This document shows positions 1-51,135 of a DNA stretch of 51,135 nt, one piece after another. Source of the stretch: an uncultured Eubacteriales bacterium. Its GTDB lineage: Bacteria > Bacillota > Clostridia > Peptostreptococcales > Anaerovoracaceae. The notes under the pieces are model-generated. The model was not told where the DNA came from and ran no database searches. It was given only the letters and a program-made list of their open reading frames with translations. The stretch spans positions 1 to 51,135 of the forward strand of contig ONAY01000008.1 of the NCBI GenBank assembly GCA_900315895.1, read 5' to 3'. Made by a program: the position numbers and the translations under genes. How positions within the stretch are numbered: position 1 is the stretch's first letter; each line of letters opens with the position of its first letter.

Positions 1-46
1 CTACCTTGAGTTTAAACTCATCACTGTACTTCTTTTTTCCTGACAT
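1..46 (-). CDS. IS3-family transposase OrfA, N-terminal fragment (runs off the window)
   Basis: The first 15 codons read MSGKKKYSDEFKLKV, the typical opening of the helix-turn-helix OrfA protein of IS3-family elements (HTH_Tnp_1 family). OrfA binds the element ends and is normally joined to the DDE protein OrfB by a programmed -1 frameshift. The frame is open to the window edge and a GGGG-containing stretch lies just upstream of the ATG at 46. The assignment rests on this short N-terminus plus the adjoining inverted-repeat-like end; intactness cannot be judged. Confidence 0.7.
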   Translation of the reverse strand, partial: MSGKKKYSDEFKLKV

Positions 47-99
47 TTTAAAACCCCTTTTCATTAGAGTTTTTTGTCTAACGAAAGGGGTTCACTTCA
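1..99 (-). mobile_element. End of an IS3-family insertion sequence
   Basis: Read on the - strand, the sequence ending near 94-99 begins TGAAGTGAACCCCTTTC and continues GTTAGACA, the usual look of an IS3/IS150-group terminal inverted repeat. A transposase start codon follows about 50 bases inside. Only this end is in the window, so the other inverted repeat and the target duplication cannot be seen. The exact outer boundary is uncertain by about 5 bases (94 or 99). Confidence 0.7.
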
Positions 100-157
100 T
101 CACGGCAGGCTTTTTTATTTATTAATCAATTCAATGTTTCAGAGGAGGTTATTATCA

Positions 158-1678
158 ATGTCTGAACAGACCACAAAGAGATTGCCCAGCAAGTTCGCAG
201 GTCTCATTCCTGTGATCGTGCTTCTGGCGATCATGATCACCAACTATGTGGCCGACTGGGGTCAGGACCCGCACATTCCTGTACTTATTGCCTGCGCTGT
301 AGCGATGATCGTAGGTAAGGTATACGGCTACTCTTACAAAGAGATGCTGGCCGGTGCCCTCGACGCTGTCAGTCAGTCACTGGAGGCCATCATCATCATC
401 CTTTGCGTAGGATGCCTTATCGGAGCCTTTGAGGGTTCCGGCACCATCCCTGCTGTAGTTTATTACGGACTCCAGCTGATCTCCCCCAAGGCATTCCTTC
501 CCCTTGCCTGCGCCCTCTGCGCACTGGTAGGAATCGCCCTCGGCTCCGCATGGACCGTTTCCGCTACCCTTGGTATCGCATTCATGACCATCGGAACCAC
601 AATGGGATTCAGCGCGCCGCTTATCGCAGGTATGGTACTTTCCGGAGCATGCTGCGGAGACAAGTTCTCCCCGCTGTCTGACTCCACCAACCTGGCTGCA
701 GGCTCAGCTCAGACCGGACTTTTCGACCACGTAGGCGCTATGGTCACCACCACATTCCCCAGCCTTGTGATCGCCATCGTTCTTTATGCTGTATTCGGTC
801 TCAAAGAATCCGCCAACTATGATCCCACCATTTCCCAGGAGCTTCAGGACGCTATCGTTGAGCACTATCCTCACATGAGTCCCCTGCTTCTCATTCCCGT
901 GGTGCTCATTCTCGTAGTTGCGGTACTGAAGGTTCCGGCACTTCCCGCCATCCTTCTTCTCTCCGCCATCGGATGTGTATTCGCCGTTGTCTTCCAGGGT
1001 GCATCCTTCAATGACTGCATCACCCTCACTCACTACGGATACGAGGCAGAGACAGGAAACGAACTGGCAGATAAGCTTATGAACAGAGGCGGTATGGACT
1101 CCATGCTTTGGACCAACAACCTGGTAATCGTTGCTGTAGGCTTCGGCGGTATCCTTCAGACCATCGGCGCAGTAGAGTCCCTGCTTGGCGCCCTTATCAA
1201 GAGGGTAAAGACACCCTTCCAGCTTGTGCTTGTCACAATGGTCACCGGTGCATTCTGCATCACCACCATGTGCGACCAGTATCTCGGCCTCATCATCCCC
1301 GCTTCAATGTACAAGGATAAGTACGATGAAATGGGTCTCGGCAGAAACATGCTCTCCAGAACACTTGAGGACTGCGGTACTCTCTGGAGCCCGCTGGTTC
1401 CCTGGTCATCCTGCGGTGCTTATCACTCAGGAGTCCTGGGAGTTCCCACGCTCAGCTACCTTCCCTTCGTATTCATGAACATCCTGAACCCCATCTACGC
1501 GCTGATCACCACCTCCTACGGCGGCAACATCATCTACGCAGATGGTTCCAGAACCAACCTGTTCAGGAAGCTGGTCAAGGGCAAAGGCCCCGCCGGCGCT
1601 CCGGACGATGCTCACGAGAAGGCTATGGCTGCTCTTAAGGAGCTCCGTGAGAACGGTACTTACCCCGATTTTAAATAA
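158..1678 (+). CDS. nhaC: NhaC-family Na+/H+ antiporter
   Basis: A polytopic membrane protein of 506 residues with about 11-12 hydrophobic segments. It carries NhaC-family signatures: SGACCGDKFSPLSDSTNLAA in the middle, and LEDCGTLWSPLVPWSSCGAY near the C-terminus. NhaC proteins exchange external protons or organic anions for cytoplasmic sodium; some members are malate/lactate antiporters, so the substrate is not certain. The start at 158 is preceded by AGAGGAGG at 141-148; a TTG 84 bases upstream in the same frame has no ribosome binding site and runs through the insertion-sequence end. The IS3-type end lies only about 60 bases upstream of the start, so the native promoter may have been displaced. 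A small membrane protein follows after 9 bases. Confidence 0.9.
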   Translation: MSEQTTKRLPSKFAGLIPVIVLLAIMITNYVADWGQDPHIPVLIACAVAMIVGKVYGYSYKEMLAGALDAVSQSLEAIIIILCVGCLIGAFEGSGTIPAVVYYGLQLISPKAFLPLACALCALVGIALGSAWTVSATLGIAFMTIGTTMGFSAPLIAGMVLSGACCGDKFSPLSDSTNLAAGSAQTGLFDHVGAMVTTTFPSLVIAIVLYAVFGLKESANYDPTISQELQDAIVEHYPHMSPLLLIPVVLILVVAVLKVPALPAILLLSAIGCVFAVVFQGASFNDCITLTHYGYEAETGNELADKLMNRGGMDSMLWTNNLVIVAVGFGGILQTIGAVESLLGALIKRVKTPFQLVLVTMVTGAFCITTMCDQYLGLIIPASMYKDKYDEMGLGRNMLSRTLEDCGTLWSPLVPWSSCGAYHSGVLGVPTLSYLPFVFMNILNPIYALITTSYGGNIIYADGSRTNLFRKLVKGKGPAGAPDDAHEKAMAALKELRENGTYPDFK

Positions 1679-1687
1679 GGTATTAAG

Positions 1688-2098
1688 ATGAAAGAATTCC
1701 GAGGGATCGTCAAGGAAAGGGACAGAAACACCAGAATACTCTACGCCGCAGTTGCTGTGATCTTCATTGTGCTGGAGATCATGAGACACAAGTGGATCTA
1801 CATACCACTGGCGCTTCTGGTGCTTGTGGCCTGCTTCCTGGAGAAGGAACAGGTCATTAACGAAAAGGGTATCACCACCAGGCTCAGAGTCTTCAGCTTC
1901 GTGCATGAAAACACCTGGAGATGGGAGGACATAGATTCCCTGAGCTTTGACTATCGAAAAAAAGCCCCGGACATGGTTCTCAACATAAGGTGGGACATCA
2001 AGGTCCGTTCCTACATCATGCGTTCCCCCGATTCAGCGGGGATCAAAGAACTGGCAAAAGAGATGAACCCTCGGATCAAGATCGAGAGCCTTAATTGA
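1688..2098 (+). CDS. Small membrane protein with a PH-like C-terminal region, function unknown
   Basis: 136 residues. Two adjacent hydrophobic stretches (about residues 17-32 and 37-50) form a hairpin in the membrane. They are followed by a soluble part, about residues 53-130, with a beta-strand pattern and the phrase WRWEDIDSLSFDYRKKAPDM. This arrangement resembles the bacterial PH-domain-like membrane proteins, but I do not recognise a named family. It starts 9 bases after the nhaC stop with only a weak TAAGG ribosome binding site, so it is probably co-transcribed and translationally coupled to nhaC. A strong terminator follows. Confidence 0.7.
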   Translation: MKEFRGIVKERDRNTRILYAAVAVIFIVLEIMRHKWIYIPLALLVLVACFLEKEQVINEKGITTRLRVFSFVHENTWRWEDIDSLSFDYRKKAPDMVLNIRWDIKVRSYIMRSPDSAGIKELAKEMNPRIKIESLN

Positions 2099-2119
2099 CA
2101 AAATCAACTATTACCAAGT

Positions 2120-2151
2120 CCCCGGGACAGCCCCGGGGATTTGACTTTTTT
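2120..2151 (+). terminator. Rho-independent terminator after the nhaC pair
   Basis: A 7-bp stem CCCCGGG/CCCGGGG (2120-2126 with 2132-2138) is followed by a T-rich tract ending at 2151. The T-rich tract overlaps the -35 box of the next promoter. Confidence 0.8.
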
Positions 2152-2169
2152 GCACTTCTTTGGTAGATT
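2141..2169 (+). promoter_or_regulatory. Sigma-A-type promoter of the riboswitch-1 transcript
   Basis: TTGACT (2141-2146), a 17-base spacer, then TAGATT (2164-2169). A start near 2177 would place a small hairpin, GGTAAG/CTTACC at 2182-2198, at the very 5' end of the transcript. Confidence 0.7.
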
Positions 2170-2212
2170 ATTTAGTGTAAAGGTAAGGTTTTCTTACCGC
2201 AAAAAACTTATC

Positions 2213-2435
2213 TGAACATCATCTTCTCCGGACCAAAGCCCTATCCTGGGTGGACCGGGGATCAGGGAACCGGGTGAGAATCCCGGGCATTCACCGATGC
2301 TGTATTTACGGGAGCATATCTTCCTTCGGCGAAAGCCGGTCATTGGGGCGACCTGAGAAGGCGGAAGATATGCGCCGGGCGGATGATCTGCCCTAAACCG
2401 CATGAGCCAGAAGACCGGATGTGTTTCAAAGCCTG
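2213..2435 (+). promoter_or_regulatory. Cobalamin riboswitch 1
   Basis: The conserved blocks of the cobalamin (RF00174) aptamer occur in order: GGGAACCGGGTGAGAATCCC, then the GCCGGTCATTGG region (usual GCCACTG block), then CCTGAGAAGGCG, then GATGAT, and finally GAGCCAGAAGACCGG near the 3' end (usual AGTCAGGAGACC). Adenosylcobalamin or a related corrinoid is the expected ligand. A terminator 23 bases downstream is the likely expression platform, so high B12 should stop transcription before the surface-protein gene at 2525. Its sequence is clearly different from the two - strand riboswitches in this window. Confidence 0.92.
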
Positions 2436-2457
2436 ATTAGTATCGTGAGAAAAGTCG

Positions 2458-2485
2458 GTCACGGCAACCCTGCTGTGGCTTTTTT
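2458..2485 (+). terminator. Intrinsic terminator forming the expression platform of riboswitch 1
   Basis: A 9-bp stem GTCACGGCA/TGCTGTGGC (two G-U pairs) with loop ACCC is followed by six T residues. It lies between the aptamer and the ribosome binding site AAGGAGGA (2513-2520) of the downstream gene. Confidence 0.8.
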
Positions 2486-2524
2486 GAATAAGCCGCAGAC
2501 TAACTATCTTAAAAGGAGGATCAA

Positions 2525-5500
2525 ATGAAGAAAGGATTATTTCAGAGTAAAGCCTTCAGTCTTCTCCTGATCGTGGCTCTCCTCTTCTGCATGGCGCCGC
2601 AGTTGGCTTTCACAGCCTATGCAGATGAGAGCACCCAGTTCGAGGTTTCCGCCTCTGACTGCCAGCTCATCGGAGAATACATGGGTGAAGACGTGTACTA
2701 CGCTACTGCTCCGGTGGGAACCACTGAAGTGGTATTCAAGGACGTTGAAGGCAACATGACAGACGGTATGATCGTCGGACTTCTTTCCGGATACCTGGAG
2801 GGCACCAACGTTGCTCCCATAGCCGGAGACTTCCGGGCCACCTGGGAGACCATGAACTCCAACGACTCCATCACATTCGAAGAAGGAGCCGAGAGTCTGG
2901 ACTACTCCAACGCCTACTTCTACTTCGTTTCAGACGATGACTACAACATGTGCTCATACGTCATCCAGGTACCCGCAGCTCAGGAGGAGATCACTGATTT
3001 CACATCCAATGTGGGCGTCAAGACAGGACCCGTGGAAGACGGCTATACCTATTACGCATATGTTAATGATCCGGATAACCCCAATGCGGATCCCTATGGA
3101 TATGTCACCGTGGAATCCAAAGCTGACCTGTACACCTTGACCGTTCCCTACGGCACACAGGAAGTCACTCTTGATTTCGGCGAGACCGAGACCATCTCGT
3201 ACAATTACACTGAGGACGGTACCTTCCTGGAAGGATCTTATCCCGATCCCACCGTGGGAGAGACCACTACCACCAAGAAGGTGGACAGTAACAATGACGG
3301 CATTCCCGACTACATCTGGGTCCAGAAGCCCTACAATGCGGATTACTCCGGCGGCGAAATGCTCTTCGTCATCGAGCTGGCCTACTCCTACACCTTCACG
3401 GTATCCGTTGACGGCGTGGAGATGACAGAGATCGAGTATACGCCTGACAACTATTCCTATCAGGACTACATGACAGGCACCACACAGACTGTGGGTACAT
3501 ATACCGTCACCATCCCGGCCGGAACTACAGCTGTGGATCTGAATTTCTCAGACAACGTGCTCTGCTACAACTACACCCGTGACGGCCAGTACCTTGGCGG
3601 ACTGTACTCGGATTTCGAGACCGGTTCACCGGAAGCCCTGGGAGTTATGGTCGACTATAGCGACAGCATGACTCAGGCAGATGGTGAGATAGACTACATC
3701 CAGGTCCAGACACCTTATGACAGTGCTTGGAACTCGACTCTGCTCTACACCATAACATTCAAGTATGGAGACGTTATCGGAAGGGAAGAGATCCAAGACG
3801 TCTATGAAATGCTGGTAGCAAAGGCTGCCAAGCTCATGGAAAGCGATGCAAATGCCACCTTCAAGGTAGGCGATTGGTTCATCTTTGACCAGGCAAGAGA
3901 CGGCAGAGAAGTAAATCCTCACTACATCCAGTCTGTAAAGGAATACTTTGACCAGGGCATAGATGGTCTTGGTTCCTCCGATTATCAGTACACCAACTAT
4001 GCCAAGGCCATACTGGCCATAACTGCTCTTGGATACGATGCCAGGACCTTCGCAGATTTCGATCTGTTTACTCTTCTGGCTGATAAGGAAAAGCTGGCGA
4101 CCCAGGGTCTCAATGCCTACATCTGGGCACTGATCGCCTTGGATTCCCACGATTACAACGTACCGGTATCCGAGGACATTCCCAACGAAAACCTCGCTAC
4201 AAGAGATGTTTTGATCGATACCCTGCTCGACGCATATCTTGATGGAGGCGGCTGGGCGATCATAGGAACTGAACCCGACGTGGACATCACATCCATGGTA
4301 GTAGCAGCTCTTGCCCCCTACTATGAAGATAATGATGAAGTACATGACAAGATCGACCAGGCTATCAAATGGCTGTCAAACAACCAGAACGATGACGGTA
4401 CCTTCTCAGCGAAATACAGTGGCACAACAGAGTCCACAGCAGAATCCACTGCCATGGTGGCCATTGCTCTGACCTCCGTCGGTATCGATCCCGCAACCGA
4501 TTCCAGGTTCATCAAGAATGGCAATTCCGTAATGACCGGACTCTGCTCTTTTGCGGTACTGGAGGGAGACAATCCCGGCATGAAGCATATTGCAAACGGT
4601 CCGGTCAATACTCTGGCCACCGAGCAGGGCTACAGAGCCTTCGTATCCTACATGAGATTCCAGGAAGAAAAACGTCCCATCTACGATCTTCTGGACCAGA
4701 TGATCCTCACTAGAGTCTACGGTCCCACCCGTTATGAGACCTCCCTGGAAGTGGCTGAGAGATACATGAAGAACAACTTCTTAACTGAGCTGGACAGCGT
4801 GATCATCGCCACAGGAGATGACTTCCCTGACGCTCTCAGTGGAAGCTCCCTTTCCATAATGAACGAAGCTCCCGTCATCCTCATCAGCAACAAGGTCCAG
4901 AAGTCCCGTGACGACGCCACGGCCTTCATCAAGGAGAACCTTGCGGAGGGCGGCAACGTGTTCATCATCGGAGGCGAAAGCGTAGTCTCCAAAGAATACG
5001 CTGACAGCCTGACTGAACTTGGCTATGAGGTCACCAGATACGCCGGAAGTTCCAGATACGACACCAACCTTCAGATCCTGGACGCCGTCGGTGAATCCGA
5101 TTACCTCCTTGTGTGCTCCGGCATGAACTATGCTGATGCAGCAACGGCTTCCGCCACAGCCCTTCCCGTTCTCCTGGTGGGCAAAAAACTCGAAGCCAGC
5201 CAGCTTGAGTACCTTAAGTCTGCAGGAAAGAAAGAGATCTATGTCATCGGCGGCACCGGCGCGGTAGCTGAAGATATCGCAAACGCTCTGGCTGAATATG
5301 ACACCGACGGAACCGTTCAGAGAGTAGCAGGCGATGACAGGGCTCTCACAGCCAAGGCTGTGGCTGAAGAGTTCTTCGACCTGAAGCCCTACGTCTCCAC
5401 TGTGGTATTCGCCTACGGCGGAAACTTCCCCGACTGCATCTCTGGCGGCCTTCTGGCCTACACCCTGGACGCACCCATCCTCTATGGCGGAGCTCACCAG

Positions 5501-5614
5501 ACCTACACCAACTCTGCTGCTCCATACGTCCAGAACAACATAGTCAAGACTGCCTACATCCTCGGCGGACCCACCCTCATCTCAGATGAGTTCGTGTTCG
5601 GCCTGGATAAATAG
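2525..5614 (+). CDS. Secreted alpha/alpha-barrel protein with cell wall binding repeats, B12-regulated
   Basis: 1029 residues. There is a signal peptide (cleavage after about residue 34, AYA|DE) and an unassigned N-terminal domain. Two tandem copies of a beta-rich module of about 110 residues follow (roughly residues 195-420). Residues about 422-722 are an alpha/alpha-barrel of the prenyltransferase/terpene-cyclase-like superfamily, the fold also used by the N-terminal domain of intrinsic factor and transcobalamin. Three CWB2 (PF04122) repeats from about 728 to the end attach it non-covalently to the wall. The cyclase DxDD motif is degraded (DVDITSM), so an enzyme role is unlikely. It is a single-gene unit between riboswitch 1 and the terminator at 5628. 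B12 capture is inferred from the fold and the riboswitch, not shown. The barrel is paralogous to the lipoprotein at 15405-16445. Confidence 0.85.
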   Translation: MKKGLFQSKAFSLLLIVALLFCMAPQLAFTAYADESTQFEVSASDCQLIGEYMGEDVYYATAPVGTTEVVFKDVEGNMTDGMIVGLLSGYLEGTNVAPIAGDFRATWETMNSNDSITFEEGAESLDYSNAYFYFVSDDDYNMCSYVIQVPAAQEEITDFTSNVGVKTGPVEDGYTYYAYVNDPDNPNADPYGYVTVESKADLYTLTVPYGTQEVTLDFGETETISYNYTEDGTFLEGSYPDPTVGETTTTKKVDSNNDGIPDYIWVQKPYNADYSGGEMLFVIELAYSYTFTVSVDGVEMTEIEYTPDNYSYQDYMTGTTQTVGTYTVTIPAGTTAVDLNFSDNVLCYNYTRDGQYLGGLYSDFETGSPEALGVMVDYSDSMTQADGEIDYIQVQTPYDSAWNSTLLYTITFKYGDVIGREEIQDVYEMLVAKAAKLMESDANATFKVGDWFIFDQARDGREVNPHYIQSVKEYFDQGIDGLGSSDYQYTNYAKAILAITALGYDARTFADFDLFTLLADKEKLATQGLNAYIWALIALDSHDYNVPVSEDIPNENLATRDVLIDTLLDAYLDGGGWAIIGTEPDVDITSMVVAALAPYYEDNDEVHDKIDQAIKWLSNNQNDDGTFSAKYSGTTESTAESTAMVAIALTSVGIDPATDSRFIKNGNSVMTGLCSFAVLEGDNPGMKHIANGPVNTLATEQGYRAFVSYMRFQEEKRPIYDLLDQMILTRVYGPTRYETSLEVAERYMKNNFLTELDSVIIATGDDFPDALSGSSLSIMNEAPVILISNKVQKSRDDATAFIKENLAEGGNVFIIGGESVVSKEYADSLTELGYEVTRYAGSSRYDTNLQILDAVGESDYLLVCSGMNYADAATASATALPVLLVGKKLEASQLEYLKSAGKKEIYVIGGTGAVAEDIANALAEYDTDGTVQRVAGDDRALTAKAVAEEFFDLKPYVSTVVFAYGGNFPDCISGGLLAYTLDAPILYGGAHQTYTNSAAPYVQNNIVKTAYILGGPTLISDEFVFGLDK

Positions 5615-5627
5615 TTGCTGACTCAGA

Positions 5628-5653
5628 CCGGGGCCCTGCGGCCCCGGCTTTTT
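5628..5653 (+). terminator. Rho-independent terminator of the riboswitch-1 gene
   Basis: An 8-bp perfect stem CCGGGGCC/GGCCCCGG with loop CTGC, then CTTTTT. Confidence 0.9.
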
Positions 5654-5661
5654 AATACAAC

Positions 5662-5692
5662 AAAAGACCCAGGGCCTGAGCCCTGGGTTTTC
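5662..5692. terminator. Bidirectional terminator between convergent genes
   Basis: A 9-bp perfect stem ACCCAGGGC/GCCCTGGGT with loop CTGA has T residues on the right and A residues on the left, so it can work in both directions. It would end the long - strand operon finishing at 5705. A near copy of this hairpin ends the ribosomal operon at 26508-26537. Confidence 0.85.
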
Positions 5693-5704
5693 TATTTGAT
5701 TCTT

Positions 5705-8700
5705 TTACTCCGTTGCAGGATATGCAATGGTCTCCGCAATCTCTCTTGACACCGCTCCGCTGCCACCCATGACCACAAGCCTGTATGCTTTGCTGTTCAC
5801 GAATATGGCCCTCGGGTTGTCAGTATATCCTTCCGCCACCAGGATAAGCGGCGCTTCGTAATAGATAGCGCAGGGTCCTCCGGACAGGCCGTCCGGGAAG
5901 GTCTTGCCGCTGGCGATCACTACTGTGTCCAGGTCACCGCCGAAGAACTCCATGGCGATCTTCACCGAAGTATCATATCTGTTGGCCCCGGCGAATCTGG
6001 TTATCTCACCGAAGGGAGCCAGCTGATTCTCCACGCTTTCAGGAACCGCTCCCTTACCACCTGCTATGTAGATCTTGTTTCCCATGGAAGAGGAGTGTTC
6101 TGTCAGATAATCTGTCTGGTCCGCAGTAAGAGTGCTTCCCACAAGGAGGATGGGTCTCTTGGCAGCCGAAGCCGAAAGTGCATCGGCAAACCCCGTTCCT
6201 GAGGCAACTATCAGATCCTCTCCGTCCAGCCCCGCTTCATTGAGCACCTCGGTGTTCGTCGCGAAGCGGTTGCTTCCGGCAAGTCTTATTACCTCTCCCA
6301 CCGTTATACCTTCTGCTACGGCCGGCGTGACAGCACCTGCTCCGCCTACTATGTATACCTTACCTTCATCCGCAAGATTTTCGTTTATGAAGCCCGTCAC
6401 CTTGCTGATGCTGGCCTCATCCTTTCCTACAAGAAGGATCGGGGCGTCTTTTTTGTAAGAAAGATAGCTGGCAGAAAGTGCGTCTGGGAAATCCTTGCCG
6501 CTGGCGACTATAAGTGCATCAAATGCATCCAGTTTCTTTTGCTCCTTAAGATGATTTGCTGCAGCTATAGCTGTGTCGAATCTGGAGGCCCCCGCGATCC
6601 TTATTATGCCGCCTTCCAGGGCTCCGCCGGAACCTGACACTTCGATGGGGACTGAAGCCATGGGCGGGTCATATACAGTACCCGGAACTCCGTCCTTATC
6701 ATTGTAAGTCACCATGTGCTCTCCCAGATCCAGCCTGATATTGATCTCGATGTCATCCGAAGTCAGCGGATCCTGAGGGACTGAAAGGTATTCCGACGGT
6801 ATGATCCTGGAGATGCCGTTGGAGTAGACCGCGGTGAGCTCCATCCCTTCCGGATCGAAGATCTCCCCCGCCTCGTACTTCGTCTTAACTGGCATTTTGG
6901 TCACATCGAGCCTCTCAATGGTGGGTCCGACCATCATCATGTATGCGGAATCATTCTTGAAATATATGTTTCCGTACTCATCAGCTATGGGGCTGCAGAT
7001 AGCGTACTGTGCCTGGGGACCATAGGGTGAGAACAGGCAGTATGCAACCTCGTGGGTGTTTCCGTAGCTGTCTGTTTCAGTAACGGTCCTGTCCGCTTCA
7101 GTCTGTCCCGGCTTGTCCCTTAGAACTCTCAGGACACCAGGTGTATAGTTGTCGAAGAAGTATACATACACCGATCCGTCTTCTTCAGAATATGCCGTCG
7201 TCACCAGGCCGCTGGTCTGCGGATAGCCTTGTGTGGGAACCGTGTATGCGATCTCATTTTTTTCTATGTCGATAACGGTGATATTATGTCCGGTGTATGC
7301 AGAATAGGCCCCTGTTCCTGAAACTCCTATATATGCCCTTCCGTTATAAACACAGGGAGTGGATGTGCTCATGGGCGGTGTGGCAGGGTTTACAGAGCCA
7401 TTGGTCAGGTAAAGAGTCTTGAGAGATTCGCGGTCAAAGGTTCCGTCTTCTTTTATCCTGATGGAGCAGAAATACCCGCCCTTGGATGTGAAGAAGAATC
7501 TATCCGTTTCAGTGTCATAGCAGATGCTGCTGCGGATATCCCCCGTGCAGACATCGTCGATCCTGTCGATCACGACCCCAGTCGTCTTGTCCACCGAAAG
7601 GAGATTGCCCCCTTCAGTTATGAATCCGCTGTCTCCGTCATCGGTTCCTACGATTATATACGTCCTGTCATCCTGTTCTCCGTCGGTTCCGTACCCTGCA
7701 GGTCCCACATAGGCGCCTGCCCAGTAGAAGCCGTTGTCCTTGACCGTCCAGCAAGCAGTCTTAAGTTCCGTGCCGGAGGCGGGATCTTCATCAGTGGTGG
7801 AAACACACACGAAATTGGCCTTTTTGGTCTCGCTGACCCAGAAGCCGGTATAGATGTACCCGTCGCAATAGGATATGGGGCAGTTAGGCTGCCCGCCCAA
7901 AGGATCCTGATACAGCCACAGCGACTCCAGAGTCTCCGCGTTGAAAGCCTGGATCTTGCCGTTGGACAGGGCCACGAAGATCATGCCGTCCGCATATGTG
8001 GGGGAGTTGATGGCAAAAGATGAGCCTGCCGCCATCTGTCCCGAGACCACTGCTTTGCCCGTCATGGGATCGATCTTAAGGATGGTCCTGGATGCATAGG
8101 TATACAGGTATCCGCCTGCCATTATCGGACATCCGGTGGCGTTAGCGCCGTACCCTTCTCCGATCTTGTTTGCCCAGTAGATCGTGGCCTTCTCTCTCTC
8201 ATATGGAAGTGGATAGTCTGTCACTCCGTTATTGTTTTCATCGAATCTGAACCTGGGCCACTCCTCGGTCAGGTCTGTGTTGAGTCCGCTGTTTTCCTGG
8301 GCGTGATCCAGCGTCACATCTATTTCAGTGTCCTCGGTGATGTTCACCTTCCGGGTCACTCCTACGTATCCATTTCTGGTTATGGAGCAGGTGTAATCAT
8401 TGCCGGGCAGCAGTTCAAACCGTCCGTCTTCCCCCTGAGCCACTCTTTCTCCGGTCGTATCGTCCAATACCGATATCAGAGAATCCTCCGGCGTAACGTT
8501 TATCCTGAGAAATACCGGGGGCAGCTTGATAACCAATACTGAATACTCTGAATCCACGTTCTCCTCTTCCGGAGTGGAGACCTTGATCTTAACGTTTTCC
8601 AGCGTGGAATCCGTATTAAGTTCCGCATTGAATCGGAACTTATTGCCGTTTTCAACGCTGCTCCAAGTCTCTTCTCCCAGCGAGACCAGATATTCGCTGT

Positions 8701-10963
8701 TGCGAAGACCTGCCTGAGATATGGAAGCCTCGAATCTGAGCTCTTCCGTGGACATCGGGACCTTCACAAAATACGTAAGTACCTCGGGATCAAATGTTTC
8801 TGAGACGCCTTCTCCGCCATCCACATTCCGATACATCGGTACCGAAGGGCCTTCCGGCCTGAAAGCGCTCAGTGAGACGAGCGAGGCGATACGTGAAGTC
8901 GAGACCGGATAGTCCTGATAGTACGTTATGCCCTGTGATTCGCGGCTCACCCTGAGGATCAGACTGTTGTTCCTGCCTCCGTATGTTATGAACTGCGGGC
9001 AGTTGGCATATTTCCCGGTGATTGCAGCCTCTTCCCTGAACTTGCCCGACATGTCATAATAGCCGCCTCTTGTGGCGGAAACTCCGTCTGCCATAGTCGG
9101 GAAGACATAGAATGTACCTGCAGTATCGGGTATGAGACAGGTGATCTCATGGTTTTCAGGATCAAACGGTTCCGCCTGGTCATAGACCTTAGTGTTGGCG
9201 GGAACGCCTGCCTTCAGAGCCAGATCCGAAAGAAGCACCTCCTTCACCGGGCTCAGAGTGCTGAGGGTCGCCCCGTCTTCAACTACGGTGAATGTCCCCC
9301 TGGCGTGATAGTACTGCTCCAGCGTGGTATCCCAGCTGTACTCACCAGGTGCGGCGCTGAACACCGCCGTTCTGCCGTCGTCGCTGTCAGGTGATATCAC
9401 CGAACCGGAAGCCGATATCAGGTTCACATCTGTTCCCGAGGGGTGTTCCAGGACCACCTGAACTGGTTCTGTCCGACTCACCGTGATATTGTATTCGTCT
9501 GTCTCTCCATTGGGTCCTTCCGAACGCACCGTTATTACGCTTCCGTCCGATACAGATACCCTTCTTTCACCGCTGTCGGAGACATCTGCTCCGTCAATGA
9601 ATATTTTGTATCCTTCCGCAGCTGTGCCTCTCGGCTTTCCATCCTCGCGGTACTCGCATGAGGCGGATACAGTGAGGTGATCCGATGTCACTGTTACGGC
9701 GTACTCTTTTTTGTAGCGGTCGAACCCCAGATCAGGGCTGTTTCCATTATCTTCGGTGACCGAAAGTTTCTTTACCGAAGGTACCCTTCTGAGATCGAAA
9801 TTATAAAACTGCTTCTGAGTCAGTCCACCCTCTATGGGGTGTATGATTTCAAGGGTCGCACGGCTGTTCTCGTATCCTCTTACGAACAGCCCCGCGACGG
9901 ACGTGGAGTAGCTGGACCACGTTCTCTTGTCGGTCCTGCCCATGTCGGAATAGAAATACGGTTCATAGAGTGATGCAGTTGCTGACGTGCCGTCTCCTGC
10001 CCCCAGTGTCATGTATGGGTAGAATGTGTTGCTGTCATCCGGAACGAAAAGATTTCTGGTGTAGTAGTTCTCTCCGCCTGTGAGAGTCAGGACCGGTGAG
10101 GATGACCCCGCCGCGGATCTGATGCTGATGTCCGAAAGCCATGTTCCCTCGGGAAGAGGCGCACTGACTGTCTGCTGGCCGGCCTCTGAGGACGCAGTGA
10201 CTGTACCCTGGACCACTCTGTTATCTTTTGTGACTGTGAACTCGTAATCCCCGGGCTTGAGATCCAGGAACTGCTCGCCATCACCTGAAACGTACTGGAA
10301 TCCGTATGAATCGACGGCTTTGATTTCAGCGTCCGTCACCGGCTCGCCTTCCAGAGTCACCTGAAAGCTGATCCTCACGGAGCCGGAAGCGGCCCATGCT
10401 TCATACTCACCGTAAGCGGCCGTCAGATCTGCAAGAAGGGGCGCCGCGCCCTCTCCGTCACAGGTCTTGAGACCTTCAAATGCAGCCTCGTAAGCTGCCT
10501 TCACGGAGGGGAAGATCTTTTCCTCATCGGGAAGGTCCTGATGGACGGCGAGAACCTTTATCAGTGCAAGCATCTCCGGGCTGTAGGCTGCCTCTCCGCC
10601 GTTGGTCATGAGGAGGGCTGTTGCCACCGAACCGGCCGGGACGTCCAGATCATAGGCCATGTCATCGTAGAACAGGCTGAAACTTTCACCCTGACCATCC
10701 ACCGAAGTGATGAATCCACCGGTATTTATCCCCGTGAATTCATGGGGACTGGCCATGAGGGCATCCCTTATGGTGTCCTCGGGGCCGTAAAACACTTTTT
10801 CCGGGGCGATTATATAGTCCCCGTCATATATTACCGAAAGTGCAAAAAACTCGCCTTCTCCGCTGCTGTCCGCCTCCACTGCAAAAGATGGATTTCCAAA
10901 TGGCACCATCAGCGCCAGGATCAGTACGAATGCAACTATTCTTCTTATCCTCTCTCTTTTCAT
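5705..10963 (-). CDS. Giant surface protein: beta-sandwich domains, PQQ-like beta-propeller, CWB2 repeats
   Basis: 1752 residues. Signal peptide (cleavage near PSFA|VE). An N-terminal region of about 170 residues is weakly like DUF4430, followed by a carboxypeptidase-regulatory-like beta domain. Cadherin-like beta-sandwich domains lie near residues 398-498 and 688-814. A PQQ-like beta-propeller spans about 900-1338 (repeats such as TYADGMIFVALSNGKIQAFN), then a Big_3-type Ig domain, then three CWB2 repeats from about 1458 to the end. The start at 10963 is chosen because GGAGG lies 8-9 bases upstream; a longer in-frame start at 10990 overlaps the previous gene and has no such site. It is the last gene of the B12-regulated operon. 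PQQ is probably not bound: the name refers to the repeat type. A corrinoid-binding role would parallel the Bacteroides propeller BtuG but is only an inference. Confidence 0.82.
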   Translation of the reverse strand: MKRERIRRIVAFVLILALMVPFGNPSFAVEADSSGEGEFFALSVIYDGDYIIAPEKVFYGPEDTIRDALMASPHEFTGINTGGFITSVDGQGESFSLFYDDMAYDLDVPAGSVATALLMTNGGEAAYSPEMLALIKVLAVHQDLPDEEKIFPSVKAAYEAAFEGLKTCDGEGAAPLLADLTAAYGEYEAWAASGSVRISFQVTLEGEPVTDAEIKAVDSYGFQYVSGDGEQFLDLKPGDYEFTVTKDNRVVQGTVTASSEAGQQTVSAPLPEGTWLSDISIRSAAGSSSPVLTLTGGENYYTRNLFVPDDSNTFYPYMTLGAGDGTSATASLYEPYFYSDMGRTDKRTWSSYSTSVAGLFVRGYENSRATLEIIHPIEGGLTQKQFYNFDLRRVPSVKKLSVTEDNGNSPDLGFDRYKKEYAVTVTSDHLTVSASCEYREDGKPRGTAAEGYKIFIDGADVSDSGERRVSVSDGSVITVRSEGPNGETDEYNITVSRTEPVQVVLEHPSGTDVNLISASGSVISPDSDDGRTAVFSAAPGEYSWDTTLEQYYHARGTFTVVEDGATLSTLSPVKEVLLSDLALKAGVPANTKVYDQAEPFDPENHEITCLIPDTAGTFYVFPTMADGVSATRGGYYDMSGKFREEAAITGKYANCPQFITYGGRNNSLILRVSRESQGITYYQDYPVSTSRIASLVSLSAFRPEGPSVPMYRNVDGGEGVSETFDPEVLTYFVKVPMSTEELRFEASISQAGLRNSEYLVSLGEETWSSVENGNKFRFNAELNTDSTLENVKIKVSTPEEENVDSEYSVLVIKLPPVFLRINVTPEDSLISVLDDTTGERVAQGEDGRFELLPGNDYTCSITRNGYVGVTRKVNITEDTEIDVTLDHAQENSGLNTDLTEEWPRFRFDENNNGVTDYPLPYEREKATIYWANKIGEGYGANATGCPIMAGGYLYTYASRTILKIDPMTGKAVVSGQMAAGSSFAINSPTYADGMIFVALSNGKIQAFNAETLESLWLYQDPLGGQPNCPISYCDGYIYTGFWVSETKKANFVCVSTTDEDPASGTELKTACWTVKDNGFYWAGAYVGPAGYGTDGEQDDRTYIIVGTDDGDSGFITEGGNLLSVDKTTGVVIDRIDDVCTGDIRSSICYDTETDRFFFTSKGGYFCSIRIKEDGTFDRESLKTLYLTNGSVNPATPPMSTSTPCVYNGRAYIGVSGTGAYSAYTGHNITVIDIEKNEIAYTVPTQGYPQTSGLVTTAYSEEDGSVYVYFFDNYTPGVLRVLRDKPGQTEADRTVTETDSYGNTHEVAYCLFSPYGPQAQYAICSPIADEYGNIYFKNDSAYMMMVGPTIERLDVTKMPVKTKYEAGEIFDPEGMELTAVYSNGISRIIPSEYLSVPQDPLTSDDIEINIRLDLGEHMVTYNDKDGVPGTVYDPPMASVPIEVSGSGGALEGGIIRIAGASRFDTAIAAANHLKEQKKLDAFDALIVASGKDFPDALSASYLSYKKDAPILLVGKDEASISKVTGFINENLADEGKVYIVGGAGAVTPAVAEGITVGEVIRLAGSNRFATNTEVLNEAGLDGEDLIVASGTGFADALSASAAKRPILLVGSTLTADQTDYLTEHSSSMGNKIYIAGGKGAVPESVENQLAPFGEITRFAGANRYDTSVKIAMEFFGGDLDTVVIASGKTFPDGLSGGPCAIYYEAPLILVAEGYTDNPRAIFVNSKAYRLVVMGGSGAVSREIAETIAYPATE

Positions 10964-10977
10964 GTATCCATCCTCCA

Positions 10978-13317
10978 TCAGTAAATGCATTTTATCAGCC
11001 TGTCATACAGCCTTCCGAAAGCGCTCCGCGAAGCCTTGTAGCGATCAAGTATATCATGGCTGAACTTTACTGTACTTTCTCTTTCTTCTTCCGTCACCTG
11101 CAACGAGCTGAAGAGGGACTTGGCGGCCATGCCGGCAGTCCTGCTGTACTCACGGCCCATTCCGAACGCATTCTCCACATCTTCCGTTCCCGCTCCCAGG
11201 TCTGACTTATTAAGGCCGGGTATTTTGCGGGATATCAGCACGATAGCGTAGGCGAAGGCGTTGTCCAGACCTTTTCCCGGGTCTGGGTCATTAAAGCTCC
11301 TTTTGAACGCCGCAAGTCTCAGACGTCTCACCCCGGTTATGACAGCGAATACAAGAAGCGCTGCGCCTGCTAGGAATGCTATCCATATCTTTCTGAAAAC
11401 GAATACCTTTCTTTTCCTGTTGGCAGGGTTATCTATCTCCTTGTTGGTATTCTTATCGTCTTTCTTGTCTTTTTTGATGGCCGTGCCATCCCTGCCGCCG
11501 CCGTTCTCAGCCAAAGCTTCCATTTCATCGGTTCCGGCATACATGCTGCTGTTCCTGTAGCCGGGAGTAGTCTCAAAGGGTATCCAGCCAACGCCGTCCA
11601 GATAGTATTCCGTCCACGCGTGTGCATACTTTTCCTTGACCTCGATGGGTTCGCCGGCAGGAACGCTGTCGGCCAGGTCACCGGGTATTATGAAGCCCTC
11701 GGCATATCTGGCGGGGACGCCGAAGTATCTCAACATCATGGCAGCGCAGGTAGCATAGTGTTCGCTCTGTCCCTCCCCCTCATCGGTGAGGAATGCGGTG
11801 ATAATGTCATCCGTGTCATTGATCACTGTCTCCGGATCGTAGGTCACTGCCTGATCAAGATACTCCAGGATCCTTATCTTGGCCTCCGTGGTGCTCAGCG
11901 TCTCTTCATCCCCCAGTTCCCTGCGGAAGGTCTCTTTAAGGGCATCGGGAATGTCCAGATAGCTGTCGTATACCGTCTCCCTGTATGCGTACTCCAGACT
12001 CTCGTACTCATGTGAATCATCGGATCTGGTCAGAGCCTGCTGCAGCTTATAGCTGTTGCGTACCGCAGCGGTGGTATATGTCAGACCGTAGGGCTCTCTG
12101 CTGTCCGCGAATATATCTGTATCTCCGATCTGGCCGGGGTCCAGAACTCCCGAGGCATCTGCGCTAAGGCCGTAGGGCACGTAGACATATCTGCCGCAGG
12201 CGGACTGATTGACCACCGTCATTGCGCCCTTGTCCGGTGCATCGAGGCCGTAGGCACTGTCATATGCCATGGATTCCTGACTCTGTCCGTAAAAGCCTTT
12301 CGAATGAAGGCCGTAGAACACATCGGACTGACGCCTGACCGTTTCCCCGGGAAGTGAACCCCAGGACTTGCCGTCGAAGGTCTCTCCGACGTAACCTCTG
12401 AGGTACGTCCCCTCAGGCTCGGTCATGGTAACGACAAGAGAAGTCCTTCCGGAAGGCTCAAAAGCCTCCAGCGCCGTGAGGTCTCCCTCCGGCATTGGGT
12501 TTCCTCTCTTCTCGTATTTTGTCTGATGATAAAGTTCCTCCGCAGCCGAGCGTGCAGCCGATATGTACGAGACGCTGCCGAGGCCGGAGACTGCGACCAG
12601 CAGCGCGAGGGCCACTGCCATAAGTGAGATCAGGCCTATTCCCTGGACTGCGCCTCCTGTTCCTCTCCTGCTTCCGGACAGCATGCCGGCCTTGATCATC
12701 GATCCCAGGATCAGCGCAGCACATATGGCAATGATCCCCCATGACGGATAGAATATGCGCGCTGCAAGAGATCCCAATACAGCAGCCATGATCAAAACGA
12801 TACCGCGGGCTCCTTTAGTCCGGGTGAAGAAGATCGCCAGGGTTCCCATGAGCACTGAGAACAGAACGGCCAGAGATCCCGCCGCCCCTGCTCCGGACTC
12901 AGACGATTCCCCTGAGCCGTAATTGCTCTGTATCCTTCCGGTGAGTTCAGTCCTTATATCCATGAAGCGGTCTGCCCATATGGCCGCTCCTTCCGTCAGC
13001 TGACTACGGAACAACACGGCCAGAGCAAGGGCCATGAATCCTGCGGTCACAGCCAGTATCAACGTCTCCCTCTTCCCTCTTTTTTCTGGAGTGCGAAGGT
13101 ACATGTATGCAAAATATCCTATGACTGCCACCGCCCCCGGGAGCAACACCGGCAGGTATCCGATGCCTGTCTCCCCGGTCCGGAAGCCGTCAATGAACCA
13201 GACAGCCAGAGAAAAGAATACCAGAAGCGCAGCAAAAAGATCCGCTGCGATGTTTGCCATCGTACGGTCCTGACGAGCCTCTTCTATGATTATCCCTGTT
13301 GTCCCTTTTTTGTTCAT
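10978..13317 (-). CDS. Transglutaminase-like membrane protein with catalytic Cys replaced by Ser
   Basis: 779 residues. A hydrophobic N-terminal half (about six to eight segments to residue 250), an extracellular transglutaminase-core domain (about 470-590), another membrane segment near 650 and a cytoplasmic tail. It has the TgpA/YebA-type layout. In the active-site region the sequence is GQSEHYATCAAMMLRYFG: the position normally held by the nucleophilic Cys is Ser518, and the nearest Cys is residue 524. His566 (HAWTEYY) is kept, and the usual Asp block reads PFETTPG. It may therefore be a non-catalytic or altered relative; similar forms may exist in other Clostridia. The gene begins 4 bases after the DUF58 gene. 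MoxR-DUF58-transglutaminase is a recurrent bacterial trio. Its role here may be assembly or modification of the surface proteins. Confidence 0.82.
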   Translation of the reverse strand: MNKKGTTGIIIEEARQDRTMANIAADLFAALLVFFSLAVWFIDGFRTGETGIGYLPVLLPGAVAVIGYFAYMYLRTPEKRGKRETLILAVTAGFMALALAVLFRSQLTEGAAIWADRFMDIRTELTGRIQSNYGSGESSESGAGAAGSLAVLFSVLMGTLAIFFTRTKGARGIVLIMAAVLGSLAARIFYPSWGIIAICAALILGSMIKAGMLSGSRRGTGGAVQGIGLISLMAVALALLVAVSGLGSVSYISAARSAAEELYHQTKYEKRGNPMPEGDLTALEAFEPSGRTSLVVTMTEPEGTYLRGYVGETFDGKSWGSLPGETVRRQSDVFYGLHSKGFYGQSQESMAYDSAYGLDAPDKGAMTVVNQSACGRYVYVPYGLSADASGVLDPGQIGDTDIFADSREPYGLTYTTAAVRNSYKLQQALTRSDDSHEYESLEYAYRETVYDSYLDIPDALKETFRRELGDEETLSTTEAKIRILEYLDQAVTYDPETVINDTDDIITAFLTDEGEGQSEHYATCAAMMLRYFGVPARYAEGFIIPGDLADSVPAGEPIEVKEKYAHAWTEYYLDGVGWIPFETTPGYRNSSMYAGTDEMEALAENGGGRDGTAIKKDKKDDKNTNKEIDNPANRKRKVFVFRKIWIAFLAGAALLVFAVITGVRRLRLAAFKRSFNDPDPGKGLDNAFAYAIVLISRKIPGLNKSDLGAGTEDVENAFGMGREYSRTAGMAAKSLFSSLQVTEEERESTVKFSHDILDRYKASRSAFGRLYDRLIKCIY

Positions 13318-13321
13318 ATTA

Positions 13322-14434
13322 TCAGATATACTCCGGGAATATCGCTCTAAGGCGATCTCTTTGATCGGTTCCTGATGCTGCAGGTATCAGACTGGCTCCC
13401 GGGAAGACTTCGTTCACTTCTTCCGGCTCCGGCATGGGCTCTCCGCCCGTCTTGATGTAGATCACATGGGTAGCCTCCGTCTGTCCTATTATGCCGGCGT
13501 ACAGTTCCAGGGGGCTCTTTCTCGGCCCGGTTTCTGACGACAGCATGCCCGGTATCGCTGCGGCGAGATCGTCCTCAAACTGGATCTCCTCCACCCTCAG
13601 AGCATCATCGCCTTCACACCAGATCAGACGGTAGGTCAGTCCGCTCTCAAGAAGCCCCTGACATACGCTGACAAATAATTCCGCCAAAGTAGCAGCCCTG
13701 TCCGGTGCCAGCGTTTCTGCGGATGTTTTGTCCACCACCACCACTATGGTCTTATCCAGCGGGAGGGATGGGTCCTTTACTATGAGCTTGTCTGTCTTGC
13801 CGGTGAGTTTCCAGTGTATCTGGGAGATACTGTCTCCCTCTTCATACTCTCTTATCTGGAAAGTCTCCGATCTGTCCTGCCCTTTCCGGTAGGAAGAATA
13901 AAGATCGTTGTCCATGCTGCGGCTTTCCGTGAGGAAACTTCCTGCGGTCACGTCGAACATGTCGGGAAGCACAGTATAGCTTCCCGAAGCCTCCGCTCTT
14001 GTCCTGACCGCAATTATCCCCAGTGGGTCCACGAGCCGGATGTTTTCCGCGCTGAAACTGATCTTGCCCGGATACTCCGTCTTCACCTCGGGTGTCACTT
14101 CCACGCTTCCCCTTGCAGGCACTGCGGTCATCCGTTTCTCAACGGTCTCCTCTCCCGTATAACGGTTCCTGACTCTGATCCTGTATGACAAAAACACCGG
14201 AAGCACCCAGCGGTTCCTCAGTTCCGCAATCACCGAAGCTCGCCCGTTCTGTCCGGCTCCGGGCAGAGTGTTGACCTCAGCAGATATTCTTTTTCTCGCC
14301 CCAAGGTCAATGAAAAAGTAGACCAAAACAAGGGCGGCGCAAACTATCAGAGCCGTCCCGAATGCGGCGCTGCCCGAGGCTATAGCCCCTGCCAGAAGCA
14401 TTATTAAGATCAGAATCGAACCTGTTCTTCCCAT
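13322..14434 (-). CDS. DUF58 family membrane protein
   Basis: 370 residues. Two membrane segments at the N-terminus (about residues 6-45), then a beta-rich region. The DUF58 signature IREYEEGDSISQIHWKLTGK is near residues 195-215, followed by a vWA-like fold (ETIVVVVDKTSAET-like region). DUF58 proteins are encoded next to MoxR ATPases and are thought to work with them on unfolded or metal-requiring client proteins. The start codon shares one base with the MoxR stop (TAATG), so the two are translationally coupled. The client is unknown; the surrounding B12-regulated surface proteins are candidates. Confidence 0.85.
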   Translation of the reverse strand: MGRTGSILILIMLLAGAIASGSAAFGTALIVCAALVLVYFFIDLGARKRISAEVNTLPGAGQNGRASVIAELRNRWVLPVFLSYRIRVRNRYTGEETVEKRMTAVPARGSVEVTPEVKTEYPGKISFSAENIRLVDPLGIIAVRTRAEASGSYTVLPDMFDVTAGSFLTESRSMDNDLYSSYRKGQDRSETFQIREYEEGDSISQIHWKLTGKTDKLIVKDPSLPLDKTIVVVVDKTSAETLAPDRAATLAELFVSVCQGLLESGLTYRLIWCEGDDALRVEEIQFEDDLAAAIPGMLSSETGPRKSPLELYAGIIGQTEATHVIYIKTGGEPMPEPEEVNEVFPGASLIPAASGTDQRDRLRAIFPEYI

Positions 14435-15387
14435 TACTTAGTTATGCCTTTGATCTCTTTTACCTCAGATATCTCCACACTGCCAACCACCTCCGAAAGG
14501 ACGTGTTCAGCCGTATACTCGTTGAGTCTTGCCTTGGAGTTGAGTACCAGTCTGTGAGCAAAAACATCGTTTATGACATCTCTTATATCCTGCGGAAGGA
14601 CGTATTCCCTTCCCCTGATGAATGCTGCAGCCTTGGCCATACGGCAGAGGGCAAGAGCTCCTCTGGGGCTGATCCCCAGCGTCACCATGGGGTGTTCTCT
14701 GGTTTTTTGCACCAGTTCAGCCACGTACCTGTAGACTGCCTCGGATATCTCCACCCTGTCTGCCTCGGCGATCAGGGCTCTTAGTTCTTCAAGCGTAACA
14801 ACGCATTCCACCTTATCCAGCGGATCTTCTGTATGTCTCTCCGTCAGGATCTCAACCTGGCTGGCAAGATCCGGATATCCGATGCTGAGTTTTATGAGAA
14901 ATCTGTCCAGCTGAGAGTTGGGCAGCATCTGAGTTCCCGCGGATCCCACGGGATTCTCGGTGGCAAGCACGATAAAGGGATCCGGAAGATCTCTGGTTAC
15001 TCCGTCCACCGTGACCCTCTTCTCCTCCATGGCTTCCAGAAGTGCCGCCTGAGTCTTGCTGGATGTCCTGTTTATTTCATCTGCCAGAAGCAGATTGGTC
15101 ATTATTGCCCCTTCCTTGTAGGACAATCCTCCGGTCTCCTTGTCGTAAACGGAAAACCCGATTATGTCGGATGGCATGGTATCCGGAGTGAACTGTATCC
15201 TCCTGGTAGCAAGTCCCATTGCCCGCGCAAAAGCCAGAGCCATGGTGGTCTTGCCCACTCCCGGTACGTCTTCAAGAAGCACGTTTCCCCTGGCCAGCAC
15301 AGCCATGAGGACCTTCTCGATTATTTCATCCTTTCCTTTTATGACGCCTTTTACTTCGCTGATAATGCGTTCTGCCTTCTCGTTCAT
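14434..15387 (-). CDS. MoxR-family AAA+ ATPase
   Basis: 317 residues. Walker A is in LLEDVPGVGKTTMALAFARA, Walker B in LLADEINRTSSKTQAALLEA, and the sensor/arginine region ATENPVGSAGTQMLPNSQLD follows, all typical of MoxR (AAA_3 plus AAA lid). MoxR proteins act as chaperones that mature or activate protein complexes, often metal- or cofactor-containing ones. They are relatives of the magnesium- and cobalt-chelatase AAA+ subunits. I chose the ATG at 15387 because GGAAGGAAA lies about 9 bases upstream. The ATG at 15408 overlaps the previous stop by 4 bases (ATGA) and has no ribosome binding site of its own, so coupling from there is possible. Confidence 0.88.
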   Translation of the reverse strand: MNEKAERIISEVKGVIKGKDEIIEKVLMAVLARGNVLLEDVPGVGKTTMALAFARAMGLATRRIQFTPDTMPSDIIGFSVYDKETGGLSYKEGAIMTNLLLADEINRTSSKTQAALLEAMEEKRVTVDGVTRDLPDPFIVLATENPVGSAGTQMLPNSQLDRFLIKLSIGYPDLASQVEILTERHTEDPLDKVECVVTLEELRALIAEADRVEISEAVYRYVAELVQKTREHPMVTLGISPRGALALCRMAKAAAFIRGREYVLPQDIRDVINDVFAHRLVLNSKARLNEYTAEHVLSEVVGSVEISEVKEIKGITK

Positions 15388-15404
15388 GCTGAGATTTCCT
15401 TCCA

Positions 15405-16445
15405 TCATAAGTCAAACAATTGCCCGTTACCTGTCTCCCTGAGTTTTCTGAGCGCAAGGAGTGCACACCCTGCCTGTCGGCTGGTCTCTATCTCCGACTT
15501 CATAAGGCTGCCATCGTTCTCAAACCCCGTTCCGAAGCCTCCGTCATCATTCCTGAAGGTCATGAGGGCATCCTCAGGAGACTTTCCCGCCTTGATGAAT
15601 CTCTCATCCTTCTCCGGATCTATGCCCAGGGAGGCAAGAGCCAGTATCACCTGAGCGCAGGTCTCGCAGCTGAATCCGTTTCCGAACAGATAATAGCCGC
15701 CCTTCACCTGCTCTGCCGAAAGAAAGAGCAGTGCCTTATCTACGGCCAGGTCCACATCATTCCTCCCCTTGCCGTAGTACGGTGCCAGAGCCTGAATCGA
15801 CATGGCGGTCACATCTACGTCTCCGCCGCCGGGAGCCAGTCCGAAACTTCCGTCCTCTCCCTGATATGTCAGAAGCTTCTCCAGTATACCGTCCTCTGTA
15901 TAGACCGCGTCCTCCGGTTCCTCAAAATCACCTGCGTTCAGTACCAGGAGAGCATATATCAGGGCGTTGCCCCCCTGTGAGTCAAGTTCGGGAGTCACCT
16001 TCCAGCAAAAAATCCCGTCCCTTATCAGATCGATCTTATTGCCTTCAGCATCCGTCCCAAAAGATGTGGGATCTCCTCCCAAAACGAGGATTGCAAGGGC
16101 TATTCGGTGCCACTCCGTGGCCCTGAAATCGCTGAGTCCGCCCTGTGCCGCATAGGCTGCGGTCACCTTCGCCTCGAGATCTGCCAGGTACTCCTCCTTT
16201 GCAGCGTCGCTCTCTTTTCCAGCCAAAGCCGCAAATATGAACGCCCAGTCTGTCAGGGAGTCTCCCGGCTGGTAGAAGGCCGCCTCCGTCAGTGACTCGT
16301 CTCTGTCTATCCTTCCCTGGGTCTGCATGAAAGAGTAAATACCGTTAACAGGGTCTTTTGATCCTCCTTCGCCACAGGCTGAAAGAGATGTGATCAGGAC
16401 CGCAAGTATCAGGATCAGCGCAGTGAGTTTAAATCTTCTCTTCAT
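15405..16445 (-). CDS. Alpha/alpha-barrel lipoprotein (intrinsic-factor alpha-domain-like fold)
   Basis: 346 residues. Signal peptide with lipobox LSAC, lipidated Cys24. The rest is one alpha/alpha-barrel of the prenyltransferase/terpene-cyclase-like superfamily, with repeats such as YQGEDGSFGLAPGGGDVDVT and GGYYLFGNGFSCETCAQVIL. It is a paralogue of the barrel in the protein at 2525-5614; matching phrases are TAMSIQALAPYY and LGIDPEKDERFIKAG. The cyclase motif DxDD reads DVDV, so catalysis of isoprenoid cyclisation is unlikely. The gene overlaps the upstream DUF4430 gene by 17 bases, suggesting matched synthesis. In intrinsic factor and transcobalamin an equivalent barrel and a DUF4430-type domain sit in one chain and hold cobalamin between them. 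Here the two halves are separate proteins. Corrinoid binding is inferred. Confidence 0.82.
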   Translation of the reverse strand: MKRRFKLTALILILAVLITSLSACGEGGSKDPVNGIYSFMQTQGRIDRDESLTEAAFYQPGDSLTDWAFIFAALAGKESDAAKEEYLADLEAKVTAAYAAQGGLSDFRATEWHRIALAILVLGGDPTSFGTDAEGNKIDLIRDGIFCWKVTPELDSQGGNALIYALLVLNAGDFEEPEDAVYTEDGILEKLLTYQGEDGSFGLAPGGGDVDVTAMSIQALAPYYGKGRNDVDLAVDKALLFLSAEQVKGGYYLFGNGFSCETCAQVILALASLGIDPEKDERFIKAGKSPEDALMTFRNDDGGFGTGFENDGSLMKSEIETSRQAGCALLALRKLRETGNGQLFDL

Positions 16446-18360
16446 GTTTTCCGCCTTTCTCCTGTGCCGGCTTTATCCTGTCCGGAACTCGCACCGGTAC
16501 TCCTGCAGGGTCATCTCCGCCCGGGTTGGGTTCATCCCCTCCGCCCGGGTCCGGATCTACCCCGCCGCCTCCTGTGGCGGGAAGGGTCTCCCTGTAAGTC
16601 TCCGCACATCTGGAGCAGCTGTACTCTATGTAGCCTTCCTCCGTCTCGGTAGGTTCTACTCTTGAGGACTCGTGCCAGTCATGTCCGAGGGCCGGTATCA
16701 CCTGGCTCTCGTGGTAACCGCAGTTGGTGACCAGGCAGGTTCTGGCCCACTCGCCGTCTTCAGTACATGTGGCCTCTTTTATTACAGCTCCGTCATCCAG
16801 AGTATGTCTTGGCTCGTAACCTCCGTTGATCCAAAGTCCGCAGTATGTGGAAAGTCTTCCGGTGGTGGATGTTGCGCCTATGTCTTTTCCGTAAGCCAGC
16901 GTGAATCTGAGGGTCACGGTATTGCCGTGGCCGTCCAGATAGTATTCAGACATGCCTCTGCCCGGATAGGTCACGCCGTCTATGGTGTACATCCATCCGG
17001 ATCCCTGAGTCAGATGATACTCCGCCAGCCTGTCGCGCTCGATGCGGTTGATGTCACATTCCAGATCGTCATCCAGCACCTTTTGCCAGAGATTGTCCGG
17101 CACGTGATATCCGTATGTGAAGTATCCGCCGTCGATGGCGCTGAGATAGAACCTGGCGTCCGCAGTTCCCGAATACTCGGCTTCAAGTCCGTAGTATTCC
17201 ATGGCGTCCAGTATGTAGTAGGACAGCGGTTTGCCCTGCTCCACGTCAAAGGTGAAACCTGTGTACGCAAGGCCCAGTCCTATGGTAGTAAGGTCTATGT
17301 TTATGGATGCCGTACCTATGACGTCACCCTGATCTACGTATTCATATGTAAGAGTGTAACTTCTGTAAGTGGAGTTTCCTTCGTCGTCCCAGGCAAGCAC
17401 GGTGATGGTGACGTCATAACTGTCTCCTGTCACCGGCGGGTCGAAATAGAAGTCATACTCATAGATGCCCGTCCCCGTAGGCGAAGCTGTATATGGCTTA
17501 CCGTCGCGGGAAATGATCATGTGATCGAAGGGAATGTAATTGCCGTGCCAGTCTTTTGCGCCGACACTGAAGATGTAATGGGCGGTCCTGATCGGATCCG
17601 TCACGTTACTGTATACCGTTATTACAGGCGGATGCTCTCCCACTTCCGGGTTGTCCGGATCCGCCTTGTCAGGCATGTAGATTATCGTATAGGAGACCTT
17701 GTCATAGATCTGATCTCCCTCGCGCATGTAAAGTGTTATGGTGTTGGTACCCTGAGCCAGCACCGCACTGTAATCCCTGCCATCAGCAGGGAGTACGCTG
17801 CCGTTGGCGGGCGATTCGTCATTGAACAGCCTCACCTGCAGCTTCATTCCGGGCTTTCTGTGATCTATATATGCGAAGAAATGCAAAACATCCTCTTCCA
17901 GTTCGCTGAAGGCGATGGTCCTGGGATTGTTGTACTTCGCCAGATCCGTCACTATGATGGGATCCTCATCATCCACAACGATTGGAATTATGGTGGGCTC
18001 GCCCGTGTTTCCGTTTCCTTCTTCGTTAAGCGCGTTATCGCTGTCGGTCACCCCGTCCAGCCCGCCGCCCTGCCCCTCAGGGTCAACGGCGGTCTCTGTC
18101 TCCTCCTGTTCTTCCTGCTGTTCTTCTTCCTCTTCCTCAGCAGAGTCACCGATGCCGCTTCCCATGCCCGGGCCGTCTGTATCGTCCGTTCCCGAGGACA
18201 CAGTCATCACTTCTGAGATCAGATCCGGCGGGTCGCTGAAGGAGATCCGGGGCTCCGTTTTTTGCTGTCCGAACACAAAAAAGACCAGCACAAACGCAGC
18301 TGCCAAAATCAACAGCTGAGCCGCTATGGTCTTTCTGTTTTTCTTAAAATATCCGAACAT
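16429..18360 (-). CDS. Membrane-anchored DUF4430 (transcobalamin C-terminal-like) protein
   Basis: 643 residues. An N-terminal signal anchor (about residues 13-31) is followed by an acidic Glu/Gln-rich linker (about 70-95) and two beta-sandwich domains (about 150-345). A clear DUF4430 domain spans about 350-500, with GSGWMYTIDGVTYPGRGM and the ending RFTLAYGKDIG. Two Cys-rich ribbon-like repeats (TCLVTNCGYHES; YSCSRCAETYRET) and a Pro/Gly/Asp tail follow. There is no sortase signal, so it is anchored at the N-terminus, outside the membrane. InterPro names the DUF4430 family transcobalamin-like C-terminal. The ATG at 18360 has no visible ribosome binding site. It is the first of six tightly spaced or overlapping genes running to 5705. 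Confidence 0.85.
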   Translation of the reverse strand: MFGYFKKNRKTIAAQLLILAAAFVLVFFVFGQQKTEPRISFSDPPDLISEVMTVSSGTDDTDGPGMGSGIGDSAEEEEEEQQEEQEETETAVDPEGQGGGLDGVTDSDNALNEEGNGNTGEPTIIPIVVDDEDPIIVTDLAKYNNPRTIAFSELEEDVLHFFAYIDHRKPGMKLQVRLFNDESPANGSVLPADGRDYSAVLAQGTNTITLYMREGDQIYDKVSYTIIYMPDKADPDNPEVGEHPPVITVYSNVTDPIRTAHYIFSVGAKDWHGNYIPFDHMIISRDGKPYTASPTGTGIYEYDFYFDPPVTGDSYDVTITVLAWDDEGNSTYRSYTLTYEYVDQGDVIGTASINIDLTTIGLGLAYTGFTFDVEQGKPLSYYILDAMEYYGLEAEYSGTADARFYLSAIDGGYFTYGYHVPDNLWQKVLDDDLECDINRIERDRLAEYHLTQGSGWMYTIDGVTYPGRGMSEYYLDGHGNTVTLRFTLAYGKDIGATSTTGRLSTYCGLWINGGYEPRHTLDDGAVIKEATCTEDGEWARTCLVTNCGYHESQVIPALGHDWHESSRVEPTETEEGYIEYSCSRCAETYRETLPATGGGGVDPDPGGGDEPNPGGDDPAGVPVRVPDRIKPAQEKGGKHEEKI

Positions 18361-18371
18361 ATCTGTTGGAT

Positions 18372-18398
18372 GGACCGGGCGGGCGAGCCGCCCGGTCC
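18372..18398 (-). other. Strong intercistronic stem-loop without a T tract
   Basis: An 11-bp perfect stem GGACCGGGCGG/CCGCCCGGTCC with a 5-base loop lies in the 56-base gap between the stop at 18417 and the start at 18360. On neither strand is it followed by a run of T. It therefore looks like an RNA-stabilising or partial-attenuation element rather than a full terminator, leaving read-through into the six-gene tail likely. Confidence 0.7.
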
Positions 18399-18416
18399 GA
18401 AATAATGTTAAGGGCG

Positions 18417-21400
18417 TTATTCAGTTTCTGTTGCAGGTGCTGCTATGGTCTCTGCGATCTCCTTGGATACGGCACCCTTTCCGCCCATTACGATAAGGGT
18501 ACGGGCATTCTTTGTCACGAATAGGTTGGTGGCATGATCCACCCAGTTGCTTCCAACCAGTACGAGAGGTGCATCATATGCGATGGCTACGGGACCGCCG
18601 GAAAGTCCGTCCGGGAAGGCCAGTCCGCTGGCGATGACCATGCTGTCGATGTTTCCGGGGAAGAACTCGTTGGCTACCGCTACCGATGTGGCGAATCTGT
18701 CAGATCCTTCCAGTCTCTTGGCCTCGCCTGTGTAGGCTTCAACTTCTGCCTTTATGCTGTCAGCTACTGCTCCGGGTCCACCTATGACGTAGGTGGTCTC
18801 TGCCAGGCTATTCTTGTTGGCTTCCAGATAGGCCTGCTGATCCTTAGTAAGAGTCTTTCCTACCAGGAAGATGGGCCTTGCGGCAGCGGATGCACTGAGA
18901 GCATCGGCATAGTTCATGCCGGAAGCTATCAGAAGTTCTTCTCCGTCTACGCCTGCCTCTTTGAGGACCTCAAGATTGGTGGCGAATCTGTCGGAGCCGG
19001 CAAGCCTCACTTCTGTTCCGTTAATAGCATCTTCTACGCTCTCGAGGACTGCTCCGGTTCCGCCTACGATGTAGACTGTTCCGCCTGAAGCCAGGTTCTC
19101 ATTGATGTAGGATGTTACCTTGGCGATGCTCTTGTCGTCCTTTCCTACAAGGAGGATGGGCGCATCCTTCACATATGAAAGATAGCTTGCAGAGAGTGCA
19201 TCGGGGAAGTCAGCTCCGCTGGCAACGATGATCTTCTGGAAATCGTCCCAGCCATTGACTTCTTTGAGCTCTTCTGCTGCAGCGATGGCTGTGTCATATC
19301 TGTCCTGCCCGGCAAGCCTTACGATCTCATTATCCGCCTCATACCTGAACAGGATCGCATAGAGGTTCAGCGATACCCAGTTCTTATCGTATTTAGTCTG
19401 TACTCTGATGACCTGCTCGTCGGAAACCACCGCATCGTATGCGACTCCTGCGTGTGCAACGGGAGCCTGCATTCCGTTCACATCTTCCATGTCACCGAAG
19501 CCATAATCGATAAACTGAGTATATCCTGTCTCGTCCGGTTCTATGGTGTAGTAATAAGTGTGGTACTCACCAACGTGATCATTGAGGGTGATGCTTGCAG
19601 TTTCGGTATCCTTCGGTACGGTTACTATGGCAAGGGGAATATGATCCTCCACCTTACCTCCGCTCGTATAGTCTAAGTAGGATGCATCGTAACCACCGTC
19701 CACGATCTCGATGTCTGTGATCTCCTGACCGTCCACCTTCACTGTGAAGCCGTATTTTGTAATGGGCTCTTCCTTCGTCTCTCCGCAGAGCTTACATGTA
19801 TAGGTCTTAACTCCGTCAGCCTCGAAGCTGGCAGGAGTCGTCACTTCCCCGTCATTCCACTGGTGAGCTTCGGGGTCCACCGGGATGACTGTGGTAGAGA
19901 TGGCGATCTCATTTTCACCGTTCTCATCGCTGAAACACTTGCCGCAAAGGCTGCATGTCCAGTACTCGGTATTGCCTGCAGCAACACATGTGGCGGGTTT
20001 TGCTTCGACCTTTGTAAGATCGTGGTCTTCCCTGACCACTACCTTTGTCAGAGACATGATCTGTGTGAATGTGCAGTCTTCAGTTCCGTAAGCCGTAATG
20101 TAGTGAGTTCCGGGCTCATCGAAGGTAAGGGTAACGTCTCCCTCATCGGTTATGGCGTCCTCGATCTCTTCAAGCGCTCCGGTCTCAACATCCACTTCAT
20201 AGATCTGAGCGGAATCCACATCGAAAGCTCCGGAGAAGTTCACCAGTTCTGTTTCGTCCTTGCAGAGGTAAGCCTGCATCGCAAAGAACCCATCGAGCAC
20301 CAGGTCAAGATCCTGACCGGGACATAAGGTGTACGTTCTGCTGTATTCACCGTCAGCATCCGTGAACCAGTTATATGTGTCACCGTAGTAATCGTCTTCA
20401 TAGAAGAAGAATTCTACCAGATCACCATCCTTGACCTCCTGTGTTCCTACGGTCGTACCGTTATATCCTCCGGTGGAAGCCTCTGTTCCGTCATTGGGGA
20501 ACCCGTGGTTCAGGAAGAAACCGCCATAATAGTCATCTCCGTCCACTCCGAACTGCATCGTTACGTTGTTTGCTCTTACCTGGAGATACTCCCCTGCTGT
20601 TTCCGGAGTAAAATCTTCACCGTAAACGAGCTCATGAGCTGCTACCAGAACGTCCAGGGCAGAAACACCGTCTACAGCGTCCGTCAGTCCGTAGGACTCT
20701 GCAAGATCCGAAGATACTTCATATCCGAATTGAGGTGCATGCAGGAATCCACCGCTGAGCTGGGATGTGAAATCCACCTTCACAGACGTGGGCTGCTTTA
20801 CCTGAAGTTCGATATCAGGCAGATCTCCGAGAAGTCCCTGACCTGCGGTGCCGGTAGTCATACCCTTTCCTGTCAGATAACTGCAGCTGCGGTGTCCGCC
20901 TGTCAGTTCACCTGACATTCCTCTCATCAGTATGGCTCCCTGGGTCAGTGAGAAAGTATCTTCCTCCCAATCCGCCGGAATTGTGGTGGTGACTGTATGT
21001 TTCTGGAAACTGAAGTCATACCTTCCCACATTGTTTGCCACCGGGTCTGCAAGCGGCTTATTGTTATCATCCATATAGTATATGGCGAAGTTGTTGTTGT
21101 AATATCCGGAGAATTTCTCCTGAGGGCTGTCTACCTCGCTGAGGATCACAGTCACACTTTCTCCCGGCGTCCACTTGTGATCCAGACTCTGCTCGTTACC
21201 CTGACTGTCTTTCAAGGTAAGTTTTACCTGGCGGGCAGTAAGGATCTGGTAATTGGCTGCGCCGTTCTTTTCCACCTTGACTATGTGACGGCCGTCTGTG
21301 AGGCCGCTTAAGGTGACCGTACCGTCCTCACCGACAGTAACTCCGTCGGTGGAAAATCCGTTGTATGTCAGGCCTGCGTCCGTAACCGTGCTGCGGGCGA

Positions 21401-23261
21401 TGGAGACATTGGTTTCCTCTTCGGGTGTGAATGTGTAAGATGCGCCGTCTTCATCCAGGTAATACAGGATGTCGTGCTCGGCGTCGATGTTGTCACCGGC
21501 AACCTTTTTTACATGCACCAGGTTTCCGGGTCCTACGGGCTCGGTATTGATGGTCATTCCCATGTCAATGCCGCTTCCGTCCGGCTCGCCAACGGTAACC
21601 ACAAAGATTCCTGAAGTCTCAGGCCAGATGTGGGAGAACCTTGTGGAGTCTTCGCCTCCTGCTCCCCATCCGCCAAACTGATCTGATGCATAACCCTGCA
21701 TATAGATCATGGCGTCGTAGGTTACTCTGACAACGGCAAGACCCGTGTCATCACCTGCGGTCAGTGTTGCAAGTCCTGAATTGTGTTGGTCCGGAACTAT
21801 GGTCACCAGATCGCTGGGGTTCCCGTTGATATCCATTACCTCATAATGGAAGTCCGGAATTGCCACCTTGTCATTGGTAAAGCTGTTTATCGCGAACCAA
21901 TTTCTGAAGCAATCCAGCTCCTTGGTAGCGCCGGCCGCCAGAGGCAGATATCCTCGCTCGTTGATGTTCAGATAGATGTCTCCCAGGTCAAGGTTGTTGT
22001 ACTCGAAATTGTGATAGACTGTATCCTTTGTGAAGGTCGCGTCGTTGAGACGAATGTCATCACCTGTTACTTCGATCTTTGTGCCTTCTTTTAATTCACC
22101 TATGTAATTCCAGTATGTTACGCCGTTTGGATTCTGAACGCGATAGAACAGATTCTGATCTTTGACGGGCTCATAGGTGTTCTGCACTCTTCCGTCAGCC
22201 AGGGTCTCGGTCTTGGCTGCGTCCACCCAGTTGTATACGAAATATGAAGCTCCGGGTCCCTTTCCGAGTGTTATGGTTGAGCCTGCGGGTGCAATGATGA
22301 CCGGTCTGTTATCCTGAGGTTCCGCCTTTTCCGTCACCTTGACTTTGGCAACTGCCGGAGCGTTGCAGATATCGCCCGACTCGCCCTCTAATCCAGTAGT
22401 CCAGATCCAGTACTCACCCGGTTCCTCGAAGGTCATCTCAAACAGTCCGTCGGAATCGGTTTCCCATTCTCCCTCTTCACTGTAGAGGTCATATCCGTAG
22501 TAGACAGTGTTCTCAAAAGCATTGTATGAGGTGCCTGCTCCTGAGGCCAGATCTCCAAAAGCTCTGACAAGCGCTGCTTCGATGGGCTCACCTGCGGTTC
22601 CTTCAAAACTGTGGACCACATATCCCGGAGGGCCATCCAGAGTTGCGCTTTCGACGTTTCCTGCTTCAAAGTCTGCGATGTATTCATCTCCCGCAAAATA
22701 CTGGAATCCCGCCTGAGGATCACCCCAGAAAGACCAGCTGGTATAGTGCATCACGTCAACGAAATCTCCGTCATGGACGGTTATTCTGTCGCTGGTCGCG
22801 CCCCATCCCTCATCTTCGAGAGGATACATTCCATTGTAATAGTAGTTAAGATTCTCATCCCACGGCGTACCATCATCTAGGTGCCAGAGGCCTTGGTTAT
22901 AGTAAGTGGAACCGGCAGATCCGCTCAGCACCAGATCCCCATCACCCTGTCCATACTCGTTCAGGACGTATTTGAATACCATCATCAAAGTGACATCATT
23001 CACACCGTCGCCATCTGCATCATAGGGATAATCCCCTGCAAGGGACGGATCCGAGGCCACTTCCGCGATATCTACCGGCACGTAGGCCATATATCCGTTT
23101 TCCGAACCTCCCTGGCTGAAAATGCCGTCATTAGAGTAGGAAACGTAGACCGTACCCTCGAAATCGCTGCCGGTGTCGACCTGACTCGCAAATGCCGCAG
23201 ACGGCATCATGCAGATCAGAACGGTCAGCATCAGTAAAACGCTAACTAACTTCCTTTTCAT
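18417..23261 (-). CDS. Large secreted multi-domain CWB2 protein with transcobalamin-C-like modules, B12-regulated
   Basis: 1614 residues. Signal peptide (AAFA|SQ). A first DUF4430-like region at about 74-204 has NYYYNGMYPLEDEGWG and VHDGDFVDV. Long beta-rich parts follow. A module of about 250 residues at roughly 829-1084 matches the three repeats of the neighbouring protein at 23613-26141. Next come a Cys-rich ribbon region (about 1084-1164), a beta module at about 1169-1310 shared with the protein at 2525-5614, and three CWB2 repeats from about 1312. The start at 23261 follows GAAAGGAGTG. The open frame continues upstream through riboswitch 2, but that part is the aptamer, not protein. It would bind the cell wall and display the DUF4430-like modules. 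A corrinoid ligand is inferred from the domain family and the riboswitch. Confidence 0.82.
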   Translation of the reverse strand: MKRKLVSVLLMLTVLICMMPSAAFASQVDTGSDFEGTVYVSYSNDGIFSQGGSENGYMAYVPVDIAEVASDPSLAGDYPYDADGDGVNDVTLMMVFKYVLNEYGQGDGDLVLSGSAGSTYYNQGLWHLDDGTPWDENLNYYYNGMYPLEDEGWGATSDRITVHDGDFVDVMHYTSWSFWGDPQAGFQYFAGDEYIADFEAGNVESATLDGPPGYVVHSFEGTAGEPIEAALVRAFGDLASGAGTSYNAFENTVYYGYDLYSEEGEWETDSDGLFEMTFEEPGEYWIWTTGLEGESGDICNAPAVAKVKVTEKAEPQDNRPVIIAPAGSTITLGKGPGASYFVYNWVDAAKTETLADGRVQNTYEPVKDQNLFYRVQNPNGVTYWNYIGELKEGTKIEVTGDDIRLNDATFTKDTVYHNFEYNNLDLGDIYLNINERGYLPLAAGATKELDCFRNWFAINSFTNDKVAIPDFHYEVMDINGNPSDLVTIVPDQHNSGLATLTAGDDTGLAVVRVTYDAMIYMQGYASDQFGGWGAGGEDSTRFSHIWPETSGIFVVTVGEPDGSGIDMGMTINTEPVGPGNLVHVKKVAGDNIDAEHDILYYLDEDGASYTFTPEEETNVSIARSTVTDAGLTYNGFSTDGVTVGEDGTVTLSGLTDGRHIVKVEKNGAANYQILTARQVKLTLKDSQGNEQSLDHKWTPGESVTVILSEVDSPQEKFSGYYNNNFAIYYMDDNNKPLADPVANNVGRYDFSFQKHTVTTTIPADWEEDTFSLTQGAILMRGMSGELTGGHRSCSYLTGKGMTTGTAGQGLLGDLPDIELQVKQPTSVKVDFTSQLSGGFLHAPQFGYEVSSDLAESYGLTDAVDGVSALDVLVAAHELVYGEDFTPETAGEYLQVRANNVTMQFGVDGDDYYGGFFLNHGFPNDGTEASTGGYNGTTVGTQEVKDGDLVEFFFYEDDYYGDTYNWFTDADGEYSRTYTLCPGQDLDLVLDGFFAMQAYLCKDETELVNFSGAFDVDSAQIYEVDVETGALEEIEDAITDEGDVTLTFDEPGTHYITAYGTEDCTFTQIMSLTKVVVREDHDLTKVEAKPATCVAAGNTEYWTCSLCGKCFSDENGENEIAISTTVIPVDPEAHQWNDGEVTTPASFEADGVKTYTCKLCGETKEEPITKYGFTVKVDGQEITDIEIVDGGYDASYLDYTSGGKVEDHIPLAIVTVPKDTETASITLNDHVGEYHTYYYTIEPDETGYTQFIDYGFGDMEDVNGMQAPVAHAGVAYDAVVSDEQVIRVQTKYDKNWVSLNLYAILFRYEADNEIVRLAGQDRYDTAIAAAEELKEVNGWDDFQKIIVASGADFPDALSASYLSYVKDAPILLVGKDDKSIAKVTSYINENLASGGTVYIVGGTGAVLESVEDAINGTEVRLAGSDRFATNLEVLKEAGVDGEELLIASGMNYADALSASAAARPIFLVGKTLTKDQQAYLEANKNSLAETTYVIGGPGAVADSIKAEVEAYTGEAKRLEGSDRFATSVAVANEFFPGNIDSMVIASGLAFPDGLSGGPVAIAYDAPLVLVGSNWVDHATNLFVTKNARTLIVMGGKGAVSKEIAETIAAPATETE

Positions 23262-23289
23262 TTGAAGAATCACTCCTTTCTTCATAAAC

Positions 23290-23313
23290 AAAAAACCTTT
23301 GTGCGGGCAAGGT
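23290..23313 (-). terminator. Weak candidate terminator downstream of riboswitch 2
   Basis: On the - strand, ACCTT and AAGGT (5-bp stem, 9-base loop) are followed by six T residues, 28 bases before the start codon. The stem is short. A competing pairing GGGCAAG (end of the aptamer) with CTTGCCC (this hairpin) is possible and could serve as the switch. Confidence 0.4.
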
Positions 23314-23330
23314 CGATAATTGGTCAGTCG

Positions 23331-23365
23331 ATCGCAGGATGCGCCGGGATCACGTTTCCTGCGAT
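23331..23365 (-). other. Stable hairpin in the riboswitch-2 leader
   Basis: A 9-bp perfect stem ATCGCAGGA/TCCTGCGAT with a 17-base loop lies between the riboswitch-2 aptamer and the start codon. No T run follows directly. It is probably part of the expression platform or a spacer structure. Confidence 0.5.
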
Positions 23366-23403
23366 AGGTCCCAAACTGTCTCTCCGCCCTAAACTCTATG
23401 TAA

Positions 23404-23581
23404 AGCGCTTGCCCGGTCTTCTGACTTCGCTTCATCCTCGGAGATCCCTTCTCAACTATACGGTCAATGGTTATGATCTCTTTGTCAGCGTCACAGCAGA
23501 GGAGACTGTACCGGACTCTCACCGGTTTCCCATGGAAACAGTTCCGGGCAAATCGCCCGGAACTGTTTCCGGCTCACGCTA
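23404..23581 (-). promoter_or_regulatory. Cobalamin riboswitch 2
   Basis: The - strand carries the cobalamin aptamer blocks GGGAAACCGGTGAGAGTCCG, TCTCCTCTGCTGTGACGCTG and AAGTCAGAAGACCGGGC. P1 can form between AGCG..GCC (5') and GGGC..CGCT (3'). A peripheral hairpin is unusually long: a perfect 16-bp stem starting GGAAACAGTTCCGGGC. The core is almost identical to riboswitch 3, showing recent duplication. No clear promoter stands between it and the stop at 23613, so its RNA may come from read-through of the riboswitch-3 transcript. Confidence 0.92.
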
Positions 23582-23612
23582 TGCATAATAAACTTATTAA
23601 TGGGTAAATCCC

Positions 23613-26141
23613 TTATCTGAAGACCGGTCTTGCATCATTTCCAAAGACGATCGGTCCGATGATGGGCTTGTCGCCCCAGTCGATCTTCTGGAGTTTATCC
23701 ACTTTTATCTTGGTAAGTGTAAGGATCTGAGTATTTCCCAGTCCTGCAGTTCCGTATGCCGCTACATAATATGTTCCCACAGTGTTGAAGCGGATCGTGA
23801 CTTCGCCTTTATTATTTGTGACAGCTCCGCTTAGGGGAGTGAGGGCTCCTGTTGTCATGTTGACCTTGTAGATCTGCACTCCTTTTACAACATCTGCAGA
23901 GGGGGAATTTACCATCGCAGCCTCATTCTCACAGAAGGGTGCATAGTATGCATGATATCCCTTAAGGATCAGCTTTAAGTTCAGTCCCCTGAATGTCGTA
24001 AAGCTTCTGCTGTATTTCCCGCCGGAACTGGTGAACCAGTTATAGATGTCGCCGGGTGTGTTGTCCTCCAGGAAGAAGAACTCTACCAGATCTCCATCCT
24101 TCACCTCCTGGGCCCTGATTCCGGTCTCATGATATGTGCCATTCTGATTTACGGTACCGTCATTGGCAAGTGCGTGATTCAGGAAGAATCTGCAGATGCC
24201 GGAGTAGCCGAACTGTTTCGTCACGGTATTTCCGGAAAGCGTCAGATAGTTCTGTGCTGTCCCGGCGTTAAAATCATTTCCGTATACAAGCTGGTGAGCT
24301 GCAACCAGCACGTCCAGAGCGGAAACGCCGTTTACTTCATCGCTGTAACCGTATGATTCTGCCAGGTCTGATGAGACCTCATAGCCGAGCTTCGGGGCGT
24401 GAAGGAATGAACCGGATCTCTGTGAAGTGAAATCAACAGCCGCGGTCACAGGTTCGTCACCCTCCACCACGATCTTGGTCAGGGTCAGTACCTGAGTGAA
24501 GCCTATGTTGTTGCTGTAAGCTGTGATCCAGTATTCTCCCGGCTCATCGAAGCAAAGTTCAACTTCGCCCCTGTTGTTCGTTCTGGCTCCGCTTATGGGA
24601 GTAAGTGCACCGGTCTGAATGTCAGTCAGATACAGCTGAGTCTGCCTGACGTTCTGAACGCCTGCAGCGTGTATCATCTCTTCTTCAGTCATGGAATCAA
24701 AGCCGGAATACACATGATATCCTTTGAGAATGAGATCTATATAATCTCCTGCGCCGACCGTTATGGTCCTGGTGTACTCGCCGTCAAAACCAACGAACCA
24801 ATTGTACATGTCACCCGGGGTATTATCCTCCATAAAGAAGAACTCTACCAGATCACCGTCCTTTACTTCCTGCATGACGTTGATCCCGCCGCTTCCGAAT
24901 CCATGGTTCACAAAGAATACCGGACTCAGGGTGTTTCCGAACTGCTTGGATACGATTCCGTTGTTGATCACCAGGTAGTTCTGTGCACTTGCTCCGGTGA
25001 ATGCTGAACCATAAGCCAGTTCATGAGCAGCAACAAGTACGTCCAGTACAGACACTCCCTCGCAATCGTCGGCGTATCCGTAAGATTCAGCGAGATCTGA
25101 AGAGATCACTTTTCCGAACTGAGGAGCGTGAAGGAACTGACCTGACATCTGTGAAGTGAAATCAACAGCCGCAGTCACAGGCTGAGGTTCCACCGCGGTG
25201 ACCTTCGTCAGGGTCAGGACCTGCCTGAATGTACATCCGGCTATGCTGCCTGCTGTGATCCAGTATTCTCCGGGGGCATCGAAGCAAAGAGTGCACTTGC
25301 CTGCACTGTTTGTGACTGCTCCCGGTACTGCGGTGAGGGACCCCGTTCCGGGATCCACTGTATATACCTGAGCGCGGCTGACACTGCTTGCGGCGTTAGA
25401 ATTGACCATCGCCTCCGCATTCTTGCACTGCACCGCATTGTAAACATGATATCCCTTCAGTGTGAGGTCAAATATATCCCCGGTATTCACGGTGAGAGAT
25501 CTGCTGTACTGCCCGTTCATATCCGTGAACCAGTTATACATGTCGGCATAGTCTGCGTCCTCAAGGAAGAAGAATTCGATCAGATCCCCATCATGTACTA
25601 TCTGCGTACCGACTTCTGTGGGGGTGTACAGTCCGCTGCTGCTCTGGACCCCGGTGTTGGCTTTCCCGTGATTAAGGAAAAACTCAGGGCGGGCCGTGGA
25701 GCCGAACTGCATGGTCACCTTATTGTCGGAAACTGTAAGATAATTTTTTGCGGTCGCCTTGGTGAATGAACTGCCGTAAACCAGTTTATGGGCAGCCACC
25801 AGTACGTCCAGAACCGAAACGCCGTTTACAGAATCTGTGTATCCATAGGATTCCGCCAGATTCGAAGCAACAGAGTAGCCGAACTTTGGCGCATGGAGAA
25901 AGCTGCCTGACATCTGGGACGTAAAGTTCACCTTGACCCGGTACAGCGGTTTAAGCTGAAGGTCGGAGTCATCTATAAACGTAAACTCCTTTCCCTGTTC
26001 CGCCATACCTGTGGTGTCTTGCAAGTCTGCCACTTCCTGTAAATTCTCCTGTGAGGCAGGCTGATCTGCCATTACGACAGACGGCATCAGACAGATGGTC
26101 ATCGTAATTATGAGCAGAATACTTAGAACTCTCTTCTTCAT
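23613..26141 (-). CDS. Secreted protein with three tandem transcobalamin-C-like modules, no wall anchor, B12-regulated
   Basis: 842 residues. Signal peptide (VVMA|DQ), then three tandem modules of about 240 residues at roughly 69-315, 324-553 and 564-813. Each module begins VDFTSQ..G.FLHAP, contains VSVLDVLVAAH, FFLNHG and a KDGDLVEFFFLED-type block, and ends in an Ig-like part (LTLTKI). The DVL, NHG and GDxVEF spacing matches the DUF4430 pattern, so I assign the modules to that family with moderate confidence. There is no CWB2 repeat, LPXTG signal or C-terminal membrane segment, so the mature protein may be released or held by partners. A fourth copy of the module sits in the next gene. Riboswitch 3 and its terminator lie directly upstream; AAAAGGAGTG precedes the start. 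Confidence 0.82.
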   Translation of the reverse strand: MKKRVLSILLIITMTICLMPSVVMADQPASQENLQEVADLQDTTGMAEQGKEFTFIDDSDLQLKPLYRVKVNFTSQMSGSFLHAPKFGYSVASNLAESYGYTDSVNGVSVLDVLVAAHKLVYGSSFTKATAKNYLTVSDNKVTMQFGSTARPEFFLNHGKANTGVQSSSGLYTPTEVGTQIVHDGDLIEFFFLEDADYADMYNWFTDMNGQYSRSLTVNTGDIFDLTLKGYHVYNAVQCKNAEAMVNSNAASSVSRAQVYTVDPGTGSLTAVPGAVTNSAGKCTLCFDAPGEYWITAGSIAGCTFRQVLTLTKVTAVEPQPVTAAVDFTSQMSGQFLHAPQFGKVISSDLAESYGYADDCEGVSVLDVLVAAHELAYGSAFTGASAQNYLVINNGIVSKQFGNTLSPVFFVNHGFGSGGINVMQEVKDGDLVEFFFMEDNTPGDMYNWFVGFDGEYTRTITVGAGDYIDLILKGYHVYSGFDSMTEEEMIHAAGVQNVRQTQLYLTDIQTGALTPISGARTNNRGEVELCFDEPGEYWITAYSNNIGFTQVLTLTKIVVEGDEPVTAAVDFTSQRSGSFLHAPKLGYEVSSDLAESYGYSDEVNGVSALDVLVAAHQLVYGNDFNAGTAQNYLTLSGNTVTKQFGYSGICRFFLNHALANDGTVNQNGTYHETGIRAQEVKDGDLVEFFFLEDNTPGDIYNWFTSSGGKYSRSFTTFRGLNLKLILKGYHAYYAPFCENEAAMVNSPSADVVKGVQIYKVNMTTGALTPLSGAVTNNKGEVTIRFNTVGTYYVAAYGTAGLGNTQILTLTKIKVDKLQKIDWGDKPIIGPIVFGNDARPVFR

Positions 26142-26164
26142 CTTAGAAAAACACTCCTTTTCCT

Positions 26165-26193
26165 AAAAAAAAATCTTTGCTTCAAGCAAAGAT
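26165..26193 (-). terminator. Intrinsic terminator forming the expression platform of riboswitch 3
   Basis: On the - strand a perfect stem ATCTTTGC/GCAAAGAT (extendable to 9-10 bp) is followed by eight or nine T residues, ending 24 bases before the start codon at 26141. Confidence 0.9.
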
Positions 26194-26257
26194 ACTACGC
26201 GAAAAAAACCCAACCGGGAATACCCATTTCTCTCTGCCTGAAAAATGTTGGACAGGT

Positions 26258-26407
26258 AGAGCCCGGTCTTCTGACTTCGCCTCATCCTCCGAAACCCCTT
26301 CTCAACTATTCAGTCAATGGATATGGTCCCGTCGTCAGCGTCACAGCAGAGGAGACTGTACCGGATTCTCACCGGTTTCCCGTGAAAACGCATGCGTCTT
26401 CGGCTCT
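26258..26407 (-). promoter_or_regulatory. Cobalamin riboswitch 3
   Basis: P1 is formed by AGAGCC (5') and GGCTCT (3'). The conserved blocks GGGAAACCGGTGAGAATCCG, TCTCCTCTGCTGTGACGCTG and AAGTCAGAAGACCGGGC follow in order. High corrinoid should favour the terminator at 26165-26193 and switch off the downstream genes. If no complete stop occurs at riboswitch 2, this element would control the whole - strand block down to 5705. Confidence 0.93.
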
Positions 26408-26432
26408 TCCGTTCTTATTCTTTTATATTATA

Positions 26433-26461
26433 ATTATAATGGTTTTTCTATTTTCTGTCAA
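26433..26461 (-). promoter_or_regulatory. Perfect consensus sigma-A promoter of the riboswitch-3 transcript
   Basis: TTGACA (26461-26456), exactly 17 bases, then TATAAT (26438-26433). Both boxes match the vegetative consensus in all 12 positions, so the unregulated promoter should be very strong and the riboswitch the main control. Confidence 0.9.
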
Positions 26462-26507
26462 CGAGTCCTCCCTTCGAAAAGCTCCCTATTTAAGTGCTAT
26501 CTTATAA

Positions 26508-26537
26508 CAAAAGACCCAGGGCTCAGGCCCCGGGTCT
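26508..26537 (-). terminator. Terminator of the ribosomal protein operon
   Basis: An 11-bp stem AGACCCGGGGC/GCCCTGGGTCT (one G-U pair), loop CTGA, then TTTT, 19 bases after the rplQ stop. Confidence 0.9.
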
Positions 26538-26555
26538 CCGTTTCATGATATTGAT

Positions 26556-26897
26556 TTACACCAGCTCGATGAACACTGTCTCAGCTGCATCTCCCTGACG
26601 GGGACCCAGCTTGAGGATCCTTGTGTATCCGCCGTTTCTGTCGGCGTAGTTGGGTGCGATCTCATCGAAAAGTTTTGTGACTGTGGTCTCATCTACGAGA
26701 TAGGATAAGACCTGACGTCTTGCGTGAAGATCTCCTCTCTTTGCGAGAGTGATCATCTTCTCAGCGATCCTCTTGATCTCCTTCGCTCTCATACTTGTCG
26801 TTTCGATCCTGCCGTGCTTGAAAAGTTCAGTCGTCAGGTTCCTGAGCATTGACTTTCTGTGAGCGGAGGGTCTGCCTAATTTTCTATATCCGGGCAT
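26556..26897 (-). CDS. rplQ: 50S ribosomal protein L17
   Basis: 113 residues, the usual bacterial length. It opens [20 protein letters not shown], the L17 signature, and contains [21 protein letters not shown]17 lies near the exit-tunnel side of the large subunit. It is the last gene of the alpha operon, 24 bases after rpoA, with a terminator behind it. In Bacillus-type genomes ecfA-ecfA'-ecfT follow here; in this genome B12-regulated surface genes do. Confidence 0.97.
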
Positions 26898-26921
26898 TTC
26901 CGAATTCTCCTTTCACTTCCA

Positions 26922-27869
26922 CTATTTGTCATCGTTCGGTCTAAGTGACAAACCGAGCTCATCTAATTTTGCTTTAACTTCGTCCAGCGACTTCTTACCG
27001 AGGTTCCTTACCTTCATCATGTCCTCTTCGGACTTCTGAGTAAGCTCCTCTACAGTGTTGATGGCTGCCCTCTTCAGGCAGTTGAAGGAACGGACTGAAA
27101 GTTCAAGTTCTTCGATGGTCATCTCAAGAGCCTTCTCTTTCTGATCTTCTTCCTTCTCTACCATGATCTCCATGGCGCCTGTGGTATCGGTAAGCTGTAC
27201 GAACAGATTCAGGTGTTCCTGCATGATCTTGGCTGCGATGGACACTCCCTCTTCGGGGGAGATGGATCCGTCGGTCCAAAGGTCCAGGATCAGTCTGTCA
27301 TAGTCCGTTACCTGGCCGACTCTGGTATTCTCAACGGTGAAGTTTGCTCTTCTGACCGGTGTGAATATGGAGTCTACAGGAATAACTGAGATCGGTGTAT
27401 CTTCCGTCTTGTTCATTTCAGCCGGAACATAACCTCTGCCTGTTGCGAAGTTGATCTCCATGATCAGAGTGGCATTCTCTTCAAGAGTTGCAATGTGAAG
27501 ATCGGGATTGAAGATCTCCAGTTCATTGTCTGCCTGAATGTCTGAAGCCTTGACTTCGCAGGGTCCGATGGCGTTGATGATGGCTCTCTTTGTGGGATCG
27601 CCGTTCAGTCTGACCGCCAGTTTTTTGAGGTTTAAAATGATCTCGGTAACGTCTTCCTTTACGCCGGGTATGGTGGAGAACTCATGGAGCACTCCGTCAA
27701 TCTTGACGGAGACCACTGCAGCTCCCGGAAGAGAGCTGTAGAGGATCCTCCTCATGGCGTTCCCCAGAGTCGTTCCGTATCCTCTTTCCAGAGGCTCTAC
27801 CACGAACTTGCCGTGGCATCCATCTTCGTCAATGACTTTTGTGATCGTTGGCTTTTCAATTTCTATCAT
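26922..27869 (-). CDS. rpoA: DNA-directed RNA polymerase subunit alpha
   Basis: 315 residues. The N-terminal assembly domain opens [12 protein letters not shown] and contains [21 protein letters not shown] linker leads to the C-terminal domain at about 240-310, with [16 protein letters not shown] and [15 protein letters not shown], the DNA- and activator-binding helix-hairpin-helix part. The alpha dimer nucleates RNA polymerase assembly. The ATG at 27869 is chosen because AAGGAGGC lies 7 bases upstream; an in-frame start 36 bases earlier lacks a good site. Confidence 0.98.
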
Positions 27870-27905
27870 TATAGAAGCCTCCTTCCTTTCCAAGTTTTCA
27901 ATCAA

Positions 27906-28493
27906 TTACTTGGAGTACAGCTCGACGATAAGGTGCTCCTGAATGGGAGTATCGATCTCTTCTCTCTTGGGAAGGGCAAGGATCTTGCCTTCAAGCTTGT
28001 CGAGATCTACGTCCATCCATGAAGGTACGACTACCTGAAGGTCCTGGATCTCCTTAAATTTAGGTGAGTTCTTGCTTGCTGCCTTGACTGCAATAACGTC
28101 TCCGGCCTTCACCATCAGTGACGGTGAGTTGACCTTCTTGCCGTTAAGTGTGTAGTGGCCGTGTGTTACAAGCTGTCTGGCTTCTCTTCTTGTAAGAGCA
28201 AAACCCATGCGGTAAACCACATTGTCGAGTCTTGATTCAAGCATGATGAGAAGGTTTTCGCCTGTAGCGCCCTGCTTTCTCGCTGCCTTTTCAAAAGTAT
28301 TTCTGAACTGCTTCTCGAGAACGCCGTAGATGAACTTAGCTCTCTGCTTTTCTCTGAGCTGAGTAGCATATTCGCTCATCTTCTTCTGACGACGGTTAGG
28401 CTGTCTCTTTGACTTCTTGTATATTCCGAGATGGCTCGGGTCAATATCTAATGATCTGCATCTCTTTAAAACAGGATCTCTGTTTACTGCCAT
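27906..28493 (-). CDS. rpsD: 30S ribosomal protein S4
   Basis: 195 residues. It opens [20 protein letters not shown] and has the S4 RNA-binding domain ([20 protein letters not shown], then [13 protein letters not shown]). The N-terminal zinc-binding Cys set is absent, so it is the zinc-free form. S4 starts 30S assembly and contributes to decoding fidelity. In many bacteria S4 also represses its own operon; I see no proof of that here. Confidence 0.97.
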
Positions 28494-28514
28494 TTCCTTT
28501 TTCCTCCCTTCTCA

Positions 28515-28913
28515 CTAGACTCTTCTCTGCTTCGGCGGCCTGCATCCGTTGTGCGGAATGGGCGTGATGTCCTTGATCATTGTGATCTCAAGTCCGGCTG
28601 TCTGAAGAGCTCTGATGGCTGCTTCTCTTCCGGAGCCCGGTCCCTTAACGTATACTTCTACCGTCTTTAAGCCATGTTCCATAGCTCCCTTGGCTGCTAC
28701 TTCAGCTGCCTGCTGAGCTGCGAAGGGTGTGGATTTTCTGGAACCCTTGAATCCCAGTGATCCGGCGGATGACCAGCTGAGTGCGTTGCCATCCATGTCT
28801 GTCAGCGTAACCAGAGTGTTGTTAAAGGTAGACTGAATATGAGCCTGGCCTTTTTCAACGTTCTTTCTTACGATCTTCTTTTTTCTTACTGCTTTCTTTA
28901 CAGTTTTAGCCAT
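28515..28913 (-). CDS. rpsK: 30S ribosomal protein S11
   Basis: 132 residues. A Lys/Arg-rich start is followed by [20 protein letters not shown] and the conserved C-terminal [19 protein letters not shown]11 forms part of the 30S platform near the E site. It sits between rpsM and rpsD with short gaps and its own GGAGG site. Confidence 0.98.
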
Positions 28914-28930
28914 TTTTGTCTACCTCCTTC

Positions 28931-29308
28931 CTACCTGGTTGCTTTCTTCTTTCTTCCAACGGTCTTCTTCGGGCCCTTTCTGGTCCTTGCGTTGGTCTTT
29001 GTCTTCTGTCCTCTTACGGGGAGTCCCCTTCTGTGACGAATTCCTCTGTAGGAACCGATCTCCATGAGTCTCTTGATGTTAAGAGAAACTTCACGTCTGA
29101 GGTCGCCCTCTACCATGTACTCTTCGTCAATGATCTTTCTGATCCTACCAGCTTCATCCTCTGTCAGATCTTTGACTCTGGTGTCGGGGTTGATGCCCGC
29201 CTTCTCGAGGATAAGTGTTGCTGTTGGTCTGCCAATTCCGTAGATATAGGTAAGTCCTATCTCTATCCTTTTGTCTCTTGGTAAGTCAACACCGGCTATA
29301 CGCGCCAT
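28931..29308 (-). CDS. rpsM: 30S ribosomal protein S13
   Basis: 125 residues. It opens [20 protein letters not shown] and contains [20 protein letters not shown], which contacts the P-site tRNA and the subunit bridge. It is first in the cluster S13-S11-S4-alpha-L17. The 130-base gap upstream of it is the longest in this half of the operon. Confidence 0.98.
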
Positions 29309-29439
29309 TATTTTTTCTCCTTCCCCTATCTTTCTTCGCCTTTCCGGGGGCGACTAGACAGGATCTGCATTAAATATAATTTGTGAGGCCTTTTTACGGG
29401 GGACCCCGGTGATTCCCCCAGCCTTGTTTTTAGTTGTTA
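29309..29439 (-). other. 130-base intergenic stretch between rpmJ and rpsM with a G/C hairpin
   Basis: On the - strand a stem GGGGGA/TCCCCC (29419-29414 with 29403-29398, 10-base loop) lies just after rpmJ, followed by GTAAAAAGG. An AT-rich stretch and a purine-rich ribosome binding region come before rpsM. There is no T run and no clear -35/-10 pair. It may be a processing or regulatory site (for example autoregulation by S4), but nothing decides it. Confidence 0.4.
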
Positions 29440-29795
<356 letters not shown>

Positions 29796-29811
29796 TGTAC
29801 TAACGCCTCCT

Positions 29812-30558
29812 TCAAAGAGTGATTATCTCCGGCTCACCGTCCGTTACGACTATGGTATTCTCGTAATGGGCTGCCCAGCCTCCGTCAACGGTAACTGCGG
29901 TCCAGTCGTCATCCAGCACCTCTACTTCCCAGTCTCCCTGGCAGATCATGGGCTCAACCGCAATGGTCATGCCCTTCTGCATTCTGGGATTGGGTCCGGG
30001 GCAGACATAGTTGGGGATCTGGGGATCCTCGTGCATCTCGGATCCTATTCCGTGACCAACATAGTCTCTGATGACTCCGAATCCTTCTCCTTCAACAGTG
30101 TTTTGCACTTCTCTGGAGATGTCTCTCAGCCTCTTCCCGGGCACCGCATTCTTGATGCCGTTGAAAAAAGCTTTCTCTGCGGTATCGATCAGATGCTGCG
30201 CTTCTTCTGAGATCTGACCTACTCCGTAAGTTCTGCAAGCGTCCGCCATGTAGCCTTTGTTCTCCACCACCAGGTCGCAGCTCACGATATCCCCTTCTCT
30301 GAGGATGCGGTCCTTGGAAGGGATCCCGTGGACCACTTCTTCGTTGACCGATGTGCATACCGATGCCGGATAGCCGTAATAGCCTTTCTCGGCGGCCTTC
30401 ATGCCGTGCTCTTTCACGGTCTTTTCCACCAGGTCATCTATGTCCTTGGTGGAGATGCCGGGCTTGATAAGGTCTTCCAGCCTCTTGAATATAAGGCTGC
30501 AGACCTTACCTGCTTCGCGCATCAACCGTATTTCATGCTCTGATTTGATTACTATCAT
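29812..30558 (-). CDS. map: Type I methionine aminopeptidase
   Basis: 248 residues. It removes the initiator methionine from new proteins. The metal ligands are seen in [20 protein letters not shown] (two Asp), [20 protein letters not shown] (His), AVEPMI (Glu) and [10 protein letters not shown] (Glu). There is no N-terminal extension. It follows adk after 2 bases, as in many Bacillota. Confidence 0.97.
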
Positions 30559-30560
30559 CG

Positions 30561-31208
30561 TTATTCACCGATGGCCTTCACGATGTCCGCGAAGACGCTG
30601 TCGAGGTCAGCTGCACCGTCAATAGTAGCGATGTTTCCGGCCTTCTCATAATAATCAACCAAAGGCTTTGTCTGAGAATCGTATACGTCGATCCTGTTCG
30701 TCACTGTCTCAAGGTTGTCGTCCGGTCTCTGGATGAGCTCTCCGCCGCAGTGATCGCAGACTCCCTCCTCCTTGGGAGGAACGCTTACGATGTGGAAGGA
30801 AGCTCCGCATACCTTGCAGACTCTTCTTCCTGTAAGCCTTGTGATGAGCTCGTCCTTTTCAACGGCCAGGTTCAGCACCACGTCGATTTTTGAATCGTGC
30901 TCCTTAAGGAACTCGTCAAGCTTCTCGGCCTGGTAAACTGTTCTGGGGAAACCATCAAGGAGGAAGCCTTCAGCGCAATCCGGCTCAAGGAGCCTGGATG
31001 TGGCAAGATCGCATACCAGATCATCGGGAACAAGTTCGCCCTTGTTCATGTATTCCTGGGCTTTCTTACCAAGCTCTGTTCCGTTCTTGATGTTTTCTCT
31101 GAAGATGTCTCCCGTTGAGATGTGAGGGACTCCGTATTTTTCAACTATTTTCACCGCCTGGGTGCCTTTTCCGGCTCCCGGGGGCCCAAGCAAAATCGTT
31201 CTCAGCAT
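30561..31208 (-). CDS. adk: Adenylate kinase
   Basis: 215 residues. It catalyses ATP + AMP = 2 ADP. The P-loop is GPPGAGKGTQ near the start and the AMP site follows (HISTGDIFRENI). The long lid carries a zinc ribbon C-x2-C...C-x2-C (CKVCGASF and CDHCGG), as usual in Gram-positive enzymes. The start is the ATG at 31208 with GAGGTG upstream; the GTG at 31217 is part of that ribosome binding site. Confidence 0.97.
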   Translation of the reverse strand: MLRTILLGPPGAGKGTQAVKIVEKYGVPHISTGDIFRENIKNGTELGKKAQEYMNKGELVPDDLVCDLATSRLLEPDCAEGFLLDGFPRTVYQAEKLDEFLKEHDSKIDVVLNLAVEKDELITRLTGRRVCKVCGASFHIVSVPPKEEGVCDHCGGELIQRPDDNLETVTNRIDVYDSQTKPLVDYYEKAGNIATIDGAADLDSVFADIVKAIGE

Positions 31209-31221
31209 TTTTTGCACCTCT

Positions 31222-32505
31222 TTATTTCAGGAATCCCTGATAATTTCTCATGAGCATCTGATTCTCCAGAGCTCTCACGGTTTCAAGAGCAACTCCTACG
31301 GCGATCAAAAGTGATGTTCCGCCGAAGTGGAGCCTGAGACCTGTAAGGGTCGAGAGGATCGTGGGAAGCGTTGCGATCGCCGCAAGGAAGATCGCTCCGA
31401 CAACAGTTATCCTGCTGGTCACCTTCTGAAGGTAATCGGATGTGGCCTTGCCCGGTCTGATTCCGGGGATGAAGCCGCCGTTTGCCTTAAGGTTGTCCGC
31501 TACTTCTAAAGGATTGAATGTGATCTGGTTATAGAAGTAGGTGAAGAATATGATCAGCACGACGTTAAGTATTGCATAGATCCATACTCCGGGGTTGCCG
31601 TTGGGTGACAGATATTTGTTGATAAATGTCGTGAATCCCGAATCGGCCGCTGTGAAATATGTGATTGTCAGCGGGAACTGAAGGAGTGACAGTGCGAAGA
31701 TGATAGGAATAACTCCGCTCTGGTTTACCTTGATGGGAATGTGGGTGGACTGGCCACCGTACATTTTCCTGCCGACTACTCTCTTAGCGTACTGTACAGG
31801 TACCTTTCTCGTACCCTCCTGGATGAGCACGACTCCTGCGATTACCAGAACTGCGGCAACTACCAGCAGTATGATGGTGATCAGGGACATGCTTCCTGAG
31901 GTGTACTGAGTTGCAAGGCTTCTGATAGCGCTGGGAATACGGTCTACGATTCCGGCGAAGATCAGAAGGGAAATTCCGTTTCCGATGCCGTTATCGTTGA
32001 TCTTTTCGCCCAGCCACATAAGGAAGGCTGTTCCTGCGGTCAGTACCAGTATAACTACGATAATCGAGAAAATGCTTGTATCGATGATGGCTCTTCTGAA
32101 GAGACCTACGGTAAGACCGATGGCCTGAACGACTGCCAGGACTACGGTCATGTACCTTGTGATCTGAGCCATCTTCTTCCTACCTTCGACACCCTGTTTT
32201 GCGAGATTCTCAAAATACGGGAATGCCATGGTAAGAAGCTGCACTATGATGGATGCCGTGATGTACGGCGTGATGCTCAGTGCGAAAATGGTGAAGTTCG
32301 AGAACGAACCACCTGAGAATAAGTCGAATAGGTCGAAAAGCCCTGTCTCGCCAGTAAACAGTTCTGCAAGTGCCGCACGATTCATGTTAGGCACAGGAAT
32401 ATTGGAACCGATCCTGAAAATAAGGAGCATCATCAACGTGTAGAGGATCTTTGTCCTCAGTTCCGGAATCTTCCAAGCTTGCGCTACAGTCTTTATCATT
32501 CCCAT
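31222..32505 (-). CDS. secY: Protein translocase subunit SecY
   Basis: 427 residues with ten membrane segments. Typical phrases are IGSNIPVPNMNRAALAELF near the N-terminus, the plug region, and NGIGNGISLLIFAGI in the middle. It forms the SecYEG channel that would also export the signal-peptide-bearing surface proteins in this window. It begins one base after the rplO stop. Confidence 0.97.
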   Translation of the reverse strand: MGMIKTVAQAWKIPELRTKILYTLMMLLIFRIGSNIPVPNMNRAALAELFTGETGLFDLFDLFSGGSFSNFTIFALSITPYITASIIVQLLTMAFPYFENLAKQGVEGRKKMAQITRYMTVVLAVVQAIGLTVGLFRRAIIDTSIFSIIVVILVLTAGTAFLMWLGEKINDNGIGNGISLLIFAGIVDRIPSAIRSLATQYTSGSMSLITIILLVVAAVLVIAGVVLIQEGTRKVPVQYAKRVVGRKMYGGQSTHIPIKVNQSGVIPIIFALSLLQFPLTITYFTAADSGFTTFINKYLSPNGNPGVWIYAILNVVLIIFFTYFYNQITFNPLEVADNLKANGGFIPGIRPGKATSDYLQKVTSRITVVGAIFLAAIATLPTILSTLTGLRLHFGGTSLLIAVGVALETVRALENQMLMRNYQGFLK

Positions 32506-32506
32506 T

Positions 32507-32947
32507 CTAGATCACCTCAGCCTTTCCTCCGGCTTTTTCGATCTTCTCAACAGCACTCTTTGAGAACTTGTTGGCTCTTACGGTAAGAGCAACGTTCAGG
32601 TCTCCGTTTCCGAGAACCTTAAGTCCATCCTCTACCTTCTTAAGAAGACCGCACTCTACGAGAGCTTCAAGATCTACTACGGAATCCTTTTCGAATCCAT
32701 TAAGATCGGATACGTTTACTGTGCTGTAAACTGTTCCCCAAACATTGGTGAAGCCTCTCTTGGGAAGTCTTCTGTAAAGAGGCATCTGGCCTCCTTCAAA
32801 TCCGAGACGAACGCCGCCGCCGGATCTGGAGTTCTGACCGTTCATTCCTCTTCCGGATGTGGTTCCGTTTCCGGAGCCTGTTCCTCTACCCTTTCTCCAG
32901 GGTTTGGAAGTGGCGCCCTTAGGTGCCTTTAATTCACTTAATTTCAT
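32507..32947 (-). CDS. rplO: 50S ribosomal protein L15
   Basis: 146 residues from the ATG at 32947 ([20 protein letters not shown]), with GGGAGG just upstream. The Gly/Arg-rich N-terminal tail ([20 protein letters not shown]) threads into 23S rRNA. A longer open frame upstream overlaps rpmD and is not used. Confidence 0.97.
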
Positions 32948-32960
32948 CTTTTGCACCTCC

Positions 32961-33143
32961 CTATTCTTCAATCGTAACAAGATGCGAGACCTTGGCGCAA
33001 GCGCCTCTGGTTGCAGCGTTGTCAACGAGCTCTACGGACTGGTGCATCTTCTTAAGTCCTAATGCTTCGACAACTTTCTTCTGCTTGGGAGTAGCTCCGA
33101 TGGTACTCTTTGTAAGAGTGATCTTGATCATCTTTTCTGCCAT
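32961..33143 (-). CDS. rpmD: 50S ribosomal protein L30
   Basis: 60 residues, the normal short bacterial form. It contains [20 protein letters not shown] and [16 protein letters not shown]. It lies between rpsE and rplO as in other spc operons. Confidence 0.97.
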
Positions 33144-33155
33144 GTCACTTCCCCC

Positions 33156-33659
33156 TTATCCCAGGATCTCTTCTCTTGTCTTGCCTCTGAGGGCTGTGAC
33201 CTTCTCAACGGTCATCATGCTCTTAAGGCCTGCAAGAGTTGCATAAGCGATATTTACTGTATTGGAGGAACCGATGGACTTGGCTCTTACGTCCCTGATA
33301 CCAGCGGCCTCCAGAACTGTACGGGCGGAGGATCCGGCGATAACTCCGGTACCCTGAGCAGCCGGCATGAGGAGAACTCTTGCGGCTCCGAAAACTCCCA
33401 GGTTCTTGTGAGGGATCGTCGTTCCTACGGTCTGTACAAAGATCATGTTCTTCTTAGCATCCTCTTCAGCCTTTCTGACTGCTTCGGGGATCTCGATGGA
33501 CTTGCCAAGGCCAACGCCTACATGTCCTTCGCCGTCGCCTACGACTACCGTCACGGAGAATCTCATGTTCTTACCGCCTTTAACGGTCTTGGAGACTCTT
33601 CTGATGTTGACGATTGTCGATGTCAGTTCGAGCTTGGATGCATCAACGATATTACGCAT
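33156..33659 (-). CDS. rpsE: 30S ribosomal protein S5
   Basis: 167 residues. It has the S5 N-terminal double-stranded-RNA-binding fold ([40 protein letters not shown]) and the C-terminal domain ([20 protein letters not shown]). It acts in decoding accuracy and mRNA entry. Confidence 0.98.
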
Positions 33660-33674
33660 TCTTTCTTCCTCCTG

Positions 33675-34040
33675 TTAGAATTTCAATCCGGCTTCGCGAG
33701 CACCGTCTGCCAGTTCAGCTACTCTTCCGTGATACAGGAAGCCGCCTCTGTCAAAGCAAACTTCGGTGATACCCTCAGCGAGTGCTCTCTTTGCAAGCGC
33801 TTCTCCGACCTTTCTTGCGGCTTCTTTGTTTCCGCCGTAGCTCAGTTCAGCCTTGAGCTCCTTATCCAGTGAGGATGCGGAGCAAAGTGTCTTACCGTTC
33901 ACATCATCGATGATCTGAGCGGAGATGTTCTTGCTGGACCTGAATACGCAAAGTCTGGGTCTCTCAGGAGTTCCGAAAATGTTTTTTCTTTCTCTGTAAT
34001 GTCTCTTGAGACGTCTGTCGTTTCTTGATTCATTTGCCAT
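33675..34040 (-). CDS. rplR: 50S ribosomal protein L18
   Basis: 121 residues. It binds 5S rRNA. Conserved phrases are [20 protein letters not shown] and [20 protein letters not shown], with the final AREAGLKF. Confidence 0.98.
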
Positions 34041-34059
34041 TTCAACTCACTCCTTTCCC

Positions 34060-34599
34060 TTATTTGGCGCCTGCTTTGCCTTCCTTACGACGGATGACTT
34101 CATCGACGTACTTGATTCCCTTGCCCTTGTAGGGTTCAGGCTTTCTCCACGCTCTGATGTCAGCTGCGTAATTTCCGACAAATGCCTTATCGATTCCTTT
34201 TACGACGATTTCCGTCTGAGAAGGACATTCTGTTGTGATCCCTTCGGGATCCTTGAGCTCTACGGGGTGGGAATATCCAAGGCTGAGTACCAGGGTGTCG
34301 CCCTTCTTCTCTGCTTTGTATCCAACGCCTACGAGCTGGAGCTTCTTTTCAAAGCCCTGTGTGACTCCGATCACCATGTTGTTGATCAGTGTCCTTGCGA
34401 GGCCGTGCTGGCTGCGCTCATGTCTGTCGTCATTGGGGCGCTTAACCGTTACTGTGCCATCGTTTACTTCTACAGTCATCTCATGAGCGATCTCCTGTGT
34501 GAGCTCACCCTTGGGTCCCTTGACTGTTACGAAGTTTCCATCTACCGTGATCTCTACGCCGGCAGGAACTGTAATGGGTCTGATTCCTATTCTGGACAT
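34060..34599 (-). CDS. rplF: 50S ribosomal protein L6
   Basis: 179 residues from [19 protein letters not shown] at 34599, preceded by AGGAGG with a 7-base gap. An in-frame ATG 18 bases earlier lies inside that ribosome binding region and is rejected. Two repeated L6 domains are seen; the C-terminal signature is [20 protein letters not shown]. Confidence 0.97.
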
Positions 34600-34610
34600 A
34601 TCCTTACCTC

Positions 34611-35009
34611 CTACCAAACATAGCAGATGACTTCGCCGCCGATGCCGAGCTTCCTAGCTTCCTTGTCGGAGATAACTCCCTTGGAAGTGGAAATGATCGC
34701 GATACCGAGACCGCCCAGTACTCTGGGAACGTCTTCTGCCTTGGCATAAACCTTAAGGCCGGGCTTTGAGATCTTCTTTATACCAGAAATAACTTTTTCT
34801 TTATTGGCAGCATACTTCATCGTTACCTTGATGATGCCCTGCTTGCCGTCCTCTATGACCTCGAAATCATTGATGAAGCCTTCATCCTTCAGGATCTGTG
34901 CGATCGACTTCTTCATCTTAGAAGCAGGGATCTCCACAGTGTCATGTCCTGCTGTGTTGGCATTCCTGATACGAGTCAGCATATCCGCAATGGGATCTGT
35001 CATTGTCAT
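34611..35009 (-). CDS. rpsH: 30S ribosomal protein S8
   Basis: 132 residues. It opens [20 protein letters not shown] and ends with the conserved [21 protein letters not shown]8 binds the central 16S domain and in other bacteria also represses the spc operon. The first of two close ATGs is better placed behind AAAGGAG. Confidence 0.97.
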
Positions 35010-35035
35010 AACAGCTTTTCTCCTTTCACAATGTT

Positions 35036-35221
35036 TTACCAGCTTGCCTTCTTGACTCCGGGGATCTCACCCTTGTAGGCGAGCTCTCTGAAGCAGATAC
35101 GGCAGATGCCGTACTTCTTAAGCACGGAGTGAGGTCTTCCGCAGATCCTGCACCTTGTATATGCACGTGTTTGATACTTAGGCTTTCTAGCTTGCTTAAC
35201 CTTTAATGATGTCTTTGCCAT
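35036..35221 (-). CDS. rpsZ: 30S ribosomal protein S14, zinc-binding type Z
   Basis: 61 residues from [19 protein letters not shown] at 35221. Zinc ligands are in CRICGRPH and CRICFR. This short four-Cys form is the standard S14 of Gram-positive bacteria. The longer open frame upstream reads into rplE and is not used. Confidence 0.96.
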
Positions 35222-35231
35222 GAAATACCTC

Positions 35232-35774
35232 CTACTTCTCAAACGGCATTCCAAGGAGTTCAAGCAGAGCCTGTGCCTCTTCGTCTGTCTTAGCCGTTGT
35301 AGTAAATACGATGTTCATTCCTTTGATAGTTTCGACCTGGTCATAACTGATCTCAGGGAAGATGAGCTGTTCCTTGATGCCCATGGAGTAGTTGCCCCTG
35401 CCATCAAAGGCGTTCTTGCTGACTCCCTTGAAGTCTCTGACTCTGGGAAGAGCGATGTTGAAAAGCTTGTCAGCGAATTCATACATTCTGTCTCCTCTGA
35501 GAGTGACCTTGGCTCCTACCGGCATTCCCTGTCTGACCTTGAAGTTCGCAATGGACTTCTTAGCTTTGGTCACTACGGGCTTCTGTCCGGCTATGAGTGC
35601 GATCTCTTCGATAGCGGATTCAAGGAGCTTTGCGTTCTCCTTAGCTTCGCCAAGTCCCATGTTGATGGTGATCTTTTCGAGCTTGGGAACTTCCATTACG
35701 TTCTTGTACTGGAACTTGTCCTTCATCTGACCGAATACTTCGTTTACGTATGTCTCTTTTAATCTAGCTGTCAA
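35232..35774 (-). CDS. rplE: 50S ribosomal protein L5
   Basis: 180 residues. It binds 5S rRNA and contacts the P-site tRNA. Conserved phrases are [40 protein letters not shown] and [20 protein letters not shown]. Confidence 0.98.
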
Positions 35775-35791
35775 AACCGTCTCCTCCTTTC

Positions 35792-36100
35792 TTAGTCTAT
35801 TGTCTTTCCGGTCTTAACGAAGACTCTGGACTTGGTCCCGTCTTCCTTGACCTTGTATCCAACTCTGGAAGCCTGCTTAGCCTTTGTATCATAGTACATA
35901 ACGTTGGAAGCATCGATGGGTCCTTCGATATGCTTGATCTCAGCAGGAGTGTTCCTTGTTGCTTTAGCGTGCTTTGTCTGAACGTTTACACCCTCGACAA
36001 CGACTTTGTTGTCCTTGGGGTAGGTCCTCAGAACTTTACCTGTCATTCCCTTGTCCTTGCCGGCAATGACTTTGACCATATCGCCTTTTTTGATCTTCAT
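35792..36100 (-). CDS. rplX: 50S ribosomal protein L24
   Basis: 102 residues. The KOW motif is in [21 protein letters not shown]24 starts 50S assembly. The second ATG (36100) is chosen because GGAGG is 8 bases upstream of it; only two bases separate GGAGG from the ATG at 36106. Confidence 0.95.
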
Positions 36101-36114
36101 TTCCATTTCCTCCT

Positions 36115-36489
36115 TTATAATACTTCCGGAGCCAATGAAACGATCTTCATAAAGCCCTTATCTCTAAGTTCTCTGGCAACAGGTCCGAAGATACGAGTAC
36201 CCTTGGGGTTCTTGTCATCTTTACTGCCGATAATTACGGCTGCGTTCTGGTCGAACTTTACATATGAACCGTCATGGCGTCTAACGCCGTGCTTTGTTCT
36301 AACCACTACGGCCTTGACGACGTCGCCCTTCTTGACGACTCCGCCGGGTGTCGCATCTTTAACGGCGCATACGATGATGTCTCCGATGTTTGCATACTGA
36401 CGGCTTGTTCCACCCAGGATGCGGATGCAAAGGAGTTCCTTAGCGCCGGAATTGTCAGCAACTTTTAATCTTGTTTCTGTCTGAATCAT
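36115..36489 (-). CDS. rplN: 50S ribosomal protein L14
   Basis: 124 residues. It opens [20 protein letters not shown], contains [20 protein letters not shown] and ends [12 protein letters not shown]. The LxVADNSGA phrase is nearly universal for L14. Confidence 0.98.
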
Positions 36490-36504
36490 TATCCGTTGCC
36501 TCCC

Positions 36505-36765
36505 TTACTTAACTTTCTCTACGATAGAAACAAGTCTCCATCTCTTGTCCTTGGAAAGAGGTCTTGTTTCCATGATCCTTACTTTGTCGCCGACCTGGCA
36601 TTCATTGTTTTCGTCGTGAGCCTTGACCTTCTTGGTCCTCTTAACAGCCTTGCCGTAAAGGGGGTGTCTTATGAAGTCTTCCATTGCAACGACGATGGTC
36701 TTGTCCATCTTGTCGGATACTACGATGCCGACTTTGGTCTTTCTTGCGTTTCTATCAACTGCCAT
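36505..36765 (-). CDS. rpsQ: 30S ribosomal protein S17
   Basis: 86 residues. An OB-fold primary 16S-binding protein with [20 protein letters not shown] and [20 protein letters not shown]. It lies between rpmC and rplN. Confidence 0.98.
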
Positions 36766-36783
36766 AATTTTTCCTCCTTTCCG

Positions 36784-36972
36784 TTATGCTTGTCTTTCTC
36801 TTAAGATGGTCTTCGCTCTGGCGATGTCCTTCTTGAGTTCTCTCATCTTTACAGGGTTCTCCAGCTGGCCGGTAACATGCTGGAACCTGAGATTGAAAAG
36901 TTCTTTTTTCATCTTATCGAGTTCGGTGTTGAGTTCGACCTCGGTCATCTCTCTCATTTTCTTCAATTCCAT
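36784..36972 (-). CDS. rpmC: 50S ribosomal protein L29
   Basis: 62 residues, mostly alpha-helical, with LNTELDKMKKELFNLRFQHV and the C-terminal DIARAKTILRERQA. It lies at the peptide exit. The start codon shares one base with the rplP stop (TAATG). Confidence 0.97.
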   Translation of the reverse strand: MELKKMREMTEVELNTELDKMKKELFNLRFQHVTGQLENPVKMRELKKDIARAKTILRERQA

Positions 36973-37403
36973 TATGCTTCACCGCCTTCCGCCTTCTGCT
37001 CCTTCACTAAGAACTTGCACTTAATGGGAAGCTTGTTGGCTGCGAGTCTCATAGCCTCTCTTGCTGTATCCTCGCTGACTCCTTCGATCTCGAACATCAC
37101 TCTGCCGGGCTTAACTACGGCTACCCAGTACTCAGGAGCACCTTTTCCGGAACCCATACGTACTTCTGCCGGCTTCTTTGTTACCGGTTTGTGAGGGAAG
37201 ATCTTGATATATACCTTACCACCTCTCTTGATAGATCTGGTCATTGCCACACGGGCAGCCTCGATCTGATTTGAGGTGATCCATGCACATTCCTGTGCAA
37301 CTAATCCATATGAGCCGTAGGTAATGGTGTTGCCCTTTGTAGCAATACCTGTCATTCTACCTCTGTGCTGTCTTCTATGCTTAACACGTTTTGGCATTAA
37401 CAT
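36972..37403 (-). CDS. rplP: 50S ribosomal protein L16
   Basis: 143 residues. It opens [20 protein letters not shown] and contains [20 protein letters not shown] and [21 protein letters not shown]16 organises the A-site tRNA contact. AGGAGG lies 9 bases upstream. Confidence 0.98.
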
Positions 37404-37427
37404 GGCTTAGTTCCTCCTTTCCAAATT

Positions 37428-38303
37428 CTATGCTTCAGTTGTCTCCATCGGTTCCTGAGCCTCGACTTCCTGCGGGGCTTCTACCGGAGCGGGCTTCGGT
37501 GTTCTTCTGATTCTCGGTGTAGCCTTGGGGGCTTCTTCCTTCTGGAATCTGTCGTTCCTTCTGCCTTCTCTTCTGTCCTGCCTGGAGCCGTCTCTTCTTC
37601 CGCCTTCTCTTCTCTGTCTCTTGTCGCCCTTCTTTTCGCGCTTCTCTTCGGGAATTGCGCTCTTGAGGCCCTTGTCAAGGACTTCGCCGTGGTTGATCCA
37701 GACCTTTACGCCGATCCTTCCGTAGGTGGTGTCAGCTTCTGCAAAACCGTAGTCGATGTCGGCTCTCAGTGTGTGCAGAGGAACGTTTCCTTCGGAATAC
37801 TTCTCGGATCTTGCGATCTCGGCTCCGCCGAGTCTTCCGGATACTACGACCTTGATGCCCTTTGCTCCGGCCTTCATGGTCCTTGAGATCTGCTGCTTCA
37901 TCGCTCTTCTGAAGGATGTACGTCTCTCAAGGGACTGTGCGACTGCTTCGGCGCTCAACTGTGCATCTAATTCGGGACGTCTGATCTCAATGATCTCGAT
38001 CTCTACTTCCTTGCCTGTAAGCTTGGCGAGATCTTTCTTGATAGCATCGATTCCGTCGCCTGATCTTCCGATGACCATGCCCGGCTTAGCTGTCATGACG
38101 TTAGCTCTGAGTTTGTTGCCGGAGGCTCTCTCAATAACGACCTTGGCTACTCCTGCAGCGTACAGCTTCTTTGTGATGTACTGTCTTACCTTGTTGTCTT
38201 CGATAAGATTATCAGCAAAGTTCTTTTTGCCTGCATACCATTTGGAGTCCCAGTCTTTGATAACGCCTACTCTGAATCCATGTGGACTGACTTTCTGACC
38301 CAT
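37428..38303 (-). CDS. rpsC: 30S ribosomal protein S3 with long charged C-terminal extension
   Basis: 291 residues. The first 210 or so are ordinary S3: [20 protein letters not shown], a KH domain ([20 protein letters not shown]) and the C-terminal domain ending near [20 protein letters not shown]. About 75 further residues follow: a Lys/Arg/Gly/Glu-rich part ([20 protein letters not shown]) and a Pro/Glu/Ala tail. S3 is usually 210-225 residues in Bacillota, so this tail is an extension, probably disordered. S3 lines the mRNA entry channel. Confidence 0.97.
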
Positions 38304-38315
38304 GTGCTAACCTCC

Positions 38316-38651
38316 TTATTCCTTCTCCCTAAGGGTCACTCCGATGTGGCTTGACCTCTTAAGGATGATCGATGCTCTACCCTGAGAACCGGCTCTCCAT
38401 CTCTTCATTGTGGGGCCCTGGTTCGCGTAGATCTCTGCTACGTATAAATTATCGGGATCCAGATCGAAATTGTTTTCAGCGTTGGCCTTTGCGGAGTTTA
38501 CTACCTTCTCAACGAGGGCTGAACCCTTGCCGGGAGTGAACTTCAGGATGGCCAGTGCTTCGTTCAGATCCTTGCCTCTTACTAAATCACAAACGGGCTG
38601 TAATTTGATAGGAGACATTCTGACATATTTGGCAACTGCTTTTGCTTCCAT
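38316..38651 (-). CDS. rplV: 50S ribosomal protein L22
   Basis: 111 residues. It opens MEAKAVAKYVRMSPIKLQPV, close to the typical AxxxxVRxSPxKxR pattern. The beta-hairpin that lines the exit tunnel is in YANQGPTMKRWRAGSQGRAS. Confidence 0.97.
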   Translation of the reverse strand: MEAKAVAKYVRMSPIKLQPVCDLVRGKDLNEALAILKFTPGKGSALVEKVVNSAKANAENNFDLDPDNLYVAEIYANQGPTMKRWRAGSQGRASIILKRSSHIGVTLREKE

Positions 38652-38668
38652 TGTTTCTTCTCCTTTCC

Positions 38669-38947
38669 TTATCTGCCCTTTGTGGCCTTATCAGAGGCGT
38701 GACCTCTGAATGTTCTTGTCGGAGCAAACTCACCGAGTCTGTGGCCGACCATATCTTCTGTGATGTATACGGGAACGTGCTTTCTGCCGTCATGCACTGC
38801 TATAGTGTGTCCAACCATCTGCGGGAAGATCGTTGAGGGTCTTGACCATGTCTTGATGACTTTCTTCTCGTTGGATGCGTTTAACTCTTCGATAGCCTTA
38901 AGCAGCTTGGCGTTGACATAAGGTCCCTTCTTGAGTGATCTTGACAT
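38669..38947 (-). CDS. rpsS: 30S ribosomal protein S19
   Basis: 92 residues. It opens [20 protein letters not shown] and contains [20 protein letters not shown] and the final [20 protein letters not shown]. It sits in the head of the small subunit. Confidence 0.98.
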
Positions 38948-38967
38948 TCTGTTCTTTGCTCCTTTCC

Positions 38968-39801
38968 TTATTTCTCATTCCTTCTCTTGACGATGTACTT
39001 GTTGGAATCCTTGTTCTTCTTCCTAGTCTTATATCCAAGAGCAGGCTTGCCCCAAGGTGTAACGGGGCTCTTTCTGCCGACGGGTGCTCTGCCTTCGCCG
39101 CCGCCATGGGGATGGTCGTTGGGGTTCATTACGGAACCTCTTACTGTGGGCCTGATTCCCATGTGTCTCGTACGTCCTGCCTTACCGATCTGGATGTTGG
39201 CGGATTCTTCGTTTCCGACCTCACCGATGGTGGCCTTGCATCTCATTGAGACTTTGCGAACTTCTCCGGACGGAAGTCTTACCTGTGCGTAATCTCCTTC
39301 CTTAGCCATGAGCTGTGCACCGTTTCCGGCAGATCTGGCAAGCTGTCCACCCTTGCCGGGCTTGAGCTCCACGTTGTGGATGATCGTACCTACGGGGATG
39401 TTTGCCAGCGGAAGTGCGTTTCCTACGACGATGTCTGCATCGGGTCCGGAAACGATGGTCTGTCCTACTTCCAGCTTACCGGGAGCAATGATGTATCTCT
39501 TTTCACCGTCTGCGTAAGTGATGAGGGCGATGTTAGCCGTTCTGTTGGGATCGTACTCGATGGAGCTTACCTTTCCGGGAACTCCGTCCTTATCTCTCTT
39601 GAAGTCGATGATTCTGTACTTGGCTCTTGTGCCGCCTCCCTTATGTCTGACTGTGATCCTTCCGGTGTTGTTTCTTCCGGAGTGCTTCTTCAGAGTCACT
39701 GTCAATGACTTTTCGGGGGTATCTTTTGTGATCTCCTCAAATGTGGAGACCGTCATTCCTCTTAAGCCCGGGGTAGTCGGTTTGTATTTTCTGATTCCCA
39801 T
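38968..39801 (-). CDS. rplB: 50S ribosomal protein L2
   Basis: 277 residues. The conserved C-terminal part near the peptidyl-transferase centre is [20 protein letters not shown], followed by [20 protein letters not shown]. The N-terminus is [20 protein letters not shown]. Confidence 0.98.
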
Positions 39802-39819
39802 TTTCCTCTACCTCCTAAA

Positions 39820-40110
39820 TTATAATCCCTGGAAGAATTCGATCTCTTTGCTCCCGGGTGTGAGAGTGACGATTGCCTTCTTGTAGGAAGGAGTCAGACC
39901 GGAATATCTTCCCATTCTCTTTAACTTGCCGCTGTAGTTCATGATGTTGACCTTGGCTACTTCCACGCCGAAGATCTCTTCGACGGCAAGCTTGACCTGT
40001 GTCTTGTTGGCGTCCTTTGCGACCTTGAAAGTGTATTTCTTGTCTGCCGCCACGTCCATGCTCTGTTCAGAGATGACAGGAGTCAATATTACGTCATATG
40101 CGCTTTTCAT
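39820..40110 (-). CDS. rplW: 50S ribosomal protein L23
   Basis: 96 residues. It has the [20 protein letters not shown] opening and the [20 protein letters not shown] core. L23 is the docking site for trigger factor and SRP. Its start shares one base with the rplD stop (TAATG). Confidence 0.97.
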
Positions 40111-40733
40111 TATTTGTACACCTCCTCGATCAACTTGACCGCTTCCTCGGTAACGATGAAGCTTTCATGGTTTATGATCTCATAAACGTTCATCGTTGTT
40201 GCAAGAGCAGTTCTTACTCCGGGGATATTTCTGGCGGACTTAACAACGTTCTCGTCCTTTTCCGCCGTTACGATGAGGGCCTTCTTACCAGCCTTTACCG
40301 CTTCAAGGAACTTGATCATTTCCTTTGTCTTGGGCTCATCGAATTTAAGTTCGTTTACTACGATGATCTCGTTCTCCGCAACCTTTGAAGACAGAGCAGA
40401 CTTCATTGCGAGTCTTCTGAGCTTCTTGGGAAGAGTGTATCTGTAATCCCTGGGCTTCGGAGCGAACACTACGCCGCCTCCTACCTGTGAGGGGTCAGTG
40501 GAATGTCCCTGTCTGTGACGACCTGTTCCCTTCTGTCTGAAAGGCTTACGGCCACCTCCTCTGACTTCGCCTCTGGTCTTTGCGGACTGAGTGCCCTGTC
40601 TCTGGTTCGCCAGGTAGTTCTTAACTACTGCGTGAACCGCAAATTCGTTCGGGGTGATCGCGAAGATCTCATCGTTAAGTTCGATGTTACCTGCATTAGC
40701 TCCCTGCATATCCAGCATTGTAACCTGTGCCAT
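40110..40733 (-). CDS. rplD: 50S ribosomal protein L4
   Basis: 207 residues from [19 protein letters not shown] at 40733, with AAAGGAGG upstream. The tunnel loop region reads [20 protein letters not shown]. In E. coli L4 represses the S10 operon through its leader; whether that holds here is unknown, though the leader upstream of rpsJ is structured. Confidence 0.97.
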
Positions 40734-40757
40734 TTTGTCTCCTCCTTTCACCCAGAA

Positions 40758-41393
40758 TTATTTGCCCTGACCTTTGACCGCATACTGGATACGGACTAAG
40801 CCGCCTTTGTTTCCGGGGATCGCTCCCTTGATCAGCATGAGGTTTCTGTCTTCGATAACTTTTACTAAGACCACATTCTGTACTGTGACTGTGTCTCTTC
40901 CTGTTCTTCCGGGACCTTCATTGCCCTTGAATACCCTTGACGGATATGTAGCTGCTGCCAGACCGCCGGGAAGTCTCTTATGCTTGGAACCGTGGGACAT
41001 GGGGCCACGTCTGTGGTGATGTCTCTTGATGTTGCCCTGGGTTCCTTTTCCCTTTGATGTGCCGGTCACGTCGAGCTTGGAGCCGACTTCGAACTCAGCA
41101 GCTGTGATGACCTGTCCTACCTCGTAGGTGTCTCCTTCGTCCGGTCTGAACTCCGCAAGATATCTCTTGGGAGCGATGCCGGCCTTTTCGAAGTGACCTG
41201 TCATCGGTTTGTTGACCCTCTGGGGCTTCTGATCTTCGAAGCCAACCTGGACTGCATCGTATCCGTCTGTCTCAACTGTCTTTACCTGAGTTACGACTTC
41301 GGGACCTGCTTCGACGACTGTTACGGGAATTACATTTCCTTCTTCGTCGAAGATCTGGGTCATGCCCATTTTCTTACCTAAGATTGTTTTCAT
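40758..41393 (-). CDS. rplC: 50S ribosomal protein L3
   Basis: 211 residues. It opens [20 protein letters not shown] and contains [20 protein letters not shown], the loop that reaches the peptidyl-transferase centre. An 89-base spacer without a visible promoter separates it from rpsJ. Confidence 0.98.
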
Positions 41394-41482
41394 TGATTTC
41401 CTCCAAATCTTACATTGGAACTCTCTGGTTTGGCCTTTGCCCTCTCATGAGTTCTTACCAAGGGGAGTACCCTTTAACTGAC

Positions 41483-41791
41483 TTATTTGATCTCTACTTC
41501 AACGCCCGCGGGCAGGTTCAGCTTTGTGAGAGCCTGTGTGGTATTGGGTGTTGCGTTAGTGATGTCGATCAATCTCTTGTGAGTTCTCTGCTCGAACTGC
41601 TCACGGGAATCCTTGTACTTGTGCACCGCTCTGATGATGGTGACTACTTCCTTGTCTGTGGGAAGGGGTACCGGACCGCTGACATCTGCTCCGGTCTTCT
41701 TGACCGTGTCGATGATCTTCTGTGCGCACTGATCGAGAAGTGCGTGATCGTAACCTCTGAGTTTGATCCTGATCTTGTCTTTACCGCTCAT
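41483..41791 (-). CDS. rpsJ: 30S ribosomal protein S10
   Basis: 102 residues. It contains [20 protein letters not shown] and [20 protein letters not shown], and near the end [20 protein letters not shown]. It is the first gene of the S10-spc-alpha transcript; ACAAGGAGGA precedes the start. S10 also takes part in NusB-dependent antitermination. Confidence 0.98.
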
Positions 41792-42031
41792 TTTTTCCTC
41801 CTTGTTTATCTTTCGTACTGTTTTCGCTATGCTCCGTACAGGGGCTCACGCCTTGATTTTCAAGGCTTCAGGCGGTTCTGTCGCCTCTTTACACGCTTAC
41901 GTGTGTTTGTCGCTTTTGTTCCCAAAGCAAAACACAAGGCGAGTCCCTTCGCCCGAATCAAGTTCGGACAATTGCTCCGCGGAAATTCCCAGATAGCACT
42001 GCAACTTCCCGCATCTACGCCTTAAGCAAGC
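41792..42031 (-). promoter_or_regulatory. Structured 5' leader of the S10 operon
   Basis: About 240 bases of untranslated RNA. On the - strand it holds several hairpins: ACACG/CGTGT, then AGGCG/CGCCT, then GCCTTGA/TCAAGGC with an AAA loop. The ribosome binding site ACAAGGAGGA follows. Leaders like this can mediate feedback by a ribosomal protein (L4 in E. coli), but I cannot match it to a described RNA family. Confidence 0.5.
41851..41896. repeat. Copy 1 of a duplicated dyad element near the S10 promoter
   Basis: CCTTGATTTTCAAGGCTTC followed after 18 bases by TTTACACGC. The first part is a palindrome, CCTTGA/TCAAGG. A second copy with the same two parts is at 42121-42163, on the other side of the S10 promoter. 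Confidence 0.7.
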
Positions 42032-42037
42032 TCTCTA

Positions 42038-42066
42038 ATTATATTCGAAGGGAAAGTCAAATGCAA
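42038..42066 (-). promoter_or_regulatory. Promoter of the S10-spc-alpha operon
   Basis: TTGCAT (42066-42061), 17-base spacer, TATAAT (42043-42038). A TTGACT lies inside the spacer but at the wrong distance (11 bases) to act as the -35 box. Confidence 0.75.
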
Positions 42067-42120
42067 GCATTTTTTTATTTATTTTTCAGGCTTTTTTGAG
42101 GCACTTTATCACAGCAAAGT

Positions 42121-42163
42121 CCTTGATTTTCAAGGCTTCTCGGTATGTGGAATATTTACACGC
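42121..42163. repeat. Copy 2 of the duplicated dyad element, upstream of the S10 promoter
   Basis: The same 19-base CCTTGATTTTCAAGGCTTC occurs here, with TTTACACGC after 15 bases. The rest of 42067-42267 shows no gene I can support; a 73-codon open frame there (42086-42307) has no ribosome binding site or recognisable family. Confidence 0.65.
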
Positions 42164-42267
42164 GTGCAGGCGTGCGTTCAATGGGCCCCCAAACACCATA
42201 TCTAGGGTCCCAAAGCCCTCCTTCCACCATATATGTAAACCTGCGCAAAACACCCCCGCCCCCACAC

Positions 42268-42293
42268 AAAAGGCCCCCGCATAAGCGGGGGCC
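42268..42293 (-). terminator. Terminator of the ywaF-like-to-psuG operon
   Basis: A 9-bp perfect stem GGCCCCCGC/GCGGGGGCC with a 4-base loop is followed on the - strand by TTTT, 17 bases after the psuG stop. Confidence 0.9.
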
Positions 42294-42310
42294 CCATGCA
42301 CTGTCATATT

Positions 42311-43216
42311 CTATTTTGCCAAGCTCTTTGCGATCTCAGCTCCTACGGAAGCATTGTTCAGCACCAGCTTGATATTGGCTTCCAGGCTCCTGCCCTCTGT
42401 CAGGTCCTTCACCTTTGAGAGAAGATAGGGAGTGATCCTCTTGCCGGTGACCCCGTCTCTGGCGCAGTCAGCCAGAGCCTCCTGGATGTATCCGTCCATC
42501 TCCTCGAAGGGGATCTCGTCCTCTTCAGGCACGGGGCAGGTCACCAGAACTCCTCCGGGAAGGGCAAGCTGATCCTTCGCCTTGATCATGTCCGCGATCT
42601 CCTCGGGGCTGTCCATGCGAAGCTCAGCCATAACGCCGGATCTTCTGGAGTAGAAGGCGGGGATCTCGTCGGATCCATAGCACACCACGGGCACGCCCTT
42701 GGTCTCCAGATACTCCATGGTGGCAGGGATGTCCAGAATGGACTTGCAGCCTGCGCAGACCACAGTCACGTTGGTGGTCTTGAATTCCTCCAGGTCAGCG
42801 GAGATATCGAAGGACTCTCCCGCTCCCCTGTGGACTCCGCCTATTCCACCTGTAACAAAGACCTTGATGCCGGCCATGGCCGCAGCCATCATGGTGCCCG
42901 CCACGGTGGTGGCTCCATCCATCTTCTTGGATATCACCAGAGGAAGGTCCCTCCTGGATACCTTGAGGACACCCTTGGCAGTTCCCAGATACTCGATTTC
43001 CTCCGGGGTAAGGCCCACCCTGATCTCGCCGCCGATAATTGCAACGGTCGCGGGCACTGCGCCATGCTCCCTGATGACTTTCTCAACATTTAAGGCTGTC
43101 TCCACATTTCTGGGATAGGGCATGCCGTGAGCGATGATGGTGGACTCCAGGGCCACCACAGGTCTTCCCTGCTCAAGAGCTTCTTTGACTTCCGGTTTTA
43201 TTTTAAGATATTCCAT
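42311..43216 (-). CDS. psuG: Pseudouridine-5'-phosphate glycosidase
   Basis: 301 residues. It splits pseudouridine 5'-phosphate (C-C glycosidic bond) into uracil and ribose 5-phosphate. Family phrases are VVALESTIIAHGMPYPRNVE, VFVTGGIGGVHRGAGESFDI and CAGCKSILDIPATMEYLETK, and the length fits PsuG/IndA. It starts one base after psuK, with the ribosome binding site AAGGAG inside the last psuK codons. Confidence 0.94.
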   Translation of the reverse strand: MEYLKIKPEVKEALEQGRPVVALESTIIAHGMPYPRNVETALNVEKVIREHGAVPATVAIIGGEIRVGLTPEEIEYLGTAKGVLKVSRRDLPLVISKKMDGATTVAGTMMAAAMAGIKVFVTGGIGGVHRGAGESFDISADLEEFKTTNVTVVCAGCKSILDIPATMEYLETKGVPVVCYGSDEIPAFYSRRSGVMAELRMDSPEEIADMIKAKDQLALPGGVLVTCPVPEEDEIPFEEMDGYIQEALADCARDGVTGKRITPYLLSKVKDLTEGRSLEANIKLVLNNASVGAEIAKSLAK

Positions 43217-43217
43217 T

Positions 43218-44138
43218 CTAGATCTCCTTGTTCATTAATTCTTCTATCAGTTCCATGCTGATCTCGTCGCTGACCGCCTTGCGTGTGCCCATGGTAATGC
43301 GGGACGCAGTCATTCCTATCTCAGCAATATGTTTTGCGCTCATCCCCATGGAAATGCCCAGAAGTATGCAGGCGCTGAAGCTGTCCCCCGCGCCGGTGGC
43401 ACTTTTGATCTCCAGGTCCTTTGCGGGCCTTATGAAGCCCCAGTCGCCTTCCTCCATGAAGAAAACGCCGTCTTCCCCAAGGGTGATGAAGACCTTGGAC
43501 ACGCCCAGCTCCATGAACCTTCTCCCTGCTTTTCTTACGTCCTCATCGGAAGAGATCTTCATGTCCAGTATGGCCTCGGCCTCGATCCTGTTGGGCTTCA
43601 CCGCAAAAAATCTGCCCACGAAGCGTTTCGCCCTGACCCCCTTGTTGGCGGACACCGGGTCGTAAAACAGCTTGATCCCCTTAAGAGCATCTGTAGCATG
43701 CTCCAGAAAAGCCTCGGTCAGGTTGCCGTCCAGGGCCACCACCTCTGCCTTTTCCAGGAAGGGCTTGATCTCGTCGATGTAATCGGGGTCGATGTGATCG
43801 ATGATCTCCATGTCGGACACCGCAAGCTCCATGTCACCCTCGTGATTCAGGATGCTCAGGTACATGGATGGCATCTCCTCTTTGAAGACCCTGATGTGGC
43901 TCACGTCCACCCCCAGCTCCCTTAGGTTTGAGACGGCGCCCAGACTCATGGGTTCGTCGCCTACGCAGGATACCATGGCGCAGTCTCCTCCAAGCCTGGC
44001 TATGTTTTCCGCTATGTTCCTTCCCACGCCGCCGTAGGAAAGCCTTATTTTGCCCGGGTTGGAATCCCGGTATTTGATGGTTTTAAAGGGGACACCCTCG
44101 ATGTCTATGTTGATGCCCCCGACTATTGCTATTTTCAA
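43218..44138 (-). CDS. psuK: PfkB-family kinase, probable pseudouridine kinase
   Basis: 306 residues. PfkB signatures: N-terminal GGINIDIEGVPFKT and YGGVGRNIAENIARLGGDCA, and C-terminal SATGAGDSFSACILLGISMG with the catalytic Asp in GAGDS. It is assigned to pseudouridine because psuG follows directly: PsuK makes pseudouridine 5'-phosphate, the PsuG substrate. Together they salvage pseudouridine from degraded RNA. No nucleoside transporter lies next to them. Confidence 0.88.
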   Translation of the reverse strand: MKIAIVGGINIDIEGVPFKTIKYRDSNPGKIRLSYGGVGRNIAENIARLGGDCAMVSCVGDEPMSLGAVSNLRELGVDVSHIRVFKEEMPSMYLSILNHEGDMELAVSDMEIIDHIDPDYIDEIKPFLEKAEVVALDGNLTEAFLEHATDALKGIKLFYDPVSANKGVRAKRFVGRFFAVKPNRIEAEAILDMKISSDEDVRKAGRRFMELGVSKVFITLGEDGVFFMEEGDWGFIRPAKDLEIKSATGAGDSFSACILLGISMGMSAKHIAEIGMTASRITMGTRKAVSDEISMELIEELMNKEI

Positions 44139-44154
44139 AAGATTCTCCTAAAGA

Positions 44155-45342
44155 TCACTTGACTGACTTTTCGTTTTCGCCCTTGAGAGCCTTTTCCACG
44201 TCGTCAACGTGGTCCTCTTCCACGGCCTTGACAAGCTCCTCGTGGAATTCCTGGCGCTTCTCCATGAGCTCCCCGTGCTTTTCCTTAAGGTACTCGTGGA
44301 CGTTTCTCAGAAACCAGTTGCTGCCTACGAAGGTCTTCTTGCCGGTCTCGGGATCGGTGTCAGCATAGGTGGATCCGCCGATGAACTCCCTGATGATGGA
44401 GTCGTTGGGCACCACGCTGTCGTCCTCGTAAACGTCGAACTCGCTTAAGAACTTCAGCATCTTGGAGGCCATCTCATACTCGGGCTCGTCCTCCTTGATG
44501 GACTTGAGCAGTGGCTCGGCATACTTCTTGAGGATGGGTATCTCATAGATGTGAGATGTGTTGAAGGCCTCGTTAGCCTGATCTCTGTAGGGGAAAATAT
44601 TCTTGTCCTCTCCCCTTCTCACCGACGGCCAGTTGTCGATGGTGGCCTTGGCGGAATGTCCTCTGAACTGATTGTCGCGGACCATTCTCCTCAGCATCCT
44701 GTGATCTATGGGATCCACTCCGGATTCCTTGCTTACCCTGAGGGCTGTCACCGGGCACACGAAGATCTTGAACTTCTGATGCTGACGGATCTGGGGAGTA
44801 AGCTGGTCATTCAGGGCGTGTATTCCCTCGATGACTATGATCTGGCTGCGCTTGATGGATGTGATCCTCTTGCCGAACTCCTTGTGGCCTGTCATGAAGT
44901 TGAAGGTGGGAAGGTCCACCTCCTCACCCTTCAGGAGGCTTATGATGTTCCTGTTGAAAAGATCCACGTCCACCGCGTCCAGATCTTCGAAGTTGTACTT
45001 GCCGTTCTCGTCCAGGGGCGTATCTTCTCTTTCAACAAAATAGTCGTCCGTACCCATGTAAAGGGGGTCCAGCCCCAGAACCTTGAGCTGGGTGCAGAGC
45101 TTCTTGGCCGTGGTGGTCTTGCCGGAGCTTGATGGTCCTGCGATCAGTACCACACGGTTTTTCTGGTCGTATATCCTCTGGGCGATCTCAACTATCCTCT
45201 TGTCCTGGTAGGCTTCAGAGATCTGTACCAGTTCCTTGAAGTCTCCCTCTTCGATGACCCTGTTCAGGTCCTCGGGGGTCTTGACTCCGAGAAAGTTGCT
45301 TCTTATGTCGTGCTGTAATTTGAGAGCGGGTGATTTTGCCAT
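44155..45342 (-). CDS. Uridine-kinase-like P-loop kinase without TGS domain
   Basis: 395 residues. The P-loop GPSSSGKTTTAKKL is near residue 65, then the kinase core (GLDPLYMGTDDYFVEREDTP; FNFMTGHKEF; IVIEGIHALNDQLTPQIRQH). This matches the C-terminal two thirds of the uridine kinase/threonyl-tRNA-synthetase-like fusion proteins of Bacillota, which usually have a TGS and editing-like N-terminus and about 550 residues. Only a short N-terminal segment (about 60 residues) is present here. Phosphorylation of uridine or another nucleoside is likely. It stands 16 bases before the pseudouridine salvage genes, so nucleoside recycling is a plausible theme. Confidence 0.8.
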   Translation of the reverse strand: MAKSPALKLQHDIRSNFLGVKTPEDLNRVIEEGDFKELVQISEAYQDKRIVEIAQRIYDQKNRVVLIAGPSSSGKTTTAKKLCTQLKVLGLDPLYMGTDDYFVEREDTPLDENGKYNFEDLDAVDVDLFNRNIISLLKGEEVDLPTFNFMTGHKEFGKRITSIKRSQIIVIEGIHALNDQLTPQIRQHQKFKIFVCPVTALRVSKESGVDPIDHRMLRRMVRDNQFRGHSAKATIDNWPSVRRGEDKNIFPYRDQANEAFNTSHIYEIPILKKYAEPLLKSIKEDEPEYEMASKMLKFLSEFDVYEDDSVVPNDSIIREFIGGSTYADTDPETGKKTFVGSNWFLRNVHEYLKEKHGELMEKRQEFHEELVKAVEEDHVDDVEKALKGENEKSVK

Positions 45343-45360
45343 TGTTTCTCTCCCTCTTAA

Positions 45361-46593
45361 CTATCCTAATCTTTCCATGCAGTCCTTGATCTTCTGAGGA
45401 AGGATCTTTGCCTTCTCTTCGGAGACTGCAGCCACTGAAACTCTCAGTCCCTTGGCCAGAGGTACCAGGAAGATACCTTCCTTCTCCAGTTCCTGTGCCA
45501 CCGCATCCGCATTGGGCATGGGGATGGATACGAAGAATCCTGCGTCGAAGGGAACGATCCTCAGGCCTATTCTCTTGGCCTCGGCCTCGAATGTTTTGCC
45601 CCTCTTAAGGAGCATATCTCTGTAGGCTGCCCTCTCCTCGTCAACCTTCTGTTTGAGCTCGGGGTCCTGGAAGATCTTGGCGATTATGGTCTGAGGCGCC
45701 CGGTTGCAGTTGGACCAGCTGGCCCTGGAACTGACCTCGGTCACCTTTCTGAACTCGTCGGCCACCTCGGCGGTCTTTGCCATGCAGATCATGGCGCCGC
45801 ATCTCATGCCGTACATGGTGAAGGTCTTGGATGCGCTGTATCCCATGATGGGAAGCACGTTCTCAGGCATGTCGTCCAGAATGGGAAGGAAGCTTCTCAC
45901 CTCTTCCTCATCTCCCGCGAAGTCTATGTAGGCTGCGTCCACAAGAAGGGTCACCCGCTTGTCCTCGGGAATCTCCTGGAATACGTCCTTGATCCTCTTC
46001 CATTCATCAACTGTGATAGAGTAACCTGTGGGGTTGTGGGCCGGGGTATTCAGTATCACCACCAGGCCATCCTGCTCTGAAAGGATCTCCAGCACGTTGG
46101 TTCTGAAGCTTTCCACGTCCAAGGTGCCCTCATCGTTTATGAAGTTGAAAGTCTTGAGTTCCCTTCCAAGTTCCTGGCAGATGGTCTTGTAGGGGGCCCA
46201 GAACCAGTCTGCCACCAGCACTTTTTCTCCCAGTGAGGAGAAGTTTGCAATGGTGTTTCTCACACCGCCGGTGCCGCCGGGGGTGGCGCAGACTTCCGTA
46301 AAGCCCTTTGGCACATAGCTTCCAAAGGCTGCCTTCTGAACTGCCTCTCTGAATTCCGGGATCCCTCTTATGGGAGCGTAGGGCGCGTAGTCCTCAGCTG
46401 TGAGGGAGGCGAAGACCCTCTTCACAGAATCCAGCACGATCAGTTCGCCCTCGTCGTCCACCAGGGCTCCGATGGTGCCGTTTATTACCTTATCCTTTCC
46501 CACTTCCTTGATCTTGGCCTTGGCCCTGTTGGAAATGCTGAAGATCTTGTCTTCCTTAGGTATCGTTCTGCCGTTCTCTCTTGCGAAAATCAT
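45361..46593 (-). CDS. Class I/II PLP-dependent aminotransferase
   Basis: 410 residues, fold type I. The PLP lysine is in GYSASKTFTMYGMRCGAMIC. Other family parts are TPGGTGGVRNTIANFSSLGE and VILNTPAHNPTGYSITVDEW. It resembles aspartate/aromatic amino acid aminotransferases; the amino donor cannot be told from sequence. The start overlaps the trmB stop by 4 bases. Confidence 0.85.
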   Translation of the reverse strand: MIFARENGRTIPKEDKIFSISNRAKAKIKEVGKDKVINGTIGALVDDEGELIVLDSVKRVFASLTAEDYAPYAPIRGIPEFREAVQKAAFGSYVPKGFTEVCATPGGTGGVRNTIANFSSLGEKVLVADWFWAPYKTICQELGRELKTFNFINDEGTLDVESFRTNVLEILSEQDGLVVILNTPAHNPTGYSITVDEWKRIKDVFQEIPEDKRVTLLVDAAYIDFAGDEEEVRSFLPILDDMPENVLPIMGYSASKTFTMYGMRCGAMICMAKTAEVADEFRKVTEVSSRASWSNCNRAPQTIIAKIFQDPELKQKVDEERAAYRDMLLKRGKTFEAEAKRIGLRIVPFDAGFFVSIPMPNADAVAQELEKEGIFLVPLAKGLRVSVAAVSEEKAKILPQKIKDCMERLG

Positions 46594-47243
46594 TCTCTTA
46601 ACCTCCTGAACTTCACATAGTTTATGGTTTTGCCGGAGCTCATGAATTTGGATTCGTACTCCGTGATGTATTTTTTGCTCTCTATATCGGCCTCTTCAGA
46701 GTGCAGGTCTCTGGTCATCTCCAGGATCTGGTACCCCATGGCCCGGATCTCCTCCACGGAGAATTCGAAGAGCGGGTCGTTGTCGGTCTTGAACTCGATG
46801 GCAGCGCCCGGCTTCAGAACATCCATCATGGCCTCCAGGTTCCTGCCGTAGGTCAGCCTCCTCTTGGCGTGGCGGCCCTTGGGCCAGGGATCGCTGAAGT
46901 TGAGATAAATTCCGTCCAGCTCCCCGTCCTCAAAAAACTCCCTGCAGTCGTCCATGTAGCAAAGGGCCACCCTTACGTTGGGAAGCTTGGCCTCCTCCGC
47001 CTTTTCCAGTATCCTGAGGCCCACGGCTTCCCGGCCTTCGCAGGCGATGAAGTTCCTGTCGGGTTCGGCCTCAGCCCTGGTCATTATATATCTTCCCTTG
47101 CCTGATCCTACCTCAAGGTACAGCGGCCGGTCGTTTCCAAAGACCTCCCTCCACTTGCCCTTGAACTCCCTCGGGTCACGGACCAGGTAAGTTGAATTCT
47201 GTTCTATTCTGTTTTCAAGATCTTTTATATTTCTCTGTCTCAA
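46590..47243 (-). CDS. trmB: tRNA (guanine-N7-)-methyltransferase
   Basis: 217 residues. It methylates G46 in the tRNA variable loop using S-adenosylmethionine. SAM site: YLEVGSGKGRYIMTRA. Catalytic and tRNA-binding region: LNFSDPWPKGRHAKRRLTYG. The C-terminal TEYESKF is typical of TrmB. It is 16 bases after ecfT. Confidence 0.95.
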   Translation of the reverse strand: MRQRNIKDLENRIEQNSTYLVRDPREFKGKWREVFGNDRPLYLEVGSGKGRYIMTRAEAEPDRNFIACEGREAVGLRILEKAEEAKLPNVRVALCYMDDCREFFEDGELDGIYLNFSDPWPKGRHAKRRLTYGRNLEAMMDVLKPGAAIEFKTDNDPLFEFSVEEIRAMGYQILEMTRDLHSEEADIESKKYITEYESKFMSSGKTINYVKFRRLRE

Positions 47244-47259
47244 TTTATCCTGATTCCCG

Positions 47260-48060
47260 TTAAAAATATCTGGCTTCCAGTATTATCAGCGCCAGGAAAG
47301 CCGCCTCCAGAAGGAAGGCTGCAAAGTCCCTTCCCCTGAGTTTCATCTCGTGGAGTCTGGTCCTGCCGGAGCCGCCCCTGTAGCATCTGGCCTCCATGGC
47401 CATGGCCAGGTCCTGGGCGATCCTGAAGGCGCTGACGAACAGTGGCACCAGCACCGGGATCAAAGCCTTGGCCCGCCTTATGATGTTGCCGCTCTCAAAG
47501 TCCGCGCCCCTGGCCTGCTGAGCCTTCATGATCTTGTCCGTCTCCTCCAGAAGGGTCGGGATGAACCGGAGTGCGATGGTCATCATCATGGCGATCTCGT
47601 GGGCCGGGAACCCCAGCTTCGCAAAAGGCGAAAGCATCCTTTCCATTCCGTCCGTCAGGTTCAGAGGCTTAGTGGTCAGAGTCAGCATGGAGGATCCTGT
47701 GATCAGAAGCACCAGCCTCACAGCCATGAACACTGCGATCTTGATGCCCTCCTTGGTGATGTGCAAAAAACCCAGCTCCCAGATCACCTCTCCCTTCACC
47801 ATGAATATGTTCAGGGCAAAGGTGAAAAACAGGATGAACAGTATGGGCTTCATTCCTCTCATGATGAACTTGAGGGGAACGGTGGACACAGCGATCACTA
47901 TGCCCAGAACTGCTGCGCATATGGCGAAGCCTATGAAATTGTCCACTATGAACAGTTCGATTATGAACAGCAGAGTGGCTGTTATTTTGACTCTCGGGTC
48001 CAGTCTGTGGATGGGGCTGTCTGCCGGATAGTACTGGCCCAGGGTTATATCTCTTATCAT
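47260..48060 (-). CDS. ecfT: Energy-coupling factor transporter transmembrane protein EcfT
   Basis: 266 residues with about five to six membrane segments. It has the two coupling-helix ARG-type motifs: QQARGADFESGNIIRRAKA and AMEARCYRGGSGR. EcfT connects the two ATPases with vitamin-specific S components encoded elsewhere. No S component is in this operon, so it is the general group II module that may serve several vitamins, possibly including B12 through a CbrT-type subunit. Confidence 0.93.
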   Translation of the reverse strand: MIRDITLGQYYPADSPIHRLDPRVKITATLLFIIELFIVDNFIGFAICAAVLGIVIAVSTVPLKFIMRGMKPILFILFFTFALNIFMVKGEVIWELGFLHITKEGIKIAVFMAVRLVLLITGSSMLTLTTKPLNLTDGMERMLSPFAKLGFPAHEIAMMMTIALRFIPTLLEETDKIMKAQQARGADFESGNIIRRAKALIPVLVPLFVSAFRIAQDLAMAMEARCYRGGSGRTRLHEMKLRGRDFAAFLLEAAFLALIILEARYF

Positions 48061-48090
48061 TTGATGTATCTTGCCTTAAGACGCCCAAGT

Positions 48091-48927
48091 TCAGGCGCCG
48101 ATGAATTCTTTAATTTTTTGCACTGCCTGATCCACAGTAAGGACCGTTTCGGGGATCCCCAGTTTACGGCAGAACTCGGTGACGGGAGGAAGGTCCAGGC
48201 CCACCTCTCTCAGCTTCTCTCCCTTGGAGAATATCTCAATGGGCGTTCCGTAGGCGATGGCCTTGCCGGTATCCATCACCAGCACCTTGTCTGCGATCTC
48301 GGCGATGTCTCCCATGTTGTGGGAAACCAGGATTATCATGTTTCCCGTCCTCTGATGAATGGTCCTTATCATGTTGAGGATGTCGTCGTGGGTCTTGGGG
48401 TCCAGGCCTGCGGTGGGTTCATCCAGGATCAGCACCTGGGGCCTCATGGCGATGACGCCCGCAATGGCTACTGCCCTCTTCTGGCCGCCGGAAAGTTCAA
48501 AGGGCGACCTGTCCTTCACGGTATCGAAGTCCAGCCCCACCAGGGTGATGGCTTCTCTGACCCTTTCGGAGATCTCCTCCTGGGACAGGCCAAGATTTCC
48601 CGGTCCGTAGGCAACGTCCTTCTCCACGGTCTCCTCGAAAAGCTGGTACTCCGGGTATTGGAACACGAGGCCAACTCTCTTCCTGATGTCCACCAGGGAC
48701 ACGCCGGGCTTGGTTATATCCACGTCTCCGATCAGGATGGATCCGGAGTTGGGTTTGAGCAGCCCGTCCAGATGCTGAAGAAGGGTGGACTTGCCGGAGC
48801 CGGTGTGGCCGATTATTCCCAGGATCTCGCCGTCCTCCACGGTGAAGCTCACGTCCTCCAGCGCCACCTGCTCAGTAGGCATCCCCTCGTCATAAATATG
48901 TGTCAGTTTTGAGACTTTAATCGGCAT
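48091..48927 (-). CDS. ecfA2: Energy-coupling factor transporter ATPase EcfA2
   Basis: 278 residues. ABC ATPase with Walker A GIIGHTGSGKSTLLQHLDGL, signature ELSGGQKRAVAIAGVIAMRP and Walker B QVLILDEPTAGLDPKTHDDI. The first codons overlap the end of ecfA1 by 25 bases. It pairs with EcfA1 to drive vitamin uptake. Confidence 0.94.
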   Translation of the reverse strand: MPIKVSKLTHIYDEGMPTEQVALEDVSFTVEDGEILGIIGHTGSGKSTLLQHLDGLLKPNSGSILIGDVDITKPGVSLVDIRKRVGLVFQYPEYQLFEETVEKDVAYGPGNLGLSQEEISERVREAITLVGLDFDTVKDRSPFELSGGQKRAVAIAGVIAMRPQVLILDEPTAGLDPKTHDDILNMIRTIHQRTGNMIILVSHNMGDIAEIADKVLVMDTGKAIAYGTPIEIFSKGEKLREVGLDLPPVTEFCRKLGIPETVLTVDQAVQKIKEFIGA

Positions 48928-49751
48928 ATTGCCTCCACCATATCCTCTTCTCTTATAATTCCCTTGGGCACGTCTATGCCGGCTGCTATCAGCCTGTCGC
49001 CCAGGTCGGTCATCATGGGAACCTCCAGGTTCACCTCTCTGATCTCGTCGACCCTCTTGAAGATCTCCTCCGGCGCGCCGTCCAGAAGGATCTTACCGGC
49101 GTTTAAGATGATGACCCTGTCGGCCTCGATGGCCTCCTCCATGAAGTGGGTGATCAGGATCACGGTCTTGCCTTCCCCATGAAGTTCCTTGATGATGGCC
49201 ATTATCTCCTTGCGGCCCTTGGGGTCCAGCATGGCGGTGGGCTCGTCGAAGATGATTATCTCCGGCCTCATGGCCACCACCCCTGCGATGGCGATCCTCT
49301 GCTTCTGACCTCCGGAAAGAAGATGGGGAGCCTTCATCTTATACTCTCCCATGTTCACATCTTCCAGGGCCTTATCCACTCTGCGCCTGATCTCCGCAGG
49401 ATCCACTCCCAGGTTCTCAGGGCCGAAGGCCACGTCGTCCTCCACTATGGAGGACACCAGCTGGTTATCCGGATTCTGGAAGACCATGCCGGCTCTCTGC
49501 CTTATCTCCCAAATGGCCTCGTCATCTTTTGTGTCGTATCCTTCCACGAACACTGAGCCCGAGGTGGGGATCAGAAGGCCATTGAGATTTTTTGCGAGAG
49601 TGGACTTGCCGGAGCCGTTCTTGCCGATGATGGCAGTGAAAGACCCCTTGTCGATCTCGAAGCTTACGCCGTCCAAGGCCTTCACAGGCTCCGCATTCTC
49701 TCCGCGGTTATATTCAAATGTCAGATCTTCAACAGTTATTACTTTATCCAT
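48903..49751 (-). CDS. ecfA1: Energy-coupling factor transporter ATPase EcfA1
   Basis: 282 residues. Walker A AIIGKNGSGKSTLAKNLNGL, Q-loop GMVFQNPDNQLVSSIVEDDV (the FQNPDNQ phrase is typical of EcfA1), signature LLSGGQKQRIAIAGVVAMRP and Walker B EIIIFDEPTAMLDPKGRKEI. In Bacillus-type genomes this gene follows rplQ; here it lies between tuf and the S10 operon. Confidence 0.94.
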   Translation of the reverse strand: MDKVITVEDLTFEYNRGENAEPVKALDGVSFEIDKGSFTAIIGKNGSGKSTLAKNLNGLLIPTSGSVFVEGYDTKDDEAIWEIRQRAGMVFQNPDNQLVSSIVEDDVAFGPENLGVDPAEIRRRVDKALEDVNMGEYKMKAPHLLSGGQKQRIAIAGVVAMRPEIIIFDEPTAMLDPKGRKEIMAIIKELHGEGKTVILITHFMEEAIEADRVIILNAGKILLDGAPEEIFKRVDEIREVNLEVPMMTDLGDRLIAAGIDVPKGIIREEDMVEAICRLKSQN

Positions 49752-49754
49752 ACT

Positions 49755-50522
49755 TTATTTTTTCTTGGTGAATCCAAGCACAGTGTACAAAAGGAACAGC
49801 GCGTGGAACACCGACAGTGCCAGCAGGGCGTATCCCACAAGATAACCGGGCTGGCCGAATCTGGTGCCGAAAATGTTCCAGATGAACACCAGCGGCGAAT
49901 TTTGCTGCACCTTGTAGATGAACATATAGTTCAGATCAGTGATCATATCCACGAAGTAGGTGGGTATGGCCAGAATGATCAGAGTGATGGAAGCGATCCA
50001 AATGCCTCCATAGGTGGGTCTGTACTCCCCTGCCACAAGCCTCATCAACACATATGTCACGATAGCCCCGTGGAACACAAAGCTGAATATTGACATGTAG
50101 TTCATGGCTACCGGCAGCGCCGTCCAGCTGCAAAACAGCAGAGCGCACAGGGCTCCGGGCCCCAAAGCGTAAGACATCAGCTGAGATGTGATGGTGTTCT
50201 TCTTGAGATACACATCCGCCATGGTGAAGAAAATCGTGAAGCCGCAGAGATGGAGAGGAAGATAATTTATAAGGTCCGCCCCCGCTATGAGCAAAATGAT
50301 GTCCTTCACGATCTCGCCGATAAAAAGGAACCACGCAAAAGCCTTTCTGGTCCGGGCCCTCTTCTTATCGTTCGCCCTGAGATAAAATGCGATAACCAGT
50401 ATGGCAGCAACTGCCAGGCAAAGAAGCCAGATGAGGTGTCCCTTGGAGTAAAGGTCGAAACCTATGTCCAGCCCCTCCTCCTGCACCTTCTCGGTATAGT
50501 ACCAAAAGTAGTCGAAATTCAT
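49755..50522 (-). CDS. YwaF/TIGR02206-like integral membrane protein
   Basis: 255 residues from the ATG at 50522 (MNFDYFWYYTEKVQEEGLDI), preceded by GGAGTG; the upstream ATG at 50540 lies before that site and is rejected. There are about seven hydrophobic segments. The phrase INYLPLHLCGFTIFFTMADV and the later FGTRFGQPGYLVGYALLAL suit the YwaF family of unknown function. It is first in the operon, 3 bases before ecfA1. Confidence 0.75.
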   Translation of the reverse strand: MNFDYFWYYTEKVQEEGLDIGFDLYSKGHLIWLLCLAVAAILVIAFYLRANDKKRARTRKAFAWFLFIGEIVKDIILLIAGADLINYLPLHLCGFTIFFTMADVYLKKNTITSQLMSYALGPGALCALLFCSWTALPVAMNYMSIFSFVFHGAIVTYVLMRLVAGEYRPTYGGIWIASITLIILAIPTYFVDMITDLNYMFIYKVQQNSPLVFIWNIFGTRFGQPGYLVGYALLALSVFHALFLLYTVLGFTKKK

Positions 50523-50589
50523 TTCCCTATCACTCCGCATTCCAGGAGGACCGCTTTTATCTTATCGCGTGCGCATAGTCCAATAATTT

Positions 50590-50618
50590 ATTATATCACC
50601 AGCCGGATGCTAATACAA
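50590..50618 (-). promoter_or_regulatory. Promoter of the ywaF-like-ecf-trmB-psuKG operon
   Basis: TTGTAT (50618-50613), 17-base spacer, TATAAT (50595-50590). A start near 50583 leaves a leader of about 60 bases before the ATG at 50522. Confidence 0.75.
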
Positions 50619-50670
50619 ATCCAAAAATAAGCTGCGTATGCATCGCCAGCCGGTACGCAAAAAACACAAG

Positions 50671-50733
50671 TCAGGCTACAAGCTTGTGAAATGCGCTTTG
50701 TAGCCTGATTTCGTGGTGGGATTTCAGGCTACA
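50671..50733. repeat. Three-armed inverted repeat (TCAGGCTACA family)
   Basis: TCAGGCTACA at 50671-50680, its exact reverse complement TGTAGCCTGA at 50699-50708, and TCAGGCTACA again at 50724-50733. The two direct copies are 53 bp apart. Either neighbour can pair with the middle arm. The right-hand hairpin has a loop, GATTTCGTGGTGGGATTTC, resembling the loops of the next array. Confidence 0.8.
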
Positions 50734-50744
50734 TTCTTATGAGA

Positions 50745-50994
50745 TGGGTCAGATTTGAGTGGTTCCCCTTATTTGACCCAATATTATGATCAGAGTTTGG
50801 GTCATATTTGGGTGTAGCACCTTTTCTGACCCAATTTTTTTGCCGAACCTTGGGTCAGATTTGGGTGGGGTGCCTTTTCCGACCCAATTTTTTTGCCGAA
50901 CCTTGGGTCAGATTTGCACATCCTGCATCATTTGACCCAATTCTTCTCTTTGAAATTGGGTCTGATCTGCGCAAAACATCCCATTCTGACCCAA
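50745..50994. repeat. Five tandem hairpin repeats, about 53-bp period
   Basis: Inverted units start at 50745, 50797, 50850, 50903 and 50956 (steps of 52, 53, 53 and 53). Each is 37-39 bases: a left arm of TTGGGTCAGA type, a loop often starting TTTG, and a right arm of TCTGACCCAA type. A spacer follows, twice reading TTTTTTTGCCGAACC. No open reading frame with a ribosome binding site fits, and there is no cas gene. The array fills the gap between the tuf terminator and the ywaF-like promoter. Confidence 0.85.
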
Positions 50995-51041
50995 TCACCC
51001 TGCCAATGCTTCTGCGCTGCGCCACTCCCCCACAAGGCACG

Positions 51042-51069
51042 AAAAAAGAGCAGCCATTGGCTGCTCTTT
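51042..51069 (-). terminator. Terminator of tuf
   Basis: An 11-bp perfect stem AAAGAGCAGCC/GGCTGCTCTTT with a 3-base loop, followed on the - strand by a run of six T (partly within the stem), 14 bases after the tuf stop. Confidence 0.9.
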
Positions 51070-51083
51070 CTGTAATCCGTCAA

Positions 51084-51135
51084 TTACTCGATGATCTCTG
51101 TAACAACGCCGGATCCTACTGTTCTTCCGCCTTCA
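51084..51135 (-). CDS. tuf: Elongation factor Tu, C-terminal end (runs off the window)
   Basis: The last 16 codons read EGGRTVGSGVVTEIIE and then TAA, the conserved C-terminus of EF-Tu. The rest lies beyond the right edge. In many bacteria tuf is followed by rpsJ; here more than 9 kb separates them. Confidence 0.95.
   Translation of the reverse strand, partial: EGGRTVGSGVVTEIIE

What the first reader, a model, noticed from the sequence alone, without database searches (positions are those of the whole stretch)
2141..26461. Three cobalamin riboswitches over a 24-kb surface-protein block: candidate Gram-positive corrinoid capture system
Seen: three aptamers with the cobalamin core, control elements in front of secreted or anchored proteins, and no cobalamin synthesis gene in the block. 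Known: cobalamin riboswitches normally repress B12 synthesis or uptake genes; DUF4430 is the family of the transcobalamin C-terminal domain, and intrinsic factor's other half is an alpha/alpha-barrel. Inference: the block encodes a surface apparatus that binds corrinoids and hands them to a membrane transporter encoded elsewhere. I know of no described Gram-positive system of exactly this make-up, but I could not search.
Basis: partly seen in the sequence, partly recalled or inferred. Interest (0 to 1): 0.88.

Follow-up and report, generated by a model that had tools for sequence, protein, structure and literature searches.

The report
B12-controlled surface corrinoid-capture operon
A gut clostridium carries a set of surface genes, preceded by vitamin B12-sensing RNAs, that appear to capture B12-like molecules with a two-protein version of our own intrinsic factor, together with an ATP-driven helper module whose 'enzyme' part has lost its active-site residue.

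Summary
In detail: three RF00174 cobalamin riboswitches (60, 71 and 85 bits) precede surface-protein genes. The operon H-G-F-E-D-C-B encodes a CWB2 wall protein, a membrane-anchored transcobalamin-like beta-domain protein (G), a toroid lipoprotein (F), MoxR, DUF58, a transglutaminase-like membrane protein and a propeller protein. G's model has transcobalamin, intrinsic factor and haptocorrin as its 17 best PDB matches; F is a toroid. Of 79 related loci, 75 carry DUF4430-like domains, 53 an ECF module, 24 MoxR-DUF58-TGase and 43 a riboswitch; 48 of 48 riboswitch hits lie on the toroid's strand. Other contigs of this genome hold an ECF module with a DUF4430 protein and a riboswitch-preceded BtuFCD-like operon. 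Burroughs et al. 2007 already predicted SLBB-plus-toroid B12 scavenging in Gram-positives. Not seen in the papers searched here: the riboswitch link and the MoxR-DUF58-'transglutaminase' module, whose catalytic Cys is absent in 30 of 30 toroid- or DUF4430-linked copies but present in 31 of 32 TgpA-type copies elsewhere. Corrinoid binding is untested.

The parts
2141..2169 (+). promoter-like site in front of riboswitch 3
   Evidence: TTGACT-17-TAGATT, 9 of 12 matches
2219..2437 (+). cobalamin riboswitch aptamer, upstream of gene A
   Evidence: RF00174, 60.1 bits, E 1.7e-12
2457..2480 (+). terminator-like hairpin between aptamer and gene A
   Evidence: 10 pairs followed by a T run
2525..5614 (+). 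gene A: secreted protein with repeats, an alpha/alpha-toroid domain (about aa 420-725) and three CWB2 wall-binding domains
   Evidence: Pfam CW_binding_2 2.4e-44, SQHop_cyclase_C 2.1e-4, the latter below Pfam's cut-off; toroid profile hit
5705..10990 (-). gene B: secreted protein with Cadherin-like domain, PQQ-like beta-propeller and CWB2 domains; last gene of the operon
   Evidence: Pfam; propeller found in 15 of 79 related loci
10978..13317 (-). gene C: TgpA-like membrane protein with transglutaminase-like domain whose catalytic Cys position is Ser (GQSEHYA); eight hydrophobic segments by simple hydropathy, two of them overlapping
   Evidence: Transglut_core 9.6e-20; alignment; hydropathy
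13322..14434 (-). gene D: DUF58 protein
   Evidence: Pfam DUF58 6.2e-6
14434..15408 (-). gene E: MoxR-type AAA ATPase with PGVGKT and LLLADEINR motifs
   Evidence: Pfam AAA_3 2.4e-54; sequence
15405..16445 (-). gene F: lipoprotein (lipobox LSAC) consisting of an alpha/alpha toroid
   Evidence: AlphaFold2 model pLDDT 93.2; Foldseek: toroids, transcobalamin among them
16429..18360 (-). gene G: membrane-anchored protein; aa 346-505 (16846-17325) is a transcobalamin-like beta-domain (DUF4430/SLBB)
   Evidence: AlphaFold2 pLDDT 88.8; top 17 PDB matches are transcobalamin, intrinsic factor or haptocorrin
18417..23261 (-). gene H: secreted protein with TCN-like repeat (about 20028-20807) and three CWB2 domains; likely start ATG 23261
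   Evidence: Pfam CW_binding_2 2.4e-55; repeat family A5; start read from sequence
23394..23591 (-). cobalamin riboswitch aptamer, upstream of gene H and the seven-gene operon
   Evidence: RF00174, 71.0 bits; its core is 89% identical to that of the next one over 129 nt
23613..26141 (-). gene I: secreted protein of three TCN-like repeats of about 245 aa
   Evidence: repeat family; profile match to the DUF4430 alignment, hhalign prob 82, E 1.1e-5
26173..26193 (-). terminator-like hairpin between aptamer and gene I
   Evidence: 9 pairs, T8 tail
26244..26422 (-). cobalamin riboswitch aptamer, upstream of gene I
   Evidence: RF00174, 85.1 bits, E 1.2e-19
26433..26461 (-). promoter in front of riboswitch 1
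   Evidence: TTGACA-17-TATAAT, 12 of 12

Best explanation
The block is a cobalamin-repressed surface system for capturing corrinoids. When the cell's adenosylcobalamin is low the riboswitches let transcription (or translation) proceed. Wall-anchored (A, H, B) and secreted (I) proteins with transcobalamin-like beta-grasp repeats, toroids and a propeller concentrate corrinoids in the wall. At the membrane a two-chain counterpart of intrinsic factor, the toroid lipoprotein F and the membrane-anchored beta-domain protein G, sandwiches the ligand and passes it to a transporter encoded on other contigs: the ECF module with its own DUF4430 partner, and/or the BtuFCD-like importer. MoxR (E), DUF58 (D) and the transglutaminase-like membrane protein (C) are an ATP-driven accessory to this complex. 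Because C lacks the catalytic Cys it should act as a structural or binding part, not as a cross-linking enzyme. Shown by computation: riboswitches, domains, folds of F and G, operon, conservation, Cys loss. Inferred: ligand, hand-off, OFF-type regulation, role of the accessory module.
For: Riboswitches at 60-85 bits, two of them with promoter- and terminator-like elements in place. G's beta-domain model: all 17 top PDB matches are transcobalamin, intrinsic factor or haptocorrin; TM-score 0.66-0.68 against the isolated human beta-domain (5no0, 5np4). F model is an alpha/alpha toroid, with three transcobalamin chains among the 25 matches at E<=0.001. 37 of 38 members of G's domain alignment match Pfam DUF4430; only the window's own misses. 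79 related loci: 75 with DUF4430-like domain, 53 with EcfT+EcfA, 43 with a riboswitch; 48 of 48 riboswitch hits on the toroid strand (binomial p 7e-15); 35 of 48 within 500 nt of the next surface gene versus a mean of 5.3 and maximum of 14 in 2000 rounds at random positions. Rfam confirmed 18 of 18 own-model hits in the 14 of these loci that I retested. In L055 riboswitch, toroid, DUF4430, CbiQ and an ABC-ABC-ECF_S fusion are consecutive, with CobU further downstream. Own genome: DUF4430-EcfT-EcfA-S component; riboswitch-CWB2 protein-secreted protein-BtuF-BtuC-BtuD-like. Cys loss in 30 of 30 linked copies against 1 of 32 unlinked.
Against: No binding or expression data. The toroid fold is generic: the best match of F is a GH105 hydrolase, followed by terpene synthases; transcobalamin comes only at rank 13, and the sequence profile finds cyclases, not transcobalamin. 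No match of G's domain reaches E<=0.001. 36 of 79 related loci have no riboswitch at E<=1e-3 within the fetched stretch, among them the same-genus locus L061, which is cut by a contig end; nor was one found in L040 in front of the same-genus homologue of gene A. The hit counted for L060 (E 1.8e-4; same sequence as L045) did not reach Rfam's gathering score. The genome also encodes corrinoid-synthesis proteins (CbiK, CbiD, CbiJ), unlike the bacteria described in 2007. The H/I repeats are tied to the family only by a 36-column profile match. Three Cys-less trios (L147, L148, L244) have no detectable toroid or DUF4430 gene within the fetched stretch; in L244 the upstream side is cut by the contig end.
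Confidence: 0.82

Rival explanations
1. The surface proteins are ordinary S-layer or adhesion proteins; B12 merely serves as a signal that switches the surface coat.
For: CWB2 domains as in SlpA/Cwp proteins; cadherin-like, propeller and carboxypeptidase-regulatory-like domains.
Against: The same toroid/DUF4430 genes sit together with ECF modules in 53 of 79 related loci, 33 of these with a riboswitch as well; anchors differ (SLH in L055; CWB2 in 4 of 79). G's domain is transcobalamin-like.
Confidence: 0.08
2. The toroid and beta-grasp proteins bind another ligand (cobalt, a corrinoid precursor only, or an unrelated small molecule) under cobalamin control.
For: Burroughs 2007 allowed precursors and, for archaea, other ligands (PMC1796856, section 7). 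Foldseek ranks a putative metal-binding protein (3u7z) directly below the transcobalamin group. CbiQ-type proteins also serve cobalt uptake. The organism has corrinoid-synthesis genes.
Against: Best structural matches are exclusively cobalamin carriers (ranks 1-17); in L055 a CobU (cobinamide) gene lies nearby; the S components match the vitamin-type ECF families PF07155 and PF12822.
Confidence: 0.12
3. MoxR-DUF58-transglutaminase is a generic envelope cassette that only happens to lie in the operon.
For: The cassette is common outside such loci: 31 TgpA-type copies with Cys in the class sample have no toroid or DUF4430 gene nearby. Three Cys-less trios lack detectable toroid/DUF4430 neighbours (L147, L148, L244). 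55 of 79 related loci show no complete trio in the fetched stretch.
Against: 24 of 79 related loci carry it; in all 24 MoxR lies on the toroid strand, 19 with a gap of at most 212 nt or an overlap to the preceding locus gene and 5 with 683-776 nt. All 30 distinct linked copies lack the Cys. It co-varies with the propeller gene, 14 of 24 versus 1 of 55.
Confidence: 0.2

Closest known systems
[quoted passage not shown] 2007, PMC1796856; abstract, passages and part 1 of section 7 seen; figures not held)
   Same: secreted/surface SLBB (DUF4430) domains, alpha/alpha toroids, beta-propeller fusions, paralogous SLBB proteins in one operon, CbiO/CbiQ transporters, proposed B12 scavenging
   Different: toroid and beta-domain on separate proteins F and G; CWB2 anchoring; cobalamin riboswitches; MoxR-DUF58-pseudotransglutaminase; ECF module on another contig; host has corrinoid-synthesis genes. 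The words riboswitch, transglutaminase, MoxR and DUF58 do not occur in that paper's main text; its Figure 2B with gene neighbourhoods could not be seen.
Animal transcobalamin, intrinsic factor and haptocorrin
   Same: fold of the beta-domain and toroid architecture
   Different: one chain in animals, two chains here; low sequence identity (11-16% in ranks 1-17)
ECF-CbrT cobalamin transporter (PMC5997447; abstract and passages seen)
   Same: ECF-type corrinoid uptake
   Different: in the passages seen the S component itself is the substrate-binding protein; here an ECF module is encoded with a DUF4430 partner. Homology of the S component to CbrT was not tested.
BtuG/BtuH surface lipoproteins of Bacteroides (PMC6143338, PMC8941943; passages seen)
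   Same: surface capture of B12 beside an importer; BtuG2 is a beta-propeller. [quoted passage not shown]
   Different: different architecture, outer-membrane BtuB partner; homology of gene B's propeller to BtuG, or of any part to BtuH, was not tested
TgpA/MoxR/DUF58 clusters
   Same: gene trio and membrane topology type
   Different: catalytic Cys replaced in all 30 distinct copies linked to toroid/DUF4430 genes but kept in 31 of 32 others

Membership tests
Cobalamin riboswitch (RF00174) | score above the curated gathering cut-off over the full model | tested here: met
   60.1, 71.0 and 85.1 bits against 31.5, model positions 1-189 in all three
Cobalamin riboswitch (RF00174) | ligand binding and control of expression | not testable with these tools
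   needs in-line probing or reporter assays
Transcobalamin-like SLBB / DUF4430 | beta-grasp fold like the transcobalamin C-terminal domain | tested here: met
   for G only: top 17 PDB matches (E 1.4e-3 to 3.2e-2), model pLDDT 88.8
Transcobalamin-like SLBB / DUF4430 | Pfam DUF4430 profile above cut-off | tested here: not met
   window G no hit at E<=10; I 10.3 bits against a cut-off of 23.8. The other 37 members of A4 match at E<=0.01
Transcobalamin-like SLBB / DUF4430 | H and I repeats belong to the same family | tested here: inconclusive
SLBB-toroid-ECF B12 scavenging system (Burroughs 2007) | toroid gene together with SLBB gene | tested here: met
   F next to G; arrangement found in related loci
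SLBB-toroid-ECF B12 scavenging system (Burroughs 2007) | CbiO/CbiQ genes in the same operon | tested here: not met
   not in this block; present on contig C27 of the same genome with a DUF4430 protein and beside gene A's homologue in the same genus (L040). The EcfT/ABC genes at 47260-49751 lie 21 kb beyond the block
SLBB-toroid-ECF B12 scavenging system (Burroughs 2007) | host lacks key B12-synthesis enzymes | tested here: not met
   CbiK, CbiD, CbiJ present; completeness of the pathway not tested
Transglutaminase (active enzyme) | catalytic Cys in G-x-C | tested here: not met
   Ser in window C; 0 of 30 distinct linked copies have Cys
Intrinsic factor / transcobalamin | toroid and beta-domain in one polypeptide | tested here: not met
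   F and G are separate genes overlapping by 17 nt
Intrinsic factor / transcobalamin | cobalamin binding | not testable with these tools
   no docking or binding assay available

The most novel reading that the evidence does not exclude
Firmicutes own an ATP-powered extracytoplasmic unloading machine for corrinoids: a split intrinsic factor (toroid lipoprotein plus membrane-anchored beta-domain) whose clamp is opened or assembled by a MoxR ATPase acting through DUF58 and a membrane pseudotransglutaminase that has exchanged catalysis for ligand or protein binding. This would be a new way of powering vitamin hand-off across a thick cell wall.
Probability: 0.3. Interest if true: 0.88.

Novelty: new variant of a known kind. 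Interest (0 to 1): 0.7.

Why it matters
[quoted passage not shown] These loci give a directly testable parts list: a two-chain bacterial counterpart of intrinsic factor, its anchors, its candidate transporters and its regulation. They also give a concrete functional context for some MoxR-DUF58-transglutaminase cassettes and a case in which a whole set of linked copies has given up the transglutaminase active-site residue. The bacterial origin of animal intrinsic factor, proposed in 2007, could be examined on living relatives.

Tried and rejected
Sequence-only search of the toroid profile against PDB: finds squalene-hopene cyclases and other cyclases, not transcobalamin. Sequence profile of the DUF4430-like alignment against PDB: nothing significant; the link came only from the fold. 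Profile of the H/I repeats against PDB: only two weak scaffoldin hits. A corrinoid enzyme in the block: MoxR (E) shows sub-cut-off similarity to cobalto- and magnesium-chelatase ATPase subunits (33.8 bits against a cut-off of 779 for the cobaltochelatase model), taken as general AAA kinship. Considered and dropped: 'TGase cross-links the capture proteins to the wall', because the Cys is missing; 'the EcfT/EcfA genes at 47260-49751 of the window are the dedicated transporter', because they lie 21 kb beyond the block and the EcfT there matches CbiQ far more strongly (E 9e-49) than the two corrinoid-locus EcfTs tested do (E 4e-7 and 2e-6). The Pfam-ranked transglutaminase control (30 ORFs at 29 loci, all Cys) is biased, as the profile rewards Cys, and its neighbourhoods were not tested; so an independent control drawn by the TgpA_N domain was added. 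There 35 of the 44 places listed outside the window were fetched; 3 had no transglutaminase core and were dropped, leaving 32; several stretches are short because the contig ends. A search with MoxR alone (40 of 119 family genomes at E<=1e-40) was not used for counts. Own profile thresholds for EcfA pick up ABC ATPases in general, and EcfT also picks the window's distant copy. Literature: the listings of searches, and the passages seen in eight papers, show none that links MoxR/DUF58/transglutaminase to B12 or reports cobalamin riboswitches on these surface genes. Most listed papers were seen only as title and start of abstract, supplements were not searched, and the library lacks most subscription journals, so this is not proof of absence.


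Full report
OBSERVATION. Rfam finds three RF00174 matches in the window, all over the whole model. The cores of two aptamers (23411-23539 and 26261-26389) are 89% identical over 129 nt, pointing to a local duplication. Two leaders look complete by simple pattern scans, with promoter, aptamer, terminator-like hairpin, ribosome-binding site and start codon; the counts of such patterns are close to those in shuffled sequence, so only the 12-of-12 promoter stands out by itself. For the middle aptamer no promoter or terminator was detected. H, G, F, E, D, C and B lie on one strand with gaps of at most 56 nt or overlaps (with the start of H corrected): an operon of seven genes and about 17.6 kb behind the middle aptamer. 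I has its own aptamer upstream, and A is alone on the + strand.

WHAT THE PROTEINS ARE. A, B and H carry three CWB2 stretches each, the wall-binding module of Clostridioides S-layer proteins (for A and H, PDB matches cwp6, cwp8 and S-layer chains). F has a lipobox; G has an N-terminal membrane anchor; C has about seven N-terminal hydrophobic segments (two overlap) and one after the transglutaminase-like domain (simple hydropathy). F was folded with an alignment of 44 sequences: pLDDT 93.2, an alpha/alpha toroid. Foldseek against PDB returns 25 matches at E<=0.001, mostly terpene synthases and cyclases with some glycoside hydrolases and prenyltransferases; transcobalamin appears at ranks 13, 15 and 21. 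The fold is right for an intrinsic-factor alpha-domain but not specific. The domain at G aa 346-505 was folded with 38 sequences: pLDDT 88.8. No match reaches E<=0.001, but ranks 1-17 (E 1.4e-3 to 3.2e-2, probability 0.96-1.00) are transcobalamin, intrinsic factor or haptocorrin without exception, and the TM-score against the isolated human beta-domain is 0.66-0.68. 37 of the 38 aligned members match Pfam DUF4430 (best E 7.4e-21); only the window's own does not, although it is 37% identical to a Clostridium cadaveris member over 154 columns. The H and I repeats form a family of their own with a profile-profile match to the DUF4430 alignment: probability 82, E 1.1e-5, 36 columns. That is suggestive, not settled.

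RELATED LOCI. The toroid protein has homologues in 59 of 119 genomes sampled from the family. Home-made profiles and a covariance model of the riboswitch core (12 training sequences; search) gave: 79 of 79 toroid (by construction), 75 DUF4430-like, 53 EcfT plus EcfA, 24 complete MoxR-DUF58-TGase, 12 with both, 14 with neither, and 43 with at least one riboswitch hit at E<=1e-3. All 48 hits are on the toroid's strand. 35 of 48 lie within 500 nt of the next surface gene and 3 have none downstream, against a mean of 5.3 and a maximum of 14 in 2000 rounds of random placement. One of these loci (L062) contains a training sequence (that of L047). Rfam independently confirmed 18 of 18 model hits in 14 loci that I picked, the weakest at model E 6.8e-8. 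The weaker hits were not retested, except that of L060, whose sequence (as L045) had not reached Rfam's gathering score. 36 of 79 loci show no riboswitch; a number of them are cut by contig ends, but not all. Titles include Clostridium, Desulfosporosinus, Ruminococcus, Kurthia, Lysinibacillus, Sporosarcina, Siminovitchia and Paenibacillus. A telling locus is L055: riboswitch, SLH-anchored toroid, DUF4430 protein (Pfam 3.6e-20), CbiQ, a fusion of two ABC ATPases with an ECF S component, and CobU further down.

THE TRANSPORTER OF THIS ORGANISM. The genome (six RF00174) has, on a 5.4-kb contig, a DUF4430 protein with a hydrophobic N-terminus (Pfam 3e-15), EcfT, a double ATPase and a protein with an ECF S component. 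In the same genus a DUF4430-EcfT-EcfA set lies upstream of the homologue of gene A (L040). A second candidate is a riboswitch-preceded operon with a CWB2 protein, an 881-aa secreted protein, and proteins matching Peripla_BP_2, FecCD and ABC_tran, i.e. BtuF-, BtuC- and BtuD-like. A further riboswitch precedes CbiK and CbiD genes, followed by CbiJ, so the organism may also make corrinoids; pathway completeness was not tested.

In all 24 trio loci MoxR lies on the toroid's strand; the gap to the preceding toroid, DUF4430 or ECF gene ranges from overlap to 212 nt in 19 and from 683 to 776 nt in 5. In L059 the transglutaminase-like protein is even fused to a toroid. Among 15 TGase matches in 14 of 119 family genomes, nine lie beside toroid hits (compared by eye) and a tenth, L146, has a diverged toroid and a DUF4430 gene found with profiles. 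The trio goes with the propeller gene: 14 of 24 trio loci against 1 of 55 others. At the catalytic Cys position the linked copies have Ser 15, Ala 6, Asp 6, Asn 2 and gap 1: 0 of 30 distinct copies have Cys (31 rows, four of them the same contigs as other rows, plus L146, L152 and L153). Two of the 30 (L110, L113) are degenerate in the whole motif and have lost the histidine as well. Controls: 30 ORFs at 29 loci ranked by Pfam all have Cys (biased towards Cys, neighbourhoods not tested). From 196 genomes of the class, 35 of 44 listed TgpA_N places outside the window were fetched and 32 gave a transglutaminase core; none of the 32 has a toroid or DUF4430 gene in its stretch, 31 have Cys and one (L244) Ser (Fisher p 1.4e-16, which ignores relatedness). 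Within the family five further MoxR-DUF58-TGase clusters lack a toroid or DUF4430 gene nearby: three have Cys (L149-L151) and two do not (L147, L148). L148 lies beside a Peripla_BP_2 protein and an ABC ATPase. So Cys loss was found in every linked copy, but not only there. That the Cys is the catalytic residue is recalled knowledge of the family. A search of 42 control and other sources with the riboswitch model gave four hits, only in L146, L152 and L153, which are toroid/DUF4430 loci; none of the 29 generic transglutaminase loci has one.

HOW IT PROBABLY WORKS. Under low AdoCbl the leaders permit expression. Wall-bound and secreted proteins bind corrinoids; F and G meet at the membrane surface and enclose the ligand as the two halves of intrinsic factor do; the ligand passes to an ECF S component or to the BtuF-like protein. 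MoxR, DUF58 and the pseudotransglutaminase couple cytoplasmic ATP hydrolysis to something outside, most simply assembly or opening of the F/G clamp. The first steps rest on fold, regulation and gene context; the last is a guess from operon conservation and Cys loss.

KNOWN OR NEW. Burroughs et al. 2007 proposed the general kind. New relative to that paper, judged by the text seen and word counts (its figures are not held), are the riboswitches, the CWB2 anchoring, the presence of the system in a genome with corrinoid-synthesis genes, and the MoxR-DUF58-pseudotransglutaminase module. A 2013 survey of RNA regulons (PMC3766115, passages seen) classes cobalamin regulons into synthesis, B12 transport, cobalt transport and isozymes, and the word surface does not occur in its main text; its supplements were not seen. 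[quoted passage not shown] I therefore class the finding as a new variant of a known kind.

Noticed in passing
10978-13317 and loci L040-L153: The transglutaminase-like protein of this locus type has lost the catalytic Cys in all 30 distinct toroid/DUF4430-linked copies aligned, a set of pseudotransglutaminases.
   Followed up: yes
L148 (unnamed relative, same family): A Cys-less MoxR-DUF58-TGase trio sits beside a Peripla_BP_2 protein and an ABC ATPase instead of toroid/DUF4430 genes, suggesting that the module may also serve BtuFCD-type importers.
   Followed up: partly
L147 2-2722 and L244: Two Cys-less trios without toroid or DUF4430 neighbours in the fetched stretch; L147 lies behind an LRR surface protein, L244 starts near a contig end. 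Their substrate is unknown.
   Followed up: partly
L007 6976-15267 (own genome): Cobalamin riboswitch, CWB2 protein, 881-aa secreted protein whose C-terminal part resembles the BtuF-like protein (domain E 3e-20), then BtuF/C/D-like genes.
   Followed up: partly
L059 7189-10104 (unnamed relative): Transglutaminase-like membrane protein and an alpha/alpha toroid in one ORF.
   Followed up: no
L154, L155 (unnamed relatives): MoxR-DUF58 pairs followed by a protein that matches the home-made TGase profile but no transglutaminase domain in Pfam.
   Followed up: no
L041 3555-4602 / L061 2392-3439: In the same-genus relative the toroid lipoprotein gene is split over two overlapping frames; left as found.
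   Followed up: no
L008 7725-9884 (own genome): Cobalamin riboswitch in front of a CbiK-like cobaltochelatase with a lipoprotein-type N-terminus and a second small lipoprotein-like gene, ahead of cbiD; an extracytoplasmic CbiK seems odd in a Gram-positive (own impression).
   Followed up: no
41949-42025 (-): S10-Clostridia ribosomal-protein leader (RF03136, 40.8 bits).
   Followed up: no
42311-44138 (-): Indigoidine synthase A-like protein (pseudouridine glycosidase family, recalled) next to a PfkB kinase.
   Followed up: no
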